From NCBI GenBank assembly GCA_017546245.1, contig JAFYXI010000037.1, positions 1 through 46,710 on the forward strand: a stretch of 46,710 bases of DNA, written 5' to 3'. A model generated the notes under the pieces. It ran no database searches and was not told where the DNA came from. It worked only from the letters and a program-made list of their open reading frames with translations. Both the position numbers and the translations under genes were made by a program. Below, one piece after another: positions 1-46,710 of this stretch. How positions within the stretch are numbered: the stretch's first letter is position 1; each line of letters opens with the position of its first letter. Origin of the DNA: Clostridia bacterium. GTDB taxonomy: Bacteria; Bacillota; Clostridia; UBA1381; UBA9506.

Positions 1-20
1 AGAAAAAAACATAAAAAGCC

Positions 21-49
21 TTGACAAACTATATTTTTTCTGTTATACT
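21..49 (+). promoter_or_regulatory. sigma-A type promoter of the tRNA-Ser pair
   Basis: A -35 box TTGACA at 21-26 and a -10 box TATACT at 44-49 are separated by 17 bases, close to the housekeeping consensus. They lie about 15 bases upstream of the first tRNA gene, so this is the likely promoter of both tRNAs. Confidence 0.8.
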
Positions 50-64
50 ATAATTCGTTCTGTT

Positions 65-151
65 GGAGAGGTGTCCGAGCGGTTTAAGGAGCTGGTCTTG
101 AAAACCAGTGATGCGAGAGCACCGTGAGTTCGAATCTCACCCTCTCCGCCA
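65..151 (+). tRNA. tRNA-Ser (anticodon TGA)
   Basis: A complete cloverleaf with a long variable arm can be folded. The acceptor arms GGAGAGG and CCTCTCC pair, the anticodon loop reads CTTGAAA with anticodon TGA, the T-loop is GTTCGAATC, and a CCA end is encoded at 149-151. The class II variable arm and the anticodon identify serine (UCA family codons). Confidence 0.95.
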
Positions 152-192
152 AATTAAATATTAGCAGTTATGCTGCCTGACATATTCGGCAA

Positions 193-284
193 GGAGAAGT
201 ACTCAAGTTGGCCGAAGAGGCGCCCCTGCTAAGGGTGTAGGTCGGGAAACCGGCGCGAGGGTTCAAATCCCTCCTTCTCCGCCA
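193..284 (+). tRNA. tRNA-Ser (anticodon GCT)
   Basis: This is a second class II tRNA. The acceptor arms GGAGAAG and CTTCTCC pair, the anticodon loop reads CTGCTAA with anticodon GCT, there is a long variable arm (GTCGGGAAACCGGC region), the T-loop is GTTCAAATC, and CCA is encoded at 282-284. It decodes AGC/AGU. It is probably co-transcribed with the tRNA-Ser(TGA) gene 41 bases upstream. Confidence 0.95.
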
Positions 285-285
285 A

Positions 286-328
286 GAAAAAGAGATAATT
301 TTACCATTAGTAAAATTATCTCTTTTTC
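286..328 (+). terminator. terminator after the tRNA-Ser pair
   Basis: There is a perfect 18-bp inverted repeat (286-303 with 311-328) around a short loop. It begins two bases after the second tRNA, and a run of T forms part of the descending arm. Confidence 0.8.
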
Positions 329-329
329 A

Positions 330-415
330 GTTATATTTGCCTTCGGCAAGCTATATTGCTACGCAGTTATATTCGGTCTGCACCGAGTGATATTGTTCTT
401 AGCACAGTTGAAATG
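330..415. repeat. modular short-hairpin repeat cluster
   Basis: Small GC-containing hairpins (for example TGCCTTCGGCA, CGGTCTGCACCG) alternate with a spacer close to GTTATATT or GTGATATT, and four to five units can be seen. No ORF fits here. The same architecture (hairpin plus an ATATC-type spacer) recurs at 40445-40557, so this looks like a dispersed intergenic repeat family rather than unique DNA. Confidence 0.6.
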
Positions 416-431
416 CAAATATAATATCAAC

Positions 432-476
432 AAAACCAAACAAAATCAATTTTGTTACAGCTCCTTATTTGGTTTT
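432..476 (-). terminator. terminator of the permease/kinase-like operon
   Basis: Nested inverted repeats, an outer arm AAAACCAAA/TTTGGTTTT (432-440 with 468-476) and an inner arm ACAAAAT/ATTTTGT, begin at the stop codon of the cytidylate-kinase-like gene. On the minus strand the outer arm ends in a T-rich stretch. Confidence 0.55.
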
Positions 477-1075
477 TACTTATTCATAAATTCTCTTATG
501 TAATCTTCAAGCAAATCAACTGTTTTTTCAATGCCAAGCTTACTGCTGTTTATGCTTATATGATAATTTCTTGAATCTCCCCACTTCCCTTTACAATGGT
601 TATTATGGTAAAGCTTTCTTTCCATATCTTTTCTTATTCTCATTTTATTTGCTTCTTCATCGGTTTTTATTCCGTAAACTTCCTTTATACGCTTAATTTT
701 ACATGGAACATCACCCAACACAAATACAGAAACAAGGTTTGGATTATGCGAAAGCATAGCCTCTGAACAACGTCCGACAACCACAAAAGATTCCCCTGCA
801 TCACCTTTTTTCTGCAGATATTCAAACTGCATTCTGAAAATGTGTTCAGAAAAAGAATTTGTATGCCCTTTTACCTTTTTTGTAAAGAACTTAAGCTTTG
901 GCTTTTCTTCATATTTACGCAAATGTTCGTGGTCAACATTTTTTTCCTCTGCAATATGCTCAAGAAGATTATGGTCATACAACGGCAAATTAAATCTCTT
1001 TGCCAAATCCTCGGCAATAATGTGACCACCGCTACCGAATTCGCGGCCAATTGAAATAATTAACTGTCTATCCAT
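476..1075 (-). CDS. cytidylate kinase-like family protein
   Basis: This 199-residue protein resembles the cytidylate-kinase-like family (Cytidylate_kin2 type). It opens with a P-loop-like segment IISIGREFGSGG, the variant seen in that family, followed by EDLAKRFNLPLYD, which matches the helix and strand after the nucleotide-binding loop. A basic region with several Arg (RIRKDMERK) fits the lid that contacts phosphate. It is predicted cytosolic, and its true substrate is uncertain because members of this family often sit beside transporters or CBS proteins and are not the housekeeping Cmk. A GGGAGG site lies 7 bases before the ATG. It starts 15 bases after the upstream permease gene, so the two are probably co-transcribed. 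Family is likely; function is inferred. Confidence 0.8.
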   Translation of the reverse strand: MDRQLIISIGREFGSGGHIIAEDLAKRFNLPLYDHNLLEHIAEEKNVDHEHLRKYEEKPKLKFFTKKVKGHTNSFSEHIFRMQFEYLQKKGDAGESFVVVGRCSEAMLSHNPNLVSVFVLGDVPCKIKRIKEVYGIKTDEEANKMRIRKDMERKLYHNNHCKGKWGDSRNYHISINSSKLGIEKTVDLLEDYIREFMNK

Positions 1076-1090
1076 ATCAAAGCCTCCCGA

Positions 1091-2446
1091 TTATAAGTAT
1101 CTTACATAAATAATGGCGGTAGATATTACAAGAACTATAAAAGTAGCAGGAATTGCGTATTTACAATATTTGCCCCAACCTATAAAATGACCTTCCTGCG
1201 CTGCTGCAGAAATACCTACAACATTTGCAGATGCACCTATAGGTGTAGCACTTCCGCCAACATCTGTGCCCATAGCCAAAGACCATGAAAGTGTTTCAAG
1301 GTCAATACCTGTTGTTGCCGAAAGCGAAGATATAACCGGAATCATAGTTGCCGCAAACGGTATGTTGTCAACAAGCGCGCTTGCTATACTTGACACCCAA
1401 ATAATTATACCCACAATAAGAAATTTGTTATCTCCGCAAATACTTACTATCAAATCTGCGAGAAGTTCCAGAATTTTTGTTTGCTCAAGACCGCCTACAA
1501 CGACAAAAAGACCGATAAAGAACAACAAGGTTTTATAATCTATCTTCTTTATAAGCATTATACTCTTTTTTCCTGCAAAAATCAAGGTAGCAACTGTAAC
1601 TATTACACCGATAGTTGCAACGGTAAGCCCCGTTTGTGCATGTGTAACAAGTAAAACTACTGCTGCAAGGAAAATAAATGTACTTGCAAAAAATTCTCCC
1701 TTGCTCTTTACAGCCTCCCAAGGCTGCGGATATACAGCTGTTCCACGCAATTTTTCAGATTCCTTTAAAGGCTTACGGAAGCAAATATAGTAATAAACAA
1801 TTACGAAAATTGCTGAAACCAGCACTATAAATCCTGTATTTATTATAAAGTCAAAAAAAGAATATCCCAATGATGTGCCTATAATAATATTTGGAGGATC
1901 TCCACACATTGTTGCAGAACCGCCAAGATTTGCGCAGAAAATCTCTGCCATAATAAGCGGAACAGGATTAAACTTTAACAATTTTGCAAGTTCTAAAGTT
2001 ACCGCTGCAAGAAACAATATAACAGTAATACTGTCAATAAACATCGCAAGCACCAATGACATTATCATAAAAGTTATAAGAATTGATGTAGCGCGGTACT
2101 TAACAAGCTTTGCTATACCAAGACACAGCCATCTAAAGAAGCCGGATTCACCCATACCTTCTACCATTACCATCATTCCCGCAATAAATACAATGGTAGA
2201 CCAGTTTATGCCTGACGATTCTTCGTGTGCCTGACCTGCCTGATACCAGAAATCCAATTTGGCAAAACTACCTAAATTCAATACCTCATTGATTGCAGTA
2301 AAGCTATGCATACACAATCCGAAAACTACAATCAGCATAAGGGCAGCGCTTAAAAGCGTAACGATATGCCTTTCGACTTTTTCTGATATGATTACCAAAA
2401 ACATTACTACAAAAATCATAACCGAAAAAACCTGTGCGACTAACAC
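1091..2446 (-). CDS. SLC13/ArsB-type (ion transporter superfamily) permease
   Basis: A polytopic inner-membrane protein of about 451 residues with 10-12 hydrophobic segments. The block GGSATMCGDPPNIIIG and the C-terminal block GGSATPIGASANVVG form the paired loops typical of ArsB/NhaD/CitMHS-like (SLC13 family) secondary transporters. Substrate cannot be assigned: anion/Na+ symport, Na+/H+ antiport and arsenite export all exist in the superfamily. I chose the GTG at 2446 because AAGGAG lies 9 bases upstream, whereas the in-frame ATG at 2455 directly abuts that site. A longer TTG start at 2503 lies inside the promoter and is not credible. The cytidylate-kinase-like gene follows after a short gap. 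Confidence 0.8.
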   Translation of the reverse strand: MLVAQVFSVMIFVVMFLVIISEKVERHIVTLLSAALMLIVVFGLCMHSFTAINEVLNLGSFAKLDFWYQAGQAHEESSGINWSTIVFIAGMMVMVEGMGESGFFRWLCLGIAKLVKYRATSILITFMIMSLVLAMFIDSITVILFLAAVTLELAKLLKFNPVPLIMAEIFCANLGGSATMCGDPPNIIIGTSLGYSFFDFIINTGFIVLVSAIFVIVYYYICFRKPLKESEKLRGTAVYPQPWEAVKSKGEFFASTFIFLAAVVLLVTHAQTGLTVATIGVIVTVATLIFAGKKSIMLIKKIDYKTLLFFIGLFVVVGGLEQTKILELLADLIVSICGDNKFLIVGIIIWVSSIASALVDNIPFAATMIPVISSLSATTGIDLETLSWSLAMGTDVGGSATPIGASANVVGISAAAQEGHFIGWGKYCKYAIPATFIVLVISTAIIYVRYL

Positions 2447-2487
2447 TTTTGTCATCTCCTTAATAACTATAAATTTTAACCTTATAT

Positions 2488-2516
2488 ATAATAGCAAAGT
2501 CAAAATTTAAAGTCAA
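2488..2516 (-). promoter_or_regulatory. promoter of the SLC13-type permease operon
   Basis: On the minus strand TTGACT (2511-2516) and TATTAT (2488-2493) are separated by exactly 17 bases. Transcription would begin near 2481, which rules out translation starts upstream of that point for the permease. Confidence 0.75.
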
Positions 2517-2576
2517 GCAAAAAGGTGTACAAAAATTGTCAAATTTTTAACAAAATTTAGTTAATAATTAAGCTGC

Positions 2577-3434
2577 CTAGTTTTCGTTTTTAAATTTGTA
2601 CGGACTTGTTCCCTTTATCCTTTTAAAGCATCTGTAAAACTGAGTTTTATCGCTAAAGCCCGACCGATAACATACATCTTCTATTTTAAGTTCGGTAGTA
2701 TTAAGCAAAAAGACTGCGTTTTCTATTCGTATTCTATTTAAATAATCGCTGAAATTAAGCCCTGTATATTGCTTAAAAATACGACTGAAATACGACGGAT
2801 TGTATGAGCATTTTTTTGCGATGTCATCTAAGGTTATTTTTTCTGATGCGCGGCTTTTAATATAGTCTAAAAGCTCTTCTGTAATTCCTGAAAATTCTTT
2901 GTCTAAAACCAGCGACATTTTTCTGAATACCATTGTTATTAAAAGATTAAGCGCTGAACGAACGGCAAGCTCTCCTCCGGGGGAGTTTTCTTCTAATTCT
3001 TTTTCTAAAATATAGATTATACGCTCAATTCGGTCACGCTCGTCGGCAGAAAATCTTACGCACTTTTTTTCTTTATCTAAAATTTCTCTGAAGGTTTCAA
3101 ATTCAGAAAGATTTAAAAGCGCAAAAGCATTTTCTTCATTTACCAATGCTCTGCTTATGTATTCAGGCTTCATTAAAATATTTATATACTCTGCATCTGT
3201 GCTGCCCAAAATACTGTGTGACTGATTGTAATTTATTATAACCATATCACCGCGCTTTACAGGATACATCTCTTTGTCTATCACATGAACGCATTTGCCC
3301 CTTAACATATAAACAAATTCAACAAAATTGTGGTAGTGTTCAGGAAAGCTTAAGGTTTCACCGGTCTCTTTGTGATGAGCAATGCTCACACTGTCAGACA
3401 TTGAAAATACGTTACCCTTTTTCTCGATAGGCAT
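2577..3434 (-). CDS. AraC family transcriptional regulator (cupin plus HTH)
   Basis: A 285-residue, two-domain regulator. The N-terminal half (about 15-130) has a cupin-like sugar-sensing pattern including the segment HYHNFVEFVYMLRG. The C-terminal 100 residues form the AraC double helix-turn-helix, with ITLDDIAKKCSYNPSYFSRIFK and the family signature CYRSGFSDKTQFYRCFKR. It probably binds DNA in response to a small ligand, often a sugar. A GGAG site precedes the ATG by a normal distance, and it has its own promoter. Neither neighbour is an obvious target: downstream is the permease, upstream the MBL-fold gene. The family call is secure; effector and targets are unknown. Confidence 0.9.
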   Translation of the reverse strand: MPIEKKGNVFSMSDSVSIAHHKETGETLSFPEHYHNFVEFVYMLRGKCVHVIDKEMYPVKRGDMVIINYNQSHSILGSTDAEYINILMKPEYISRALVNEENAFALLNLSEFETFREILDKEKKCVRFSADERDRIERIIYILEKELEENSPGGELAVRSALNLLITMVFRKMSLVLDKEFSGITEELLDYIKSRASEKITLDDIAKKCSYNPSYFSRIFKQYTGLNFSDYLNRIRIENAVFLLNTTELKIEDVCYRSGFSDKTQFYRCFKRIKGTSPYKFKNEN

Positions 3435-3462
3435 AAGCTTCTCCTTTCAGTTTATTAACGTC

Positions 3463-3491
3463 ATAATATCACAAAATACATTTTCAGTCAA
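3463..3491 (-). promoter_or_regulatory. promoter of the AraC family regulator
   Basis: Minus-strand TTGACT (3486-3491) and TATTAT (3463-3468) are spaced by 17 bases. The -35 box touches the end of the terminator palindrome of the upstream gene. Confidence 0.75.
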
Positions 3492-3533
3492 CACATAAAA
3501 ATAACTGCCAATTGGCAGTTATTTTTATGTGTT
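3490..3533. terminator. 44-base perfect palindrome, terminator after the MBL-fold gene
   Basis: A 22-base arm is repeated perfectly in inverted orientation with no unpaired gap. The core CTGCC-AATT-GGCAG followed by TTATTTTTA can act as an intrinsic terminator in either direction. It starts at the stop codon of the MBL-fold gene. Confidence 0.75.
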
Positions 3534-4281
3534 ATTTTTCTGATTCTGCAACTTCATTAAAACGTTTTTCGCAAAAATCTAAAAACTTATACCAAAGCTT
3601 ATCATCAATAAACTTATTTTCGCCGGTATTGCGTAAGATATTTGCTTTGTTTAAGGTATCATTATTCCATACATGGTTGCCTAAAAACACCTCAACCTTT
3701 TCTTTGCGCAGTTTGTTTAATGATTTTAAATAATCCTCACGGCAATTATCATAATCAAACCACGGACTTACCAATGTATTTGCACCTGCTCCGCCAAATG
3801 TGCCTACACGATAAATCCTGCCGTCTTCTTCTGTATCAAAAAACAAAGATATTGTTCCTTTGGTGTGTCCCGGGGTTTCAACAAAACGAATGGTTGTGTT
3901 GCCCAAAGAAAGTGTATAGCCGTCTTTTATAAGAATATCTGCTGCAAAGTGCTGTTTTGCTTTTTCAAAATCGTCTTTTCCAATAAGAGTTTTAGCACCC
4001 GAAAGCTCTGCCATTGCAGCTGTTCCCTCTGTGTGGTCACCGTGCCAATGCGTGTTGATTATATATTTTACATCTTTCGGATTAAATCCTAAAGTATATA
4101 TCGAATTGATAAGCAGATACAGAGTGTTTGAATATCCGGTATCTATTAAAATCAATCCGTCACCAGTATCTATCAAATGACTTGATGCCTGAAAAGTACC
4201 GGTAAAATATACATTACCTATAATTTTAAAAGGGTCTATTCTTCCCTCCCAAGGATTTACTATTTTTCTTCTTTCAAACAT
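3532..4281 (-). CDS. MBL-fold metallo-hydrolase
   Basis: A 249-residue metallo-beta-lactamase fold protein. The zinc-binding motif HWHGDH is at residues 78-83, preceded by DTGDGLILIDTGY, and the later GHTKGTISLFF supplies the third metal-ligand His. These features place it in the broad MBL hydrolase superfamily (glyoxalase II, lactonase and flavoprotein-type members). The specific substrate cannot be told. There is no signal peptide, so it is cytosolic. The start at 4281 has AAGGAG 9 bases upstream; a longer frame back to 4344 would run through the terminator of the preceding operon and is unlikely. Transcription may come from read-through of that terminator, since no clear promoter fits in between. 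Confidence 0.85.
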   Translation of the reverse strand: MFERRKIVNPWEGRIDPFKIIGNVYFTGTFQASSHLIDTGDGLILIDTGYSNTLYLLINSIYTLGFNPKDVKYIINTHWHGDHTEGTAAMAELSGAKTLIGKDDFEKAKQHFAADILIKDGYTLSLGNTTIRFVETPGHTKGTISLFFDTEEDGRIYRVGTFGGAGANTLVSPWFDYDNCREDYLKSLNKLRKEKVEVFLGNHVWNNDTLNKANILRNTGENKFIDDKLWYKFLDFCEKRFNEVAESEK

Positions 4282-4304
4282 ATTGTCGCACTCCTTATTA
4301 AAAA

Positions 4305-4331
4305 TTAAAGGGACGCTAAACGCCCCTTTAA
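4305..4331 (-). terminator. terminator of the 12-gene surface-glycan operon
   Basis: The stem TTAAAGGGGCG/CGTCCCTTTAA with a short TTTAG loop is followed on the minus strand by TTTTTAA. It lies a few bases after the stop codon of the last SLH protein and marks the end of the long operon. Confidence 0.85.
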
Positions 4332-4336
4332 TATTC

Positions 4337-6454
4337 TTACGCAAGACAACGTAAAATCATAGTTACTGCTTCTGCTCTTGTAATATTTCCGGCAGGTTTA
4401 AACGTGCCGTCGGGATATCCGTTAATCATACCCGATGCTGCTGCATCTAAAACTGCATCTTTCATATTTGCAGAAATTGAATCTATATCAGTAAAGCTGA
4501 TATTTCGGGAAGTCTGACCTATTTTAAAGGCTCTTACCATTATGCGTGCAGTTTCTTCACGCGAAAGAATTGACGGGCCATCATCATACGGCTCTATCCA
4601 GCCTAATTCTTTAGCTTTACTTATTGCGCCTGCATACCACTCGGCACCTTGCGTTTCGTTGGTTTCGATATACATGGCACGCAAAAGCATAGTGATAAAT
4701 TCTGCCCTTGATATATTTCTGTCAGGCAACAATCCTGCATCTGTTCCGAATAAAATACCACGCGATACTGCTGCATCAAGCGATTTTTGTGCCCAATGTG
4801 CAGGTGCAGACGATGTAGCATTGTTTTTGTTTGTGATTTTTTCAGACTCGGTTGTTTTATCAGTTTCCGGTAGAGTTTCAGTCTCCTGCTTCAGTTCTTT
4901 ATGAATAGCCGGATTGTACTTGGTGTAGCTGTGTTCTACCGTGTATCCGGTAGGAACATAATCCTCGGCTAAAATAGGTTCAGGAGGCGGTTCTATTCCG
5001 TCTACACGAAGTTCCTTGGGATATGTTCCCGCAGGTGAAATTACCCAATAACCGTATTCTGCCAATTTTTCTTTCGGGGTATATATATAACTGCCCTCTG
5101 GGAATACAATAACCTGATTTCCTATCTGGAATGTGGGTTTGTTTTTACCGATTAAGAAGTTCTCAAGGCTTATGCCGGGTGTGTATAAGTCAGGAGTGAT
5201 ACGCCATACGTTTCTGCCACCTGCGCTCATACCTGACAGCACATATCTGTCATCCCAGTCTATAGCCTTTGTTAATAAGGTTTTTTTATCCTCAAAGCCC
5301 GCAACTTCATCAAGCTGACTAAACAACTTTGACAATAGTATTTCATCATCACCCTGTTTGGTTGAACCGTGATTATAAATTAAGAACGGGTCAGGATTCA
5401 TAAGTCCCAAATGGAAAATAAACTCCTGATAATAATGAGTAATGTTAAAATTACCATATCCTCCGCTCGACCAGTTTTTAAGACCAACCCACGGCATTAT
5501 TTTTCCATCAGTTGACAAAACTGCTGAATTTACGTTTACCATTGTCATAACCAAATTGTTATAGGATGTTTTTTTGAACTGATTAAACGGATAACCGTCA
5601 GGAGCATTTCCTGGATAGGTTAAGTGTATTAGCATGCCATAGCACACCGGCGAAGAATGTGTACCTGTGGTTTTTCCAGGTCCGCCAAGATATGTTTTAT
5701 GTGCTGCACCGGTTATAATTTTGGTTTCGCCGTTATATGCTGATGAACCGTAGTTAGCTAACTTTATATCCGGATAAAACTGTGAAATAGGCTCGTAGGC
5801 TGCACGATTGTGATACATTGCAACTCTGTCACCATCTACCACTCTGTTCCATATGTTATAAGCATATTTATCCTTTGTGTAATTAACAACATAATATAAT
5901 TCGCCTTGTGACTCATCACCAAATCTGAAATTACGTTTTTCAAGTTCCGGTCTTATTTCGGCTGCATATTTAGGATGGCTGACAATAGCCTCTGCAACAC
6001 CTTTCTGTTTCATTGACCAGTTTGACATATCTGCCTCTAAGTCGTCGATAACATAATCAAGCTGTGCACCCTCGTTTTTTAATGCCTCGAAAAACTTTAA
6101 GTGTAATTCTCTTACTCTTTCAGTACCGGCATCCCATACAACAAGATTTTCGCGGTCTTTTGTTATTTCGGTCATTACATTGCGTATATCAATACCGCGC
6201 TTGCCCTCAGGCATTGTTTTTAAATAACGTGCCGCATTTTTTGCGGTGGGAACAGGACCTTGCGACGTTAAATCGCTATATAAAAGGTCGTAAGGCTTAT
6301 ATATATTATGCTCTTCTGTGCTTGGTTTAAAAAGATAGCCCCAAAAGCTGCCTTTTTTGCCCTCGTTAGCGCAGGCGCTGCCAACAGGCAGCGCCATAGC
6401 TAAAACTATAACCACACACAACAATTTTGATAACAAACTATTTTTATTTTTCAT
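4337..6454 (-). CDS. SLH-anchored candidate glycoside hydrolase (paralogue C)
   Basis: A 705-residue exported protein with a signal peptide (about 1-29), a large unnamed catalytic-looking domain (about 35-485), a charged Thr/Glu-rich linker (about 500-548) and three SLH repeats (about 550-705) that would bind the cell-wall secondary polymer. The core domain is shared with the genes at 6457-8892 and 13227-15347. Conserved landmarks are D137-D138-x-E140 at the end of a hydrophobic strand (LDYVIDD), MPWV at 320-323, NPDPFLIYNHGS at 353-364, RITPD at 418-422 and FPEGS at 451-455. Strand-ending acidic residues suggest a TIM-barrel hydrolase, but I do not recognise the family. The ATG is 2 bases after the stop of the preceding paralogue, whose end contains its GGGAG site, so translation is coupled. 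Confidence 0.75.
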   Translation of the reverse strand: MKNKNSLLSKLLCVVIVLAMALPVGSACANEGKKGSFWGYLFKPSTEEHNIYKPYDLLYSDLTSQGPVPTAKNAARYLKTMPEGKRGIDIRNVMTEITKDRENLVVWDAGTERVRELHLKFFEALKNEGAQLDYVIDDLEADMSNWSMKQKGVAEAIVSHPKYAAEIRPELEKRNFRFGDESQGELYYVVNYTKDKYAYNIWNRVVDGDRVAMYHNRAAYEPISQFYPDIKLANYGSSAYNGETKIITGAAHKTYLGGPGKTTGTHSSPVCYGMLIHLTYPGNAPDGYPFNQFKKTSYNNLVMTMVNVNSAVLSTDGKIMPWVGLKNWSSGGYGNFNITHYYQEFIFHLGLMNPDPFLIYNHGSTKQGDDEILLSKLFSQLDEVAGFEDKKTLLTKAIDWDDRYVLSGMSAGGRNVWRITPDLYTPGISLENFLIGKNKPTFQIGNQVIVFPEGSYIYTPKEKLAEYGYWVISPAGTYPKELRVDGIEPPPEPILAEDYVPTGYTVEHSYTKYNPAIHKELKQETETLPETDKTTESEKITNKNNATSSAPAHWAQKSLDAAVSRGILFGTDAGLLPDRNISRAEFITMLLRAMYIETNETQGAEWYAGAISKAKELGWIEPYDDGPSILSREETARIMVRAFKIGQTSRNISFTDIDSISANMKDAVLDAAASGMINGYPDGTFKPAGNITRAEAVTMILRCLA

Positions 6455-6456
6455 AA

Positions 6457-8892
6457 TTATTTCGCTCCCAATAAATCAGGAATAACGTGCATTAAACGTT
6501 CGAATATAACAGCCATTTCTGCTCTTGTGCAGATATTATTCGGACGGAAGTTTCCATCCGGATAACCTTCTAACAAACCAAGTGCAGTAACTGCATTAAT
6601 GTTGTTCTGTGCATCGCTGTTTAAGTAATATAAATCGTTAAACTGTGAGCTTGCTCCCTGAGTTTCGATGCTCATTGCTTTTACTAAAATATTGCACATT
6701 TTAGCACGGGTTAAGTTAGTTTCGGGTGCTAAAAGCGAACCGCTTTCAGGAGCTATCCAACCGCCTGCAGCTGCTGTTGATACGGTGTCAGCATACCATT
6801 TGTCAGCCGAAACATCGCTGTAGCCGCCTGCGTATTCTGTTGTTTTAACACCTAACACACGCATAAGCATTGCCAAAAACTCTGCTTTGTTAATCATTCT
6901 GTCAGGCTCCATACCAATGTCTGTACCCTGCATAACTCCGAATGCTAACATATTTGCAAAGCTGTTTTCTGCCCAATGACCTTTTGCATCTTGAGGCATT
7001 GTGCCACTAAAGAGCGGAATTTTGCCACCCTTGCCCACTATCGGATTTAACACGAGCTTTGTGGTAGCTACAGGTGCCTCAGGTGCCTGAGTCTGCTGAT
7101 TTTCAGAAGAATCTTCTTTATTTTCTGTATCTGCAGGTTTTGACGGTGTAGTTGTTGTCGCATCTGCTTCGATAATCGGTTTTAAATAGTTGTTCGGATC
7201 AGGCATGGTCTCACTTGATTCCATATCAGCACCTGCCGGTAAATGGTCAGGTGTGTCAACAGGCTCGTCAGGTATCGGATAGTCAAGTGATCTGTATTCG
7301 TTAGGCCATGTTGCATCAGGAGTGATTACCCAATAACCGTACTGCGAAACCTTATCTTCAGGCTCGTAAATAAAGCTACCTTCAGGGAATTCAATGCACT
7401 GGTTACCAATTCTGAAGTTTACACCGCCAATGGTGTTTACTAAGAAGTTTTCCATACTAACACCAGGTGTGTAAAGGTCAGGAGTGATTCTCCATACGCC
7501 TTTTCCGTTAGCTTTCATACCTGAAAGGAAGTAACGCTGATCCCATGAAGGTACTGCGTTAAGTGACGGAGTGATGTTTTCTCTGTCTTCAAAGCCTACT
7601 ACTTCGCCCAGTTCTTTAAACGCATGTCTTAAAAGCTCCATATCATCACCGGGGTCAGTAGAACCGTGGTTGTAAATTAAGAATGGGTCTGGGTTAAACA
7701 TACCGAAGTGTAAAACCATTTCTGTATAATAGTCGGTTTTATAGTGGTTGTGGTATGCAGACTGTCCGAGACCTACCCATGTTCTTGCGCCAACCCATGG
7801 CATAAAGCCTCTGTCTGATTCTGCACAACCGATGATTGTATTATTATTTTTAATCATTTCGATTAAAAGGTGGTTAAACGGGGTATCTGCCATTTTAGCG
7901 TACGGATACTCTTTCGGAGGATTATCCGCAATCATACCAAAGTTACCATAGTTAACGGTTGATGCTGATGTTCCTACAGGTTCGCCTCTTAAACCAGGAG
8001 CCGAACGTGTACCCTGATAGTTATATACAGGAATCTTACCCGTTCCTACATCACCCTTACCGTAGTTAGAGAACTTGATATCAGGATAATATTGTGCAAT
8101 TACTTCATAAACAACCTTGTTATATGTTCTCCAGAATACGCTTCCGTTAAATACATCATTAAAGATACTGAAGGCAGTATCCGCACCCTCGGGGCGTTCT
8201 TCTTCATAGAAACGACTACGTCTTGGCTCCTGCGCACCTGGGTAAATATTAATATACTCTAAGTCATATTCTTCGCCGAACACATATCCCGCTGCTTCAA
8301 GTTCAGGACGAATTGCCTTATATTCAGGAGTCTGTTCAACCTTTTTTAATTCTTCTTTAATCCATTCTTCGTACAGATGACCTTTGTTAGCAATGGTATC
8401 CTGTACAGATTCTGAACTGCTTCTGAAATGTGCAATGGCTGTATTTTCGATACCGTAACACAAAATACCGCTTTCGTTATCGTCTATTACATAGTCAAGT
8501 TCTGCGCCTGCTGCTTTCATTGCTGAAAACAATGCATCTGTGTCTTTTCTTAACTGCTCAATAGATTCATCAGACAAGAAGAAATAGTTTTGCATATTAC
8601 TTGATAATCCGTTGGTAAAGCCCGTAATATCAAGCACTTTTCTGCCCTTTGGCTTTTCTTTAAGCTTTGTTGCAAGCTCTTTAGCCAAAGGCACAGCACC
8701 TTTATCTCTTAAATTGTCGATTCTTACATTGATAGAGCGTACTAAAGTGTCGTCAGATACACTATCTGAATACAAAACGCCCCAGAAGGTATCTGTATTA
8801 CCCTTTTCAAATTTTTCTGCCGCAAGTGCCGTACACGGTATAAACATAAATACCATGAGCATTGCTAAAAGTCCTGTTAAAATCTTTTTCAC
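6457..8892 (-). CDS. SLH-anchored candidate glycoside hydrolase (paralogue B)
   Basis: An 811-residue exported protein organised like its downstream neighbour: signal peptide ending near A25, unnamed core (about 35-560), Pro/Thr/Glu-rich linker, and three SLH repeats in the last 170 residues, including GHWAENSFANMLAFGVMQG and NGYP-like EGYPDGNFRP. The core carries D137-D138-x-E140, the same positions as the 705-residue paralogue, MPWV at 364-367 and NPDPFLIYNHGS at 400-411. An insertion around residues 150-235 makes it longer. The start is a GTG preceded by GGAGG 8 bases upstream. It is predicted cell-surface and to act on a glycan, by analogy only. The gene follows the 932-residue SLH protein by 14 bases. 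Confidence 0.75.
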   Translation of the reverse strand: MKKILTGLLAMLMVFMFIPCTALAAEKFEKGNTDTFWGVLYSDSVSDDTLVRSINVRIDNLRDKGAVPLAKELATKLKEKPKGRKVLDITGFTNGLSSNMQNYFFLSDESIEQLRKDTDALFSAMKAAGAELDYVIDDNESGILCYGIENTAIAHFRSSSESVQDTIANKGHLYEEWIKEELKKVEQTPEYKAIRPELEAAGYVFGEEYDLEYINIYPGAQEPRRSRFYEEERPEGADTAFSIFNDVFNGSVFWRTYNKVVYEVIAQYYPDIKFSNYGKGDVGTGKIPVYNYQGTRSAPGLRGEPVGTSASTVNYGNFGMIADNPPKEYPYAKMADTPFNHLLIEMIKNNNTIIGCAESDRGFMPWVGARTWVGLGQSAYHNHYKTDYYTEMVLHFGMFNPDPFLIYNHGSTDPGDDMELLRHAFKELGEVVGFEDRENITPSLNAVPSWDQRYFLSGMKANGKGVWRITPDLYTPGVSMENFLVNTIGGVNFRIGNQCIEFPEGSFIYEPEDKVSQYGYWVITPDATWPNEYRSLDYPIPDEPVDTPDHLPAGADMESSETMPDPNNYLKPIIEADATTTTPSKPADTENKEDSSENQQTQAPEAPVATTKLVLNPIVGKGGKIPLFSGTMPQDAKGHWAENSFANMLAFGVMQGTDIGMEPDRMINKAEFLAMLMRVLGVKTTEYAGGYSDVSADKWYADTVSTAAAGGWIAPESGSLLAPETNLTRAKMCNILVKAMSIETQGASSQFNDLYYLNSDAQNNINAVTALGLLEGYPDGNFRPNNICTRAEMAVIFERLMHVIPDLLGAK

Positions 8893-8906
8893 TTTTTGCC
8901 CCTCCT

Positions 8907-11705
8907 TTATTCATGCTTATACAAGAATCCGCTCTGACACGACATCCATCTTGCAGAAAGTACTAATGTTACATAATCGGTTGCCGAGTCTTCATAACCA
9001 ATTAAGTCTGATGCTACGGCATTTCGAACACTGTATTTTCCGTTCTTTTCTACAAGACAGGTAAGCGACGGATTTACAGATGTAAATGTATATTCCGGAT
9101 TTGCAGGGTCACCCATTGCACCGTATATATAACCGTCTTTAGCTTTTATAAGATTTATGACATATAATCTGTGTACCTGGTCACGAGAGAAATATTTGTA
9201 ATCATCATTCGTATTCAAAGAACCACCGGCACCAAGTGAGCCTACTCCCATTAATTTTCTGTTGGTGCTGTCGTAGGCAATTTCGATTGCCTTAATATAA
9301 CCCAATACGTCAGCAGAAATGTTAACCAGGTCACCCGGAACTACCTTATAGGTATCACCTGTTGCTACACCCTTACTGTCATAAATTTTAAGGTTATTAA
9401 GGTCAATTTTCGGATCGTTTATATAATAATTCATTTTATTTGTCTGAAGAACTGTTACCTCTTCATCTTCGTGCATAGCCTTTTTAATAGAAAGTACCAT
9501 CTGTATACTGAAGCCACTTTGTACGTGTGGCTTAGGCTCAGCATCTGCAATAAGAATTACAAAAGCAGCAACTAAGTCTTCTGACTTTTCTTTATATGCC
9601 ATAAATTTGAAGTTAGACGAAGGTCTTGACGCACCGATAAACATTTTTTCCTGCGCGGTGTTCATTGTGCCGTCAGCAAAGAACGGTGCCTGAACATATT
9701 CTGTATTAGCATTAGAACCTAATGATTTTGACTTCTGAGGGTCATAGTTGGCATATGCATCACCATCAGCTTCATTATGTGAATACAAAACGTTACGATA
9801 AGCTGCATAACCCTGGCTTGTATTTGATTTGTCTACTCCACCCATAACGTAGAAGAAATCTTTACCGTCGTCGTAGTTACCTGCCTGCATAATATAGGTG
9901 ATTTCGTTGTTTTCGTTAACGCCGAGTTTTACAGGCTGGGCAACGAATTTTGTGCCTTTCTCTCCGGTTCTGCCGTTACGTAAAAATGCATCTTCAACCT
10001 TGCTTTTATCTTCTTTTTTACCATTTAACTCAACTTTTTCTGCACAGTAATAGGTATTAAATTCACCAAGACTTCTTGCAAAGAATTTAATTTTAACATC
10101 TCCGCTTAAGTCTTTAGCCTGCTCAACACCAGTTACAATCGCATAGAAAGGTGCTGCTGCACCACCTGCAGCTTCATCACCATAAAAAGCGATTTCGCCG
10201 TTAAAGTTAAGATAGAAGGTATAAGTATAATCAAATTTAGCTTCGTCAATTTTTTTAGCCGCAATAAGCTGCTGTAAATACTTAGAAAGCTTGTATGTTT
10301 TTTCGCCGATTGTCCACTCGTTTGTTTCGGTATCTTTCTGAGAAATTTCGCCGCTTACTGTATCATTGCTTACATAAACATCCATTTTTGTGTCTGCGCC
10401 GCTTTCGGCAACTGAAATTACAGTGTTTGTAGCAATATCGTCAAATTTTGCTGCTGTACCGTTAGCTTTATAGTATCTGATGTTATTTCCATACTTTAAA
10501 AAGTCATAACGTTCCATAGCATCCTGACCGAGTACAATCATATCGTCAGATAAAACAGCTTTAACAACAACCTCTGTAAATGAACGGATAATAACTACCT
10601 CTGCATCTCTGCCTTCAAAATTATTAATGATAGTTACTTCACCTATTTCAGGCATCATCTTATCTTTTTTATAAAGACCGGTATACTCTTCTCCGTTATA
10701 GATTACATAAGGGTCATTGAGTGTGATGGTTCTTGTTTTGTCTCCATCCTCGTAATAATAGGTCATATCTTTATAATCTTCAAGAATGTCTGCATTAAGA
10801 ACCATAACGTCATCTTCGTCAAGCACGTTTATTGAAATAATTTCTTTAGTGCTTACAGATGTATCGTTATACCAATAAGCTTCTACATGATGACCTAAGA
10901 GTGATGCTCTGTCGTAGTCGTAAAGGAAGAATTTTGTGTCATCAATTAAAATACAGCCTTCTGTTAAATCAGCCTTAGAGCCGCTGCCAAAAATTACATT
11001 ATCAGCACCGGTTACTGTTCCGGTTGTTCTTACAACATTGTGGAATTTGTAAAGCGCATTGATTTCGTCGAGCTGAACAAATTTTGTTACCTCACCAAAT
11101 GATGTCTGATCCATTACTTTAGCGTGAAGAGCATTATAAATCATTTTATATGCTTCGCCGCGAGTAAGCTGACCGTCGTTATCAACGCCGTCAAATAAAT
11201 CTAATGTGCCTGCAAAACGTGCATATGTGTCGTTTTTAAGCGCAAGCTCGCCATAACCCATACTCATTAACAATGCTTTTGCAGCATCTTCAGCAGTAAT
11301 TGCCCATGCAGGATAAAAATATCCATCATCAACCGGAGCCATATAGCCTGCCGCAACAGCTGTGTATATGTACGGAGCTTCTAAATAATCTGCAAATACG
11401 TCGTTTAACTTAACTGCGTCTTTGCTTACAATTGTGTCAAACATGCCTGTAAAATGACAAGCTAAAACCGCAAATTCTGCTCTTGTCATCTGAGCCGACA
11501 TATCGGTATCTGCTTCATCGTCAACAATGTCTAAATCATAAAGCAACTCTTTTGCAGTTTCAAGCTGTGGGTCTATAACCTGCTCTGCTATCTGCTCTGT
11601 AGCTTGCTCCGCCTGTGCTTCTTCAGCAAATGCCGGAATGAATGATGTAAACATCATTACCGCCGCTAAAAGCAGAACACTTAATTTGCTTATTGCCTTT
11701 TTCAA
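8907..11705 (-). CDS. N-terminal SLH surface protein, function unknown
   Basis: A 932-residue exported protein with a signal peptide (cleavage near AFAEE, residue 28). Degenerate SLH repeats occupy roughly residues 45-200 (AQMTRAEFAVLACHFTG, TAEDAAKALLMSMGYGELA, QLTRGEAYKMIYNALHAK), followed by about 730 residues of predominantly beta-type sequence with no motif I recognise. SLH modules at the N terminus rather than the C terminus set it apart from the enzyme-like proteins in this operon; this layout is common in structural S-layer-associated proteins. The start codon is TTG with a strong GGAGGAG site upstream; no ATG fits as well, so a rare start is used. It is probably a surface scaffold or glycan-binding component, inferred from its place in the operon. 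Confidence 0.75.
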   Translation of the reverse strand: MKKAISKLSVLLLAAVMMFTSFIPAFAEEAQAEQATEQIAEQVIDPQLETAKELLYDLDIVDDEADTDMSAQMTRAEFAVLACHFTGMFDTIVSKDAVKLNDVFADYLEAPYIYTAVAAGYMAPVDDGYFYPAWAITAEDAAKALLMSMGYGELALKNDTYARFAGTLDLFDGVDNDGQLTRGEAYKMIYNALHAKVMDQTSFGEVTKFVQLDEINALYKFHNVVRTTGTVTGADNVIFGSGSKADLTEGCILIDDTKFFLYDYDRASLLGHHVEAYWYNDTSVSTKEIISINVLDEDDVMVLNADILEDYKDMTYYYEDGDKTRTITLNDPYVIYNGEEYTGLYKKDKMMPEIGEVTIINNFEGRDAEVVIIRSFTEVVVKAVLSDDMIVLGQDAMERYDFLKYGNNIRYYKANGTAAKFDDIATNTVISVAESGADTKMDVYVSNDTVSGEISQKDTETNEWTIGEKTYKLSKYLQQLIAAKKIDEAKFDYTYTFYLNFNGEIAFYGDEAAGGAAAPFYAIVTGVEQAKDLSGDVKIKFFARSLGEFNTYYCAEKVELNGKKEDKSKVEDAFLRNGRTGEKGTKFVAQPVKLGVNENNEITYIMQAGNYDDGKDFFYVMGGVDKSNTSQGYAAYRNVLYSHNEADGDAYANYDPQKSKSLGSNANTEYVQAPFFADGTMNTAQEKMFIGASRPSSNFKFMAYKEKSEDLVAAFVILIADAEPKPHVQSGFSIQMVLSIKKAMHEDEEVTVLQTNKMNYYINDPKIDLNNLKIYDSKGVATGDTYKVVPGDLVNISADVLGYIKAIEIAYDSTNRKLMGVGSLGAGGSLNTNDDYKYFSRDQVHRLYVINLIKAKDGYIYGAMGDPANPEYTFTSVNPSLTCLVEKNGKYSVRNAVASDLIGYEDSATDYVTLVLSARWMSCQSGFLYKHE

Positions 11706-11739
11706 AATTATCTCCTCCTTGAATTATCTGTAACAGCTA

Positions 11740-13173
11740 TTACTGCTGTGTATATATAACAACTGAACCTATCGGTGCAATGTTTTTCCAGTTATCTAAA
11801 AGCGATACTCTTACGATGCTGTCAGCATCTTCAAATGCAACTGTGCCGATTGTAATATTTTCTGTTGCACCGGCTGCTATAACACCGTATACGCTTTTAA
11901 TTTCAACGCATTCGTTGTCACCGTTCCATGATGTTGCCAAAAGCAGATATTCTCTTGCTTTAGCACTTGGTTTAGAAAGTGTAATGCTTGCTGTAACACT
12001 ACCCTCTGCCGCTGCAAAATCAACTGTTGAAAGTGATGCCGCAAGCGGGTCAACCGGTGTCGCAAACGGAATTTCAACTACTTCTGCCAAACCGAAGTCA
12101 TCTGATGTTGAGCAGATTTTGCTGGTTAATGTTAAGTTATAATTTTCGCCGTAAGGTAAGTTGTCGAAAGTAATGGTCATAACACCATCAGTATAGTCAA
12201 TTTCGTATTTATCAGTTACATCCAAGTTGGGGTTTTCTGCTGTAAAAATAATATTTTCTTTTGTAATTGTATCTGTGTTAAGGTCTGCTGAGAATGTAAA
12301 GGTTGCAGAGCTAAAGTCATCTGCCAATACCTGTGATGTGCAGGTAAGCTCTTCAATATCTACTACATATTCTTTAAACTCATCAACTAAAACTTTTGTA
12401 CCTTCTGCATAACCCGCTGCAGTAATCACAGTTGACCACCAAACCTTAGCCCATCTGCCTTTACCTGCCTGCACATACTGCCAGTCAGATCTACCAATAA
12501 CATTACCTGCTTCGTCGTATATAGTTGCATCCATATAGGTTTTTGACTCTGATTCAGCTGCACGAGCATCCATATATGCCTCGATTGTGTACCACTCGTC
12601 TGCATTCATAGTAACTCCTTCGTTAAGGAAGTTTACATATGTTGCTTTAGCTTTATCATAATACTGTGCCTGACCCGCTGTAAGTCTTACACCAAAACAC
12701 ATAAGCGCTCTGGATGTGTCAGGACCTACTGTTGTCTGGTCAGTTTGAGCAAATACATAAACTGATCCACTTGCTTCAACAGAAGGCAATTTAACCTTTG
12801 CTGTGAATTTTTTAAAGGTTTCGTTTGCAGTTGCGGTAGGACCGCTAACAATTCCAAGCTTATGCTCATAATAGTTTACACCGCCTGAAACTATATTTTT
12901 GGTATCGGCAGCAAGCTCAAAATATTTGTTGCCATTATCGTCTTTTCTTACCACAACACCATTAGCTGTCTTAAAATTATTGCCTACCGGTTTAACACTT
13001 CCGCCATAACCCGGCTCTACTTCGGGTTTGTTTGCAAGAGCTACATCTTCCGGTAAGTCTTCTTCAGAGACAGTACATACGGTAAGAATCTCTTCGCTTG
13101 CCGCAAATGACGGTAAAATGCCAATGCTTAAAACCATCAAAAATGCCATTAACAAACTAACTGTTTTTTTCAT
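11740..13173 (-). CDS. secreted beta-sandwich protein, paralogue of the 814-residue protein
   Basis: A 477-residue exported protein with a signal peptide (cleavage near SFAAS, residue 25). Residues about 60-270 form a beta-rich, LamG/jelly-roll-like module that aligns by eye with the N-terminal part of the protein at 15377-17821: both have VxxKDDxGNxYFEL, then KLPSVE/SLPSVE, FGV-L near a tyrosine cluster, and VDEFK/IDEFK before the module ends. The middle part (about 275-375) looks like a bacterial Ig-type domain. The last 90 residues match a C-terminal module found in other proteins of this operon. It has no SLH, transmembrane segment or enzyme motif. A role in binding glycan is plausible but unproven. 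GGAG lies 10 bases before the ATG. Confidence 0.7.
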   Translation of the reverse strand: MKKTVSLLMAFLMVLSIGILPSFAASEEILTVCTVSEEDLPEDVALANKPEVEPGYGGSVKPVGNNFKTANGVVVRKDDNGNKYFELAADTKNIVSGGVNYYEHKLGIVSGPTATANETFKKFTAKVKLPSVEASGSVYVFAQTDQTTVGPDTSRALMCFGVRLTAGQAQYYDKAKATYVNFLNEGVTMNADEWYTIEAYMDARAAESESKTYMDATIYDEAGNVIGRSDWQYVQAGKGRWAKVWWSTVITAAGYAEGTKVLVDEFKEYVVDIEELTCTSQVLADDFSSATFTFSADLNTDTITKENIIFTAENPNLDVTDKYEIDYTDGVMTITFDNLPYGENYNLTLTSKICSTSDDFGLAEVVEIPFATPVDPLAASLSTVDFAAAEGSVTASITLSKPSAKAREYLLLATSWNGDNECVEIKSVYGVIAAGATENITIGTVAFEDADSIVRVSLLDNWKNIAPIGSVVIYTQQ

Positions 13174-13226
13174 ATTTTTACATCTCCGTTCTGTTTTTAT
13201 ATATAGGTTTAATTTATATTAATTTT

Positions 13227-15347
13227 CTATTTTAAGGTTATTTCCGGCGTTATCGGATTTAGTGTTTCAAATCCTTGCCAGATAAACATTTTTTTACTGT
13301 CATTCGGCAGAGTATCTTTATTTATATTTTTTATAACGATTCTGCCTACCGAATCAACAAATTTCGATTTTTCTTCTGTTTTAATGTCCGTCATTTTACC
13401 ATTGTTATATTTTGCGATACTAGCTGCTATATCTTTACCGGACATTCCTTTATAAAACAAAACTGCTGTTTGGGCATCTTCTTTATTATCTTCTGATACC
13501 TCGATGCCGTTTTTATCGTACAATTTCAACAATATACTGCTTTCCTCTGTTTCATTCTCGTTCTCATTCACTATTATGGGATATACACCTATCGGTGTTT
13601 CAACCCAACTGCCATAGGTAGAGGATATATTAGGTAAAATTGTACCATCAGGGAACGATATTCTATAACCATCTATATAAAATGTGGGTGTTCCCTCTTT
13701 TTGAGTACAAAATTCCTGACCCTCTGCAAGTTTTAAATTATCGGGTGTTATTCTGAAAAGGAAACGACCTTTTGTCTGCATACCTGACAGTATGAACGGA
13801 TACTCCCTATACGAAGTATCGTCAACCAATGTTTTTGACGTTTTTTTGTCAGCATATGCATTTAATTCTTCCATTGCTTTTCGCATACCGTCTACATTTC
13901 CCTGCGGATTTTCTTCTTCTCCGCCGTAATATATCGGTCCGTAGTGCAAAAATGCATCGGGATTACATAAACCTAAATGTAATAAATATTCATAAAAATA
14001 TGGTCTGTCTTCATCTATATAAGAAAATTTATGATAATATTCTGATACTACCCAAGGCATTGTTTTTCCGTCATCTGACGAAATTACAATATTTTTCATG
14101 CCTGCTATTAAGCTCTGTGCCTCGGCAAACGGCGTTGCGTCAATTGTATAAACCGTTCCGTCGGGATAATACCTTTTTGTTCCGGCAGAAGCACTGTACA
14201 AAACAGGCGAAGAATGTGTGCCTGCTTTTATTCTGTTTCCGCCTACATAATATCTGTGCGCTCCGCCTGTATAATAAGCGGTTATGCGGTCGTTTGAGCT
14301 ATAGTTTGAGTAGTAAACATCGGGATAATATTTTTTAGCCGGCTCGTAAATTCCTGCGGTTAAGCATTCACTTTTATAGCTGTCTAAAACAGCTGTCCAT
14401 ATTAAATACGCATTGTCTTTAGCCGAATTGTGATACGGAACATCATAAAGCTCGTTCTTTGTTGTGTTAAACTCGAATCCGCGTTCAACCAAACGGGGTC
14501 TTATAACATTCTGATACGTTGGGTCTGATACAACCTCTTCCAATCTGTTTCCTATTACAGTTTGCGAGTCTGCACCATCCGGCACATACTTAAAGCCCCA
14601 CGGACACATAGTATTTTCGTTGTCGGTATAAATTCCGTCAAGGTCTCCGCCCATATGGTAATATACATTAAAGAACTTGTCTAAATATGCCGCCTGTTCT
14701 TCTACGTCTTCCCATTGCCAGATAAATTTTCCGCTTTTTGCGTTCATATTTGCAATGTCTGTATGAATATACAAATATTTTCTGCCCGGCTGGCGCAAAT
14801 CCATATGTTTTTTTACTGTTTGGGCGGCATGCTCAATGCCTTTGTTAATTAAAGTTGTATCGAGCCATACAGCACCCTGAATATAATCCTCGCATACATC
14901 TGTGTATGCATCGTTCCAAAGCTCAGCAAAAAACAAATCGCTTTGCGAACCAGACAGTCTGTTGCCCTCTGCCGCATATTCAACCGAGGTTATCTCGCCG
15001 CGTGCACGCAGAGTATAGATGCCCGTTCCGTCATCTGCCGTATATGGATATTCCAAAACTCCGCTTTCGGGAATCTTTTGCATATCAAAGCCTGCAAAAA
15101 TATCTTGTGTATTTTCGCTTTCATACGCTTCTTTCTGGCTTTTGCCGGGAGTTATCAATTCAATAGTTACCCATGTGTCGGGTGTGCCGTAGATTAAGGC
15201 AGTCATCTGAGCATCCGGATTGTTAATCCGGACGCTCATTTCTTTTAGCTGACTGTCTGATGTCGATTGCTCAGCAAATACCGGCATTTGCAACAGCAAT
15301 GCCGAAAGCAATATGCACGATAATAAGCGTCGTAATCTTTCCATCAT
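13227..15347 (-). CDS. secreted candidate glycoside hydrolase without SLH (paralogue A)
   Basis: A 706-residue exported protein (signal peptide to about residue 25) with an extra beta-type domain at about 30-135. The core family domain shared with the two SLH paralogues follows (about 140-600): GIYTDNEN with D242-x-E244 in place of DDxE, GTHSSPVLY, MPWV at 430-433, NPDAF at 462-466, SGMQTKGRFLFRITPDN and SFPDGT. No SLH is present. Instead the C terminus carries a module of about 90 residues ending MFIWQGFETLNPI, similar to the ends of the two beta-sandwich proteins nearby. It is therefore a free or differently attached version of the same presumed enzyme. GGAG lies 5 bases before the first of two adjacent ATGs. 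Confidence 0.75.
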   Translation of the reverse strand: MMERLRRLLSCILLSALLLQMPVFAEQSTSDSQLKEMSVRINNPDAQMTALIYGTPDTWVTIELITPGKSQKEAYESENTQDIFAGFDMQKIPESGVLEYPYTADDGTGIYTLRARGEITSVEYAAEGNRLSGSQSDLFFAELWNDAYTDVCEDYIQGAVWLDTTLINKGIEHAAQTVKKHMDLRQPGRKYLYIHTDIANMNAKSGKFIWQWEDVEEQAAYLDKFFNVYYHMGGDLDGIYTDNENTMCPWGFKYVPDGADSQTVIGNRLEEVVSDPTYQNVIRPRLVERGFEFNTTKNELYDVPYHNSAKDNAYLIWTAVLDSYKSECLTAGIYEPAKKYYPDVYYSNYSSNDRITAYYTGGAHRYYVGGNRIKAGTHSSPVLYSASAGTKRYYPDGTVYTIDATPFAEAQSLIAGMKNIVISSDDGKTMPWVVSEYYHKFSYIDEDRPYFYEYLLHLGLCNPDAFLHYGPIYYGGEEENPQGNVDGMRKAMEELNAYADKKTSKTLVDDTSYREYPFILSGMQTKGRFLFRITPDNLKLAEGQEFCTQKEGTPTFYIDGYRISFPDGTILPNISSTYGSWVETPIGVYPIIVNENENETEESSILLKLYDKNGIEVSEDNKEDAQTAVLFYKGMSGKDIAASIAKYNNGKMTDIKTEEKSKFVDSVGRIVIKNINKDTLPNDSKKMFIWQGFETLNPITPEITLK

Positions 15348-15376
15348 AAATTCTCCTTTTATTAACTAAAAATATA

Positions 15377-17821
15377 TTATTTAGTTAATGCATATTCTAA
15401 AGCGATTGGGAGTAATGAATCTAATCTATCCCAAACAAATACTTTTGCTGTTAAGCCTGCTTTTGTAATTGCAATAGCTTCTGTTTCGTCGCTGCTTACC
15501 ATGTTAGGAGCAACTGAGAAGCCGTCAGAAACCTTAAGGTCAACTAATTTGCCGTTGTCATAAACTGCAATTGCAACACAACCGCTGATGCTTGTTGAGT
15601 TTGCATTTACGATGTCAACCTTACCGCAAACAGCCGTAGCTTTTGATACTGCATCTATAGCTGCACCGTCTGCATTTACAACTTTTGAAACAATGCTTGT
15701 CTCGTTTACATCATCAGGTGTTGTAAAGGTAATATCCTGATAAAGACCTGCACTTGTCGGAAGACCCATAATTACTGAGTCGCTTGCAGATGTAACAGAC
15801 ATATTATAGTCTGAAACTCCTGCAGAAAGACGGATTTTATAAGTTGTGTTAGCAGCAGCTGCTTTAAAGCTTATTTTCATATTCTTTGAAGAACCCGGAA
15901 TTTCGCCGTCGTTTGCAAGAACGAGGTCGTAATCCATGCTCGGAATGAGTTCTACATCGTTAGCGTAAACAATTACAGTATTATAATTGATGTTATCGTT
16001 AGAAATATCGTTGCTGAATGCAAAGTTAAGAGTCATTGCTTTTGTTGCAGGAAGTGTCATTCCGTTTTCAAAGTCAATTCCTTCTGCTGATCTATCAGCT
16101 GCTATAACAGCATTATCTATGTTGCCTACTTTACCGTCAGGATCTGTGTGATATACATGTATTGCATCCTGCAAAGATGCCGGTGTCGGCTTTCCCTCAG
16201 GATCTACAGTCAAATCAGGCATAATCGGGTCTAAACCAACCAACTCTGCATAGTTGTAGCCTTCAACATAGTACTGAGCATCAGGTCCTAAATAGGTTTC
16301 GAAATCGTCTTCAATCATGATTGTAATATTTGTATCAGCAAGAATATCTGCATAAGTAGGAGCTATATATGCAGCAGTATTATCGAAGTGAATGTAGCTG
16401 TTTAAGTCAGAAAATCCTACCCACATAATATTAGCCTGACACCATGTAGGTGATGTCGCTGTATTCGGTATTTTTGAAATTGTATATGCCTGTGCAGACT
16501 TTGTTAATACATTGCCTGCTGCATCTTTTAAGGTTATTGTTGCTTTAGGTTCATCAAAAACTGAATAGTCTACTAAAGCTTCTAAGGTGTACCATGTGTT
16601 TTCAGCAAGCTGATAGCTTGTGCCTTCTGTAAGAGTAACTGCTGAGCCGTCAACTGCTTTTGCACCAAATGCGCCTGTTTTGTCAACCATTGCTACGCCT
16701 TCTAATGCCTGTGTGTTACTGTTAAGCATATTTCTTGTACCAATAAAGTCTATTAAATAGAACTCTGAACCAAACTTAGGAATACGGAAGCTTAAGTTAT
16801 AACGTGCAGCTGTGTTCACGCTTCCTTCGCCTAAAGGATTGTTTTTAGTTGTTGTTGATAAGTTAAAACGTTCACCAACTGTTCTTCTCCATGCGTTAGA
16901 GGTTTTTGCAGCAACATATTTGTTGATAATTGCAGCTGAGCTTCCGCTTGCAACCTCTAAGGTAGGAATGTTGTCAAGCTTATAAGCTTTAAATTCGTCA
17001 ATTTTTACTACAGTTTTCTCAGGATAACCATATGCATCTATACATGTAGAACGACCGTCGAGGTCATATTTATAGCTTTCTTTATAAGTATATACCCAAC
17101 CTGTTTCGCCAAGAAGATTCTCTCCATCATACACGAAAGCTCTCATGTAAATCGGACCGGCTTCAGATGTAGTTTTTCTGCCGCGAAAATCTTTAATAGC
17201 TACAATACGGTAGTATTTGTCAGCCTGCATTGTGCCGTTCGGAACGAAGTTTATGTAAGCACCTTTTGTTTCCTCATCCACTACAGCTTCCGGATCATAG
17301 TAATATGCTCCGCCATTTTTAAGCTGAACACCAAAGCCTTTAATTGCTTTAATGTTAAAGCCGGTAGTTGAATCACCGGTATTCCAAGCAGCTTGACCAA
17401 ACACGTTGGTTGTTCCCTGCTCTACAGAAGGAAGACTAACCAATGCCGAATATTTTTTAACCTTTGTTGAATTTGTGCCTTTGCCTGAACTATCATAGTC
17501 ATCTATAAAAAGCTTATGACTGTGATAACCATCTGCTCTTTTGTTGTAGGCATCAAGTTCAAAATACACGTTGCCGGCATCGTCTTTTTTAACCGCAACA
17601 CCAATACTGTCTTCTACTTCAGCTGCTACTACTTCAGTAAAAGTAGTAAGGTTTGTGCCGCCGAAGCCGCCGGTTGAAACCGGTGTTCCTGTAAGATCGC
17701 CTACTTCAAGCGCTTCTTCTTTGCCCGGGAATAATTCTGTTTCGCTTGTTGCGAATGCAGGAATCATTCCGATGCTTAATACCATCAAGCATGCTAAGAA
17801 TAAACTAACCAATTTTTTCAT
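15377..17821 (-). CDS. large secreted beta-sandwich protein with tandem modules
   Basis: An 814-residue exported protein (signal peptide ending near PAFATS, about residue 24). The first beta-rich module (about 45-275) matches the 477-residue protein encoded downstream. A second, more divergent copy seems to follow (about 295-480; YNLSFRIPKF, ENTWYTLEALVD, TLKDAAGNVLTK). Next comes an Ig-like region (about 560-690) and the C-terminal module ending VFVWDRLDSLLPIA. There is no SLH and no catalytic signature. Tandem jelly-roll-like modules suggest a carbohydrate-binding protein, inferred only. The ATG at 17821 has GGAGG 8 bases upstream and is preferred to the ATG two codons earlier, which lies only 2 bases from the site. 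A repeat-bearing gap of 243 bases separates it from the upstream SLH gene. Confidence 0.7.
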   Translation of the reverse strand: MKKLVSLFLACLMVLSIGMIPAFATSETELFPGKEEALEVGDLTGTPVSTGGFGGTNLTTFTEVVAAEVEDSIGVAVKKDDAGNVYFELDAYNKRADGYHSHKLFIDDYDSSGKGTNSTKVKKYSALVSLPSVEQGTTNVFGQAAWNTGDSTTGFNIKAIKGFGVQLKNGGAYYYDPEAVVDEETKGAYINFVPNGTMQADKYYRIVAIKDFRGRKTTSEAGPIYMRAFVYDGENLLGETGWVYTYKESYKYDLDGRSTCIDAYGYPEKTVVKIDEFKAYKLDNIPTLEVASGSSAAIINKYVAAKTSNAWRRTVGERFNLSTTTKNNPLGEGSVNTAARYNLSFRIPKFGSEFYLIDFIGTRNMLNSNTQALEGVAMVDKTGAFGAKAVDGSAVTLTEGTSYQLAENTWYTLEALVDYSVFDEPKATITLKDAAGNVLTKSAQAYTISKIPNTATSPTWCQANIMWVGFSDLNSYIHFDNTAAYIAPTYADILADTNITIMIEDDFETYLGPDAQYYVEGYNYAELVGLDPIMPDLTVDPEGKPTPASLQDAIHVYHTDPDGKVGNIDNAVIAADRSAEGIDFENGMTLPATKAMTLNFAFSNDISNDNINYNTVIVYANDVELIPSMDYDLVLANDGEIPGSSKNMKISFKAAAANTTYKIRLSAGVSDYNMSVTSASDSVIMGLPTSAGLYQDITFTTPDDVNETSIVSKVVNADGAAIDAVSKATAVCGKVDIVNANSTSISGCVAIAVYDNGKLVDLKVSDGFSVAPNMVSSDETEAIAITKAGLTAKVFVWDRLDSLLPIALEYALTK

Positions 17822-17894
17822 AAACATTGCCTCCTAAAAATTTTGTAAAAATATATAAATTATTGTAAAACTAATTAAATAAAGAAATTTTTCC

Positions 17895-18019
17895 GTCGGC
17901 ACATAACACCTTGGTTTTGCGCTTTCGGTTTGCTTTTACATTCGAATGGAGCAAGCCCCATCCCCACACCGCCGACATTTGCAAACCCTTACACCGTAGG
18001 GCAAGGGCTTGCTCTTGCC
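17895..18019. repeat. GC-rich palindromic intergenic element inside the operon
   Basis: Between two operon genes lies an ORF-free, GC-richer patch with several inverted repeats: GTCGGC (17895-17900) with GCCGAC (17971-17976), AGCAAGCCC (17950-17958) with GGGCTTGCT (18005-18013), and GGCAAG with CTTGCC (18000-18019). No T-run follows on either strand, so it does not look like a classical terminator. Its composition differs from the AT-rich spacer on either side, suggesting an inserted repeat element. Confidence 0.55.
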
Positions 18020-18064
18020 GTATTTTTTTCTTCTTATTTAATATATAACGATTACAATTTATAT

Positions 18065-19840
18065 TTAAGAAATAACCTTTGTTACTTCGTAAAGCAGTTT
18101 TGCAGCCTGCGCTCTTGTTGTTGTGCCGGTTGCACCAAACTCTGTGTCGCTTAATCCGTTAATTAAGCCTGCGCTGTAAAGCTTTTCTACTGCTTCTTTT
18201 GCGTAGTCGCTTATGTTATCGGCAAAGTTGCTTTCTGCTTTAACAGCTTTAAGCTCTGCACCTTTTACCTTAAGTGCGTTTGCACACATTACTGCCATAT
18301 CCTGACGGCTGATGTTACGTCCTACGCCAAAGCCATCGCCCATACCCGATACAATGCCGTTATTGTATGCTGTGTATACATAAGGTGCAAACCATTCATT
18401 GCCCGATACGTCAGCAAAATCTGCTGCAGCTCCGCTTGTTTCAAAGCCAAGTGCTGCTACTAACATTTTAACAAATTCTTCACGGGTTACTGCTGCATCA
18501 GGAGCAAAGCTTCCGTCAGGTCTGCCGCTGATTATGCCTTTTTCGTGCAGAACTGTTATTGCCTCATGCGCCCATACTACAGTTGCAATGTCGTTAAATA
18601 CATAGCTCGATGCGTTCGGTACATCAGGAATAACCGGTGCTACATCGCTGAATGAATAGCTAACCTTACTGCCTGATGAAGACGAACCGCCGCCACTGCC
18701 GCCGGAGCCGCCTGACGAACCGCCGTTACCATCGGGGATTACTGCATTTAATTCTTCTGCAAAATCTTCTAATGATTCAAACGGCTGTGCATCAATAACG
18801 TCACGGCAAATTTCAAGAGGTTTGTCAGCGTCGCTGTATGCTTCAAAATCAACACCGGCATCTTTAAGTTCATCTTCAAACTTTGTGATTACGGTATCTA
18901 ATACGCCAACAGCCTTAGTATAAGACAATGTTGTTAATAAAAGAATGTCGCCAAGTTCATCTGCTGCAGCATCTACACTTTTACCCGAAAGGTCAGCCTT
19001 AGCAACAGCTTTATAAAATTCAGCTTTAACATCATCATCTAAAACATCTGCATCTGCATAAATTTCTTTATATGCTTTCTGCTCTGTAAATTTAAGCGCA
19101 GCAGCATTCGCCTCTAAATATGCGCCTGCATCGGTTGCTGCGTTTAAGCATTCAACCAGCACAGCATCTTCAAAGATTTTTGTAAAGGCTGCCGTATTTT
19201 TTACAGCACTTGCATTTAATTCTTTGCTTATGCACTCAAAAATTTTGGTTTTAGTTGCCGCATCTGCTTTATCGAATGATTCATACATTTTGTTTTCGTC
19301 TAAACCTAAAATCTGATATGGTTTATATACATTTTCGTTAGCAGGCTTTTCAAATATCGCTGCAACTGTATCTGCAGTAATATTCTCTGCTAATGCTGTA
19401 ACAATATTTTCTGAATCATTATCTGTAATAAACTTAAAAGTAGTTTCAACGGTTTTATACAGTCCTGATGCATTTACACGTACTGTATATTTACCTTTAT
19501 CGCTATTTGGTTTAAAGGTAAATTCAACATTACCACTTGCATCTGCAACACCGTGATACAAACAAACGATGTTGCTGTTAACCGCATCAGAATTTGTAAT
19601 TCCGTACTTTCCGTCTTCTGTTTTAAGATTTTCTAAGCTGCCCGAAGGATCAATAACCTGAACGACTACATCTTTACCTGCAAACTCTTCTCCGCACGCA
19701 ACAGTAAGAGTTACATCAGTTTCGGTAACAACGGTCTGTATTGCCACCTCTGCCGAAACAACAGGAGCCATAGCCAAACTTAATGCCAAAACAGCAGACA
19801 GAATTTTGCAGTAAAGTTTGCTTTTAAATAATTTTTTCAT
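18065..19840 (-). CDS. SLH-anchored surface protein with Ig-like N terminus
   Basis: A 591-residue exported protein with a signal peptide (cleavage near PVVSAE, about residue 30) and an Ig/FN3-like beta module (about 35-140; TLTVACGEEFAGKDVVVQV). A long, mainly helical, Ala/Asp-rich middle (about 140-365) is followed by a Gly/Ser linker and three SLH repeats in the last 190 residues (GIISGRPDGSFAPDAAVTREEF, ...GRNISRQDMAVMCANAL, ...TTTRAQAAKLLYEV). There is no enzyme motif. Its ATG overlaps the stop codon of the solute-binding lipoprotein by one base (TAATG), tying its translation to the transporter. It may present or bind substrate at the cell surface; this is inferred from position. Confidence 0.8.
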   Translation of the reverse strand: MKKLFKSKLYCKILSAVLALSLAMAPVVSAEVAIQTVVTETDVTLTVACGEEFAGKDVVVQVIDPSGSLENLKTEDGKYGITNSDAVNSNIVCLYHGVADASGNVEFTFKPNSDKGKYTVRVNASGLYKTVETTFKFITDNDSENIVTALAENITADTVAAIFEKPANENVYKPYQILGLDENKMYESFDKADAATKTKIFECISKELNASAVKNTAAFTKIFEDAVLVECLNAATDAGAYLEANAAALKFTEQKAYKEIYADADVLDDDVKAEFYKAVAKADLSGKSVDAAADELGDILLLTTLSYTKAVGVLDTVITKFEDELKDAGVDFEAYSDADKPLEICRDVIDAQPFESLEDFAEELNAVIPDGNGGSSGGSGGSGGGSSSSGSKVSYSFSDVAPVIPDVPNASSYVFNDIATVVWAHEAITVLHEKGIISGRPDGSFAPDAAVTREEFVKMLVAALGFETSGAAADFADVSGNEWFAPYVYTAYNNGIVSGMGDGFGVGRNISRQDMAVMCANALKVKGAELKAVKAESNFADNISDYAKEAVEKLYSAGLINGLSDTEFGATGTTTRAQAAKLLYEVTKVIS

Positions 19841-21306
19841 TATTTATTTTCTCTCCATTCATCATACTGTTTCTGAACATCTGCAATAAATCTGCTCATT
19901 CCTGCGCTTTCGAATTTTTCTAAAGCTTTAGGAAGCATTTCTTCAGGGTCAACCGCACCCGAAATAATTGCGTTCATATATTCCTGATATACGTTGTTGA
20001 ATGCGCTCAGCTCGTTCATCATGCCGTCAGCGTTATATACGAATCCGAGTGCAGGAGATTTGATTGCATTTTCGTCAAATTCTAAGTATTTGTCATAGAT
20101 GTCTTCAGGTGTGCCTTCAATCATTCTCATAAGATATTTGTTACCCTGAGGCGATACATATGTTTCAAAGCCAGTGTCTGCTTTCTTTTCGCAGCCTTCA
20201 GGAAGCTTGAACTGATTTTCGCCAACTGCAATCCAGTGTTTACCTTCGATACCTAATGATACAAGGTTTCTTAAATATTTATCTGTGTTGATTAAGTTAA
20301 TTAACTGCATAGCTTTTTCAGGATGCTCTGAAGTTGACGGAATCGCCATCATACAGGTTGTTACGTTGTATGTACCCATCTTAGGCTTAATTAAATGAAC
20401 AACGCCGTACTGATATTTGCTTGTCTGATTTTTCTGGTCAACCAGATACGGAAGCTCCTGCTCGATTGATGAGAATGTTCCGCCGCCTGCACCTGTGTTT
20501 TCGGTTGCAATATCTCTGCGGATAAATCCTTTTTTATAGAAATCGTGCATAACTTTGTAGTATTCTTTTGCCTGCTCTGTTGCATACGGGTTTACGATTG
20601 TGTTCGGGTCACCCTCTAACTCGATTGAAGCAAAGCCTTCTGCACCGGCAATATCGTCATACTGTAAAAGTTCAAACGGTGTTAAAGACAGTGGAAAGTT
20701 GAGCGGATATGTAGTTGGCTCGTTATCTCTGATTACTTCGTAGATAGGCGCTAAATCTTTGAACTCTTTAACGCTGTCCATATCAAGATTGTATTTGTCT
20801 GCCATATCCTTGTTATAGTATACGGTATGCTCAACCGCATAATCCTTAAAGAACGGCAATCCATAGAGTACGCCGTTTAATTTTGCGGCATTTAAAGCAT
20901 ATTCAGGTGTAATTTCTTTAATTTCTTTACCGTATTCTTCCAACAAATCATCCATAGGAGCCAAGGAACCGTTTTTAACATAGTTGGTGTAACCTGAACC
21001 GCCTGTGTATAAAATGTCGAATTTTTCGCCCGATGCCATAATCAAACGAATTTTTTCGTTGTATTCTGCACCGATAATAGAAATGTTTTTAACGGTTGCG
21101 CCAATTTTAGGCTCGATGTACTTATTAACCTCATCATAAACCATCTGATGGTCTCTGGTTGTTGCTGAACGGTTGTACCATACAAGCTCAGGCACTTCGC
21201 CGTTCGAGGTTTCGCTGCTCTTCGGTCCGCAGGCTGTAAGCGAAATTATGCTTACTACTGCCAGTACCGCGCATAAGATTCTTCTGAATTTTTTTGTTTC
21301 TTTCAT
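19840..21306 (-). CDS. ABC transporter solute-binding lipoprotein (CUT1 sugar type)
   Basis: A 488-residue lipoprotein. The lipobox LTAC ends at C26, the lipidated residue, after a short basic and hydrophobic signal. The rest has the family 1 extracellular solute-binding pattern (VWYNRSATT start, NGSLAPMDDLLEEYGKEI, NGVLYGLPFFKD). The C terminus EEMLPKALEKFESAGMSRFI fits the DUF3502 tail found in LplA/YtcQ-like binding proteins for oligosaccharides. It should capture a sugar outside the membrane and pass it to the two permeases encoded just upstream. It lies 69 bases after the second permease. A GGAG site precedes the ATG by 9 bases. The ligand cannot be deduced; oligosaccharide or uronide-type glycans are common in this subfamily. 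Confidence 0.9.
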   Translation of the reverse strand: MKETKKFRRILCAVLAVVSIISLTACGPKSSETSNGEVPELVWYNRSATTRDHQMVYDEVNKYIEPKIGATVKNISIIGAEYNEKIRLIMASGEKFDILYTGGSGYTNYVKNGSLAPMDDLLEEYGKEIKEITPEYALNAAKLNGVLYGLPFFKDYAVEHTVYYNKDMADKYNLDMDSVKEFKDLAPIYEVIRDNEPTTYPLNFPLSLTPFELLQYDDIAGAEGFASIELEGDPNTIVNPYATEQAKEYYKVMHDFYKKGFIRRDIATENTGAGGGTFSSIEQELPYLVDQKNQTSKYQYGVVHLIKPKMGTYNVTTCMMAIPSTSEHPEKAMQLINLINTDKYLRNLVSLGIEGKHWIAVGENQFKLPEGCEKKADTGFETYVSPQGNKYLMRMIEGTPEDIYDKYLEFDENAIKSPALGFVYNADGMMNELSAFNNVYQEYMNAIISGAVDPEEMLPKALEKFESAGMSRFIADVQKQYDEWRENK

Positions 21307-21375
21307 TTTTTATTTCTCCTCTCTTTTAATTGTATACTTTTTAATATATTAGCAATCCTTCAGTTCCGTAAAGCA

Positions 21376-22323
21376 TTAACCCTTTACCGAACCAACGGTT
21401 ATACCCTTTACAAAGTGTTTCTGGAAGAATGGATAAGCTACAACAATCGGTACTACAACTATTACCAGCAGCGCCATCTTTACTGATTCACTCGGTACTG
21501 ATTCGGCTACTGCCGCCGCCTCTGACGCGGTCATCTCACCCGCATTGTTTGCTAAGAATGCTATTTCTTTTTCGATTCGGTTTAAGAGCAACTGAATCGG
21601 AATAATATCTGTTCTGGTTAATACATAAATAAATGCGGTCTTCCATGCGTTCCAGTAGTTAACTGCCATAAAAAGAGCGATTGTTGCCAGACATGGTACT
21701 GACATCGGCATTACTATCTGCGAATAACATCTGAATTCGCTCGCTCCGTCTATCTTCGCTGACTCTACCACCGCAGGCGGTACTGATGTATTCATAAACG
21801 TTCTTAAAATAAGTACGTACATCGGTATTACCATCGCAGGTATTATCTGTACTGTCAATGTATCTCTTAAATGATATACTGTGGTGTATATTACATAGTG
21901 TGCAAGCATTCCGCCTGAGAACAACTGTGTAAAGTATACGAAAAATGCTATCTGAAGTTTCCACGGAAAGCTCTGTCTTGAAAGCACGTAGCCAAGCATT
22001 GACATTATCAGAACACCGCCGACTGTTCCCGCTACTGTTGTAAATATCGTTACGCCGTATGCGTTTATTATCTGTGCGCTGTTTTTGAATATGTACTCAT
22101 ATGCCGCTGTGCTGAATTCCGGCGGTATCATTTTATAACCGTGAAGCAAGAGTGCATCTTCCTGGGTAAGCGATACTGATATTGTTAACAAAAACGGTAT
22201 TATCGCACTTATTGACAAGGCTGTTGTCATTATGTAAGCGAATATCTTAATCCATATAGGCATATCGTCCTGCAAGGATTTTTTTCTCTTCTTTTTACTG
22301 ATTACAGCAACTTCACTTTTCAT
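21376..22323 (-). CDS. carbohydrate ABC transporter permease (LplC/YtcP-like)
   Basis: A 315-residue inner-membrane protein of the MalG-like, CUT1 permease family with about six transmembrane segments. The cytoplasmic coupling loop carries the EAA-type motif (ESAKIDGASEFRCYSQIVMPMSVP), which docks on an ATPase. The C terminus QKHFVKGITVGSVKG is typical of LplC/YtcP-type permeases. It forms a heterodimer with the permease encoded 18 bases upstream and serves the lipoprotein encoded downstream. No ATPase gene is present in the locus, so a shared MsmX/MsmK-like ATPase from elsewhere is expected, as known for this family. A GGAGGAG site precedes the ATG. Confidence 0.92.
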   Translation of the reverse strand: MKSEVAVISKKKRKKSLQDDMPIWIKIFAYIMTTALSISAIIPFLLTISVSLTQEDALLLHGYKMIPPEFSTAAYEYIFKNSAQIINAYGVTIFTTVAGTVGGVLIMSMLGYVLSRQSFPWKLQIAFFVYFTQLFSGGMLAHYVIYTTVYHLRDTLTVQIIPAMVIPMYVLILRTFMNTSVPPAVVESAKIDGASEFRCYSQIVMPMSVPCLATIALFMAVNYWNAWKTAFIYVLTRTDIIPIQLLLNRIEKEIAFLANNAGEMTASEAAAVAESVPSESVKMALLVIVVVPIVVAYPFFQKHFVKGITVGSVKG

Positions 22324-22341
22324 TTCTGTTTTCTCCTCCTT

Positions 22342-23259
22342 TTAGAACAATGCGTTATCAGGCTCTATCTTCTTAACTACTGCGTTAGCACCTATTACCA
22401 TTAAAAAGCCTACGATTGCCTGATAGAAACCAACTGCACCCGTTACGCCCATATTACCTGAGCCGCCCATCATACCGTTATACACATATGTATCAATGGT
22501 CTGGGTTACCGAATAAAGAGCACCCGAGTTTTTAGGGAACAGCTGGAACATACCAAAGTCGGAGTGCATTATACCGCCGACACTCATTATGAACATTATC
22601 GTTACTATCGGCTTTAACAGCGGTAATGTTATATGAAATACCGACTGTAACCACGTTGCTCCGTCTATTCGTGCTGCCTCGTAAAGCTCTGAGTCGAAGC
22701 CACGTATATTCGAGTAATAGATTATACTTGAATAACCTACACCCTTCCATATACTTACTATCGGTAGTATAAACGGCCAGTACTTTGGCTCTGAATACCA
22801 GTTTATCGGTTCGCCGCCAAACTTGGTTATTATCTGGTTTGCTATACCCTTATCTGAGCTTAATATTGCATAACCAAAGAAGGTTATTACTACCCACGAT
22901 AAAAAGTGAGGAAATATTGCTACTGTCTGATTGATTCGGTTTAACTTACTGCTGCCCAATGCGTCGTATAATATTGCAAACGATATTGAGAATATCAAAC
23001 CGATTGCTATAAATGCCAGGTTGTACAACACTGTGTTTCTTGTCATTATCCATGCGTCGTCCGTAGTGAACAAAAACTCAAAGTTTTTAAACCCTACCCA
23101 GCTACTGCCAAAGATTCCTTTGTTGAACCGGAAATCTTTAAATGCTATTACGATTCCGAACATTGGTATATAGCAAAAGGCTATCAGCCATGCTATACAC
23201 GGCGTTGCCAGTGCTAAAAGCGGCAAATTGTTCTTTACATCCTTAAAAAATTTCATCAC
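22342..23259 (-). CDS. carbohydrate ABC transporter permease (LplB/YteP-like)
   Basis: A 305-residue MalF-like CUT1 permease of the LplB/YteP subfamily with six predicted membrane segments. The EAA loop is LYEAARIDGATWLQSVFHITLPLLKP. It begins inside the end of the histidine kinase gene: GTG at 23259 and ATG at 23256 are adjacent, and GGAG is 6 or 9 bases upstream, so either can start translation. The overlap with the kinase suggests translational coupling of sensing and transport. It pairs with the LplC-like permease that follows. Confidence 0.92.
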   Translation of the reverse strand: MMKFFKDVKNNLPLLALATPCIAWLIAFCYIPMFGIVIAFKDFRFNKGIFGSSWVGFKNFEFLFTTDDAWIMTRNTVLYNLAFIAIGLIFSISFAILYDALGSSKLNRINQTVAIFPHFLSWVVITFFGYAILSSDKGIANQIITKFGGEPINWYSEPKYWPFILPIVSIWKGVGYSSIIYYSNIRGFDSELYEAARIDGATWLQSVFHITLPLLKPIVTIMFIMSVGGIMHSDFGMFQLFPKNSGALYSVTQTIDTYVYNGMMGGSGNMGVTGAVGFYQAIVGFLMVIGANAVVKKIEPDNALF

Positions 23260-25042
23260 TTTTCTCTCCTTTATTAAATGGTATGGCTATGACTGCCGTC
23301 AGGCCACCGCATTCATTTGACTGATAATATAACCCTGCCTGCTCGCCGTATTTAATCTGCAAGCGGTTGTGAATGTTCATAATTCCTATCTTTTCGGTTT
23401 GGAATACCGTTTTGTCACCTGCAATATATTTATTTAACAGCTCTGCATCATAACCTTTGCCGTTATCTTCGGTATATATTTTAATAAAATCATTTTCTTG
23501 TTTAACCGAGATTTTAATTGCAAGCGATTTGTTTTCACGGCTTAATCCGTGTACAACTGCATTTTCAACCAAAGGCTGAATCATGAACTTTTGAATTTTT
23601 ACGTTTTCTAACCCTTCTTCGATATATATATCTAAGTTAAAGCTTCTTTTATGGCATTTTTCCTGAAGCTTTATATAATTTTCAATAAATAAAAGCTCGT
23701 TATTAATTTCTATCATCATTTCAGAAGTCTTTGCACTATATCTGAAACTATCGGCTAAAGCCTCTGCCATATCAGCTATATCGTCATCACCTTTTCTTAA
23801 TGCCATCCACGTCATAGAATCTAAAGCGTTGTAAAGGTAATGCGGATTTATCTGTGACTGAAGCATTTTAAACTCTGCCTCTTTTTTTTGCTCTCCTAAG
23901 CGCTGTGACACCTTTAAAAGATGCTTGATTCTTAACAGCATATCGTTAAATGCATTGTAAAGGCTATCTACTTCATATATATGCGAGGTCTTTATCTTAT
24001 AATTCAATTCAGACGATTCATCAGCCGCAGTCATAAAATTACTTAACTGCTTAATAGGCTTTGCGACTATACCCGAAAGGAACACCGCCATAACCAGCGC
24101 TAAAAGCAAGATAAGTACAACTGTCCAGAATATTTGATGGCTTATTTCTTCTATAGTTATACACGCCTCGTCTTTAGGTATTGCCGCAACCAGCGTCATA
24201 TCAAAATCAAGGTCATGCTTGCAAGCGAAATATTCTTCGCCGTCAATCTGCACAGAAGACATTGCAGCCATTGGCATGTTTGGATTTCTGTAATATGTAG
24301 ATGCAAACCCGATAACTTCTGCACTTATAGCCTCGTTACCGGTGCATATTACCTCGCCCTTGTTATTTACTATTACAGTTTCTAAAAAACTTTTATTATC
24401 TATATGTCTGTGATTTCTTAAAATTCCTTCAAAATTGATTGCTACAAGGCTTACACCTAAAACCTCGCCGCTATATCCCAAATGATTGTATATAATCTGA
24501 GCAAAAAAAACGCAGTTCGGCACATCGCTGTGTTCAAAAAAATACATCTGGCGTTTACTTTTTAACAGTTCTCTGTACCATTCAAACTTTTCCAGACCCT
24601 CGTTTGTTACAACACCCGTGTACCGCTCAACCGAATTTGCAATGTAAGGTTGTAAATGCTTTGCCATAGGCTGCGACGAATCTATAAACAAAATACACGA
24701 ATTGTTAAAATCAATACTGCTTGTCTGCGGTCTTATCTCGCCTGCGTACTGAACCAGTTTATTTATACTGTTTACCTTTTCTATAATGTCCTTCGGTTCT
24801 GATTTAACAAGCTCAACAAACTCTCTGTCAAAGCTTAAGGCATCGTTCGAATTTTGAACTTTCATTATCGAATCGGTTATTTCTTCTTCACAGCCTTCGA
24901 CAACATTTTCAATATCGTCCATAACCATCGACAACAGCCTGTCGTTAAACCGGTCGTTAATGCTGTATATAAGCAAAAAGCTGACAAACAAAACAAATGA
25001 TACCAAAACCGCAAGCACCGATAGTCTTATACTAACTTTCAT
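23243..25042 (-). CDS. sensor histidine kinase (YesM-like)
   Basis: A membrane sensor of about 599 residues. There is a transmembrane segment near residues 8-28, a large extracellular region (about 30-300) of dCache type, a second transmembrane segment (about 305-325), a HAMP-like region, then the His_kinase domain with phospho-acceptor context QINPHYLYNALDSM. The ATP-binding domain has N-box QPLVENAVVHG and G-box DNGKGYD. This is the YesM/LytS-type architecture linked to extracellular glycan sensing in Gram-positives. I preferred the ATG at 25042, 10 bases after GGGAGG, over the ATG at 25051 that nearly abuts it. Its start overlaps the response regulator stop, so the pair is coupled. Confidence 0.92.
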   Translation of the reverse strand: MKVSIRLSVLAVLVSFVLFVSFLLIYSINDRFNDRLLSMVMDDIENVVEGCEEEITDSIMKVQNSNDALSFDREFVELVKSEPKDIIEKVNSINKLVQYAGEIRPQTSSIDFNNSCILFIDSSQPMAKHLQPYIANSVERYTGVVTNEGLEKFEWYRELLKSKRQMYFFEHSDVPNCVFFAQIIYNHLGYSGEVLGVSLVAINFEGILRNHRHIDNKSFLETVIVNNKGEVICTGNEAISAEVIGFASTYYRNPNMPMAAMSSVQIDGEEYFACKHDLDFDMTLVAAIPKDEACITIEEISHQIFWTVVLILLLALVMAVFLSGIVAKPIKQLSNFMTAADESSELNYKIKTSHIYEVDSLYNAFNDMLLRIKHLLKVSQRLGEQKKEAEFKMLQSQINPHYLYNALDSMTWMALRKGDDDIADMAEALADSFRYSAKTSEMMIEINNELLFIENYIKLQEKCHKRSFNLDIYIEEGLENVKIQKFMIQPLVENAVVHGLSRENKSLAIKISVKQENDFIKIYTEDNGKGYDAELLNKYIAGDKTVFQTEKIGIMNIHNRLQIKYGEQAGLYYQSNECGGLTAVIAIPFNKGEKSDEIF

Positions 25043-26099
25043 TTGCCTCATTCCTCCCTGCTCTCATGCTTGTCCTGTATTCTTTGGGAGTCATTCCGGT
25101 TCGCTTTTTAAAAAGTTTTACAAAATAGTTCGAATCTGTGTATCCCAACAGCTCTGCTACCCGGCGTATTGAATGCGAGCTGTTGGATATTATATCTTTT
25201 GCTCTTTCGATTTTTATTTGAATTATATAATCAGACAGCGAGCCTTCTCCTGCATTTTTAAATAATCTTGAAAGATGGTCAACAGATAAATTAAAGTGGC
25301 TGGCAACACTAAACGACGACAGGTTTGAACCAAAAACATTTTCATCGATATACCGCTTAGCCAGGGTTACTATATCTCCGCCGTTTTTACCCTGTTCAAG
25401 CTCTAAAACAGTTATGCACTCATTAAATTTTTCTGTTAAAAACTCTTTTGCAGACTTTGCATCTGATATTTTATAAAATGCCTGCATTTGCATTTCAAGC
25501 TCTTCTGTTTCTTTAAAAGCAGATTTAAAATATTTTAAAAGCAGTTCCAGCAATATAGAATAATATTCTTTAAATTTTTCTACACCAATCTGTCCGAATC
25601 TGTCTTCTATATCAAGTATTTTTTTAATTGCCTGCATATCACAATTGCGCAATGCTTTTTTAACTTCATCGGCAAGCTCTGATCCGCGCAAATAAACGCG
25701 CCATTTAATATTATTTTCTTTTTCTTGTGCGACTGCCTTTATTGTTGCGGATAATAATTCGAGCTTTGCACAATTTATAGGTTTTAAAATATATTCTCTT
25801 ATATCGTACTTAAGAGCCTCGCGCGCATAGTCAAACTCTGCATGCGCACTAAGCAAAACTATTTCTGTGTCGAACGCCTTTTCTCTAATATATTTTGCTA
25901 CCGAAAGGCCATCCATATAGGGCATGCAAATATCTAAAATAACTAAATCAATGCCGTGATATTGCTCTAAAAACTGTACGACCTGCTCGCCATCTTCAGC
26001 AACCGCAACGACGTTAGCTCCTAAAGCCTGCCATTCTATCATTTTCATAAGTCCCGAACGAGTGTTTATATCGTCATCGGCAATGATAACATTTATCAT
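25032..26099 (-). CDS. response regulator with AraC-type DNA-binding domain (YesN-like)
   Basis: A 355-residue regulator. The receiver domain (about 1-120) has the acidic pocket D8-D9-D10, phospho-acceptor D56 in LVILDICMP, and a conserved K in YILKPI. A helical middle segment is followed by a C-terminal AraC double HTH (about 255-350) with FNLSVDHLSRLFKNAGEGSLSDYI and the signature LGYTDSNYFVKLFKKRTGMTPKEYR. It is the partner of the kinase encoded next and the first gene of the long operon, so it probably activates its own operon. The start at 26099 follows AAAGGAGGG by the right distance; a longer frame to 26132 covers that site and is rejected. Confidence 0.93.
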   Translation of the reverse strand: MINVIIADDDINTRSGLMKMIEWQALGANVVAVAEDGEQVVQFLEQYHGIDLVILDICMPYMDGLSVAKYIREKAFDTEIVLLSAHAEFDYAREALKYDIREYILKPINCAKLELLSATIKAVAQEKENNIKWRVYLRGSELADEVKKALRNCDMQAIKKILDIEDRFGQIGVEKFKEYYSILLELLLKYFKSAFKETEELEMQMQAFYKISDAKSAKEFLTEKFNECITVLELEQGKNGGDIVTLAKRYIDENVFGSNLSSFSVASHFNLSVDHLSRLFKNAGEGSLSDYIIQIKIERAKDIISNSSHSIRRVAELLGYTDSNYFVKLFKKRTGMTPKEYRTSMRAGRNEANES

Positions 26100-26379
26100 C
26101 TGTTGCCCTCCTTTCGTTAAAAATAGCATCACATCTTAATTTTTGGTATGAAAAAACTGACAAAACCGTTATTTTTGTCAAAAAATATATGTTTAATACT
26201 ATTATTATAGTTTTCTTTAGTTTAATTTTAACAAATTTTTTAAGATTGTTAAAGTGGATTTTTCCGACATTTTACTGTTTTTTTCCGATACTTGTAACCT
26301 TTTTGTAAACATTTTTATTTTTTCTTAAATTTATTTATTAATTTTATACAAAAATGCCTGTATTTAACATATAAAAAAC
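26100..26379 (-). promoter_or_regulatory. regulatory region upstream of the 12-gene operon
   Basis: This ORF-free, very AT-rich stretch holds the likely operon promoter. A perfect -10 box TATAAT (26204-26209, minus strand) has a TTGTTA or TTAAAA -35 candidate 19 or 16 bases upstream. Downstream of it is a perfect 8-base inverted repeat TGACAAAA-7-TTTTGTCA at 26158-26180, which looks like a protein-binding site. Beyond that I see no RNA element or gene. Confidence 0.5.
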
Positions 26380-26413
26380 AAGCAGCACACTATATAAAAT
26401 AAGTGTGCTGCTT
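26380..26413 (-). terminator. terminator after the small DUF6472-like gene
   Basis: An 11-bp stem AAGCAGCACAC/GTGTGCTGCTT (26380-26390 with 26403-26413) is followed on the minus strand by GTTTTTTAT. It sits just after the stop codon of the 63-residue gene and isolates it from the operon downstream. Confidence 0.85.
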
Positions 26414-26418
26414 GCTGC

Positions 26419-26610
26419 TTAATTTTGCTTTTTTACCATTTTATATTCATCATAAAAACGATAATACGGACAGGCATTTCGTCCGCCGGAATAAAAGAGC
26501 GATATATCGTCTTCGTCAAAGCTGACAGAGCAGCCATAATCATCGGTTTCTCCGTCATAATCATAATAAGCGCAGGTTTCGCATTGTGTATTTTCTGAAT
26601 TTTGTGACAT
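26419..26610 (-). CDS. small four-cysteine protein (DUF6472-like)
   Basis: A 63-residue acidic, cytosolic protein with four cysteines, C10-x2-C13, C27 and C47, in a layout that suggests one zinc or metal site. The ending CPYYRFYDEYKMVKKQN and the opening CETCAYYDYD match my memory of the small Clostridia family annotated DUF6472, whose function is unknown. GGAGG lies 5-6 bases upstream of the ATG and a clear terminator follows, so this is a real monocistronic gene. It lies divergent from the DeoR-type regulator. Confidence 0.8.
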   Translation of the reverse strand: MSQNSENTQCETCAYYDYDGETDDYGCSVSFDEDDISLFYSGGRNACPYYRFYDEYKMVKKQN

Positions 26611-26716
26611 TTTATCCTCCGAAAAAATTTTCTATACTATAAGTATAGCACTTTTTAAAGAAAACGCAATAAAAATAAGCTTTTAAATATAATAATTTGT
26701 TATTATTTATGTGCAC

Positions 26717-26746
26717 TTGACAACATATGTAAAATGGTGATATATT
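26717..26746 (+). promoter_or_regulatory. promoter of the DeoR/GlpR-type regulator
   Basis: TTGACA at 26717-26722 and TATATT at 26741-26746 are separated by 18 bases. The -35 box is part of TTGACAACAT, a string repeated exactly at the promoter of the operon this regulator precedes, which suggests autoregulation. Confidence 0.65.
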
Positions 26747-26777
26747 AAAATCAATAAATTAATTTAAAGGTGATATT

Positions 26778-27536
26778 ATGAATCAGGACAGAAGAAGCCA
26801 AATTATAAAAATGCTTAATAAACAACATACAATATCTAATTCAGAGCTTATGGATACATTTAAAATATCCATTGAAACAGTAAGACGCGATTTGGCATAT
26901 TTAGAAAATCAGGGACTTTTAGAACGTGTTTACGGCGGTGCTGTAAAAAAGAATTTTATGAATACCGAACCAGAATATACAAACAGACAATCAGAAAATT
27001 TAGACGAAAAGCAAGCAATTGCCAAAGAAGCTGAAAAGCTTATTGATTTAAACGATACCGTCTTTTTTGATATAGGAACAACCACCCTTTCATTAGCACA
27101 AAATCTTAACAGCAGCAAAAATATAAACGCATTTACAAACTCTTTGAGGGTTGCAACTTCTCTTTCCGAGAAAGGCTGCAGCGTAACTGTTACAGGCGGC
27201 AAAGTAAGAAACGGCGAATTTTCTGTTTCGGGGTTTATTGCAGAAAATAATATGAGTCAGTTTAATTTTGACAAAGCCATAATAGGCATTGCAGGAATTG
27301 ACGAAAACGGAATTACCGATTTTATTCCCGAAGAAGCAAATTTGCGCAGGCAAATTATAAAAAACTCCCGAAAAACTATTGTTTTGGCAGACTATAGCAA
27401 ATTCGGTGTTCGTGCAATATGCAACATCTGCGCTTTAAGCAAAATTGATATACTCATTACCGACGAAAAAGCACCCTATGATATGATTAAAAAGCTTGAA
27501 AAAAACGGAATTAAAGTTATAGTTGCTAAAATTTAA
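26778..27536 (+). CDS. DeoR/GlpR family transcriptional regulator
   Basis: A 252-residue repressor of the DeoR family. The winged HTH is at residues 5-55 (ISNSELMDTFKISIETVRRDL, then the GGA loop ERVYGGAV). The C-terminal DeoRC sensor domain has the sugar-phosphate-isomerase-like motif DIGTTTLSLAQNL and the later DYSKFG. Members respond to phosphorylated sugars or glycerol-3-phosphate. Its position before a GlpA/GlpB-like operon suggests control by glycerol phosphate or a related phosphorylated metabolite. AAAGGTGAT precedes the ATG. It is separated from the operon by a terminator and a second promoter. Confidence 0.92.
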   Translation: MNQDRRSQIIKMLNKQHTISNSELMDTFKISIETVRRDLAYLENQGLLERVYGGAVKKNFMNTEPEYTNRQSENLDEKQAIAKEAEKLIDLNDTVFFDIGTTTLSLAQNLNSSKNINAFTNSLRVATSLSEKGCSVTVTGGKVRNGEFSVSGFIAENNMSQFNFDKAIIGIAGIDENGITDFIPEEANLRRQIIKNSRKTIVLADYSKFGVRAICNICALSKIDILITDEKAPYDMIKKLEKNGIKVIVAKI

Positions 27537-27549
27537 TATTAACTTATAC

Positions 27550-27586
27550 AAAAGGTGACAAGGTTTAAAGCTTGTCACCTTTTTTT
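27550..27586 (+). terminator. terminator after the DeoR/GlpR-type gene
   Basis: A 13-bp stem AAAAGGTGACAAG/CTTGTCACCTTTT with an 8-base loop is followed by a T-run at 27581-27586. This is a strong intrinsic terminator 14 bases after the stop codon. Confidence 0.9.
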
Positions 27587-27617
27587 GCAAGTATTTTGAC
27601 AATATTTTAAAAATATA

Positions 27618-27646
27618 TTGACAACATCTTGCTAATGTTGTAGAAT
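27618..27646 (+). promoter_or_regulatory. promoter and candidate GlpR operator of the flavoprotein operon
   Basis: TTGACA (27618-27623) and TAGAAT (27641-27646) are spaced by 17 bases. The spacer region carries a perfect inverted repeat ACAACAT-7-ATGTTGT (27621-27641), ideally placed for a repressor to block RNA polymerase. A further TTGACAAT half-site lies at 27596. Confidence 0.75.
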
Positions 27647-27706
27647 AGTTTTGGTGCATTTTTTAAATAATTTGTACCTATATAAATATATAGGAAGGTG
27701 TTTTAA

Positions 27707-29146
27707 ATGCTTAAAACAGATGTTGTTGTAATTGGCGCAGGCGCAGTTGGATGTGCAATTGCGAGAGAGCTGTCTAAATACAACGTTAATGTAATCGTCG
27801 TTGATAAAAACGAAGATGTAGGCGGCGATGCCTCTAAATCAAACAGCGCTATTATACATACAGGATATGACGCTGCTCCGGGTACACTAGAATCGCAGTT
27901 AGTTGTAGCAGCTAATCCTATGTATGATGAAATTACCGAATCTTTAGATGTGCCGTTTAAAAGAATAGGTGCTATTTTACCTGCTATTACAGACGAGCAG
28001 TTCAGTCAATTACCGGCTATAAAAGAAAAGGCTTTCAGAAATCATGTTTACGATGTAGAATTTAAAACAGGTGCTGAGCTTTTAGAAATGGAACCTGAGT
28101 TAAACCCCAACGTTAAAGGCGGTTTATATATCCCTCGCGAAAGTATTATCGACCCGTTTATTTTGGTTCAGGCTTTAGCTGAAAATGCCAATGTAAACGG
28201 TGTTGAATTTATGTTGGGTGCTAAAGTAACCGATATAAAAACCTCAAACGGAAAAATTGAAAGTGTTGTTACAACTAAAGGTGAAATTAAAACTACATAT
28301 GTTATAAACAGCGCAGGACTTTACTGTGACGAAATTGCCGAAATGGTCGGAAAGGCTGATTATAAGGTCGTGGCAAGAAAAGGACAGTTTTACATACTTG
28401 ATAAAAACACATCTTGTCAGGTTAACCACATTGTTCTTCCTATCCCTACAAAAGTGACAAAGGGCAAGCTTATGTGCCCCACAATTCACGGTAATATGCT
28501 GGTAGGACCAACTGCTGAAGACCAACCGTCTAAGGTGGATAAATCTACCTCTGCCGAGGGACTTGACAGTATTGCAACTGATGTTAAAAATCTAGTTCCT
28601 GATGTAAATCTGCGTGATACGATTACTCAGTACAGCGGTCTGCGTCCTAACCGTAATCCTGAAGGTCTTAACTTCAATATGTATGATGATTTAGCCGGTT
28701 ACATAAATTTATCGGGCGTGCGTTCAACAGGTCTTACTCTGTCCGTTGCGATGGGTAAATATGTTGTTGAACAAATGCTTTACAGCGGTGCTCCGTTTAC
28801 CCTTAAAGAAAACTTTATTTCAAAACGTAAAGGAATTATCAAATTCAGCGAACAGACACCCGATGTTCAGGATACTTTAATAAAAGAAAATCCGCTTTAC
28901 GGCAATGTTATATGCCGTTGCGAAACAATAACGGAAGCAGAAATTATGCAGGCAATTCACAGACCGATTGGTGCTAAAAGCGTTGACGCCGTAAAACGTC
29001 GTGTTCGTGCAGGTATGGGTCGTTGTCAGGGCGGTTTCTGCGGTCCTAAGGTAATCGAAATTTTAGCACGCGAATTAGGTGTTAAGGCTTCTGATATTAA
29101 CAAAAATAATCCGGGATCATATATGGTAACCGGAACAACCCGCTGA
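27707..29146 (+). CDS. FAD-dependent glycerol-3-phosphate dehydrogenase-like protein (GlpA-like) with [2Fe-2S] domain
   Basis: A 479-residue flavoprotein. The N-terminal FAD-binding motif is VVVIGAGAVGCAIARELS; a DAO-type substrate domain follows (SKSNSAIIHTGYD; GLRPNRNPEG). The C terminus has a BFD-like [2Fe-2S] module with cysteines in CRCETITEAE and GMGRCQGGFCGPKV. This domain order is known from Firmicutes anaerobic glycerol-3-phosphate dehydrogenase-like proteins, which oxidise glycerol-3-phosphate to dihydroxyacetone phosphate with electrons leaving through partner subunits. Related families also include L-2-hydroxyglutarate-type oxidases, so the substrate is probable rather than certain. 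It is followed 18 bases later by the GlpB-like partner. GGAAGGTG precedes the ATG. Confidence 0.85.
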   Translation: MLKTDVVVIGAGAVGCAIARELSKYNVNVIVVDKNEDVGGDASKSNSAIIHTGYDAAPGTLESQLVVAANPMYDEITESLDVPFKRIGAILPAITDEQFSQLPAIKEKAFRNHVYDVEFKTGAELLEMEPELNPNVKGGLYIPRESIIDPFILVQALAENANVNGVEFMLGAKVTDIKTSNGKIESVVTTKGEIKTTYVINSAGLYCDEIAEMVGKADYKVVARKGQFYILDKNTSCQVNHIVLPIPTKVTKGKLMCPTIHGNMLVGPTAEDQPSKVDKSTSAEGLDSIATDVKNLVPDVNLRDTITQYSGLRPNRNPEGLNFNMYDDLAGYINLSGVRSTGLTLSVAMGKYVVEQMLYSGAPFTLKENFISKRKGIIKFSEQTPDVQDTLIKENPLYGNVICRCETITEAEIMQAIHRPIGAKSVDAVKRRVRAGMGRCQGGFCGPKVIEILARELGVKASDINKNNPGSYMVTGTTR

Positions 29147-29164
29147 TTTTAAGGAGGAATTAAT

Positions 29165-30427
29165 ATGTATAACATAAAATGTGATGTTGCCATTATCGGC
29201 GGCGGTCCTGCCGGTCTTGCAGCAGCTATATCTGCTAAAGAAGAAGGCGCACAAAAGGTACTTATTATAGAGCGTGATAATGCATTAGGCGGCATTTTGC
29301 AGCAATGCATCCATCCCGGCTTCGGTCTTACACGATTTAACGAAGAACTTACCGGACCTGAATATTACAGCCGATTTGCAGACAAAGCAAACGAGCTTGG
29401 TGTGGATGTTTTATTAAACTCTATGGTTTTACAGATAGATAGCGATAAAAAAGAGGTTAGCTGTGTAAACAGCGAATACGGTCTTACAAAAATAGAGGCA
29501 GGCAGTATTGTTTTAGCAATGGGCTGCCGCGAAAGAACGCGTGCAAACATTGTAATTCCCGGAACCCGTCCTGCAGGTATTTATACCGCCGGATCTGCTC
29601 AGAGACTGGTTAACAGACAAAATATTATGGTCGGCAAAAAGGTAGTTATTTTAGGCTCAGGTGATATAGGTATGATTATGGCACGCAGAATGAGCATAGA
29701 GGGTGCCGAGGTTGTTATGGTAGTTGAGCTTATGGACTATCTGGCAGGTCTTACCCGAAATCGTGTACAATGTCTTGACGACTTCGGTATTCCGTTAAAA
29801 CTCGCACACACCATCACAAAAATTGAAGGCAACGAACGTGTAACAGGTGTGTACGTTGCTCCGGTTGACGAAAATAAAAAACCGATTAAAGAAAAAGAAG
29901 AATTTGTTGAATGTGATACTGTTTTATTCTCTGTTGGTCTTATACCTGAAAACGAGATTACAAACAAAGCAGGTATCAGCATAAACCGCATAACAAACGG
30001 TCCTGTTGTAAACCAGTATATGCAGACCTCTAAATCCTCTGTTTTCGCCTGCGGTAACGTTGTTCATGTAAATGACTTAGTTGATAACGTAAGTAAAGAA
30101 AGTGAGCAGGCAGGAAAATATGCGGCACGTTTTGCTATGGGTAAATTCCCAAAGAGCAAAAAAGAAATTCCGTGCATAACCGGAAGAAACGTAAGATATG
30201 TTTGTCCACATAAAATAGCTATCTCAGAAGAAATCGAAAAGACTACCCTTTTCTTCCGTGTTCTTGCTCCTGAAGATAATGTAAAGCTAATTGCCCGTTG
30301 CGGTGAAGAAATTATCGCACAGAAAAAAGAATTTCGTGCTAATCCAGGTGAAATGTGCAATCTTTTGGTTGATACATCTAAAATTGCCGGCGATGAAATT
30401 ACCATCGAGGTTGTAAAGGAGGACTAA
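29165..30427 (+). CDS. NAD(P)/FAD-dependent oxidoreductase (GlpB-like partner)
   Basis: A 420-residue flavoprotein of the pyridine nucleotide-disulphide oxidoreductase fold. The FAD motif is VAIIGGGPAGLAAAISAKE; a second Rossmann motif is VVILGSGDIGMIMARR, and CIHPGFGLTRF is a hallmark of the subunit paired with GlpA-like proteins. There is no redox CxxC of the disulphide reductase type. The conserved neighbourhood of GlpA-like, this protein and DUF1667 in Firmicutes suggests a membrane-independent electron-transfer complex. AAGGAGG lies upstream of the ATG, and the gene ends 2 bases before the DUF1667 ATG. Confidence 0.87.
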   Translation: MYNIKCDVAIIGGGPAGLAAAISAKEEGAQKVLIIERDNALGGILQQCIHPGFGLTRFNEELTGPEYYSRFADKANELGVDVLLNSMVLQIDSDKKEVSCVNSEYGLTKIEAGSIVLAMGCRERTRANIVIPGTRPAGIYTAGSAQRLVNRQNIMVGKKVVILGSGDIGMIMARRMSIEGAEVVMVVELMDYLAGLTRNRVQCLDDFGIPLKLAHTITKIEGNERVTGVYVAPVDENKKPIKEKEEFVECDTVLFSVGLIPENEITNKAGISINRITNGPVVNQYMQTSKSSVFACGNVVHVNDLVDNVSKESEQAGKYAARFAMGKFPKSKKEIPCITGRNVRYVCPHKIAISEEIEKTTLFFRVLAPEDNVKLIARCGEEIIAQKKEFRANPGEMCNLLVDTSKIAGDEITIEVVKED

Positions 30428-30429
30428 AA

Positions 30430-30786
30430 ATGAAAAAAGAAATAATTTGTACTGTTTGTCCGCGCGGATGTCATATTTTAGTAGAAGGCGATGAAAAATC
30501 TGTTTTTTCAGCAGAAGGTTATAGCTGCAAACGCGGCTTGGAATATGCAAACACAGAATATTTAAGTCCGGTTCGCATTTTAACCACAACCGTAAAAATT
30601 TCGGGGATAGACGGCGATCTTTTACCCGTTCGTTCTGCAAAGCCTCTTCCTAAAGATAAGCTTTCAGAATGTATGGATATTATTAAAAAGACTGAAGTTA
30701 AATTACCGGTTAAAAGATATGATACAGTAATCGCAGATATATGCGGAACAGGCACAGATATAGTTGCAACAAAAGACATAGGTTAA
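30430..30786 (+). CDS. DUF1667 domain-containing protein
   Basis: A 118-residue cytosolic protein with N-terminal cysteines C7, C10 and C14 (CTVCPRGCH) plus a fourth in YSCKRG, a likely metal or iron-sulphur site, followed by the RILTTTVKI strand typical of DUF1667. Members are almost always encoded with the GlpA-like and GlpB-like flavoproteins and are thought to be their third, electron-transfer subunit. AAAGGAGG overlaps the end of the GlpB-like gene, so translation is coupled. It could be called GlpC-like by role only, not by sequence. Confidence 0.9.
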   Translation: MKKEIICTVCPRGCHILVEGDEKSVFSAEGYSCKRGLEYANTEYLSPVRILTTTVKISGIDGDLLPVRSAKPLPKDKLSECMDIIKKTEVKLPVKRYDTVIADICGTGTDIVATKDIG

Positions 30787-30798
30787 AGGAGAGTTATT

Positions 30799-32313
30799 AT
30801 GCAAACTAAACGTGTATTTGTATGCGGTATTGTTCAGGAATCTAACTCTTTTAATCCTGCCTATGCTACTTTAGACGATTTCATACAATACGGCATTTTC
30901 GAAGGAGATGAAATTTTAACAAGCGGCAAAAAATGCGGTATGACAGTTAACGGTATGCTTAAAATTTTATCCGATGAACAAATAACTCCCGTTCCCGGTG
31001 TCAGCACAAGAGCAGGTTCAGGCGGTCCGCTTGCAGACAGCGTGGTAGAATGGTTTTTGGATAAAAACATAAATGCAATCAAACAAGCCGGAAAATTAGA
31101 CGGTGTTTTAGTATCGCTGCACGGTGCTACAATGTCTGAATCTTCAGGTGATGTCTGCGGAGATATACTTGAAAAAATACGTCAGACAGTCGGAGAAAAA
31201 GTTGTGATTTCTGCCGCATTTGACCTGCACGCAAACATTACAGAAAAAATAATAAAAAATACAGATTATATAAGCGGTTATCAGATGTATCCGCATCTTG
31301 ACCTTTACGAAACCGGCATAAGAGCAGCACAAAGGGTTGTTGAACATCTAAAGGGCATCAAAAGCAAAGTGGCACGTGTAGAAATTCCGATGATTGCACC
31401 GGCTCACGGCTACACTACCGAAAAAGGCAGTTTGTTTGATTTGATGTCATATGCCAAAGATTTAAAGGCGCAAAACAAGATAGTTGATTATAACATTTTT
31501 CAGGTTCAGCCATGGCTTGATACCGAAAAGATGTCATCAACAACAATCATAACCGCAAAATCAGAAGAAACTGCCAAAACAGTTGCCGCAGAGCTGGCTA
31601 AAAAGGAATTTGCTATCAGGCATGAATTATTAGGAACACCTCTGTTTGATATTGCTGATGTAATACAAAAAGCATTAGATAACAAAAGCTCAAAACCTAT
31701 TGTGTTGGTAGATTCTGCCGACTCTCCCAACGCAGGAGCTTGCGGAGACAGCGCAGCAGTTTTAAAAGCATTACTTCCGTACCGCGACAAGCTTAGCTGT
31801 GCTGTTGCAGTTACTGACATTGCTGCGGTTGACAAAGCTTTTGAGCTAGGGGTTGGTGCAACTGCCGATTTTACATTAGGCGGCTCAATAGCTCCAAAAT
31901 TAACATCACCGGTTGTTGTTAAAAATGCAGTCGTAAAAGGTCTGCACGACGGAACATTTTATATGCACGGACCTCAGGAGCGCGGTCAGGAACGCAACAT
32001 AGGTAAAACAGCCGTGCTTAAAGCCGGTAAAATTTTAATTAATGTTTCTTATTACGGCAAGTGCGAAGGCGATAAAAACTTTTACAGCAATTTCGGCATC
32101 GAGCCTGAATTTTGTGATTTGGTATCCGTAAAAGCATGCACATCATTCAGAGCAGGATATGAGCCAATATCCGCTGAAATATGCAACACCAACACACCGG
32201 GAGCGGCCGGTCCTGTTCTTACAGATATGCCGTATGAAAACCGACCTGTTCCTATGTTTCCGTTTGAAGAAATTACAGAAGAACATATTTCAGAAGCAAA
32301 ATGCTATCGTTAG
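30799..32313 (+). CDS. M81 family metallopeptidase (MlrC-like)
   Basis: A 504-residue protein of the M81/MlrC family, named for microcystinase C. N-terminal domain hallmarks are QESNSFNP, LHGATMSE, AAFDLHANIT and GYQMYPHLDLYETG, where the D, H and H residues bind zinc in this family. The C-terminal MlrC_C domain starts around VLVDSADSPNAGACGDS, where the usual DNPGGG is altered. Most family members act on unknown small substrates, not on microcystin. AAAGGAGAG precedes the ATG and the gap to the DUF1667 gene is 12 bases, so it is the last gene of the flavoprotein operon. No signal peptide is seen. Its link to glycerol phosphate metabolism is unclear. Confidence 0.88.
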   Translation: MQTKRVFVCGIVQESNSFNPAYATLDDFIQYGIFEGDEILTSGKKCGMTVNGMLKILSDEQITPVPGVSTRAGSGGPLADSVVEWFLDKNINAIKQAGKLDGVLVSLHGATMSESSGDVCGDILEKIRQTVGEKVVISAAFDLHANITEKIIKNTDYISGYQMYPHLDLYETGIRAAQRVVEHLKGIKSKVARVEIPMIAPAHGYTTEKGSLFDLMSYAKDLKAQNKIVDYNIFQVQPWLDTEKMSSTTIITAKSEETAKTVAAELAKKEFAIRHELLGTPLFDIADVIQKALDNKSSKPIVLVDSADSPNAGACGDSAAVLKALLPYRDKLSCAVAVTDIAAVDKAFELGVGATADFTLGGSIAPKLTSPVVVKNAVVKGLHDGTFYMHGPQERGQERNIGKTAVLKAGKILINVSYYGKCEGDKNFYSNFGIEPEFCDLVSVKACTSFRAGYEPISAEICNTNTPGAAGPVLTDMPYENRPVPMFPFEEITEEHISEAKCYR

Positions 32314-32323
32314 CAAAAAACAA

Positions 32324-32353
32324 AAAGAGTTGTCGCTGCTGCGACAACTCTTT
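32324..32353. terminator. bidirectional terminator between convergent genes
   Basis: A perfect 13-bp stem AAAGAGTTGTCGC/GCGACAACTCTTT closes over a TGCT loop. On the minus strand it is followed by TTGTTTTTTG, on the plus strand by a weaker CTGGTTTTTA. It serves both the M81 gene and the SLH gene that face each other here. Confidence 0.88.
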
Positions 32354-32368
32354 CTGGTTTTTATAATG

Positions 32369-34219
32369 TTATTTTTCTTCAGGCAGCACCATTACCGAGT
32401 TGGTTTCGAAAATTCCACCGCTCTCTGAGCCGGCAGCTAAGATATGCATACCCATTTCTAAATTAGTAATGCTAAGCTTTTTGCCGTTTGCAGAGTCGAT
32501 AATCGTTGCATTTTTCTTTAAGAATACCTGCTGCGGTACTACTTCTCCATTATCAAGCTCTGCATTTACCTGAATCATACCCCACTGGGTATTAACAGCT
32601 GTTATAACACCTGTTACAGAACGTTGAGCTGCTGTTGACGATGCAGTAACATTAATCTCTTTTGCAGTAAGGCTGCTTGCTACAACCTCAACGCTAAAGC
32701 CAACTCTCAAATCATAAAGTGTTACATTTTCACCGTTCATAGTGATTATTGCATCACGGCTTACTGTGTATTCGGTAACTGTTGAGCCTTTTTTAACTCC
32801 GATCAATGATTCAGTCGATGAATGATAAATACTGTCAATCACGCCGGTAACATCCTTAGATGCGCCAACTGCAACAGCTGATTTAATTTCACCGTATTCT
32901 AAGGTTAAATCAATGCTGTCACCAACTGCCAAATCACGGAATTCTGCAACTGCACCGTTTCTGCGAAGCGATGCGCCGCTGGCTACAGCATACTCTACAA
33001 CCTCGTTATCAACAGTTCTTACAGCCATTTTTTCAGAGACATCTGTCGGTATATATTCTACAACCGCTTTGCTTACTGTAGTTGTTTTAGGTGCACCTGC
33101 AACAATAACTGCCTTGCCGCCGCTTATTTCAACATGTACATAGTCACCATCTTTAAAGTTTGCAAGTGTTGAAGATTCTCCCTCGTATGTAACAGATACA
33201 CTTGAAGAAAGAAGATACTGTGTAACCTCTGTGCGCTCTTCTAAATCAGCAACAGAAATTTTAGTTCCCGAATTTTCGGTTTTTCTTCCGCGATAAATAC
33301 CGTCGATGCTGTCTTCTGTAACGATGCTTACCGCATCTACCGAATACAAGCGGTCTGCATTTGTATCTGCATCATGTGCAAAAGTTAATACAACCTCCAT
33401 ACCGCCTGATAAAAGTGTAATCTGCGATTTTTCGCCGTTAATCATAATCGGAACGCCTGTGCCGATTGTGTATTTTTCACTTTCGCCGTCTTCGTTTCTT
33501 AAGGTTACGATGTTAAGGTCAGGATCTACTGCTGTTACAATCCATCTTGAATATGAATATTTCATCATATCTAAAATTCTGTAAATCATTGTTGCAATCT
33601 GTGCACGGGTTACATTTCCGTTAGGCACAAATTCATTATCTTCCATACCGTTAATTATTCCAAGCTCGCTAGCGTAATAAACATAACCCTGAGCACTTGC
33701 CGGAATATCGTCAGAATCTGCAAAGTCAGCCTTTACATCAGGGTTTGATTTAAGCCACACTTCTCCGCCCAATGATTTAGCGATTAAAGTTGCCGCCTCG
33801 TAGCGTTTTAAAGGCTTGTCTTTATTTGATGCAGATAAATACGCAACCAAATCATCTTCGTTTAATACCTTTTTGTACATAAGGTATGCTGCCTGGTCTA
33901 ATGCATAAGAATTATATTTTGCCAAAGTCTGCTCGGCATTGTTACGTGCTATTGTTACGATGTCTTCATTAACATCGGCACTTGAACCAAGACAACGTGC
34001 AAACAGGGTTATTGCCTCTTGCTTTGTAATGTCTTTACCCGGCATAAATGTACCGTCAGGATAACCCTCAATAATCTTTTCGTCTGCCAAAGCATCGATT
34101 GCATCCTGTGCCCAAGAATAAGCGGATGTTACATCCTTAAATCCTGCCGCATATGCAGTGGACAATGCAGAAATAACAACCATTACCGAAACAAACATTG
34201 TAAGTATTTTTTTCATCAT
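32369..34219 (-). CDS. SLH protein with C-terminal beta repeats
   Basis: A 616-residue exported protein with a signal peptide (cleavage near TAYAAGF, residue 25). Three SLH repeats follow at about 26-215 (ALADEKIIEGYPDGTFMPGK; a degenerate middle copy; ELGIINGMEDNEFVPNGNVTRAQ). The remainder is made of four to five beta repeats of 70-80 residues, each running roughly I-x-V-x5-G-x4-Y-x-V-x2-A-x-I-x-NG-x4-L-x-DL-x2-G, resembling small DUF5666-like or OB-type barrels. It has no enzyme motif; a structural cell-wall role is likely. It is monocistronic, with its own extended -10 promoter and terminator, outside the long operon. GGGAGG precedes the first of two ATGs by 9 bases. Confidence 0.82.
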   Translation of the reverse strand: MMKKILTMFVSVMVVISALSTAYAAGFKDVTSAYSWAQDAIDALADEKIIEGYPDGTFMPGKDITKQEAITLFARCLGSSADVNEDIVTIARNNAEQTLAKYNSYALDQAAYLMYKKVLNEDDLVAYLSASNKDKPLKRYEAATLIAKSLGGEVWLKSNPDVKADFADSDDIPASAQGYVYYASELGIINGMEDNEFVPNGNVTRAQIATMIYRILDMMKYSYSRWIVTAVDPDLNIVTLRNEDGESEKYTIGTGVPIMINGEKSQITLLSGGMEVVLTFAHDADTNADRLYSVDAVSIVTEDSIDGIYRGRKTENSGTKISVADLEERTEVTQYLLSSSVSVTYEGESSTLANFKDGDYVHVEISGGKAVIVAGAPKTTTVSKAVVEYIPTDVSEKMAVRTVDNEVVEYAVASGASLRRNGAVAEFRDLAVGDSIDLTLEYGEIKSAVAVGASKDVTGVIDSIYHSSTESLIGVKKGSTVTEYTVSRDAIITMNGENVTLYDLRVGFSVEVVASSLTAKEINVTASSTAAQRSVTGVITAVNTQWGMIQVNAELDNGEVVPQQVFLKKNATIIDSANGKKLSITNLEMGMHILAAGSESGGIFETNSVMVLPEEK

Positions 34220-34257
34220 TCGCTTAATCCTCCCTTTAGTTATACTTAATTAATAAT

Positions 34258-34285
34258 ATTATACCACTTACGCAATATTTTTCAA
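34258..34285 (-). promoter_or_regulatory. promoter of the monocistronic SLH protein
   Basis: On the minus strand TTGAAA (34280-34285) and TATAAT (34258-34263) are separated by 16 bases, and the TGG just before the -10 box makes it an extended -10 promoter. Confidence 0.8.
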
Positions 34286-34314
34286 TATTTTTTGTAAATT
34301 TGTCACAGAAAAAT

Positions 34315-34355
34315 AATATAAGGATTGCAAAATTTTATTTTGCAATCCTTATATT
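34315..34355 (-). terminator. terminator after mgtE
   Basis: A perfect 19-bp inverted repeat (34315-34333 with 34337-34355) closes over a TTT loop and is followed on the minus strand by ATTTTTCTG. It lies directly after the mgtE stop codon. Confidence 0.88.
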
Positions 34356-34357
34356 AT

Positions 34358-35692
34358 TTACGCGATACCTAAAAAAGTTGTAGCAAAACTAAAATACACG
34401 AACAAAGATACCGCATCTAAGATAGTTGTAATTATAGGACTTGCCATAATTACAGGGTCTAAATGCATCTGTTTTGCCGCAATGGGAAGCATTCCGCCCA
34501 CAACCTTAGCAAAAGTTACAATACAAAACAGGCTTGCGCAAACCGTAAATGCAACTAAAGCGCCAACGTCATCAAATATCATTATTCTTGCAAAGTTTAC
34601 AACAGCAAGCATAAACGCGGTTAATATACCCACTCTTAATTCCTTCCACATTACTTTAAAAATATCTTTAAACTCAAGCTCGTTAAGCGAGAGCGAACGT
34701 ATTATCATCGTAGATGACTGCGCTCCTGCATTTCCGCCCGTTCCCATAAGCATCGGCATGTAGGCAGTAAGTGCTACAACCTGACTTAGCGTTGCCTCGA
34801 AATATCTTATAATCATTCCTGTAAATGTAGCAGAAATCATAAGCACCAAAAGCCATACTATTCGGTTTTTGGCCAATGATAAAACACCGGTATCCAAATA
34901 CTCTTTTTCGGACGGAGCAATAGCCGCCATTTTATGAAAGTCTTCGGTATTTTCCTGCTCGATGACATCAATTACGTCATCGACAGTTATAATTCCGACC
35001 AGTCTGTTTTCGTTATCTACAACCGGCATTGATATAAGATTATATTTTCTGAACAAATAAGCTGTTTCTTCTTTATCTGTAAGAGTTTGAACCGATTTTA
35101 CGGTTTCCATCAAATCGCACACCAAAACATCAGGCTCACTTAAAATCAGCTTGCGTATGGTTATCTCGCCCTCTAATTTTCTTTGCGCACTTATTACATA
35201 GCAGGTGTCGATTGTTTCTTTATCCATACCTGTTTTTCTGATGCGGTCCAAGGCTTCTGAAACCGTCATTTCTTTTTTCAAATCGACAAACTCTGTTGTC
35301 ATAATGCTGCCTGCGCTGTCGTCAGGATAATTTAAAAGCTGATTAATTATTTTTCTTGTATCCTCATCTGTATTACGCAAAACTTTTTTTACAACATTTG
35401 CAGGCATTTCTTCTATAAAATCGACCGTATCATCCATATAAAGTTCTTCCATAATATAGTTGATTTCGCGGTCGGTAATTGACTCGATGATATATTGCTG
35501 GCGGTCTGAGTCCATTTCTGCAAAAACCTCTGCAGCAGTTTCTTTGGGCAGCATTCTGAAAATTCTAAGCATTTTATCCTGCGGTATTTCGCCAAGAAGC
35601 TGCTCTATATCGACCTCGTTAAGCTCAATTATATGTTTTCTCGCCTCGAAAAGCTTATTTTCTTCAATTAATTCAATGATGTTTTCGAACAT
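34358..35692 (-). CDS. mgtE: magnesium transporter MgtE
   Basis: A 444-residue inner-membrane Mg2+ channel. Its parts are in the usual order: N domain of acidic helical repeats (about 1-125; LLGEIPQDKMLRIFRMLPKETAAEVF), a tandem CBS pair (about 130-250; LVGIITVDDVIDVIEQE), a connecting helix and five transmembrane segments. The signature loop MLMGTGGNAGAQSSTMIIRSL lines the pore. Cytosolic Mg2+ binding between the N and CBS domains closes the channel in known homologues. Length is normal. GGGAGG lies 6 bases before the ATG. A 250-base leader with mutually exclusive hairpins and a possible short ORF precedes it, so expression is probably regulated after transcription starts. Confidence 0.95.
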   Translation of the reverse strand: MFENIIELIEENKLFEARKHIIELNEVDIEQLLGEIPQDKMLRIFRMLPKETAAEVFAEMDSDRQQYIIESITDREINYIMEELYMDDTVDFIEEMPANVVKKVLRNTDEDTRKIINQLLNYPDDSAGSIMTTEFVDLKKEMTVSEALDRIRKTGMDKETIDTCYVISAQRKLEGEITIRKLILSEPDVLVCDLMETVKSVQTLTDKEETAYLFRKYNLISMPVVDNENRLVGIITVDDVIDVIEQENTEDFHKMAAIAPSEKEYLDTGVLSLAKNRIVWLLVLMISATFTGMIIRYFEATLSQVVALTAYMPMLMGTGGNAGAQSSTMIIRSLSLNELEFKDIFKVMWKELRVGILTAFMLAVVNFARIMIFDDVGALVAFTVCASLFCIVTFAKVVGGMLPIAAKQMHLDPVIMASPIITTILDAVSLFVYFSFATTFLGIA

Positions 35693-35805
35693 AAAAAACC
35701 TCCCTAAGTATTTTTAGCCAAATGCGAATAAATGATACAAATAATCACAACGACTAAACCTCAGGAAGATTCGAGTTCTTACAGGTATAGTATGATTAAA
35801 TTTGC

Positions 35806-35945
35806 ATCCCTGATAATAAGGGATTCACAAAATTTAAGCACACAAAAAGAGCCTATGAATCCCTTTTATTAAACTTTCGTTATAACTCCGCTTTCGAACG
35901 GGGCTGGCATCCATAAGCTCACATCCTTTTATAAATAGTATTTAA
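35806..35945 (-). promoter_or_regulatory. structured 5' leader of mgtE (candidate riboswitch or attenuator)
   Basis: In the minus-strand RNA three stems share strands. Stem 1 pairs 35920-35909 with 35860-35849 (12 pairs, two of them G-U). Stem 2 pairs 35865-35856 with 35827-35818 (10 perfect pairs). Stem 3 pairs 35824-35819 with 35811-35806. Stem 1 and stem 2 cannot coexist, nor can stem 2 and stem 3. A small AAC-GAAA-GTT hairpin sits at 35872-35881 inside stem 1. The sequence lacks the conserved blocks of the ykoK/M-box Mg2+ riboswitch as I know them. The leader continues without further clear structure to the mgtE start. Confidence 0.55.
35834..35914 (-). CDS. possible 26-residue leader peptide upstream of mgtE
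   Basis: A short ORF begins with ATG at 35914, with AAAAGGA 9 bases upstream, and stops at TAA 35836-35834. The peptide starts MDASPVRKRSYNESL and ends LFLCA. It covers both strands of the alternative stems of the mgtE leader, so a translating ribosome would change which stem forms, as known for some Mg2+ transporter leaders in enterobacteria. There is no homology evidence, and a chance ORF of this length is quite possible. Confidence 0.3.
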   Translation of the reverse strand: MDASPVRKRSYNESLIKGIHRLFLCA

Positions 35946-35949
35946 TTAT

Positions 35950-35978
35950 ATTTTACATCACACAAACAAAAAAAGCAA
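35950..35978 (-). promoter_or_regulatory. promoter of mgtE
   Basis: On the minus strand TTGCTT (35973-35978) and TAAAAT (35950-35955) are separated by 17 bases, placing the start of transcription near 35943, some 250 bases before the mgtE ATG. From 35979 to the end of the upstream gene I see only AT-rich spacer. Confidence 0.55.
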
Positions 35979-36062
35979 GTTTTTTTACATATAATATGCC
36001 ATACTTTTTTGCTTTATCCGCAAAAATAAACCTTTTAATCTGAAAGTATTTTTTACAAGTTT

Positions 36063-37514
36063 TTATTCGACAATAATTTCTGCCCAGTTTATAATCGCAT
36101 TTCCTTTTGTTGCAACAAATTCAATACATTGCTCTATTTCATCTAAAACTTTTATAGAAGCAGAATAACATTTTGTATTTTCTGATATAACATTTTCGGG
36201 CTCGTCTATTTTACATTCTTTAAAATTGGTAATTTCTTCGCCGTTTAATAAAATTTTTAAATCGTTCGGTTCGCCTTTTTCAAAGCCTAAAACCAATTTT
36301 ACTTTTTTGTTTTCAGGAATTTTACCGTTTCTTACTGAAATGCTTTTGCACTCACCGTCAGTTAATTCCAAAGGCAGAGGCATCCATCGTTCAAAACCTT
36401 GCGGACAGGTCGCTTTTTCCTGACACATAACAACGCACCTTGTTCTGTGATTATAAATGTCTTCTATCGAAGCACAGGTTTTTTGCACCTCGGCATCGCG
36501 CGGTCTTCCCCCTTCGCCAAAATAATTATAAAGATATATCGCATCAACACCTGCTGACAAAAGGCTGGCAGATAAACCTCTTGCAGTTTCGGCAGTCATA
36601 TACGCTATTCCCAACGCACCGCTTGAAAGCAAGGTTTCAAGACACCCTAAAATCTCTACCCCATCAAGTTCTTTCTTCCATACTTCAATAGGTATGCCGC
36701 TATCGCAATTCGACCATCTTGGCGATGGAATAATTACATCAACAAGCTTTTCTTTTGCCCATGTGCGCGCATCAAATCCAAAGGCTAATGACTGGTTTAT
36801 ATCTCTGTTTAATCTTATTGCGATTTTAATTTTATGCCCGTATTTTTTCTCTGCATCATTAACAATGCTTTTTACATCACGGATAAAATCGTTCATTATT
36901 TTTATGCATTCATCCATATTGTCATCTATATAATCAAAGCAATACATTTCGCGCATAAAATCAAGTTCTATTCCGTCTACATCATATCGCTCAATCTGTT
37001 CTTTGATATAGTCAAGCATCATTTTGCGAATTTCGCCGATTTTATAATTTAAGCATTCGCCAAAATATCCGTATTTTTTGCCTAACAGCCATCCGTTTTC
37101 TTTTGCCTTATAGAAAAACTCACTTTTTAACCACGACTGCACGTGACAATCATTCATACGAACAGATATCCACGCATTTTTGCCTATTTCTTTGCATCTT
37201 TTAATCCATACATCATAAGGGTCTGTGCCGTATTCTTTATTTAATTTATAAATTCCTCTATAATATTCTTTATAATCAACAGTTTCTCCGTTATCAACTG
37301 TTTGCAGATATTTATCAGCATAGGTTGACCAGTATTTAGTATCGGTTGCAGAATACTGAGCAAAAATGCATAATAAAACATCTGTTACCGGTGTATCTTT
37401 ATACATATCAATAAACGGATATAGCATTTCTTTTGAAAAGCTTTCTTTCTCTGAAAGACCGTTTAAAAACGGTGTAACCGTTGAATTTATGTCAATATTG
37501 CAATACATAGTCAT
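36063..37514 (-). CDS. cytosolic glycoside-hydrolase-like protein (GHL10-like barrel)
   Basis: A 483-residue protein without signal peptide. Residues about 20-370 look like a TIM barrel of the family 10-like glycosyl hydrolase (GHL10/DUF187-like) group: AWISVRMND, then VDGIELDFMREMYCF with the acidic D-x-ELD strand end, KIAIRLNR, VDVIIPSPRW and GVDAIYLYNY, each a hydrophobic strand ending in a polar residue. The last 110 residues are a beta-type accessory domain. It probably hydrolyses or rearranges an imported or cytosolic oligosaccharide; the substrate is unknown. GGAG lies 8 bases before the ATG. It follows the polysaccharide deacetylase by 15 bases and is the last gene of that operon. Fold is probable, activity inferred. 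Confidence 0.7.
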   Translation of the reverse strand: MTMYCNIDINSTVTPFLNGLSEKESFSKEMLYPFIDMYKDTPVTDVLLCIFAQYSATDTKYWSTYADKYLQTVDNGETVDYKEYYRGIYKLNKEYGTDPYDVWIKRCKEIGKNAWISVRMNDCHVQSWLKSEFFYKAKENGWLLGKKYGYFGECLNYKIGEIRKMMLDYIKEQIERYDVDGIELDFMREMYCFDYIDDNMDECIKIMNDFIRDVKSIVNDAEKKYGHKIKIAIRLNRDINQSLAFGFDARTWAKEKLVDVIIPSPRWSNCDSGIPIEVWKKELDGVEILGCLETLLSSGALGIAYMTAETARGLSASLLSAGVDAIYLYNYFGEGGRPRDAEVQKTCASIEDIYNHRTRCVVMCQEKATCPQGFERWMPLPLELTDGECKSISVRNGKIPENKKVKLVLGFEKGEPNDLKILLNGEEITNFKECKIDEPENVISENTKCYSASIKVLDEIEQCIEFVATKGNAIINWAEIIVE

Positions 37515-37529
37515 AGCATTCTCTCCTAT

Positions 37530-38357
37530 TTATTTAAGCGATAAGGTTTCGCCCGATTTTACACAATATGTTTTGCCCTTAATATCAAACCATACATCTA
37601 TAGCCGACGGATTATGGATAAGTTTTTTATCGTAGCTTGTATAAAGTCTTTCGTATGCTTTTACATAATCATATATTTCAATACTTGTGGCATACCATAT
37701 ATGCTCGTGACCGCCGATATATTGCGCAAAATTTTCAATTACATCCCAATTATCTCTGTCGTCAAACTCGTAGCTGTGACCCCAAAGATAAAACACCTCG
37801 TTATTAGCACAAGGGTGCTGACCTTCTACAAACTTTTTAGCAAGTTCATCCAGCTTATCGCTGTTATGATGGCAAGTCGGATGAAGAGTGAGCCAATTTT
37901 CAGGGAATTTGAAGTTCAAAGTTGAATTAGTCGTTCTTGAATATGCAATACCGCATTTTTCTAAAACATCAATAACCTTATCGTTATATGTGCCGTAAGG
38001 ATATGCCATACCTCTTGCGATTATGCCGTACTCGCGTTCAATATTTTTTCTGTCTTCGGTTATTTCATAGATAACCTCTGTTGAATCAAGTTGGTCAAGT
38101 ATAGGATGCGTAAGGGCGTGAACAGCAACCTCGTGACCTGAATTTATGTAAAGCTCTTTTGCCTCTGACAGTTTAAGTCTGCCGTAAAACTTTTCACGCA
38201 CGGCATCTTCACGTAAATATCGCTCTGTATTGATATTAAAAGTACCCCTTAAGCCATACTTATTCATAATTTCTATAAGCCTTATATCCTGAACTACTCC
38301 ATCATCATAGCTCATAGTAAAAACTTTGGTTTTACCGTCTTTTAAACGCATCCGCAT
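37530..38357 (-). CDS. polysaccharide deacetylase (NodB-like) family protein
   Basis: A 275-residue CE4-type protein. Motif 1 TMSYDDG supplies the catalytic and metal Asp; motif 2 HEVAVHALTHP supplies the H-x3-H metal ligands; GMAYPYGTYN matches motif 3. It lacks a signal peptide, so it would act in the cytosol, unlike the wall-modifying members. Close relatives often sit beside glycosidases and remove acetyl groups from oligosaccharides. The ribosome site is weak (AAGGGTG). It lies 23 bases after the ferritin-like transporter gene and 15 bases before the GHL10-like gene, so the last two probably work on the same glycan. Confidence 0.88.
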   Translation of the reverse strand: MRMRLKDGKTKVFTMSYDDGVVQDIRLIEIMNKYGLRGTFNINTERYLREDAVREKFYGRLKLSEAKELYINSGHEVAVHALTHPILDQLDSTEVIYEITEDRKNIEREYGIIARGMAYPYGTYNDKVIDVLEKCGIAYSRTTNSTLNFKFPENWLTLHPTCHHNSDKLDELAKKFVEGQHPCANNEVFYLWGHSYEFDDRDNWDVIENFAQYIGGHEHIWYATSIEIYDYVKAYERLYTSYDKKLIHNPSAIDVWFDIKGKTYCVKSGETLSLK

Positions 38358-38380
38358 ATTAACACACCCTTGTTTTTATA

Positions 38381-39262
38381 TTATAAATCTACACCTAAAA
38401 AATACTTTGCTAAAATTCCTACAAAAAATGAAATAACTGCAACACCGATACTTATAAATGTCATTTCTAAAAATTTAGGTCTGAACTTTTCTCCTTTAGC
38501 TACAGAGATATAGTATGTAAATCCTGCAATAATTAAAACAACAACTATAAGCATTGCAAATAATGCCGTCATATACTGACTGTTACCTAAAACAAGATAC
38601 GGCAGAATTAAAAGTGCAACTGTTATAAGGTACGCTATACCCGTATATGAGCAGGATTTTAGTGCGTCGGTTCTGCCTTCGCTTTTAGCTGCAAGAAATT
38701 CACTTGATGCCATCGAAAACGTCGCAGAAATACCCATAATCAGTCCCGAAAGAGCGATTAAACGAGTGTTTTGCATTGCAAAGGTAAAACCTGCAAGCGA
38801 GCCGGTAAGCTCAACCAACGCATCGTTCATACCTAAAACCATACTTCCGACATACTGAAGTCTTTCTTCGTCAAGCATTTCTAAAAGAGCTGCTTCGTGC
38901 TCTTCTTCCTGCTGTTTAATATGTACACTTTCTTCTACCTCTGCAAAAAGAATCTCATATTCTTTTTGTGCGTTTTCTTCTCCGTTTTCCATAAGCTTAA
39001 CTGCAAAGGTAAAGCCTAAAATTCGCGCTAACAGCTTATATTTAAAAATCTTGCTTTTTTGCGGCTTCATCTCGATTTGCGTATATTTTTTCCATATCTC
39101 GTAATGAGCCTTTTCTTCTGCAGCCAAACGAAGAAGCGTCTTTTTGTTTTCTTCACCTTTTGCAAACCTTGCAATTTCTGTATAAATTATACTTTCATTC
39201 AGCTCGTTCTGCTGCATTTTTTTAATAATTGCCAAAGCCTTTGGCGATAAAGATTGTGTCAT
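38381..39262 (-). CDS. ferritin-like domain fused to VIT1/CCC1 transporter
   Basis: A 293-residue protein. An N-terminal ferritin-like (rubrerythrin-type) four-helix domain occupies residues 1-140, with metal-ligand patterns ESIIYTEIARF and EEKAHYEIW and a later EQEHE-like QQEEEHEAAL. A VIT1/CCC1 membrane domain follows (about 140-293) with GMNDALVELTGSLAGF and MGISATFSMASSEFL. Such fusions (MbfA-like) export or sequester Fe2+ or Mn2+ and limit peroxide stress. AAGGAGG precedes the ATG at a normal distance. It lies between glycerate kinase and the deacetylase in one operon, with no clear functional link to them. Confidence 0.9.
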   Translation of the reverse strand: MTQSLSPKALAIIKKMQQNELNESIIYTEIARFAKGEENKKTLLRLAAEEKAHYEIWKKYTQIEMKPQKSKIFKYKLLARILGFTFAVKLMENGEENAQKEYEILFAEVEESVHIKQQEEEHEAALLEMLDEERLQYVGSMVLGMNDALVELTGSLAGFTFAMQNTRLIALSGLIMGISATFSMASSEFLAAKSEGRTDALKSCSYTGIAYLITVALLILPYLVLGNSQYMTALFAMLIVVVLIIAGFTYYISVAKGEKFRPKFLEMTFISIGVAVISFFVGILAKYFLGVDL

Positions 39263-39292
39263 TTACAATTCCTCCTTAGTTGTTATATCGCT

Positions 39293-40435
39293 TTAAATTT
39301 TTGTATTTATTAATCTTAATACCTGGCAAGCTGTATCTTTTAAATTCTTATAGGAATTATTAACATCCATAGCCTCTTCTAACGTGCACGGTTTTCTTAC
39401 AATCGGAAAAAACGCATCAATTCCGTGTTCGTTACAAACAATGGCATCATCTGTTACGCATCCGCAAAAAGCAATAACAGGCTTATTATGTTTTTTTGCA
39501 AGCTTAGCAACACCTATCGGTGCTTTGCCCATATATGACTGCCCATCAAGTCTGCCTTCTCCCGTAATAATCAAATCTGCATTTAAAATATGTTTTTCGA
39601 GTCCGGTTTCTTTAATTACCAATTCAATTCCCGATTCAAGAACAGCATTCAAATATGTTACCAATGCAAACCCTATTCCTCCGGCTGCTCCTGTTCCGGC
39701 AAGGTTTACATCAGCACCAGGAATAACTTTTTGGGTCAGTTTAGCATAGTTATCAAGCCATAAATCCATATTCTTTATCATTTCGGGTGTAGCACCTTTT
39801 TGCGGTCCGTAAATTGCACTGCAGCCGTTATCACCGCACAAAACATTTTTTACATCACAAGCTACGCAAAAAGAGCATTCGTCTAATTCTTTAACCTTAT
39901 TTTCTGTTTTTATTGTAACAATATCTTTAAGACCTTTTGCACCGGCAGAAACCTGATTTCCGTCTTTATCCAAAAACTCGAACCCAAGAGCCTGAAGCAT
40001 ACCTACTCCGCCATCGTTAGTTGCACTTCCGCCTATTCCCACTACAAATTTTCTACAGCCTTTTGATATTGCATCTAAAATCATTTCTCCGACACCATAG
40101 GTCGTAGTGTTCATAGGATTACGTTCGTTTTCACTTAGTAAAGTAATTCCTGCCGCAGCAGACATTTCTATAACTGCTGTTTTTGTTTCAGGTAGGTATC
40201 CGTAAGTTGCCTGAATTTTTTTACCAAGAGGATTACAAACGGTCATTTTAACAAATTTACCATTAACAGCCGAAATAATAGCCTGAGTTGTACCTTCGCC
40301 GCCATCTGCAATAGGAGATATAATAGTTTCTGCGCCCTTGTACACAGCATTAACTGCTTCACTTATCGCCTTTCCTGCTTCAAATGATGTAAGACTGCCT
40401 TTAAATGAATCTATAGCAACTACAACCTTTTTCAT
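39293..40435 (-). CDS. glycerate kinase (GlxK/GarK type)
   Basis: A 380-residue type I glycerate kinase that phosphorylates D-glycerate to a phosphoglycerate for entry into glycolysis. Visible signatures are VVAIDSFKGSLTSFEAG at the N terminus, the glycine-rich VVGIGGSATNDGGVGMLQALG, and the C-terminal TGEGRLDGQSYMGKAPIGVA. Length is normal for the family. The start at 40435 has GAGGAG 7 bases upstream; a longer frame to 40510 would translate the hairpin-repeat region and is rejected. It is the first gene of a four-gene operon with the ferritin-like transporter, deacetylase and GHL10-like protein. Confidence 0.94.
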   Translation of the reverse strand: MKKVVVAIDSFKGSLTSFEAGKAISEAVNAVYKGAETIISPIADGGEGTTQAIISAVNGKFVKMTVCNPLGKKIQATYGYLPETKTAVIEMSAAAGITLLSENERNPMNTTTYGVGEMILDAISKGCRKFVVGIGGSATNDGGVGMLQALGFEFLDKDGNQVSAGAKGLKDIVTIKTENKVKELDECSFCVACDVKNVLCGDNGCSAIYGPQKGATPEMIKNMDLWLDNYAKLTQKVIPGADVNLAGTGAAGGIGFALVTYLNAVLESGIELVIKETGLEKHILNADLIITGEGRLDGQSYMGKAPIGVAKLAKKHNKPVIAFCGCVTDDAIVCNEHGIDAFFPIVRKPCTLEEAMDVNNSYKNLKDTACQVLRLINTKI

Positions 40436-40444
40436 TGTTACACT

Positions 40445-40557
40445 CCTCTTCTCGTCCCGAAGGGACATATCGCATCGTAAGATATATCGCGTACGAAGTA
40501 CATATCGCAAATTCCGTCAGGAATTTATATCACTGATTTCAAGCTTTGCTTGAAATC
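40445..40557. repeat. modular hairpin repeats in the 5' UTR of the glycerate kinase operon
   Basis: Five short hairpins are separated by CGATATA/GATATG-type spacers. On the minus strand they are TTTCAAGC-AAA-GCTTGAAA, AATTCC-TGAC-GGAATT, GTAC-TTC-GTAC, a weaker TCTTACGATG unit, and GTCCC-TTC-GGGAC. It lies wholly between the promoter at 40558 and the ribosome site of glycerate kinase, so it would be transcribed. The layout matches the cluster at 330-415. Confidence 0.65.
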
Positions 40558-40586
40558 ATTATACACCATTATAACAAAAAAGACAA
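40558..40586 (-). promoter_or_regulatory. promoter of the glycerate kinase operon
   Basis: On the minus strand TTGTCT (40581-40586) and TATAAT (40558-40563) are separated by 17 bases. The -35 box is part of the terminator stem of the upstream peptidase gene. Confidence 0.7.
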
Positions 40587-40610
40587 CTTTCTTTGTCGAA
40601 AATTGTCTTT
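40579..40610 (-). terminator. terminator after the M18 aminopeptidase gene
   Basis: The stem AAAGACAA plus TTTC (one mismatch) pairs 40598-40610 with 40579-40591 and is followed on the minus strand by TTTTTTG. It lies just after the aminopeptidase stop codon. Confidence 0.75.
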
Positions 40611-40622
40611 AATATTTAAAAT

Positions 40623-42002
40623 TTAATTATAAAACGCAAGATATGCTTTATACGCCATATATACGTCGTGCTTTGATGCAATTTCAAAAGGCGCATGCAT
40701 TGAAAGAAGAGCAACGCCGCAGTCAATAACTTCCATATCAAGATTAGCTACATACTGTGCAATTGTTCCGCCGCCGCCTGCATCAACCTTGCCAAGCTCG
40801 CTGCTCTGCCAGATAATATTATTATCATTAAACAGCTTGCGAATCTTATAAACAAACTCAGCATTAGCATCCGATGTACCTGATTTTCCTCTTGAGCCGG
40901 TATATTTTGTCATTACTATACCGCGCCCTAAAAACGACGCATTGCGCTTTTCACTAACCTCGGGATATGTCGGATCAACAGCCGCATTTACATCAGATGA
41001 CAAACACTCTGAGTTTCTGAAAGCCGTTTTTAACATCAATTCGTTATATGTGCCCTTAACCTTTTCAATTAAGCTTGCCGTTACAAATTCAAAAAATGCC
41101 GAGCGCATACCGGTATTACCCATACTGCCTATTTCTTCTTTGTCTACCAAAACGCAAACAGCAGTTTTTTTGCACGACTTTATTTCTAAGATTGCTCTTA
41201 ATGCTGTATATGAACAAACTCTGTCATCTTGTCCATAGCCGCCAACCATACTTCTGTCAAAGCCTACATCACAAGCAGATGCTGCCGGATATGCCTCAAG
41301 CTCTGCACTTATAAAATCTTCTTCACATATGCCGTATTTTTCATTTAACAGCTTAAGCATAGCTGTTTTAAATGCATCTTTTTCGCAATCGTTATCGGGC
41401 ATTGAACCGATTAAAATATTAAGATTTTCACCCTCAATAATCTTAGGAGCTTTTTTTTGCATTTGTGCGTCTGCAAGATGCGGCAGAAGATCTGTCACGC
41501 AAAAAACAGGATCACCCGGGTTGTCACCTATACGCACATCTACCTTTTTACCGTCAGCAGTATATATAACACCTGCAAGAGCTAAAGGTACGGCAGTCCA
41601 TTGATACTTTTTAATTCCGCCGTAATAATGCGTTTTAAAAAGTGTCATATCGCTGTCCTCGTAAAGCGGATTTTGTTTTAAATCCATACGCGGAGAATCA
41701 ATATGAGCTATTACAAAATTAATTCCGTTTAATATATCCTCTTCACCGATAACGGCAAGATATACACTCTTATCACGGTTAACCATATATACCTTATCGC
41801 CGGCTTTTAAAGTCTGTTTTTCATTAATATCACAAAAACCTGCTTTTTTTGCGCGTTTAACTGCCTCTGTACATGCTAAACGCTCGGTTTTTCCGACGTT
41901 TAAATAATTTATATAATCGTCACAAAAGTCAAATATTTCTTTTTTCTTTGCATCATCAGCTACTTTCCAGCCGTTTTGTGTTTCGTATGCAAGTTCACTC
42001 AT
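40623..42002 (-). CDS. M18 family aminopeptidase
   Basis: A 459-residue cytosolic zinc aminopeptidase of family M18 (aspartyl aminopeptidase type), which releases N-terminal, often acidic, residues from peptides. Metal and catalytic motifs are visible: FVIAHIDSPRMDLKQNP (first His-x-Asp), VDKEEIGSMGNTGMRS (Glu pair) and SMHAPFEIASKHDVYMAY (C-terminal His). The length is usual. The ATG at 42002 lies 10 bases after AAGGAG, while the in-frame GTG at 42011 nearly abuts that site. It lies 46 bases after dnaJ with no terminator between, so it may be read through from the heat-shock operon. Confidence 0.92.
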   Translation of the reverse strand: MSELAYETQNGWKVADDAKKKEIFDFCDDYINYLNVGKTERLACTEAVKRAKKAGFCDINEKQTLKAGDKVYMVNRDKSVYLAVIGEEDILNGINFVIAHIDSPRMDLKQNPLYEDSDMTLFKTHYYGGIKKYQWTAVPLALAGVIYTADGKKVDVRIGDNPGDPVFCVTDLLPHLADAQMQKKAPKIIEGENLNILIGSMPDNDCEKDAFKTAMLKLLNEKYGICEEDFISAELEAYPAASACDVGFDRSMVGGYGQDDRVCSYTALRAILEIKSCKKTAVCVLVDKEEIGSMGNTGMRSAFFEFVTASLIEKVKGTYNELMLKTAFRNSECLSSDVNAAVDPTYPEVSEKRNASFLGRGIVMTKYTGSRGKSGTSDANAEFVYKIRKLFNDNNIIWQSSELGKVDAGGGGTIAQYVANLDMEVIDCGVALLSMHAPFEIASKHDVYMAYKAYLAFYN

Positions 42003-42048
42003 TTTACGCACTCTCCTTCTGTCATATTATGCGTTTTAATGCAATAAA

Positions 42049-43203
42049 TTAATCATCATTTTTAAAGTTGCGCATTTTTTCAAAAAAGCTTTTTTGTTTG
42101 GTGTGGTTTGTACCCTTGTCTGTTTCTTCAAACTCACGTAAAATAGATTTTTGCTTAGACGAGAGATTTTTTGGAACTTCGATGTTAACCTTAACATACT
42201 GGTCTCCACGTCCGCTTCTTTGAAGAACGGGTATACCCTTACCTTTTAAGCGGAATACCGTTCCGCTTTGTGTACCTTCAGGAATTTTATATTTAACCTT
42301 ACCGTCAAGTGTAGGAACTTCAAGTTCTGCACCTAATGCCGCCTGAACAAAGGTAATGGGCACTTCACACTGAACATCGAATCTGCTGCGTTCGAAAATT
42401 TCGTGCGGTTTAACCCTTACGGTTACAAATAAATCGCCGTTTGGTGCGCCTTTATCTCCCACATCACCCTGTCCGTGCAGCGAAATACTCTGACCATTAT
42501 CAATTCCGGCAGGAATTTTAACCTTTATTTTGCGTGATTTTCTAACCTTGCCCTTGCCTGCACATTTCTGGCAAGGTTCTTTTATAATTTTACCCTTACC
42601 TGAACAGGTTGGACATGTAGTTACAGTCTGCATGCTTCCTAAAACCGTACGCTGTACGGTACGCACCTGGCCGCTTCCGCCGCAATGAGTACAAGTTGTA
42701 ACCTCACTACCGGCTTTGGCACCGCTTCCGTCACAGTCAGGACAATATTCTGTGCGATATAAGCTTATTTCTTTCTCGCATCCGAAAGCTGCCTCTTCGA
42801 AAGTAATTACAACCTCTTCACCTATATCACGGCCGGCTTTAGGCGCATTTCTGCGCGATTGCGAACGACCGCCAAAGCCGCCGAAAATATCACCGAATAT
42901 ATCGCCAAAGTCAAAACCGCCGTCAAAACCACCAAAACCGCCAAAGCCACCGCCCTGACCTGCACCGAAATTAGGATCAACACCTGCGTGACCGAACTGG
43001 TCGTATCTTGCACGCTTTTCTTTATCAGAAAGTACCTGAAAAGCTTCGTTAACCTCTTTAAACTTTGCCTCTGCCTCTTTATTGTCAGGATTAAGGTCAG
43101 GATGATACTTTTTTGCCATTTTGCGATAAGATTTTTTTATTTCGTCATCGCTTGCACCTTTATTTACACCCAGAACCTCGTAATAATCTCTTTTTTCTGC
43201 CAT
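42049..43203 (-). CDS. dnaJ: chaperone DnaJ
   Basis: A 384-residue class A J-protein. The J domain (1-70) has the HPD motif in [10 protein letters not shown] Gly/Phe-rich segment follows (about 75-110), then four CxxCxGxG zinc-finger repeats ([32 protein letters not shown]) and the C-terminal substrate-binding barrels. It delivers unfolded clients to DnaK and stimulates its ATPase. The start at 43203 follows AAAGGGTGAT; a frame to 43212 is less likely. It is downstream of dnaK in the usual hrcA-grpE-dnaK-dnaJ order. Confidence 0.97.
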
Positions 43204-43232
43204 TAAAATCACCCTTTAAATCCCCGAACAAC

Positions 43233-43266
43233 GCAAGCCCACAGCAGACTTGCCGCTGTGGGTTGC
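43233..43266 (-). terminator. hairpin between dnaK and dnaJ
   Basis: A 12-bp stem with one bulged base (GCAACCCACAGC/GCTGTGGG-C-TTGC in the RNA) lies in the 95-base dnaK-dnaJ gap, flanked by GGGGTTCCCG and CGGGG. No T-run follows. It is more likely a partial attenuator or RNA-processing site that lowers dnaJ relative to dnaK than a full terminator. Confidence 0.45.
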
Positions 43267-43298
43267 AATAGTAGACGGGAACCCCGCTTTAAATTTTA

Positions 43299-45164
<1,866 letters not shown>

Positions 45165-45202
45165 TTAATTTAAATAGAATATATATAAATGATTCGGGCA
45201 GT

Positions 45203-45730
45203 TTAATTCGCTACCTTTACCATTGAATGTCTTATAACCTTTTCTTTATATTTATAGCCTTTCTGGAACTCTTCTACTACTGTATTTGTGCCCGTTTCTT
45301 CATCTTCTACGTGCATAACTGCATTATGAATGTTCGGGTCAAACTCTTTACCAACAGCTTCTATCGGCATTACATCCATTTTTTCGAGTGTTTCGCCAAA
45401 CTGCTTTAATACCATTTTAACCCCATCGGCTAACGGACTTTTTTCAGCCGCTGCATCTGCTGCTCTTTCTAAATTATCTAAAACAGGAAGCAGCTTTTCT
45501 AATGTATCTGCTACAGCAAAGGCGTAAAGCTCATCTTTTTCCTTTTGTGTTCTTTTCTTAAAGTTGTCATACTCAGCAAGCATTCGCAGATATTTATCAT
45601 AAAGCTCGTCGTATTTTTGTTTAAATTCATCAGTCTCTTCAGTTGCTTCTGCGGTTTCTTCTGCTGCTGTATTCTCTTCTTTTATACTTTCTTCTTCGTT
45701 ATTTATTGCTGTTTTATTTTCTTTGCTCAC
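45203..45730 (-). CDS. grpE: nucleotide exchange factor GrpE
   Basis: A 175-residue GrpE dimer subunit that releases ADP from DnaK. An acidic N-terminal tail (Glu-rich, about 5-35) leads to a long coiled-coil helix with YLRMLAEYDNFKKRTQKEK and then the C-terminal beta domain, with EKMDVMPIEAVGKEFDPNIHNAV and the family ending KYKEKVIRHSMVKV. I chose the GTG at 45730 because AAGGAG lies 10 bases upstream, formed by the last codons of hrcA. A longer GTG frame to 45769 would overlap hrcA with no ribosome site. Confidence 0.95.
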   Translation of the reverse strand: MSKENKTAINNEEESIKEENTAAEETAEATEETDEFKQKYDELYDKYLRMLAEYDNFKKRTQKEKDELYAFAVADTLEKLLPVLDNLERAADAAAEKSPLADGVKMVLKQFGETLEKMDVMPIEAVGKEFDPNIHNAVMHVEDEETGTNTVVEEFQKGYKYKEKVIRHSMVKVAN

Positions 45731-45737
45731 AGCGTTT

Positions 45738-46710
45738 TCACTCCTTGTTGTCGTCGTAATATAACTCACTTAAAACTCGGTTTAAATAGTTTGAAATTCG
45801 TTCAATTTTAGCTACCGCTTTTGAATAATCCATTCTGGTAGGTCCTATAATTCCGACCTTACCCATTACACGGTCTCCCATATAATAATTTGCTGTAACA
45901 ACGCTTGAGGACTGCATTACATTTAATCCGTTTTCTTTACCTATTGTAATGCGCACTCTGCCTTTTTGAGAATTATTATTTTGCATTTTTTCGTTATACG
46001 GTTCTTCAAGCGCCTTGGTTACCGATTGCTTATCATCTAAAAACTCAAGAAATTCTCTTGCTTTTCCTAAGTCAGAATATTCGGGATAGTCAAATATGTT
46101 TGTTGTTCCGCTTACATAAACATCCGTTTCTTTTCTTACGTCTTCAATAATGTCCGTAATAAAGTCAAGCACCGGAAACAACATCTCAAAATGGCTTTGC
46201 ATTGCCTCTTTTATCTCTTGAATTTTAACCACGTTAATTTCTTCAAGAGTTACACCATATAATTTTTCTTTTAAAAGGTTAGAAAAACGATGTATAAATT
46301 CTGTATCGACGTTTTGCGGAATTATAACACGTTTATTTTTCATAACCCCTTCGTTAGTTACTAAAATTATCAGCATAGAGGTTGCATCAATAGGCACAAG
46401 CTCAACTGTTTTTATTGCGCCCTGCTTCATCTCAGGCGAGGTCATAAAGGCTGTATAATGAGTAAACTGCGACAGAAAATCTGCGGCACTTTTCATTATC
46501 TTATCCATCTGACCAATCTGAAATTTCATCATCGTTTTGAGCATATCCATCTCTTTTAAGCTGAGCTGATAATCACTCATAAGCTCGTTAACATAAAAGC
46601 GATAACCCTTATCAGACGGCACTCTGCCCGCTGAGGTATGCGGTTGCTCTAAGTAACCCATTTCCTCTAAATCTGCCATTTCGTTACGAATGGTGGCACT
46701 TGATAGCCCT
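45738..46710 (-). CDS. hrcA: heat-inducible repressor HrcA (5' end cut by window)
   Basis: The window holds the last 323 residues of HrcA. The frame continues past the edge: the first visible codons read GLSSATIRNE before MADLEEMGYLEQPHTSAGRVPSDKGYRFYV, the conserved end of the winged HTH. About 50 N-terminal residues are missing. HrcA binds CIRCE operators upstream of heat-shock operons and needs GroEL to stay active. Any CIRCE site of this operon would be outside the window; none is visible inside. The stop TGA is 7 bases before the grpE start. Confidence 0.95.
   Translation of the reverse strand, partial: GLSSATIRNEMADLEEMGYLEQPHTSAGRVPSDKGYRFYVNELMSDYQLSLKEMDMLKTMMKFQIGQMDKIMKSAADFLSQFTHYTAFMTSPEMKQGAIKTVELVPIDATSMLIILVTNEGVMKNKRVIIPQNVDTEFIHRFSNLLKEKLYGVTLEEINVVKIQEIKEAMQSHFEMLFPVLDFITDIIEDVRKETDVYVSGTTNIFDYPEYSDLGKAREFLEFLDDKQSVTKALEEPYNEKMQNNNSQKGRVRITIGKENGLNVMQSSSVVTANYYMGDRVMGKVGIIGPTRMDYSKAVAKIERISNYLNRVLSELYYDDNKE

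Follow-up and report, generated by a model that had tools for sequence, protein, structure and literature searches.

In Gram-positive bacteria, a polysaccharide-utilization locus (gpPUL) is defined by a carbohydrate transport system, a transcriptional regulator and at least one polysaccharide-degrading enzyme encoded in the locus (PMC5320581). The gpPULs of Roseburia and Eubacterium rectale unite in one substrate-specific locus an ABC transporter, a regulator (including a histidine kinase with an AraC-type response regulator) and degrading genes; the term SLH is absent from that description (PMC5320581). In Paenibacillus sp. JDR-2, SLH-anchored hydrolases are functionally coupled to regulated ABC uptake for xylan, beta-glucan and starch, each substrate having one large SLH enzyme, which is distal in the case of xylan (PMC4765114). 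The YesMN/LplABC-YtcQ systems of the Bacillus subtilis type combine a YesMN-type two-component regulator, CUT1 permeases and a DUF3502 lipoprotein, and in the Sus-type loci of Bacteroidetes a recurring pair of surface proteins marks many glycan loci per genome, the enzymes of which differ.

The window analyzed here, a stretch of 46,710 nucleotides, carries a twelve-gene run which is probably a Gram-positive polysaccharide-utilization locus with an S-layer-anchored capture pair. It resembles the loci of Roseburia and E. rectale in uniting an ABC transporter, a regulator and putative degrading genes, but it is devoid of a recognized enzyme, and its many SLH-anchored proteins include a recurring pair, E1 and E5. 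In contrast to strain JDR-2, seven exported proteins are encoded within the operon and the SLH partners look non-enzymatic, whereas the difference from the B. subtilis type is the coupling in cis to surface SLH proteins. The likeness to the Sus-type loci is an analogy only: there is neither a TonB porin nor homology to SusD, SusC/SusD Pfam domains are missing from the twelve proteins, and anchoring is to a Gram-positive wall.

Gene Content and Conservation of the Locus

The run occupies the minus strand from 26132 to 4337, the regulator gene (25032-26132) being the first and E7 (4337-6454) the last (table 1). In accordance with the sequence-only reading, all twelve genes are present in the order YesN-type regulator, YesM-type kinase, two CUT1 permeases, DUF3502 lipoprotein and seven exported proteins. 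The PF06580 kinase, AraC-type regulator, two permeases and DUF3502 lipoprotein complete the gene set of a YesMN/CUT1/DUF3502 uptake system. Transport is represented by a pair of BPD_transp_1 permeases together with a DUF3502/SBP_bac lipoprotein, for which family membership suggests a carbohydrate ligand, and regulation by a YesN-type protein with an AraC HTH together with its kinase. The start of the regulator is more likely the ATG at 26099, which GGAGGG precedes.

Table 1. Features of the Twelve-Gene Run and Its Flanks
Feature	Coordinates	Strand	Assignment	Evidence
Promoter-like sites	26204..26252	-	upstream of RR	10/12 matches, consensus match only
RR	25032..26132	-	YesN-type response regulator (receiver + AraC-type HTH)	Pfam Response_reg 3.5e-24, HTH_18 2.1e-18
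HK	23243..25051	-	YesM-type sensor kinase (HAMP, His_kinase PF06580, HATPase)	Pfam
P1	22342..23259	-	CUT1-type permease	BPD_transp_1 1e-12; L026 orthologue 59% identical
P2	21376..22323	-	CUT1-type permease	BPD_transp_1 2.5e-7; L026 orthologue 47% identical
SBP	19840..21306	-	lipoprotein solute-binding protein with DUF3502	DUF3502 3.8e-22, SBP_bac_1 3.8e-14
E1	18065..19840	-	exported; N-terminal E1N family domain, C-terminal SLH triplet; member of the E5-partner family	SLH 3.3e-34
Gap element	17828..18064, core about 17980-18022	-	237-base gap with structured palindromic repeat element	sequence, fold, genome searches
E2	15377..17827	-	exported; MAM/ConA-like region, Ig-like (Big_5) region, C-terminal CTm	Pfam, sequence comparison
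E3	13227..15347	-	exported; GHx family core (about aa 126-600) and CTm; without SLH	sequence comparison
E4	11740..13173	-	exported; N-terminal domain in common with E2 (39% identity), Big_5-like, CTm	Pfam, sequence comparison
E5	8907..11705	-	exported; degenerate N-terminal SLH and about 600 conserved residues; large unnamed family	Pfam, homologue comparison
E6	6457..8892	-	exported; GHx family core, C-terminal SLH	SLH 75.4 bits (Pfam cut-off 20.8)
E7	4337..6454	-	exported; GHx family core, C-terminal SLH	SLH 85.7 bits (Pfam cut-off 20.8)
Terminator-like hairpin and T-run	4304..4332	-	closes the operon	13 pairs

A different genus of the family, represented by the genomes L026 and L028, keeps the same set, and there exported genes are inserted between the regulator, permease and binding-protein genes. 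The linkage of the transporter with the exported genes is unlikely to be accidental because of this interleaving, on the strength of which we reject the view that the latter are chance neighbors. Together with the similar architecture of paralogous loci, it supports the proposed link between sensing, import and the surface proteins. Regular occurrence of orthologous exported genes apart from the transporter, which the sequence-only reading had set against such coupling, is not seen for E3, E6 and E7, and is seen in part for the E1 and E5 families.

The E1-E5 Surface Pair

E1 and E5 are each a member of a large, unnamed, paralogous family, and genes of the two families repeatedly occur side by side. 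SLH modules, expected in four of the exported proteins, are clear in Pfam for E1 (117 bits, cut-off 20.8), E6 and E7; the fourth is a degenerate N-terminal copy in E5, which stays below the cut-off (13.6 bits, E=0.07) and is recovered by a local SLH model (3e-8). No internal repeats were detected in E5 by BLAST. An SLH protein adjoins the E5-type gene at 14 of 20 sampled loci in the order and at 15 of 20 elsewhere in the class, compared with 5 of 277 background genes. The E1N family accounts for 26 of 43 E5-adjacent SLH proteins versus 15 of 991 other SLH proteins. An Ig-like domain common to the N-termini of E1 and E3, suspected by eye, was unsupported.

The same genome contains about seven more E5-SLH loci, and six of the eight pairs in all sit with a CUT1 transporter (the five further ones are C15, C22, C30, C64 and C70). 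Several of these loci also encode recognizable glycan enzymes, among other named domains: Pectate_lyase_2 and GDSL in C64, a heparinase-like DUF4962 protein in C15, a WbsX/GH99-like protein with CBM_4_9 in C22, and DUF4886 with a lacto-N-biose-phosphorylase C-terminal domain in C70. Another locus (C25) combines YesMN and an SLH protein with CTm, GH95 and GH2. The CTm module of E2, E3 and E4 occupies 22 genomic positions, many of them inside the E5-SLH-type loci. In the class-wide sample, the transporter linkage is a trend only, with CUT1 genes near 10 of 40 E5-type loci and 1 of 17 control regions devoid of E5 (Fisher p=0.15, not significant).

SLH proteins are numerous in the genomes of many uncultured gut Clostridia and mostly unnamed apart from the SLH module. 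The E1-E5 pair itself recurs next to genes for sugar degradation in many gut Clostridia; the openly accessible literature, as distinct from subscription titles, yielded no description of it. If the combination of an E1N-SLH protein with an E5-type protein is truly a marker of glycan loci, such loci could be found automatically, as with SusC/SusD in Bacteroidetes, and their neighbors would point to new enzymes.

A Candidate Family of Hydrolases

None of the proteins of the locus belongs to a recognized carbohydrate-active enzyme family according to Pfam, NCBIfam and PDB searches, just as the sequence-only reading had found no nameable enzyme in the exported part. Its suggestion that the locus has hydrolases of its own can be narrowed to E3, E6 and E7, which are paralogues of a single, very rare family (4 of the 95 genomes in the order); the indications of catalysis are no more than suggestive. 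Five acidic residues are invariant (D133, D138, E140, E344 and D355 in E7 numbering). E140 and E344 are invariant in eight family members, the residue preceding E140 being N, L, H, F or D, and the DxE motif of E7 lies at a predicted strand end. The eight members gave no match to a GH family in Pfam at E<=10, sequence searches of NCBIfam, plasmids and viral contigs returned nothing, and the PDB contained no convincing sequence relative.

Two AlphaFold models of the E7 core were poor (pLDDT 47 and 51.5), and Foldseek gave no match for them below 1e-3. The remaining matches of Foldseek, and those of VIA, are TIM-barrel hydrolases, aldolases and isomerases, and families outside this list may also fit. 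The N-terminal beta/alpha units of the model superpose best on GH53, GH42, GH35 and GH14, with Z up to 6.7 for GH53 galactanases. These structural matches are only a hint, since both models are below pLDDT 52. The family may resemble clan GH-A and other TIM-barrel hydrolases, judging from this superposition and the DxE motif, but Z remains below 8, sequence similarity is missing and the Asn before the Glu is not conserved. Taken as one family with invariant acids and a weak TIM-barrel signal, E3, E6 and E7 are plausible, if unproven, hydrolases. Three such paralogues in one operon are a concrete case of what may be a new hydrolase family, which can be easily tested by expression.

In a congener, an E7-type gene lies upstream of genes for an esterase, GH3, a second esterase and Gfo/Idh/MocA. 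Profile comparison showed no relation of the family to the adjacent cytoplasmic protein of 1141-1165 aa in L028, despite similar short motifs.

Proposed Function and Alternatives

The ligand sensed, captured and imported is very probably a complex sugar. Action on a glycan, as previously proposed from context, remains inferential and is strengthened because paralogous loci with recognized glycan-degrading enzymes are built in a similar way. A glycan fragment on the lipoprotein or the kinase would activate YesMN and thereby induce the whole run. Anchoring through SLH modules needs the CsaB enzyme for wall-polymer pyruvylation, and its gene is present in the genome (TIGR03609, 278.8 bits, cut-off 213.1; G000:C28:38424-39341), so the SLH proteins would be held on the cell wall. 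E1 and E5, judging from their recurrence in glycan loci, may form an assembly on the surface, either capturing the polymer or organizing the wall layer near the transporter. E2 and E4 may bind the substrate through their beta-sandwich domains, E3, E6 and E7 would cut it, and the DUF3502 lipoprotein with the two permeases would import the oligosaccharides. As established for CUT1-type transporters, import would be powered by a shared ATPase encoded elsewhere.

The four wall-anchored or wall-related proteins, the CsaB gene and the solitary E5-family genes found apart from transporters and enzymes (L127, L128, L134, L173 and L176) could also suit an operon for S-layer remodeling. The SLH proteins and E5 would then be structural subunits replacing the resident layer under certain conditions, YesMN would sense the trigger, the wall polymers of the cell itself would be the substrate of E3, E6 and E7, and glycan use would be secondary. 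This seems distinctly unlikely, given that the operon includes a binding-protein transporter, that the E1-E5 pair is repeatedly linked to CUT1 genes and to recognized exported lyases and hydrolases acting on external glycans (a pectate lyase, a heparinase-like protein), and that the congener has GH3, esterase and Gfo/Idh/MocA neighbors. YesMN/CUT1/DUF3502 systems could import non-glycans, and neither these annotations alone nor any recognized glycan enzyme fixes the ligand of the locus. A peptide, small glycoside, polyol or other compound might be taken up with the aid of surface receptors, E3, E6 and E7 being binding proteins or non-hydrolytic enzymes. We regard this as very improbable: the recognizable enzymes of the paralogous loci are glycan-active types, and the only NCBIfam match of the lipoprotein, below the cut-off, is the galacto-oligosaccharide binder GanS. 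At the opposite end, the E1-E5 pair may be a convergent Gram-positive counterpart of SusC/SusD, tuned to a glycan in each copy, with E3, E6 and E7 forming a new glycoside hydrolase family. Such an S-layer-anchored two-protein device would exist in up to dozens of copies per genome across a large part of Clostridia, each copy coupled to its own transporter and enzymes; taken jointly, these proposals are on balance doubtful.

Transcription of the Run

The junctions from RR to E7 measure -20, -17, 18, 69, -1, 237, 29, 53, 34, 14 and 2 bases, and a purine-rich Shine-Dalgarno-like stretch precedes nearly every gene. Genes are overlapping or closely spaced (-20 to 69 bases) apart from one gap, as first described; its length is 237 or 243 bases, according to whether E2 begins at the one or the other of two in-frame ATGs. 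The repeat element reported there is real, being palindromic and structured (fold z=-2.8), and has no match among the known RNAs of Rfam. As a whole it is not repeated elsewhere in the genome; its core recurs four times there and is present nine times in a congener, where two copies occupy different junctions of the operon. This pattern suggests a small dispersed repeat which lands between genes.

This gap, its structured element and a weak promoter-like site (17869-17840, 9/12) would accord with two adjacent operons, RR-HK-P1-P2-SBP-E1 and E2-E7, the latter with its own promoter. Such a division concerns transcription, fits either function and is unlikely: the gap is devoid of a minus-strand terminator, and in the other genus exported genes lie among the transport genes. 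Moreover, the congener carries the element at other junctions inside the run, and it therefore looks insertional instead of a fixed operon boundary. Within the run, only the end (4332-4304) carries a strong minus-strand terminator, as the sequence-only reading had noted. Directly past this hairpin lies the ribosome site of the next gene, which encodes a metallo-beta-lactamase fold, and because of this position slight read-through from the operon into that gene is possible.

Operon Structure and Its Conservation in Relatives

The window corresponds to contig C10 in an assembly of 2.03 Mb (completeness 97%), whose nearest named relative in the collections searched is a "Clostridia bacterium" MAG from goat caecum. 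The gene order proposed in the sequence-only reading was borne out, that is, a YesN-type response regulator (RR), a YesM-type kinase (HK), two CUT1 permeases (P1 and P2), a DUF3502 lipoprotein (SBP) and then the seven exported proteins E1–E7. From RR to E7 the gaps are −20, −17, 18, 69, −1, 237, 29, 53, 34, 14 and 2 bases and, as had also been claimed, the sole strong minus-strand terminator within the run is located at its end. Four of the exported proteins had been considered to carry SLH modules; this holds for E1, E6 and E7, but E5 has a degenerate SLH copy.

The 237-base gap includes a structured palindromic element (fold z −2.8). Its core has four matches in the same genome and nine in the congener G077, where two of them sit at different junctions of its copy of this operon. 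This distribution fits a small dispersed repeat that has inserted between genes, rather than an operon boundary.

The congener retains the order E1-E2-E2'-E3-E4-E5-E6-E7; it also has an extra E7-type gene, after which come esterase, GH3, esterase and Gfo/Idh/MocA genes. Two genomes from a different genus in the family (G084 and G088) have the arrangement RR, HK, GHx (the family of E3, E6 and E7), P1, E1-type, E5-type, P2, two genes with CTm (the C-terminal module common to E2, E3 and E4), SBP and GHx. Exported genes are thus placed between HK and P1, P1 and P2, and P2 and SBP, and this interleaving with the transport genes strongly argues that the parts function together. The two genomes have the E1-type and E5-type genes side by side, with a 1-base overlap.

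Features of the window, of paralogous loci (domain names of C15, C22, C64 and C70 from Pfam) and of relatives
Feature	Location	Strand	Remarks
RR	25032-26132	−	first gene of run
Gap with palindromic element	17828-18064
E7	4337-6454	−	last gene of run
Terminator	4332-4304	−	operon end
Small Cys-containing ORF (~63 aa) and strong-looking hairpin	~26376-26610	−	just upstream of operon; hairpin likely closes the preceding transcript
DeoR regulator, FAD oxidoreductase with BFD domain, pyridine-nucleotide oxidoreductase, 118-aa protein, MlrC/M81 protein	26778-32313	+	resembles an operon for glycerol-3-phosphate-type oxidation; the MlrC gene is unusual
SLH protein, 616 aa	32369-34219	−	SLH N-terminal; outside operon; adjoins MgtE transporter
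GHL10-like putative glycosidase (weak Pfam match) adjoining polysaccharide-deacetylase-family protein	36063-38357	−	possibly a second small glycan module
Gap-element core copies	G077 contig C118, L025, near 3296 and 5882
Cytoplasmic protein, 1141-1165 aa	L034:9548-13045; L028:1493-4918
Pair locus	C64		Pectate_lyase_2, GDSL esterase
Pair locus	C15		DUF4962, partial HepB match
Pair locus	C22		two WbsX/GH99-like, CBM_4_9
Pair locus	C70		DUF4886, lacto-N-biose-phosphorylase C-terminal domain
Locus with truncated SLH gene	C25		CTm, YesMN, GH95, GH2

In one genus, the neighbours of the large cytoplasmic protein, for which Pfam and NCBIfam gave no name, are a Gfo/Idh/MocA gene and the GHx locus; its surroundings elsewhere in the window's own genome include AraC regulator, sugar-isomerase-like and Gfo/Idh/MocA genes.

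The E1–E5 Pair

With the E5 profile, relatives were detected in 92 of 95 genomes from the order, frequently as numerous copies (the highest count was 135 first-look candidates in a single genome); at class level, 76 of 291 genomes gave matches. Within the own genome, C5, C6, C15, C22, C30, C64 and C70 have an E5-type gene immediately next to a gene with an SLH triplet. An immediately adjacent same-strand SLH gene accompanies 14/20 sampled E5-type loci in the order and 15/20 in other families of the class (in neither set are loci fully independent), against a background of 5/277 genes. When own-genome stretches, sampled regions and control regions were pooled, 40 of 54 E5-type genes had such an SLH partner within 300 bases, mostly upstream and with a typical gap of ~20 bases; the SLH modules are C-terminal in 41/43 partners.

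Three genes separate E1 and E5 in the window. The N-terminal domain of E1 was searched iteratively, seeded from E1, on the same protein set as counted, and was found in 26/43 E5 partners versus 15/991 other proteins; most matches span about 280-335 positions, and a few are short ones that might stem from signal peptides. This enrichment indicates that, in the window, the partner of E5 is E1. E1 and E5 may form a capture or organising assembly.

CUT1 permeases accompany six of the eight own-genome pairs (C10, C15, C22, C30, C64 and C70), and the domains that Pfam recognises at C15, C22, C64 and C70 include those of glycan enzymes. CTm, located at 22 places in this genome, is commoner around E5-type genes than around E5-free controls (19/40 vs 2/17, p=0.015), and permeases follow a nonsignificant trend (10/40 vs 1/17, p=0.15). 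E2 and E4 also have a common N-terminal domain (39% identity).

Solitary E5-type genes (about 860-920 aa; L127, L128, L134, L173 and L176), with neither SLH partner nor transporter, are possibly an ancestral housekeeping S-layer component. Two genomes of 3.6-4.1 Mb (G055 and G057) have >100 first-look E5-type candidates each, so that a single family of surface proteins is extremely expanded in them. The window's SLH protein outside the operon resembles the E5 type in its SLH modules only.

The GHx Family

A core of ~450 residues is common to E3, E6 and E7 (26-41% identity), and searches of Pfam, NCBIfam and PDB returned no relative. "GHx" is used as a label, with no claim of hydrolase identity. 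Five acidic residues (D133, D138, E140, E344 and D355, E7 numbering) are invariant in eight members, accompanied by H348, R418, W322 and W470. The family is very rare, occurring in 4/95 genomes of the order and, among 391 class and 398 phylum genomes sampled, in the own genome only.

Two AlphaFold models were poor overall (pLDDT 47 and 51.5); their confident N-terminal part shows alternating strands and helices, with a DxE motif directly after a strand. The VIA structure comparison retrieved mostly TIM-barrel glycoside hydrolases, the best Z (6.7) being below the level of a trustworthy match. E3, E6 and E7 are candidate hydrolases.

Function of the Operon

CsaB, which is required for holding SLH proteins on the wall, is encoded in the own genome. 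A gpPUL, as defined in the literature (PMC5320581), must comprise an enzyme, a transporter and a regulator; the operon has the last two, whereas its enzyme is a candidate. The kind of system is already known, but no description of this variant, in which one operon combines a rare putative hydrolase family with a dedicated SLH pair that recurs and has no name, was found in the literature searched. In Paenibacillus JDR-2, surface-anchored SLH hydrolases are coupled to ABC uptake (PMC4765114). Based on the gpPUL parts, this precedent and the presence of CsaB, the most likely role of the operon is to sense one complex glycan, capture it at the surface, cut it and import it. The glycan substrate, its hydrolysis by E3, E6 and E7 and the capture or organising role of E1 and E5 are inferred, whereas the gene content, the conservation of the linkage, the repeated occurrence of the pair and the enzymes around the paralogous loci were observed directly.
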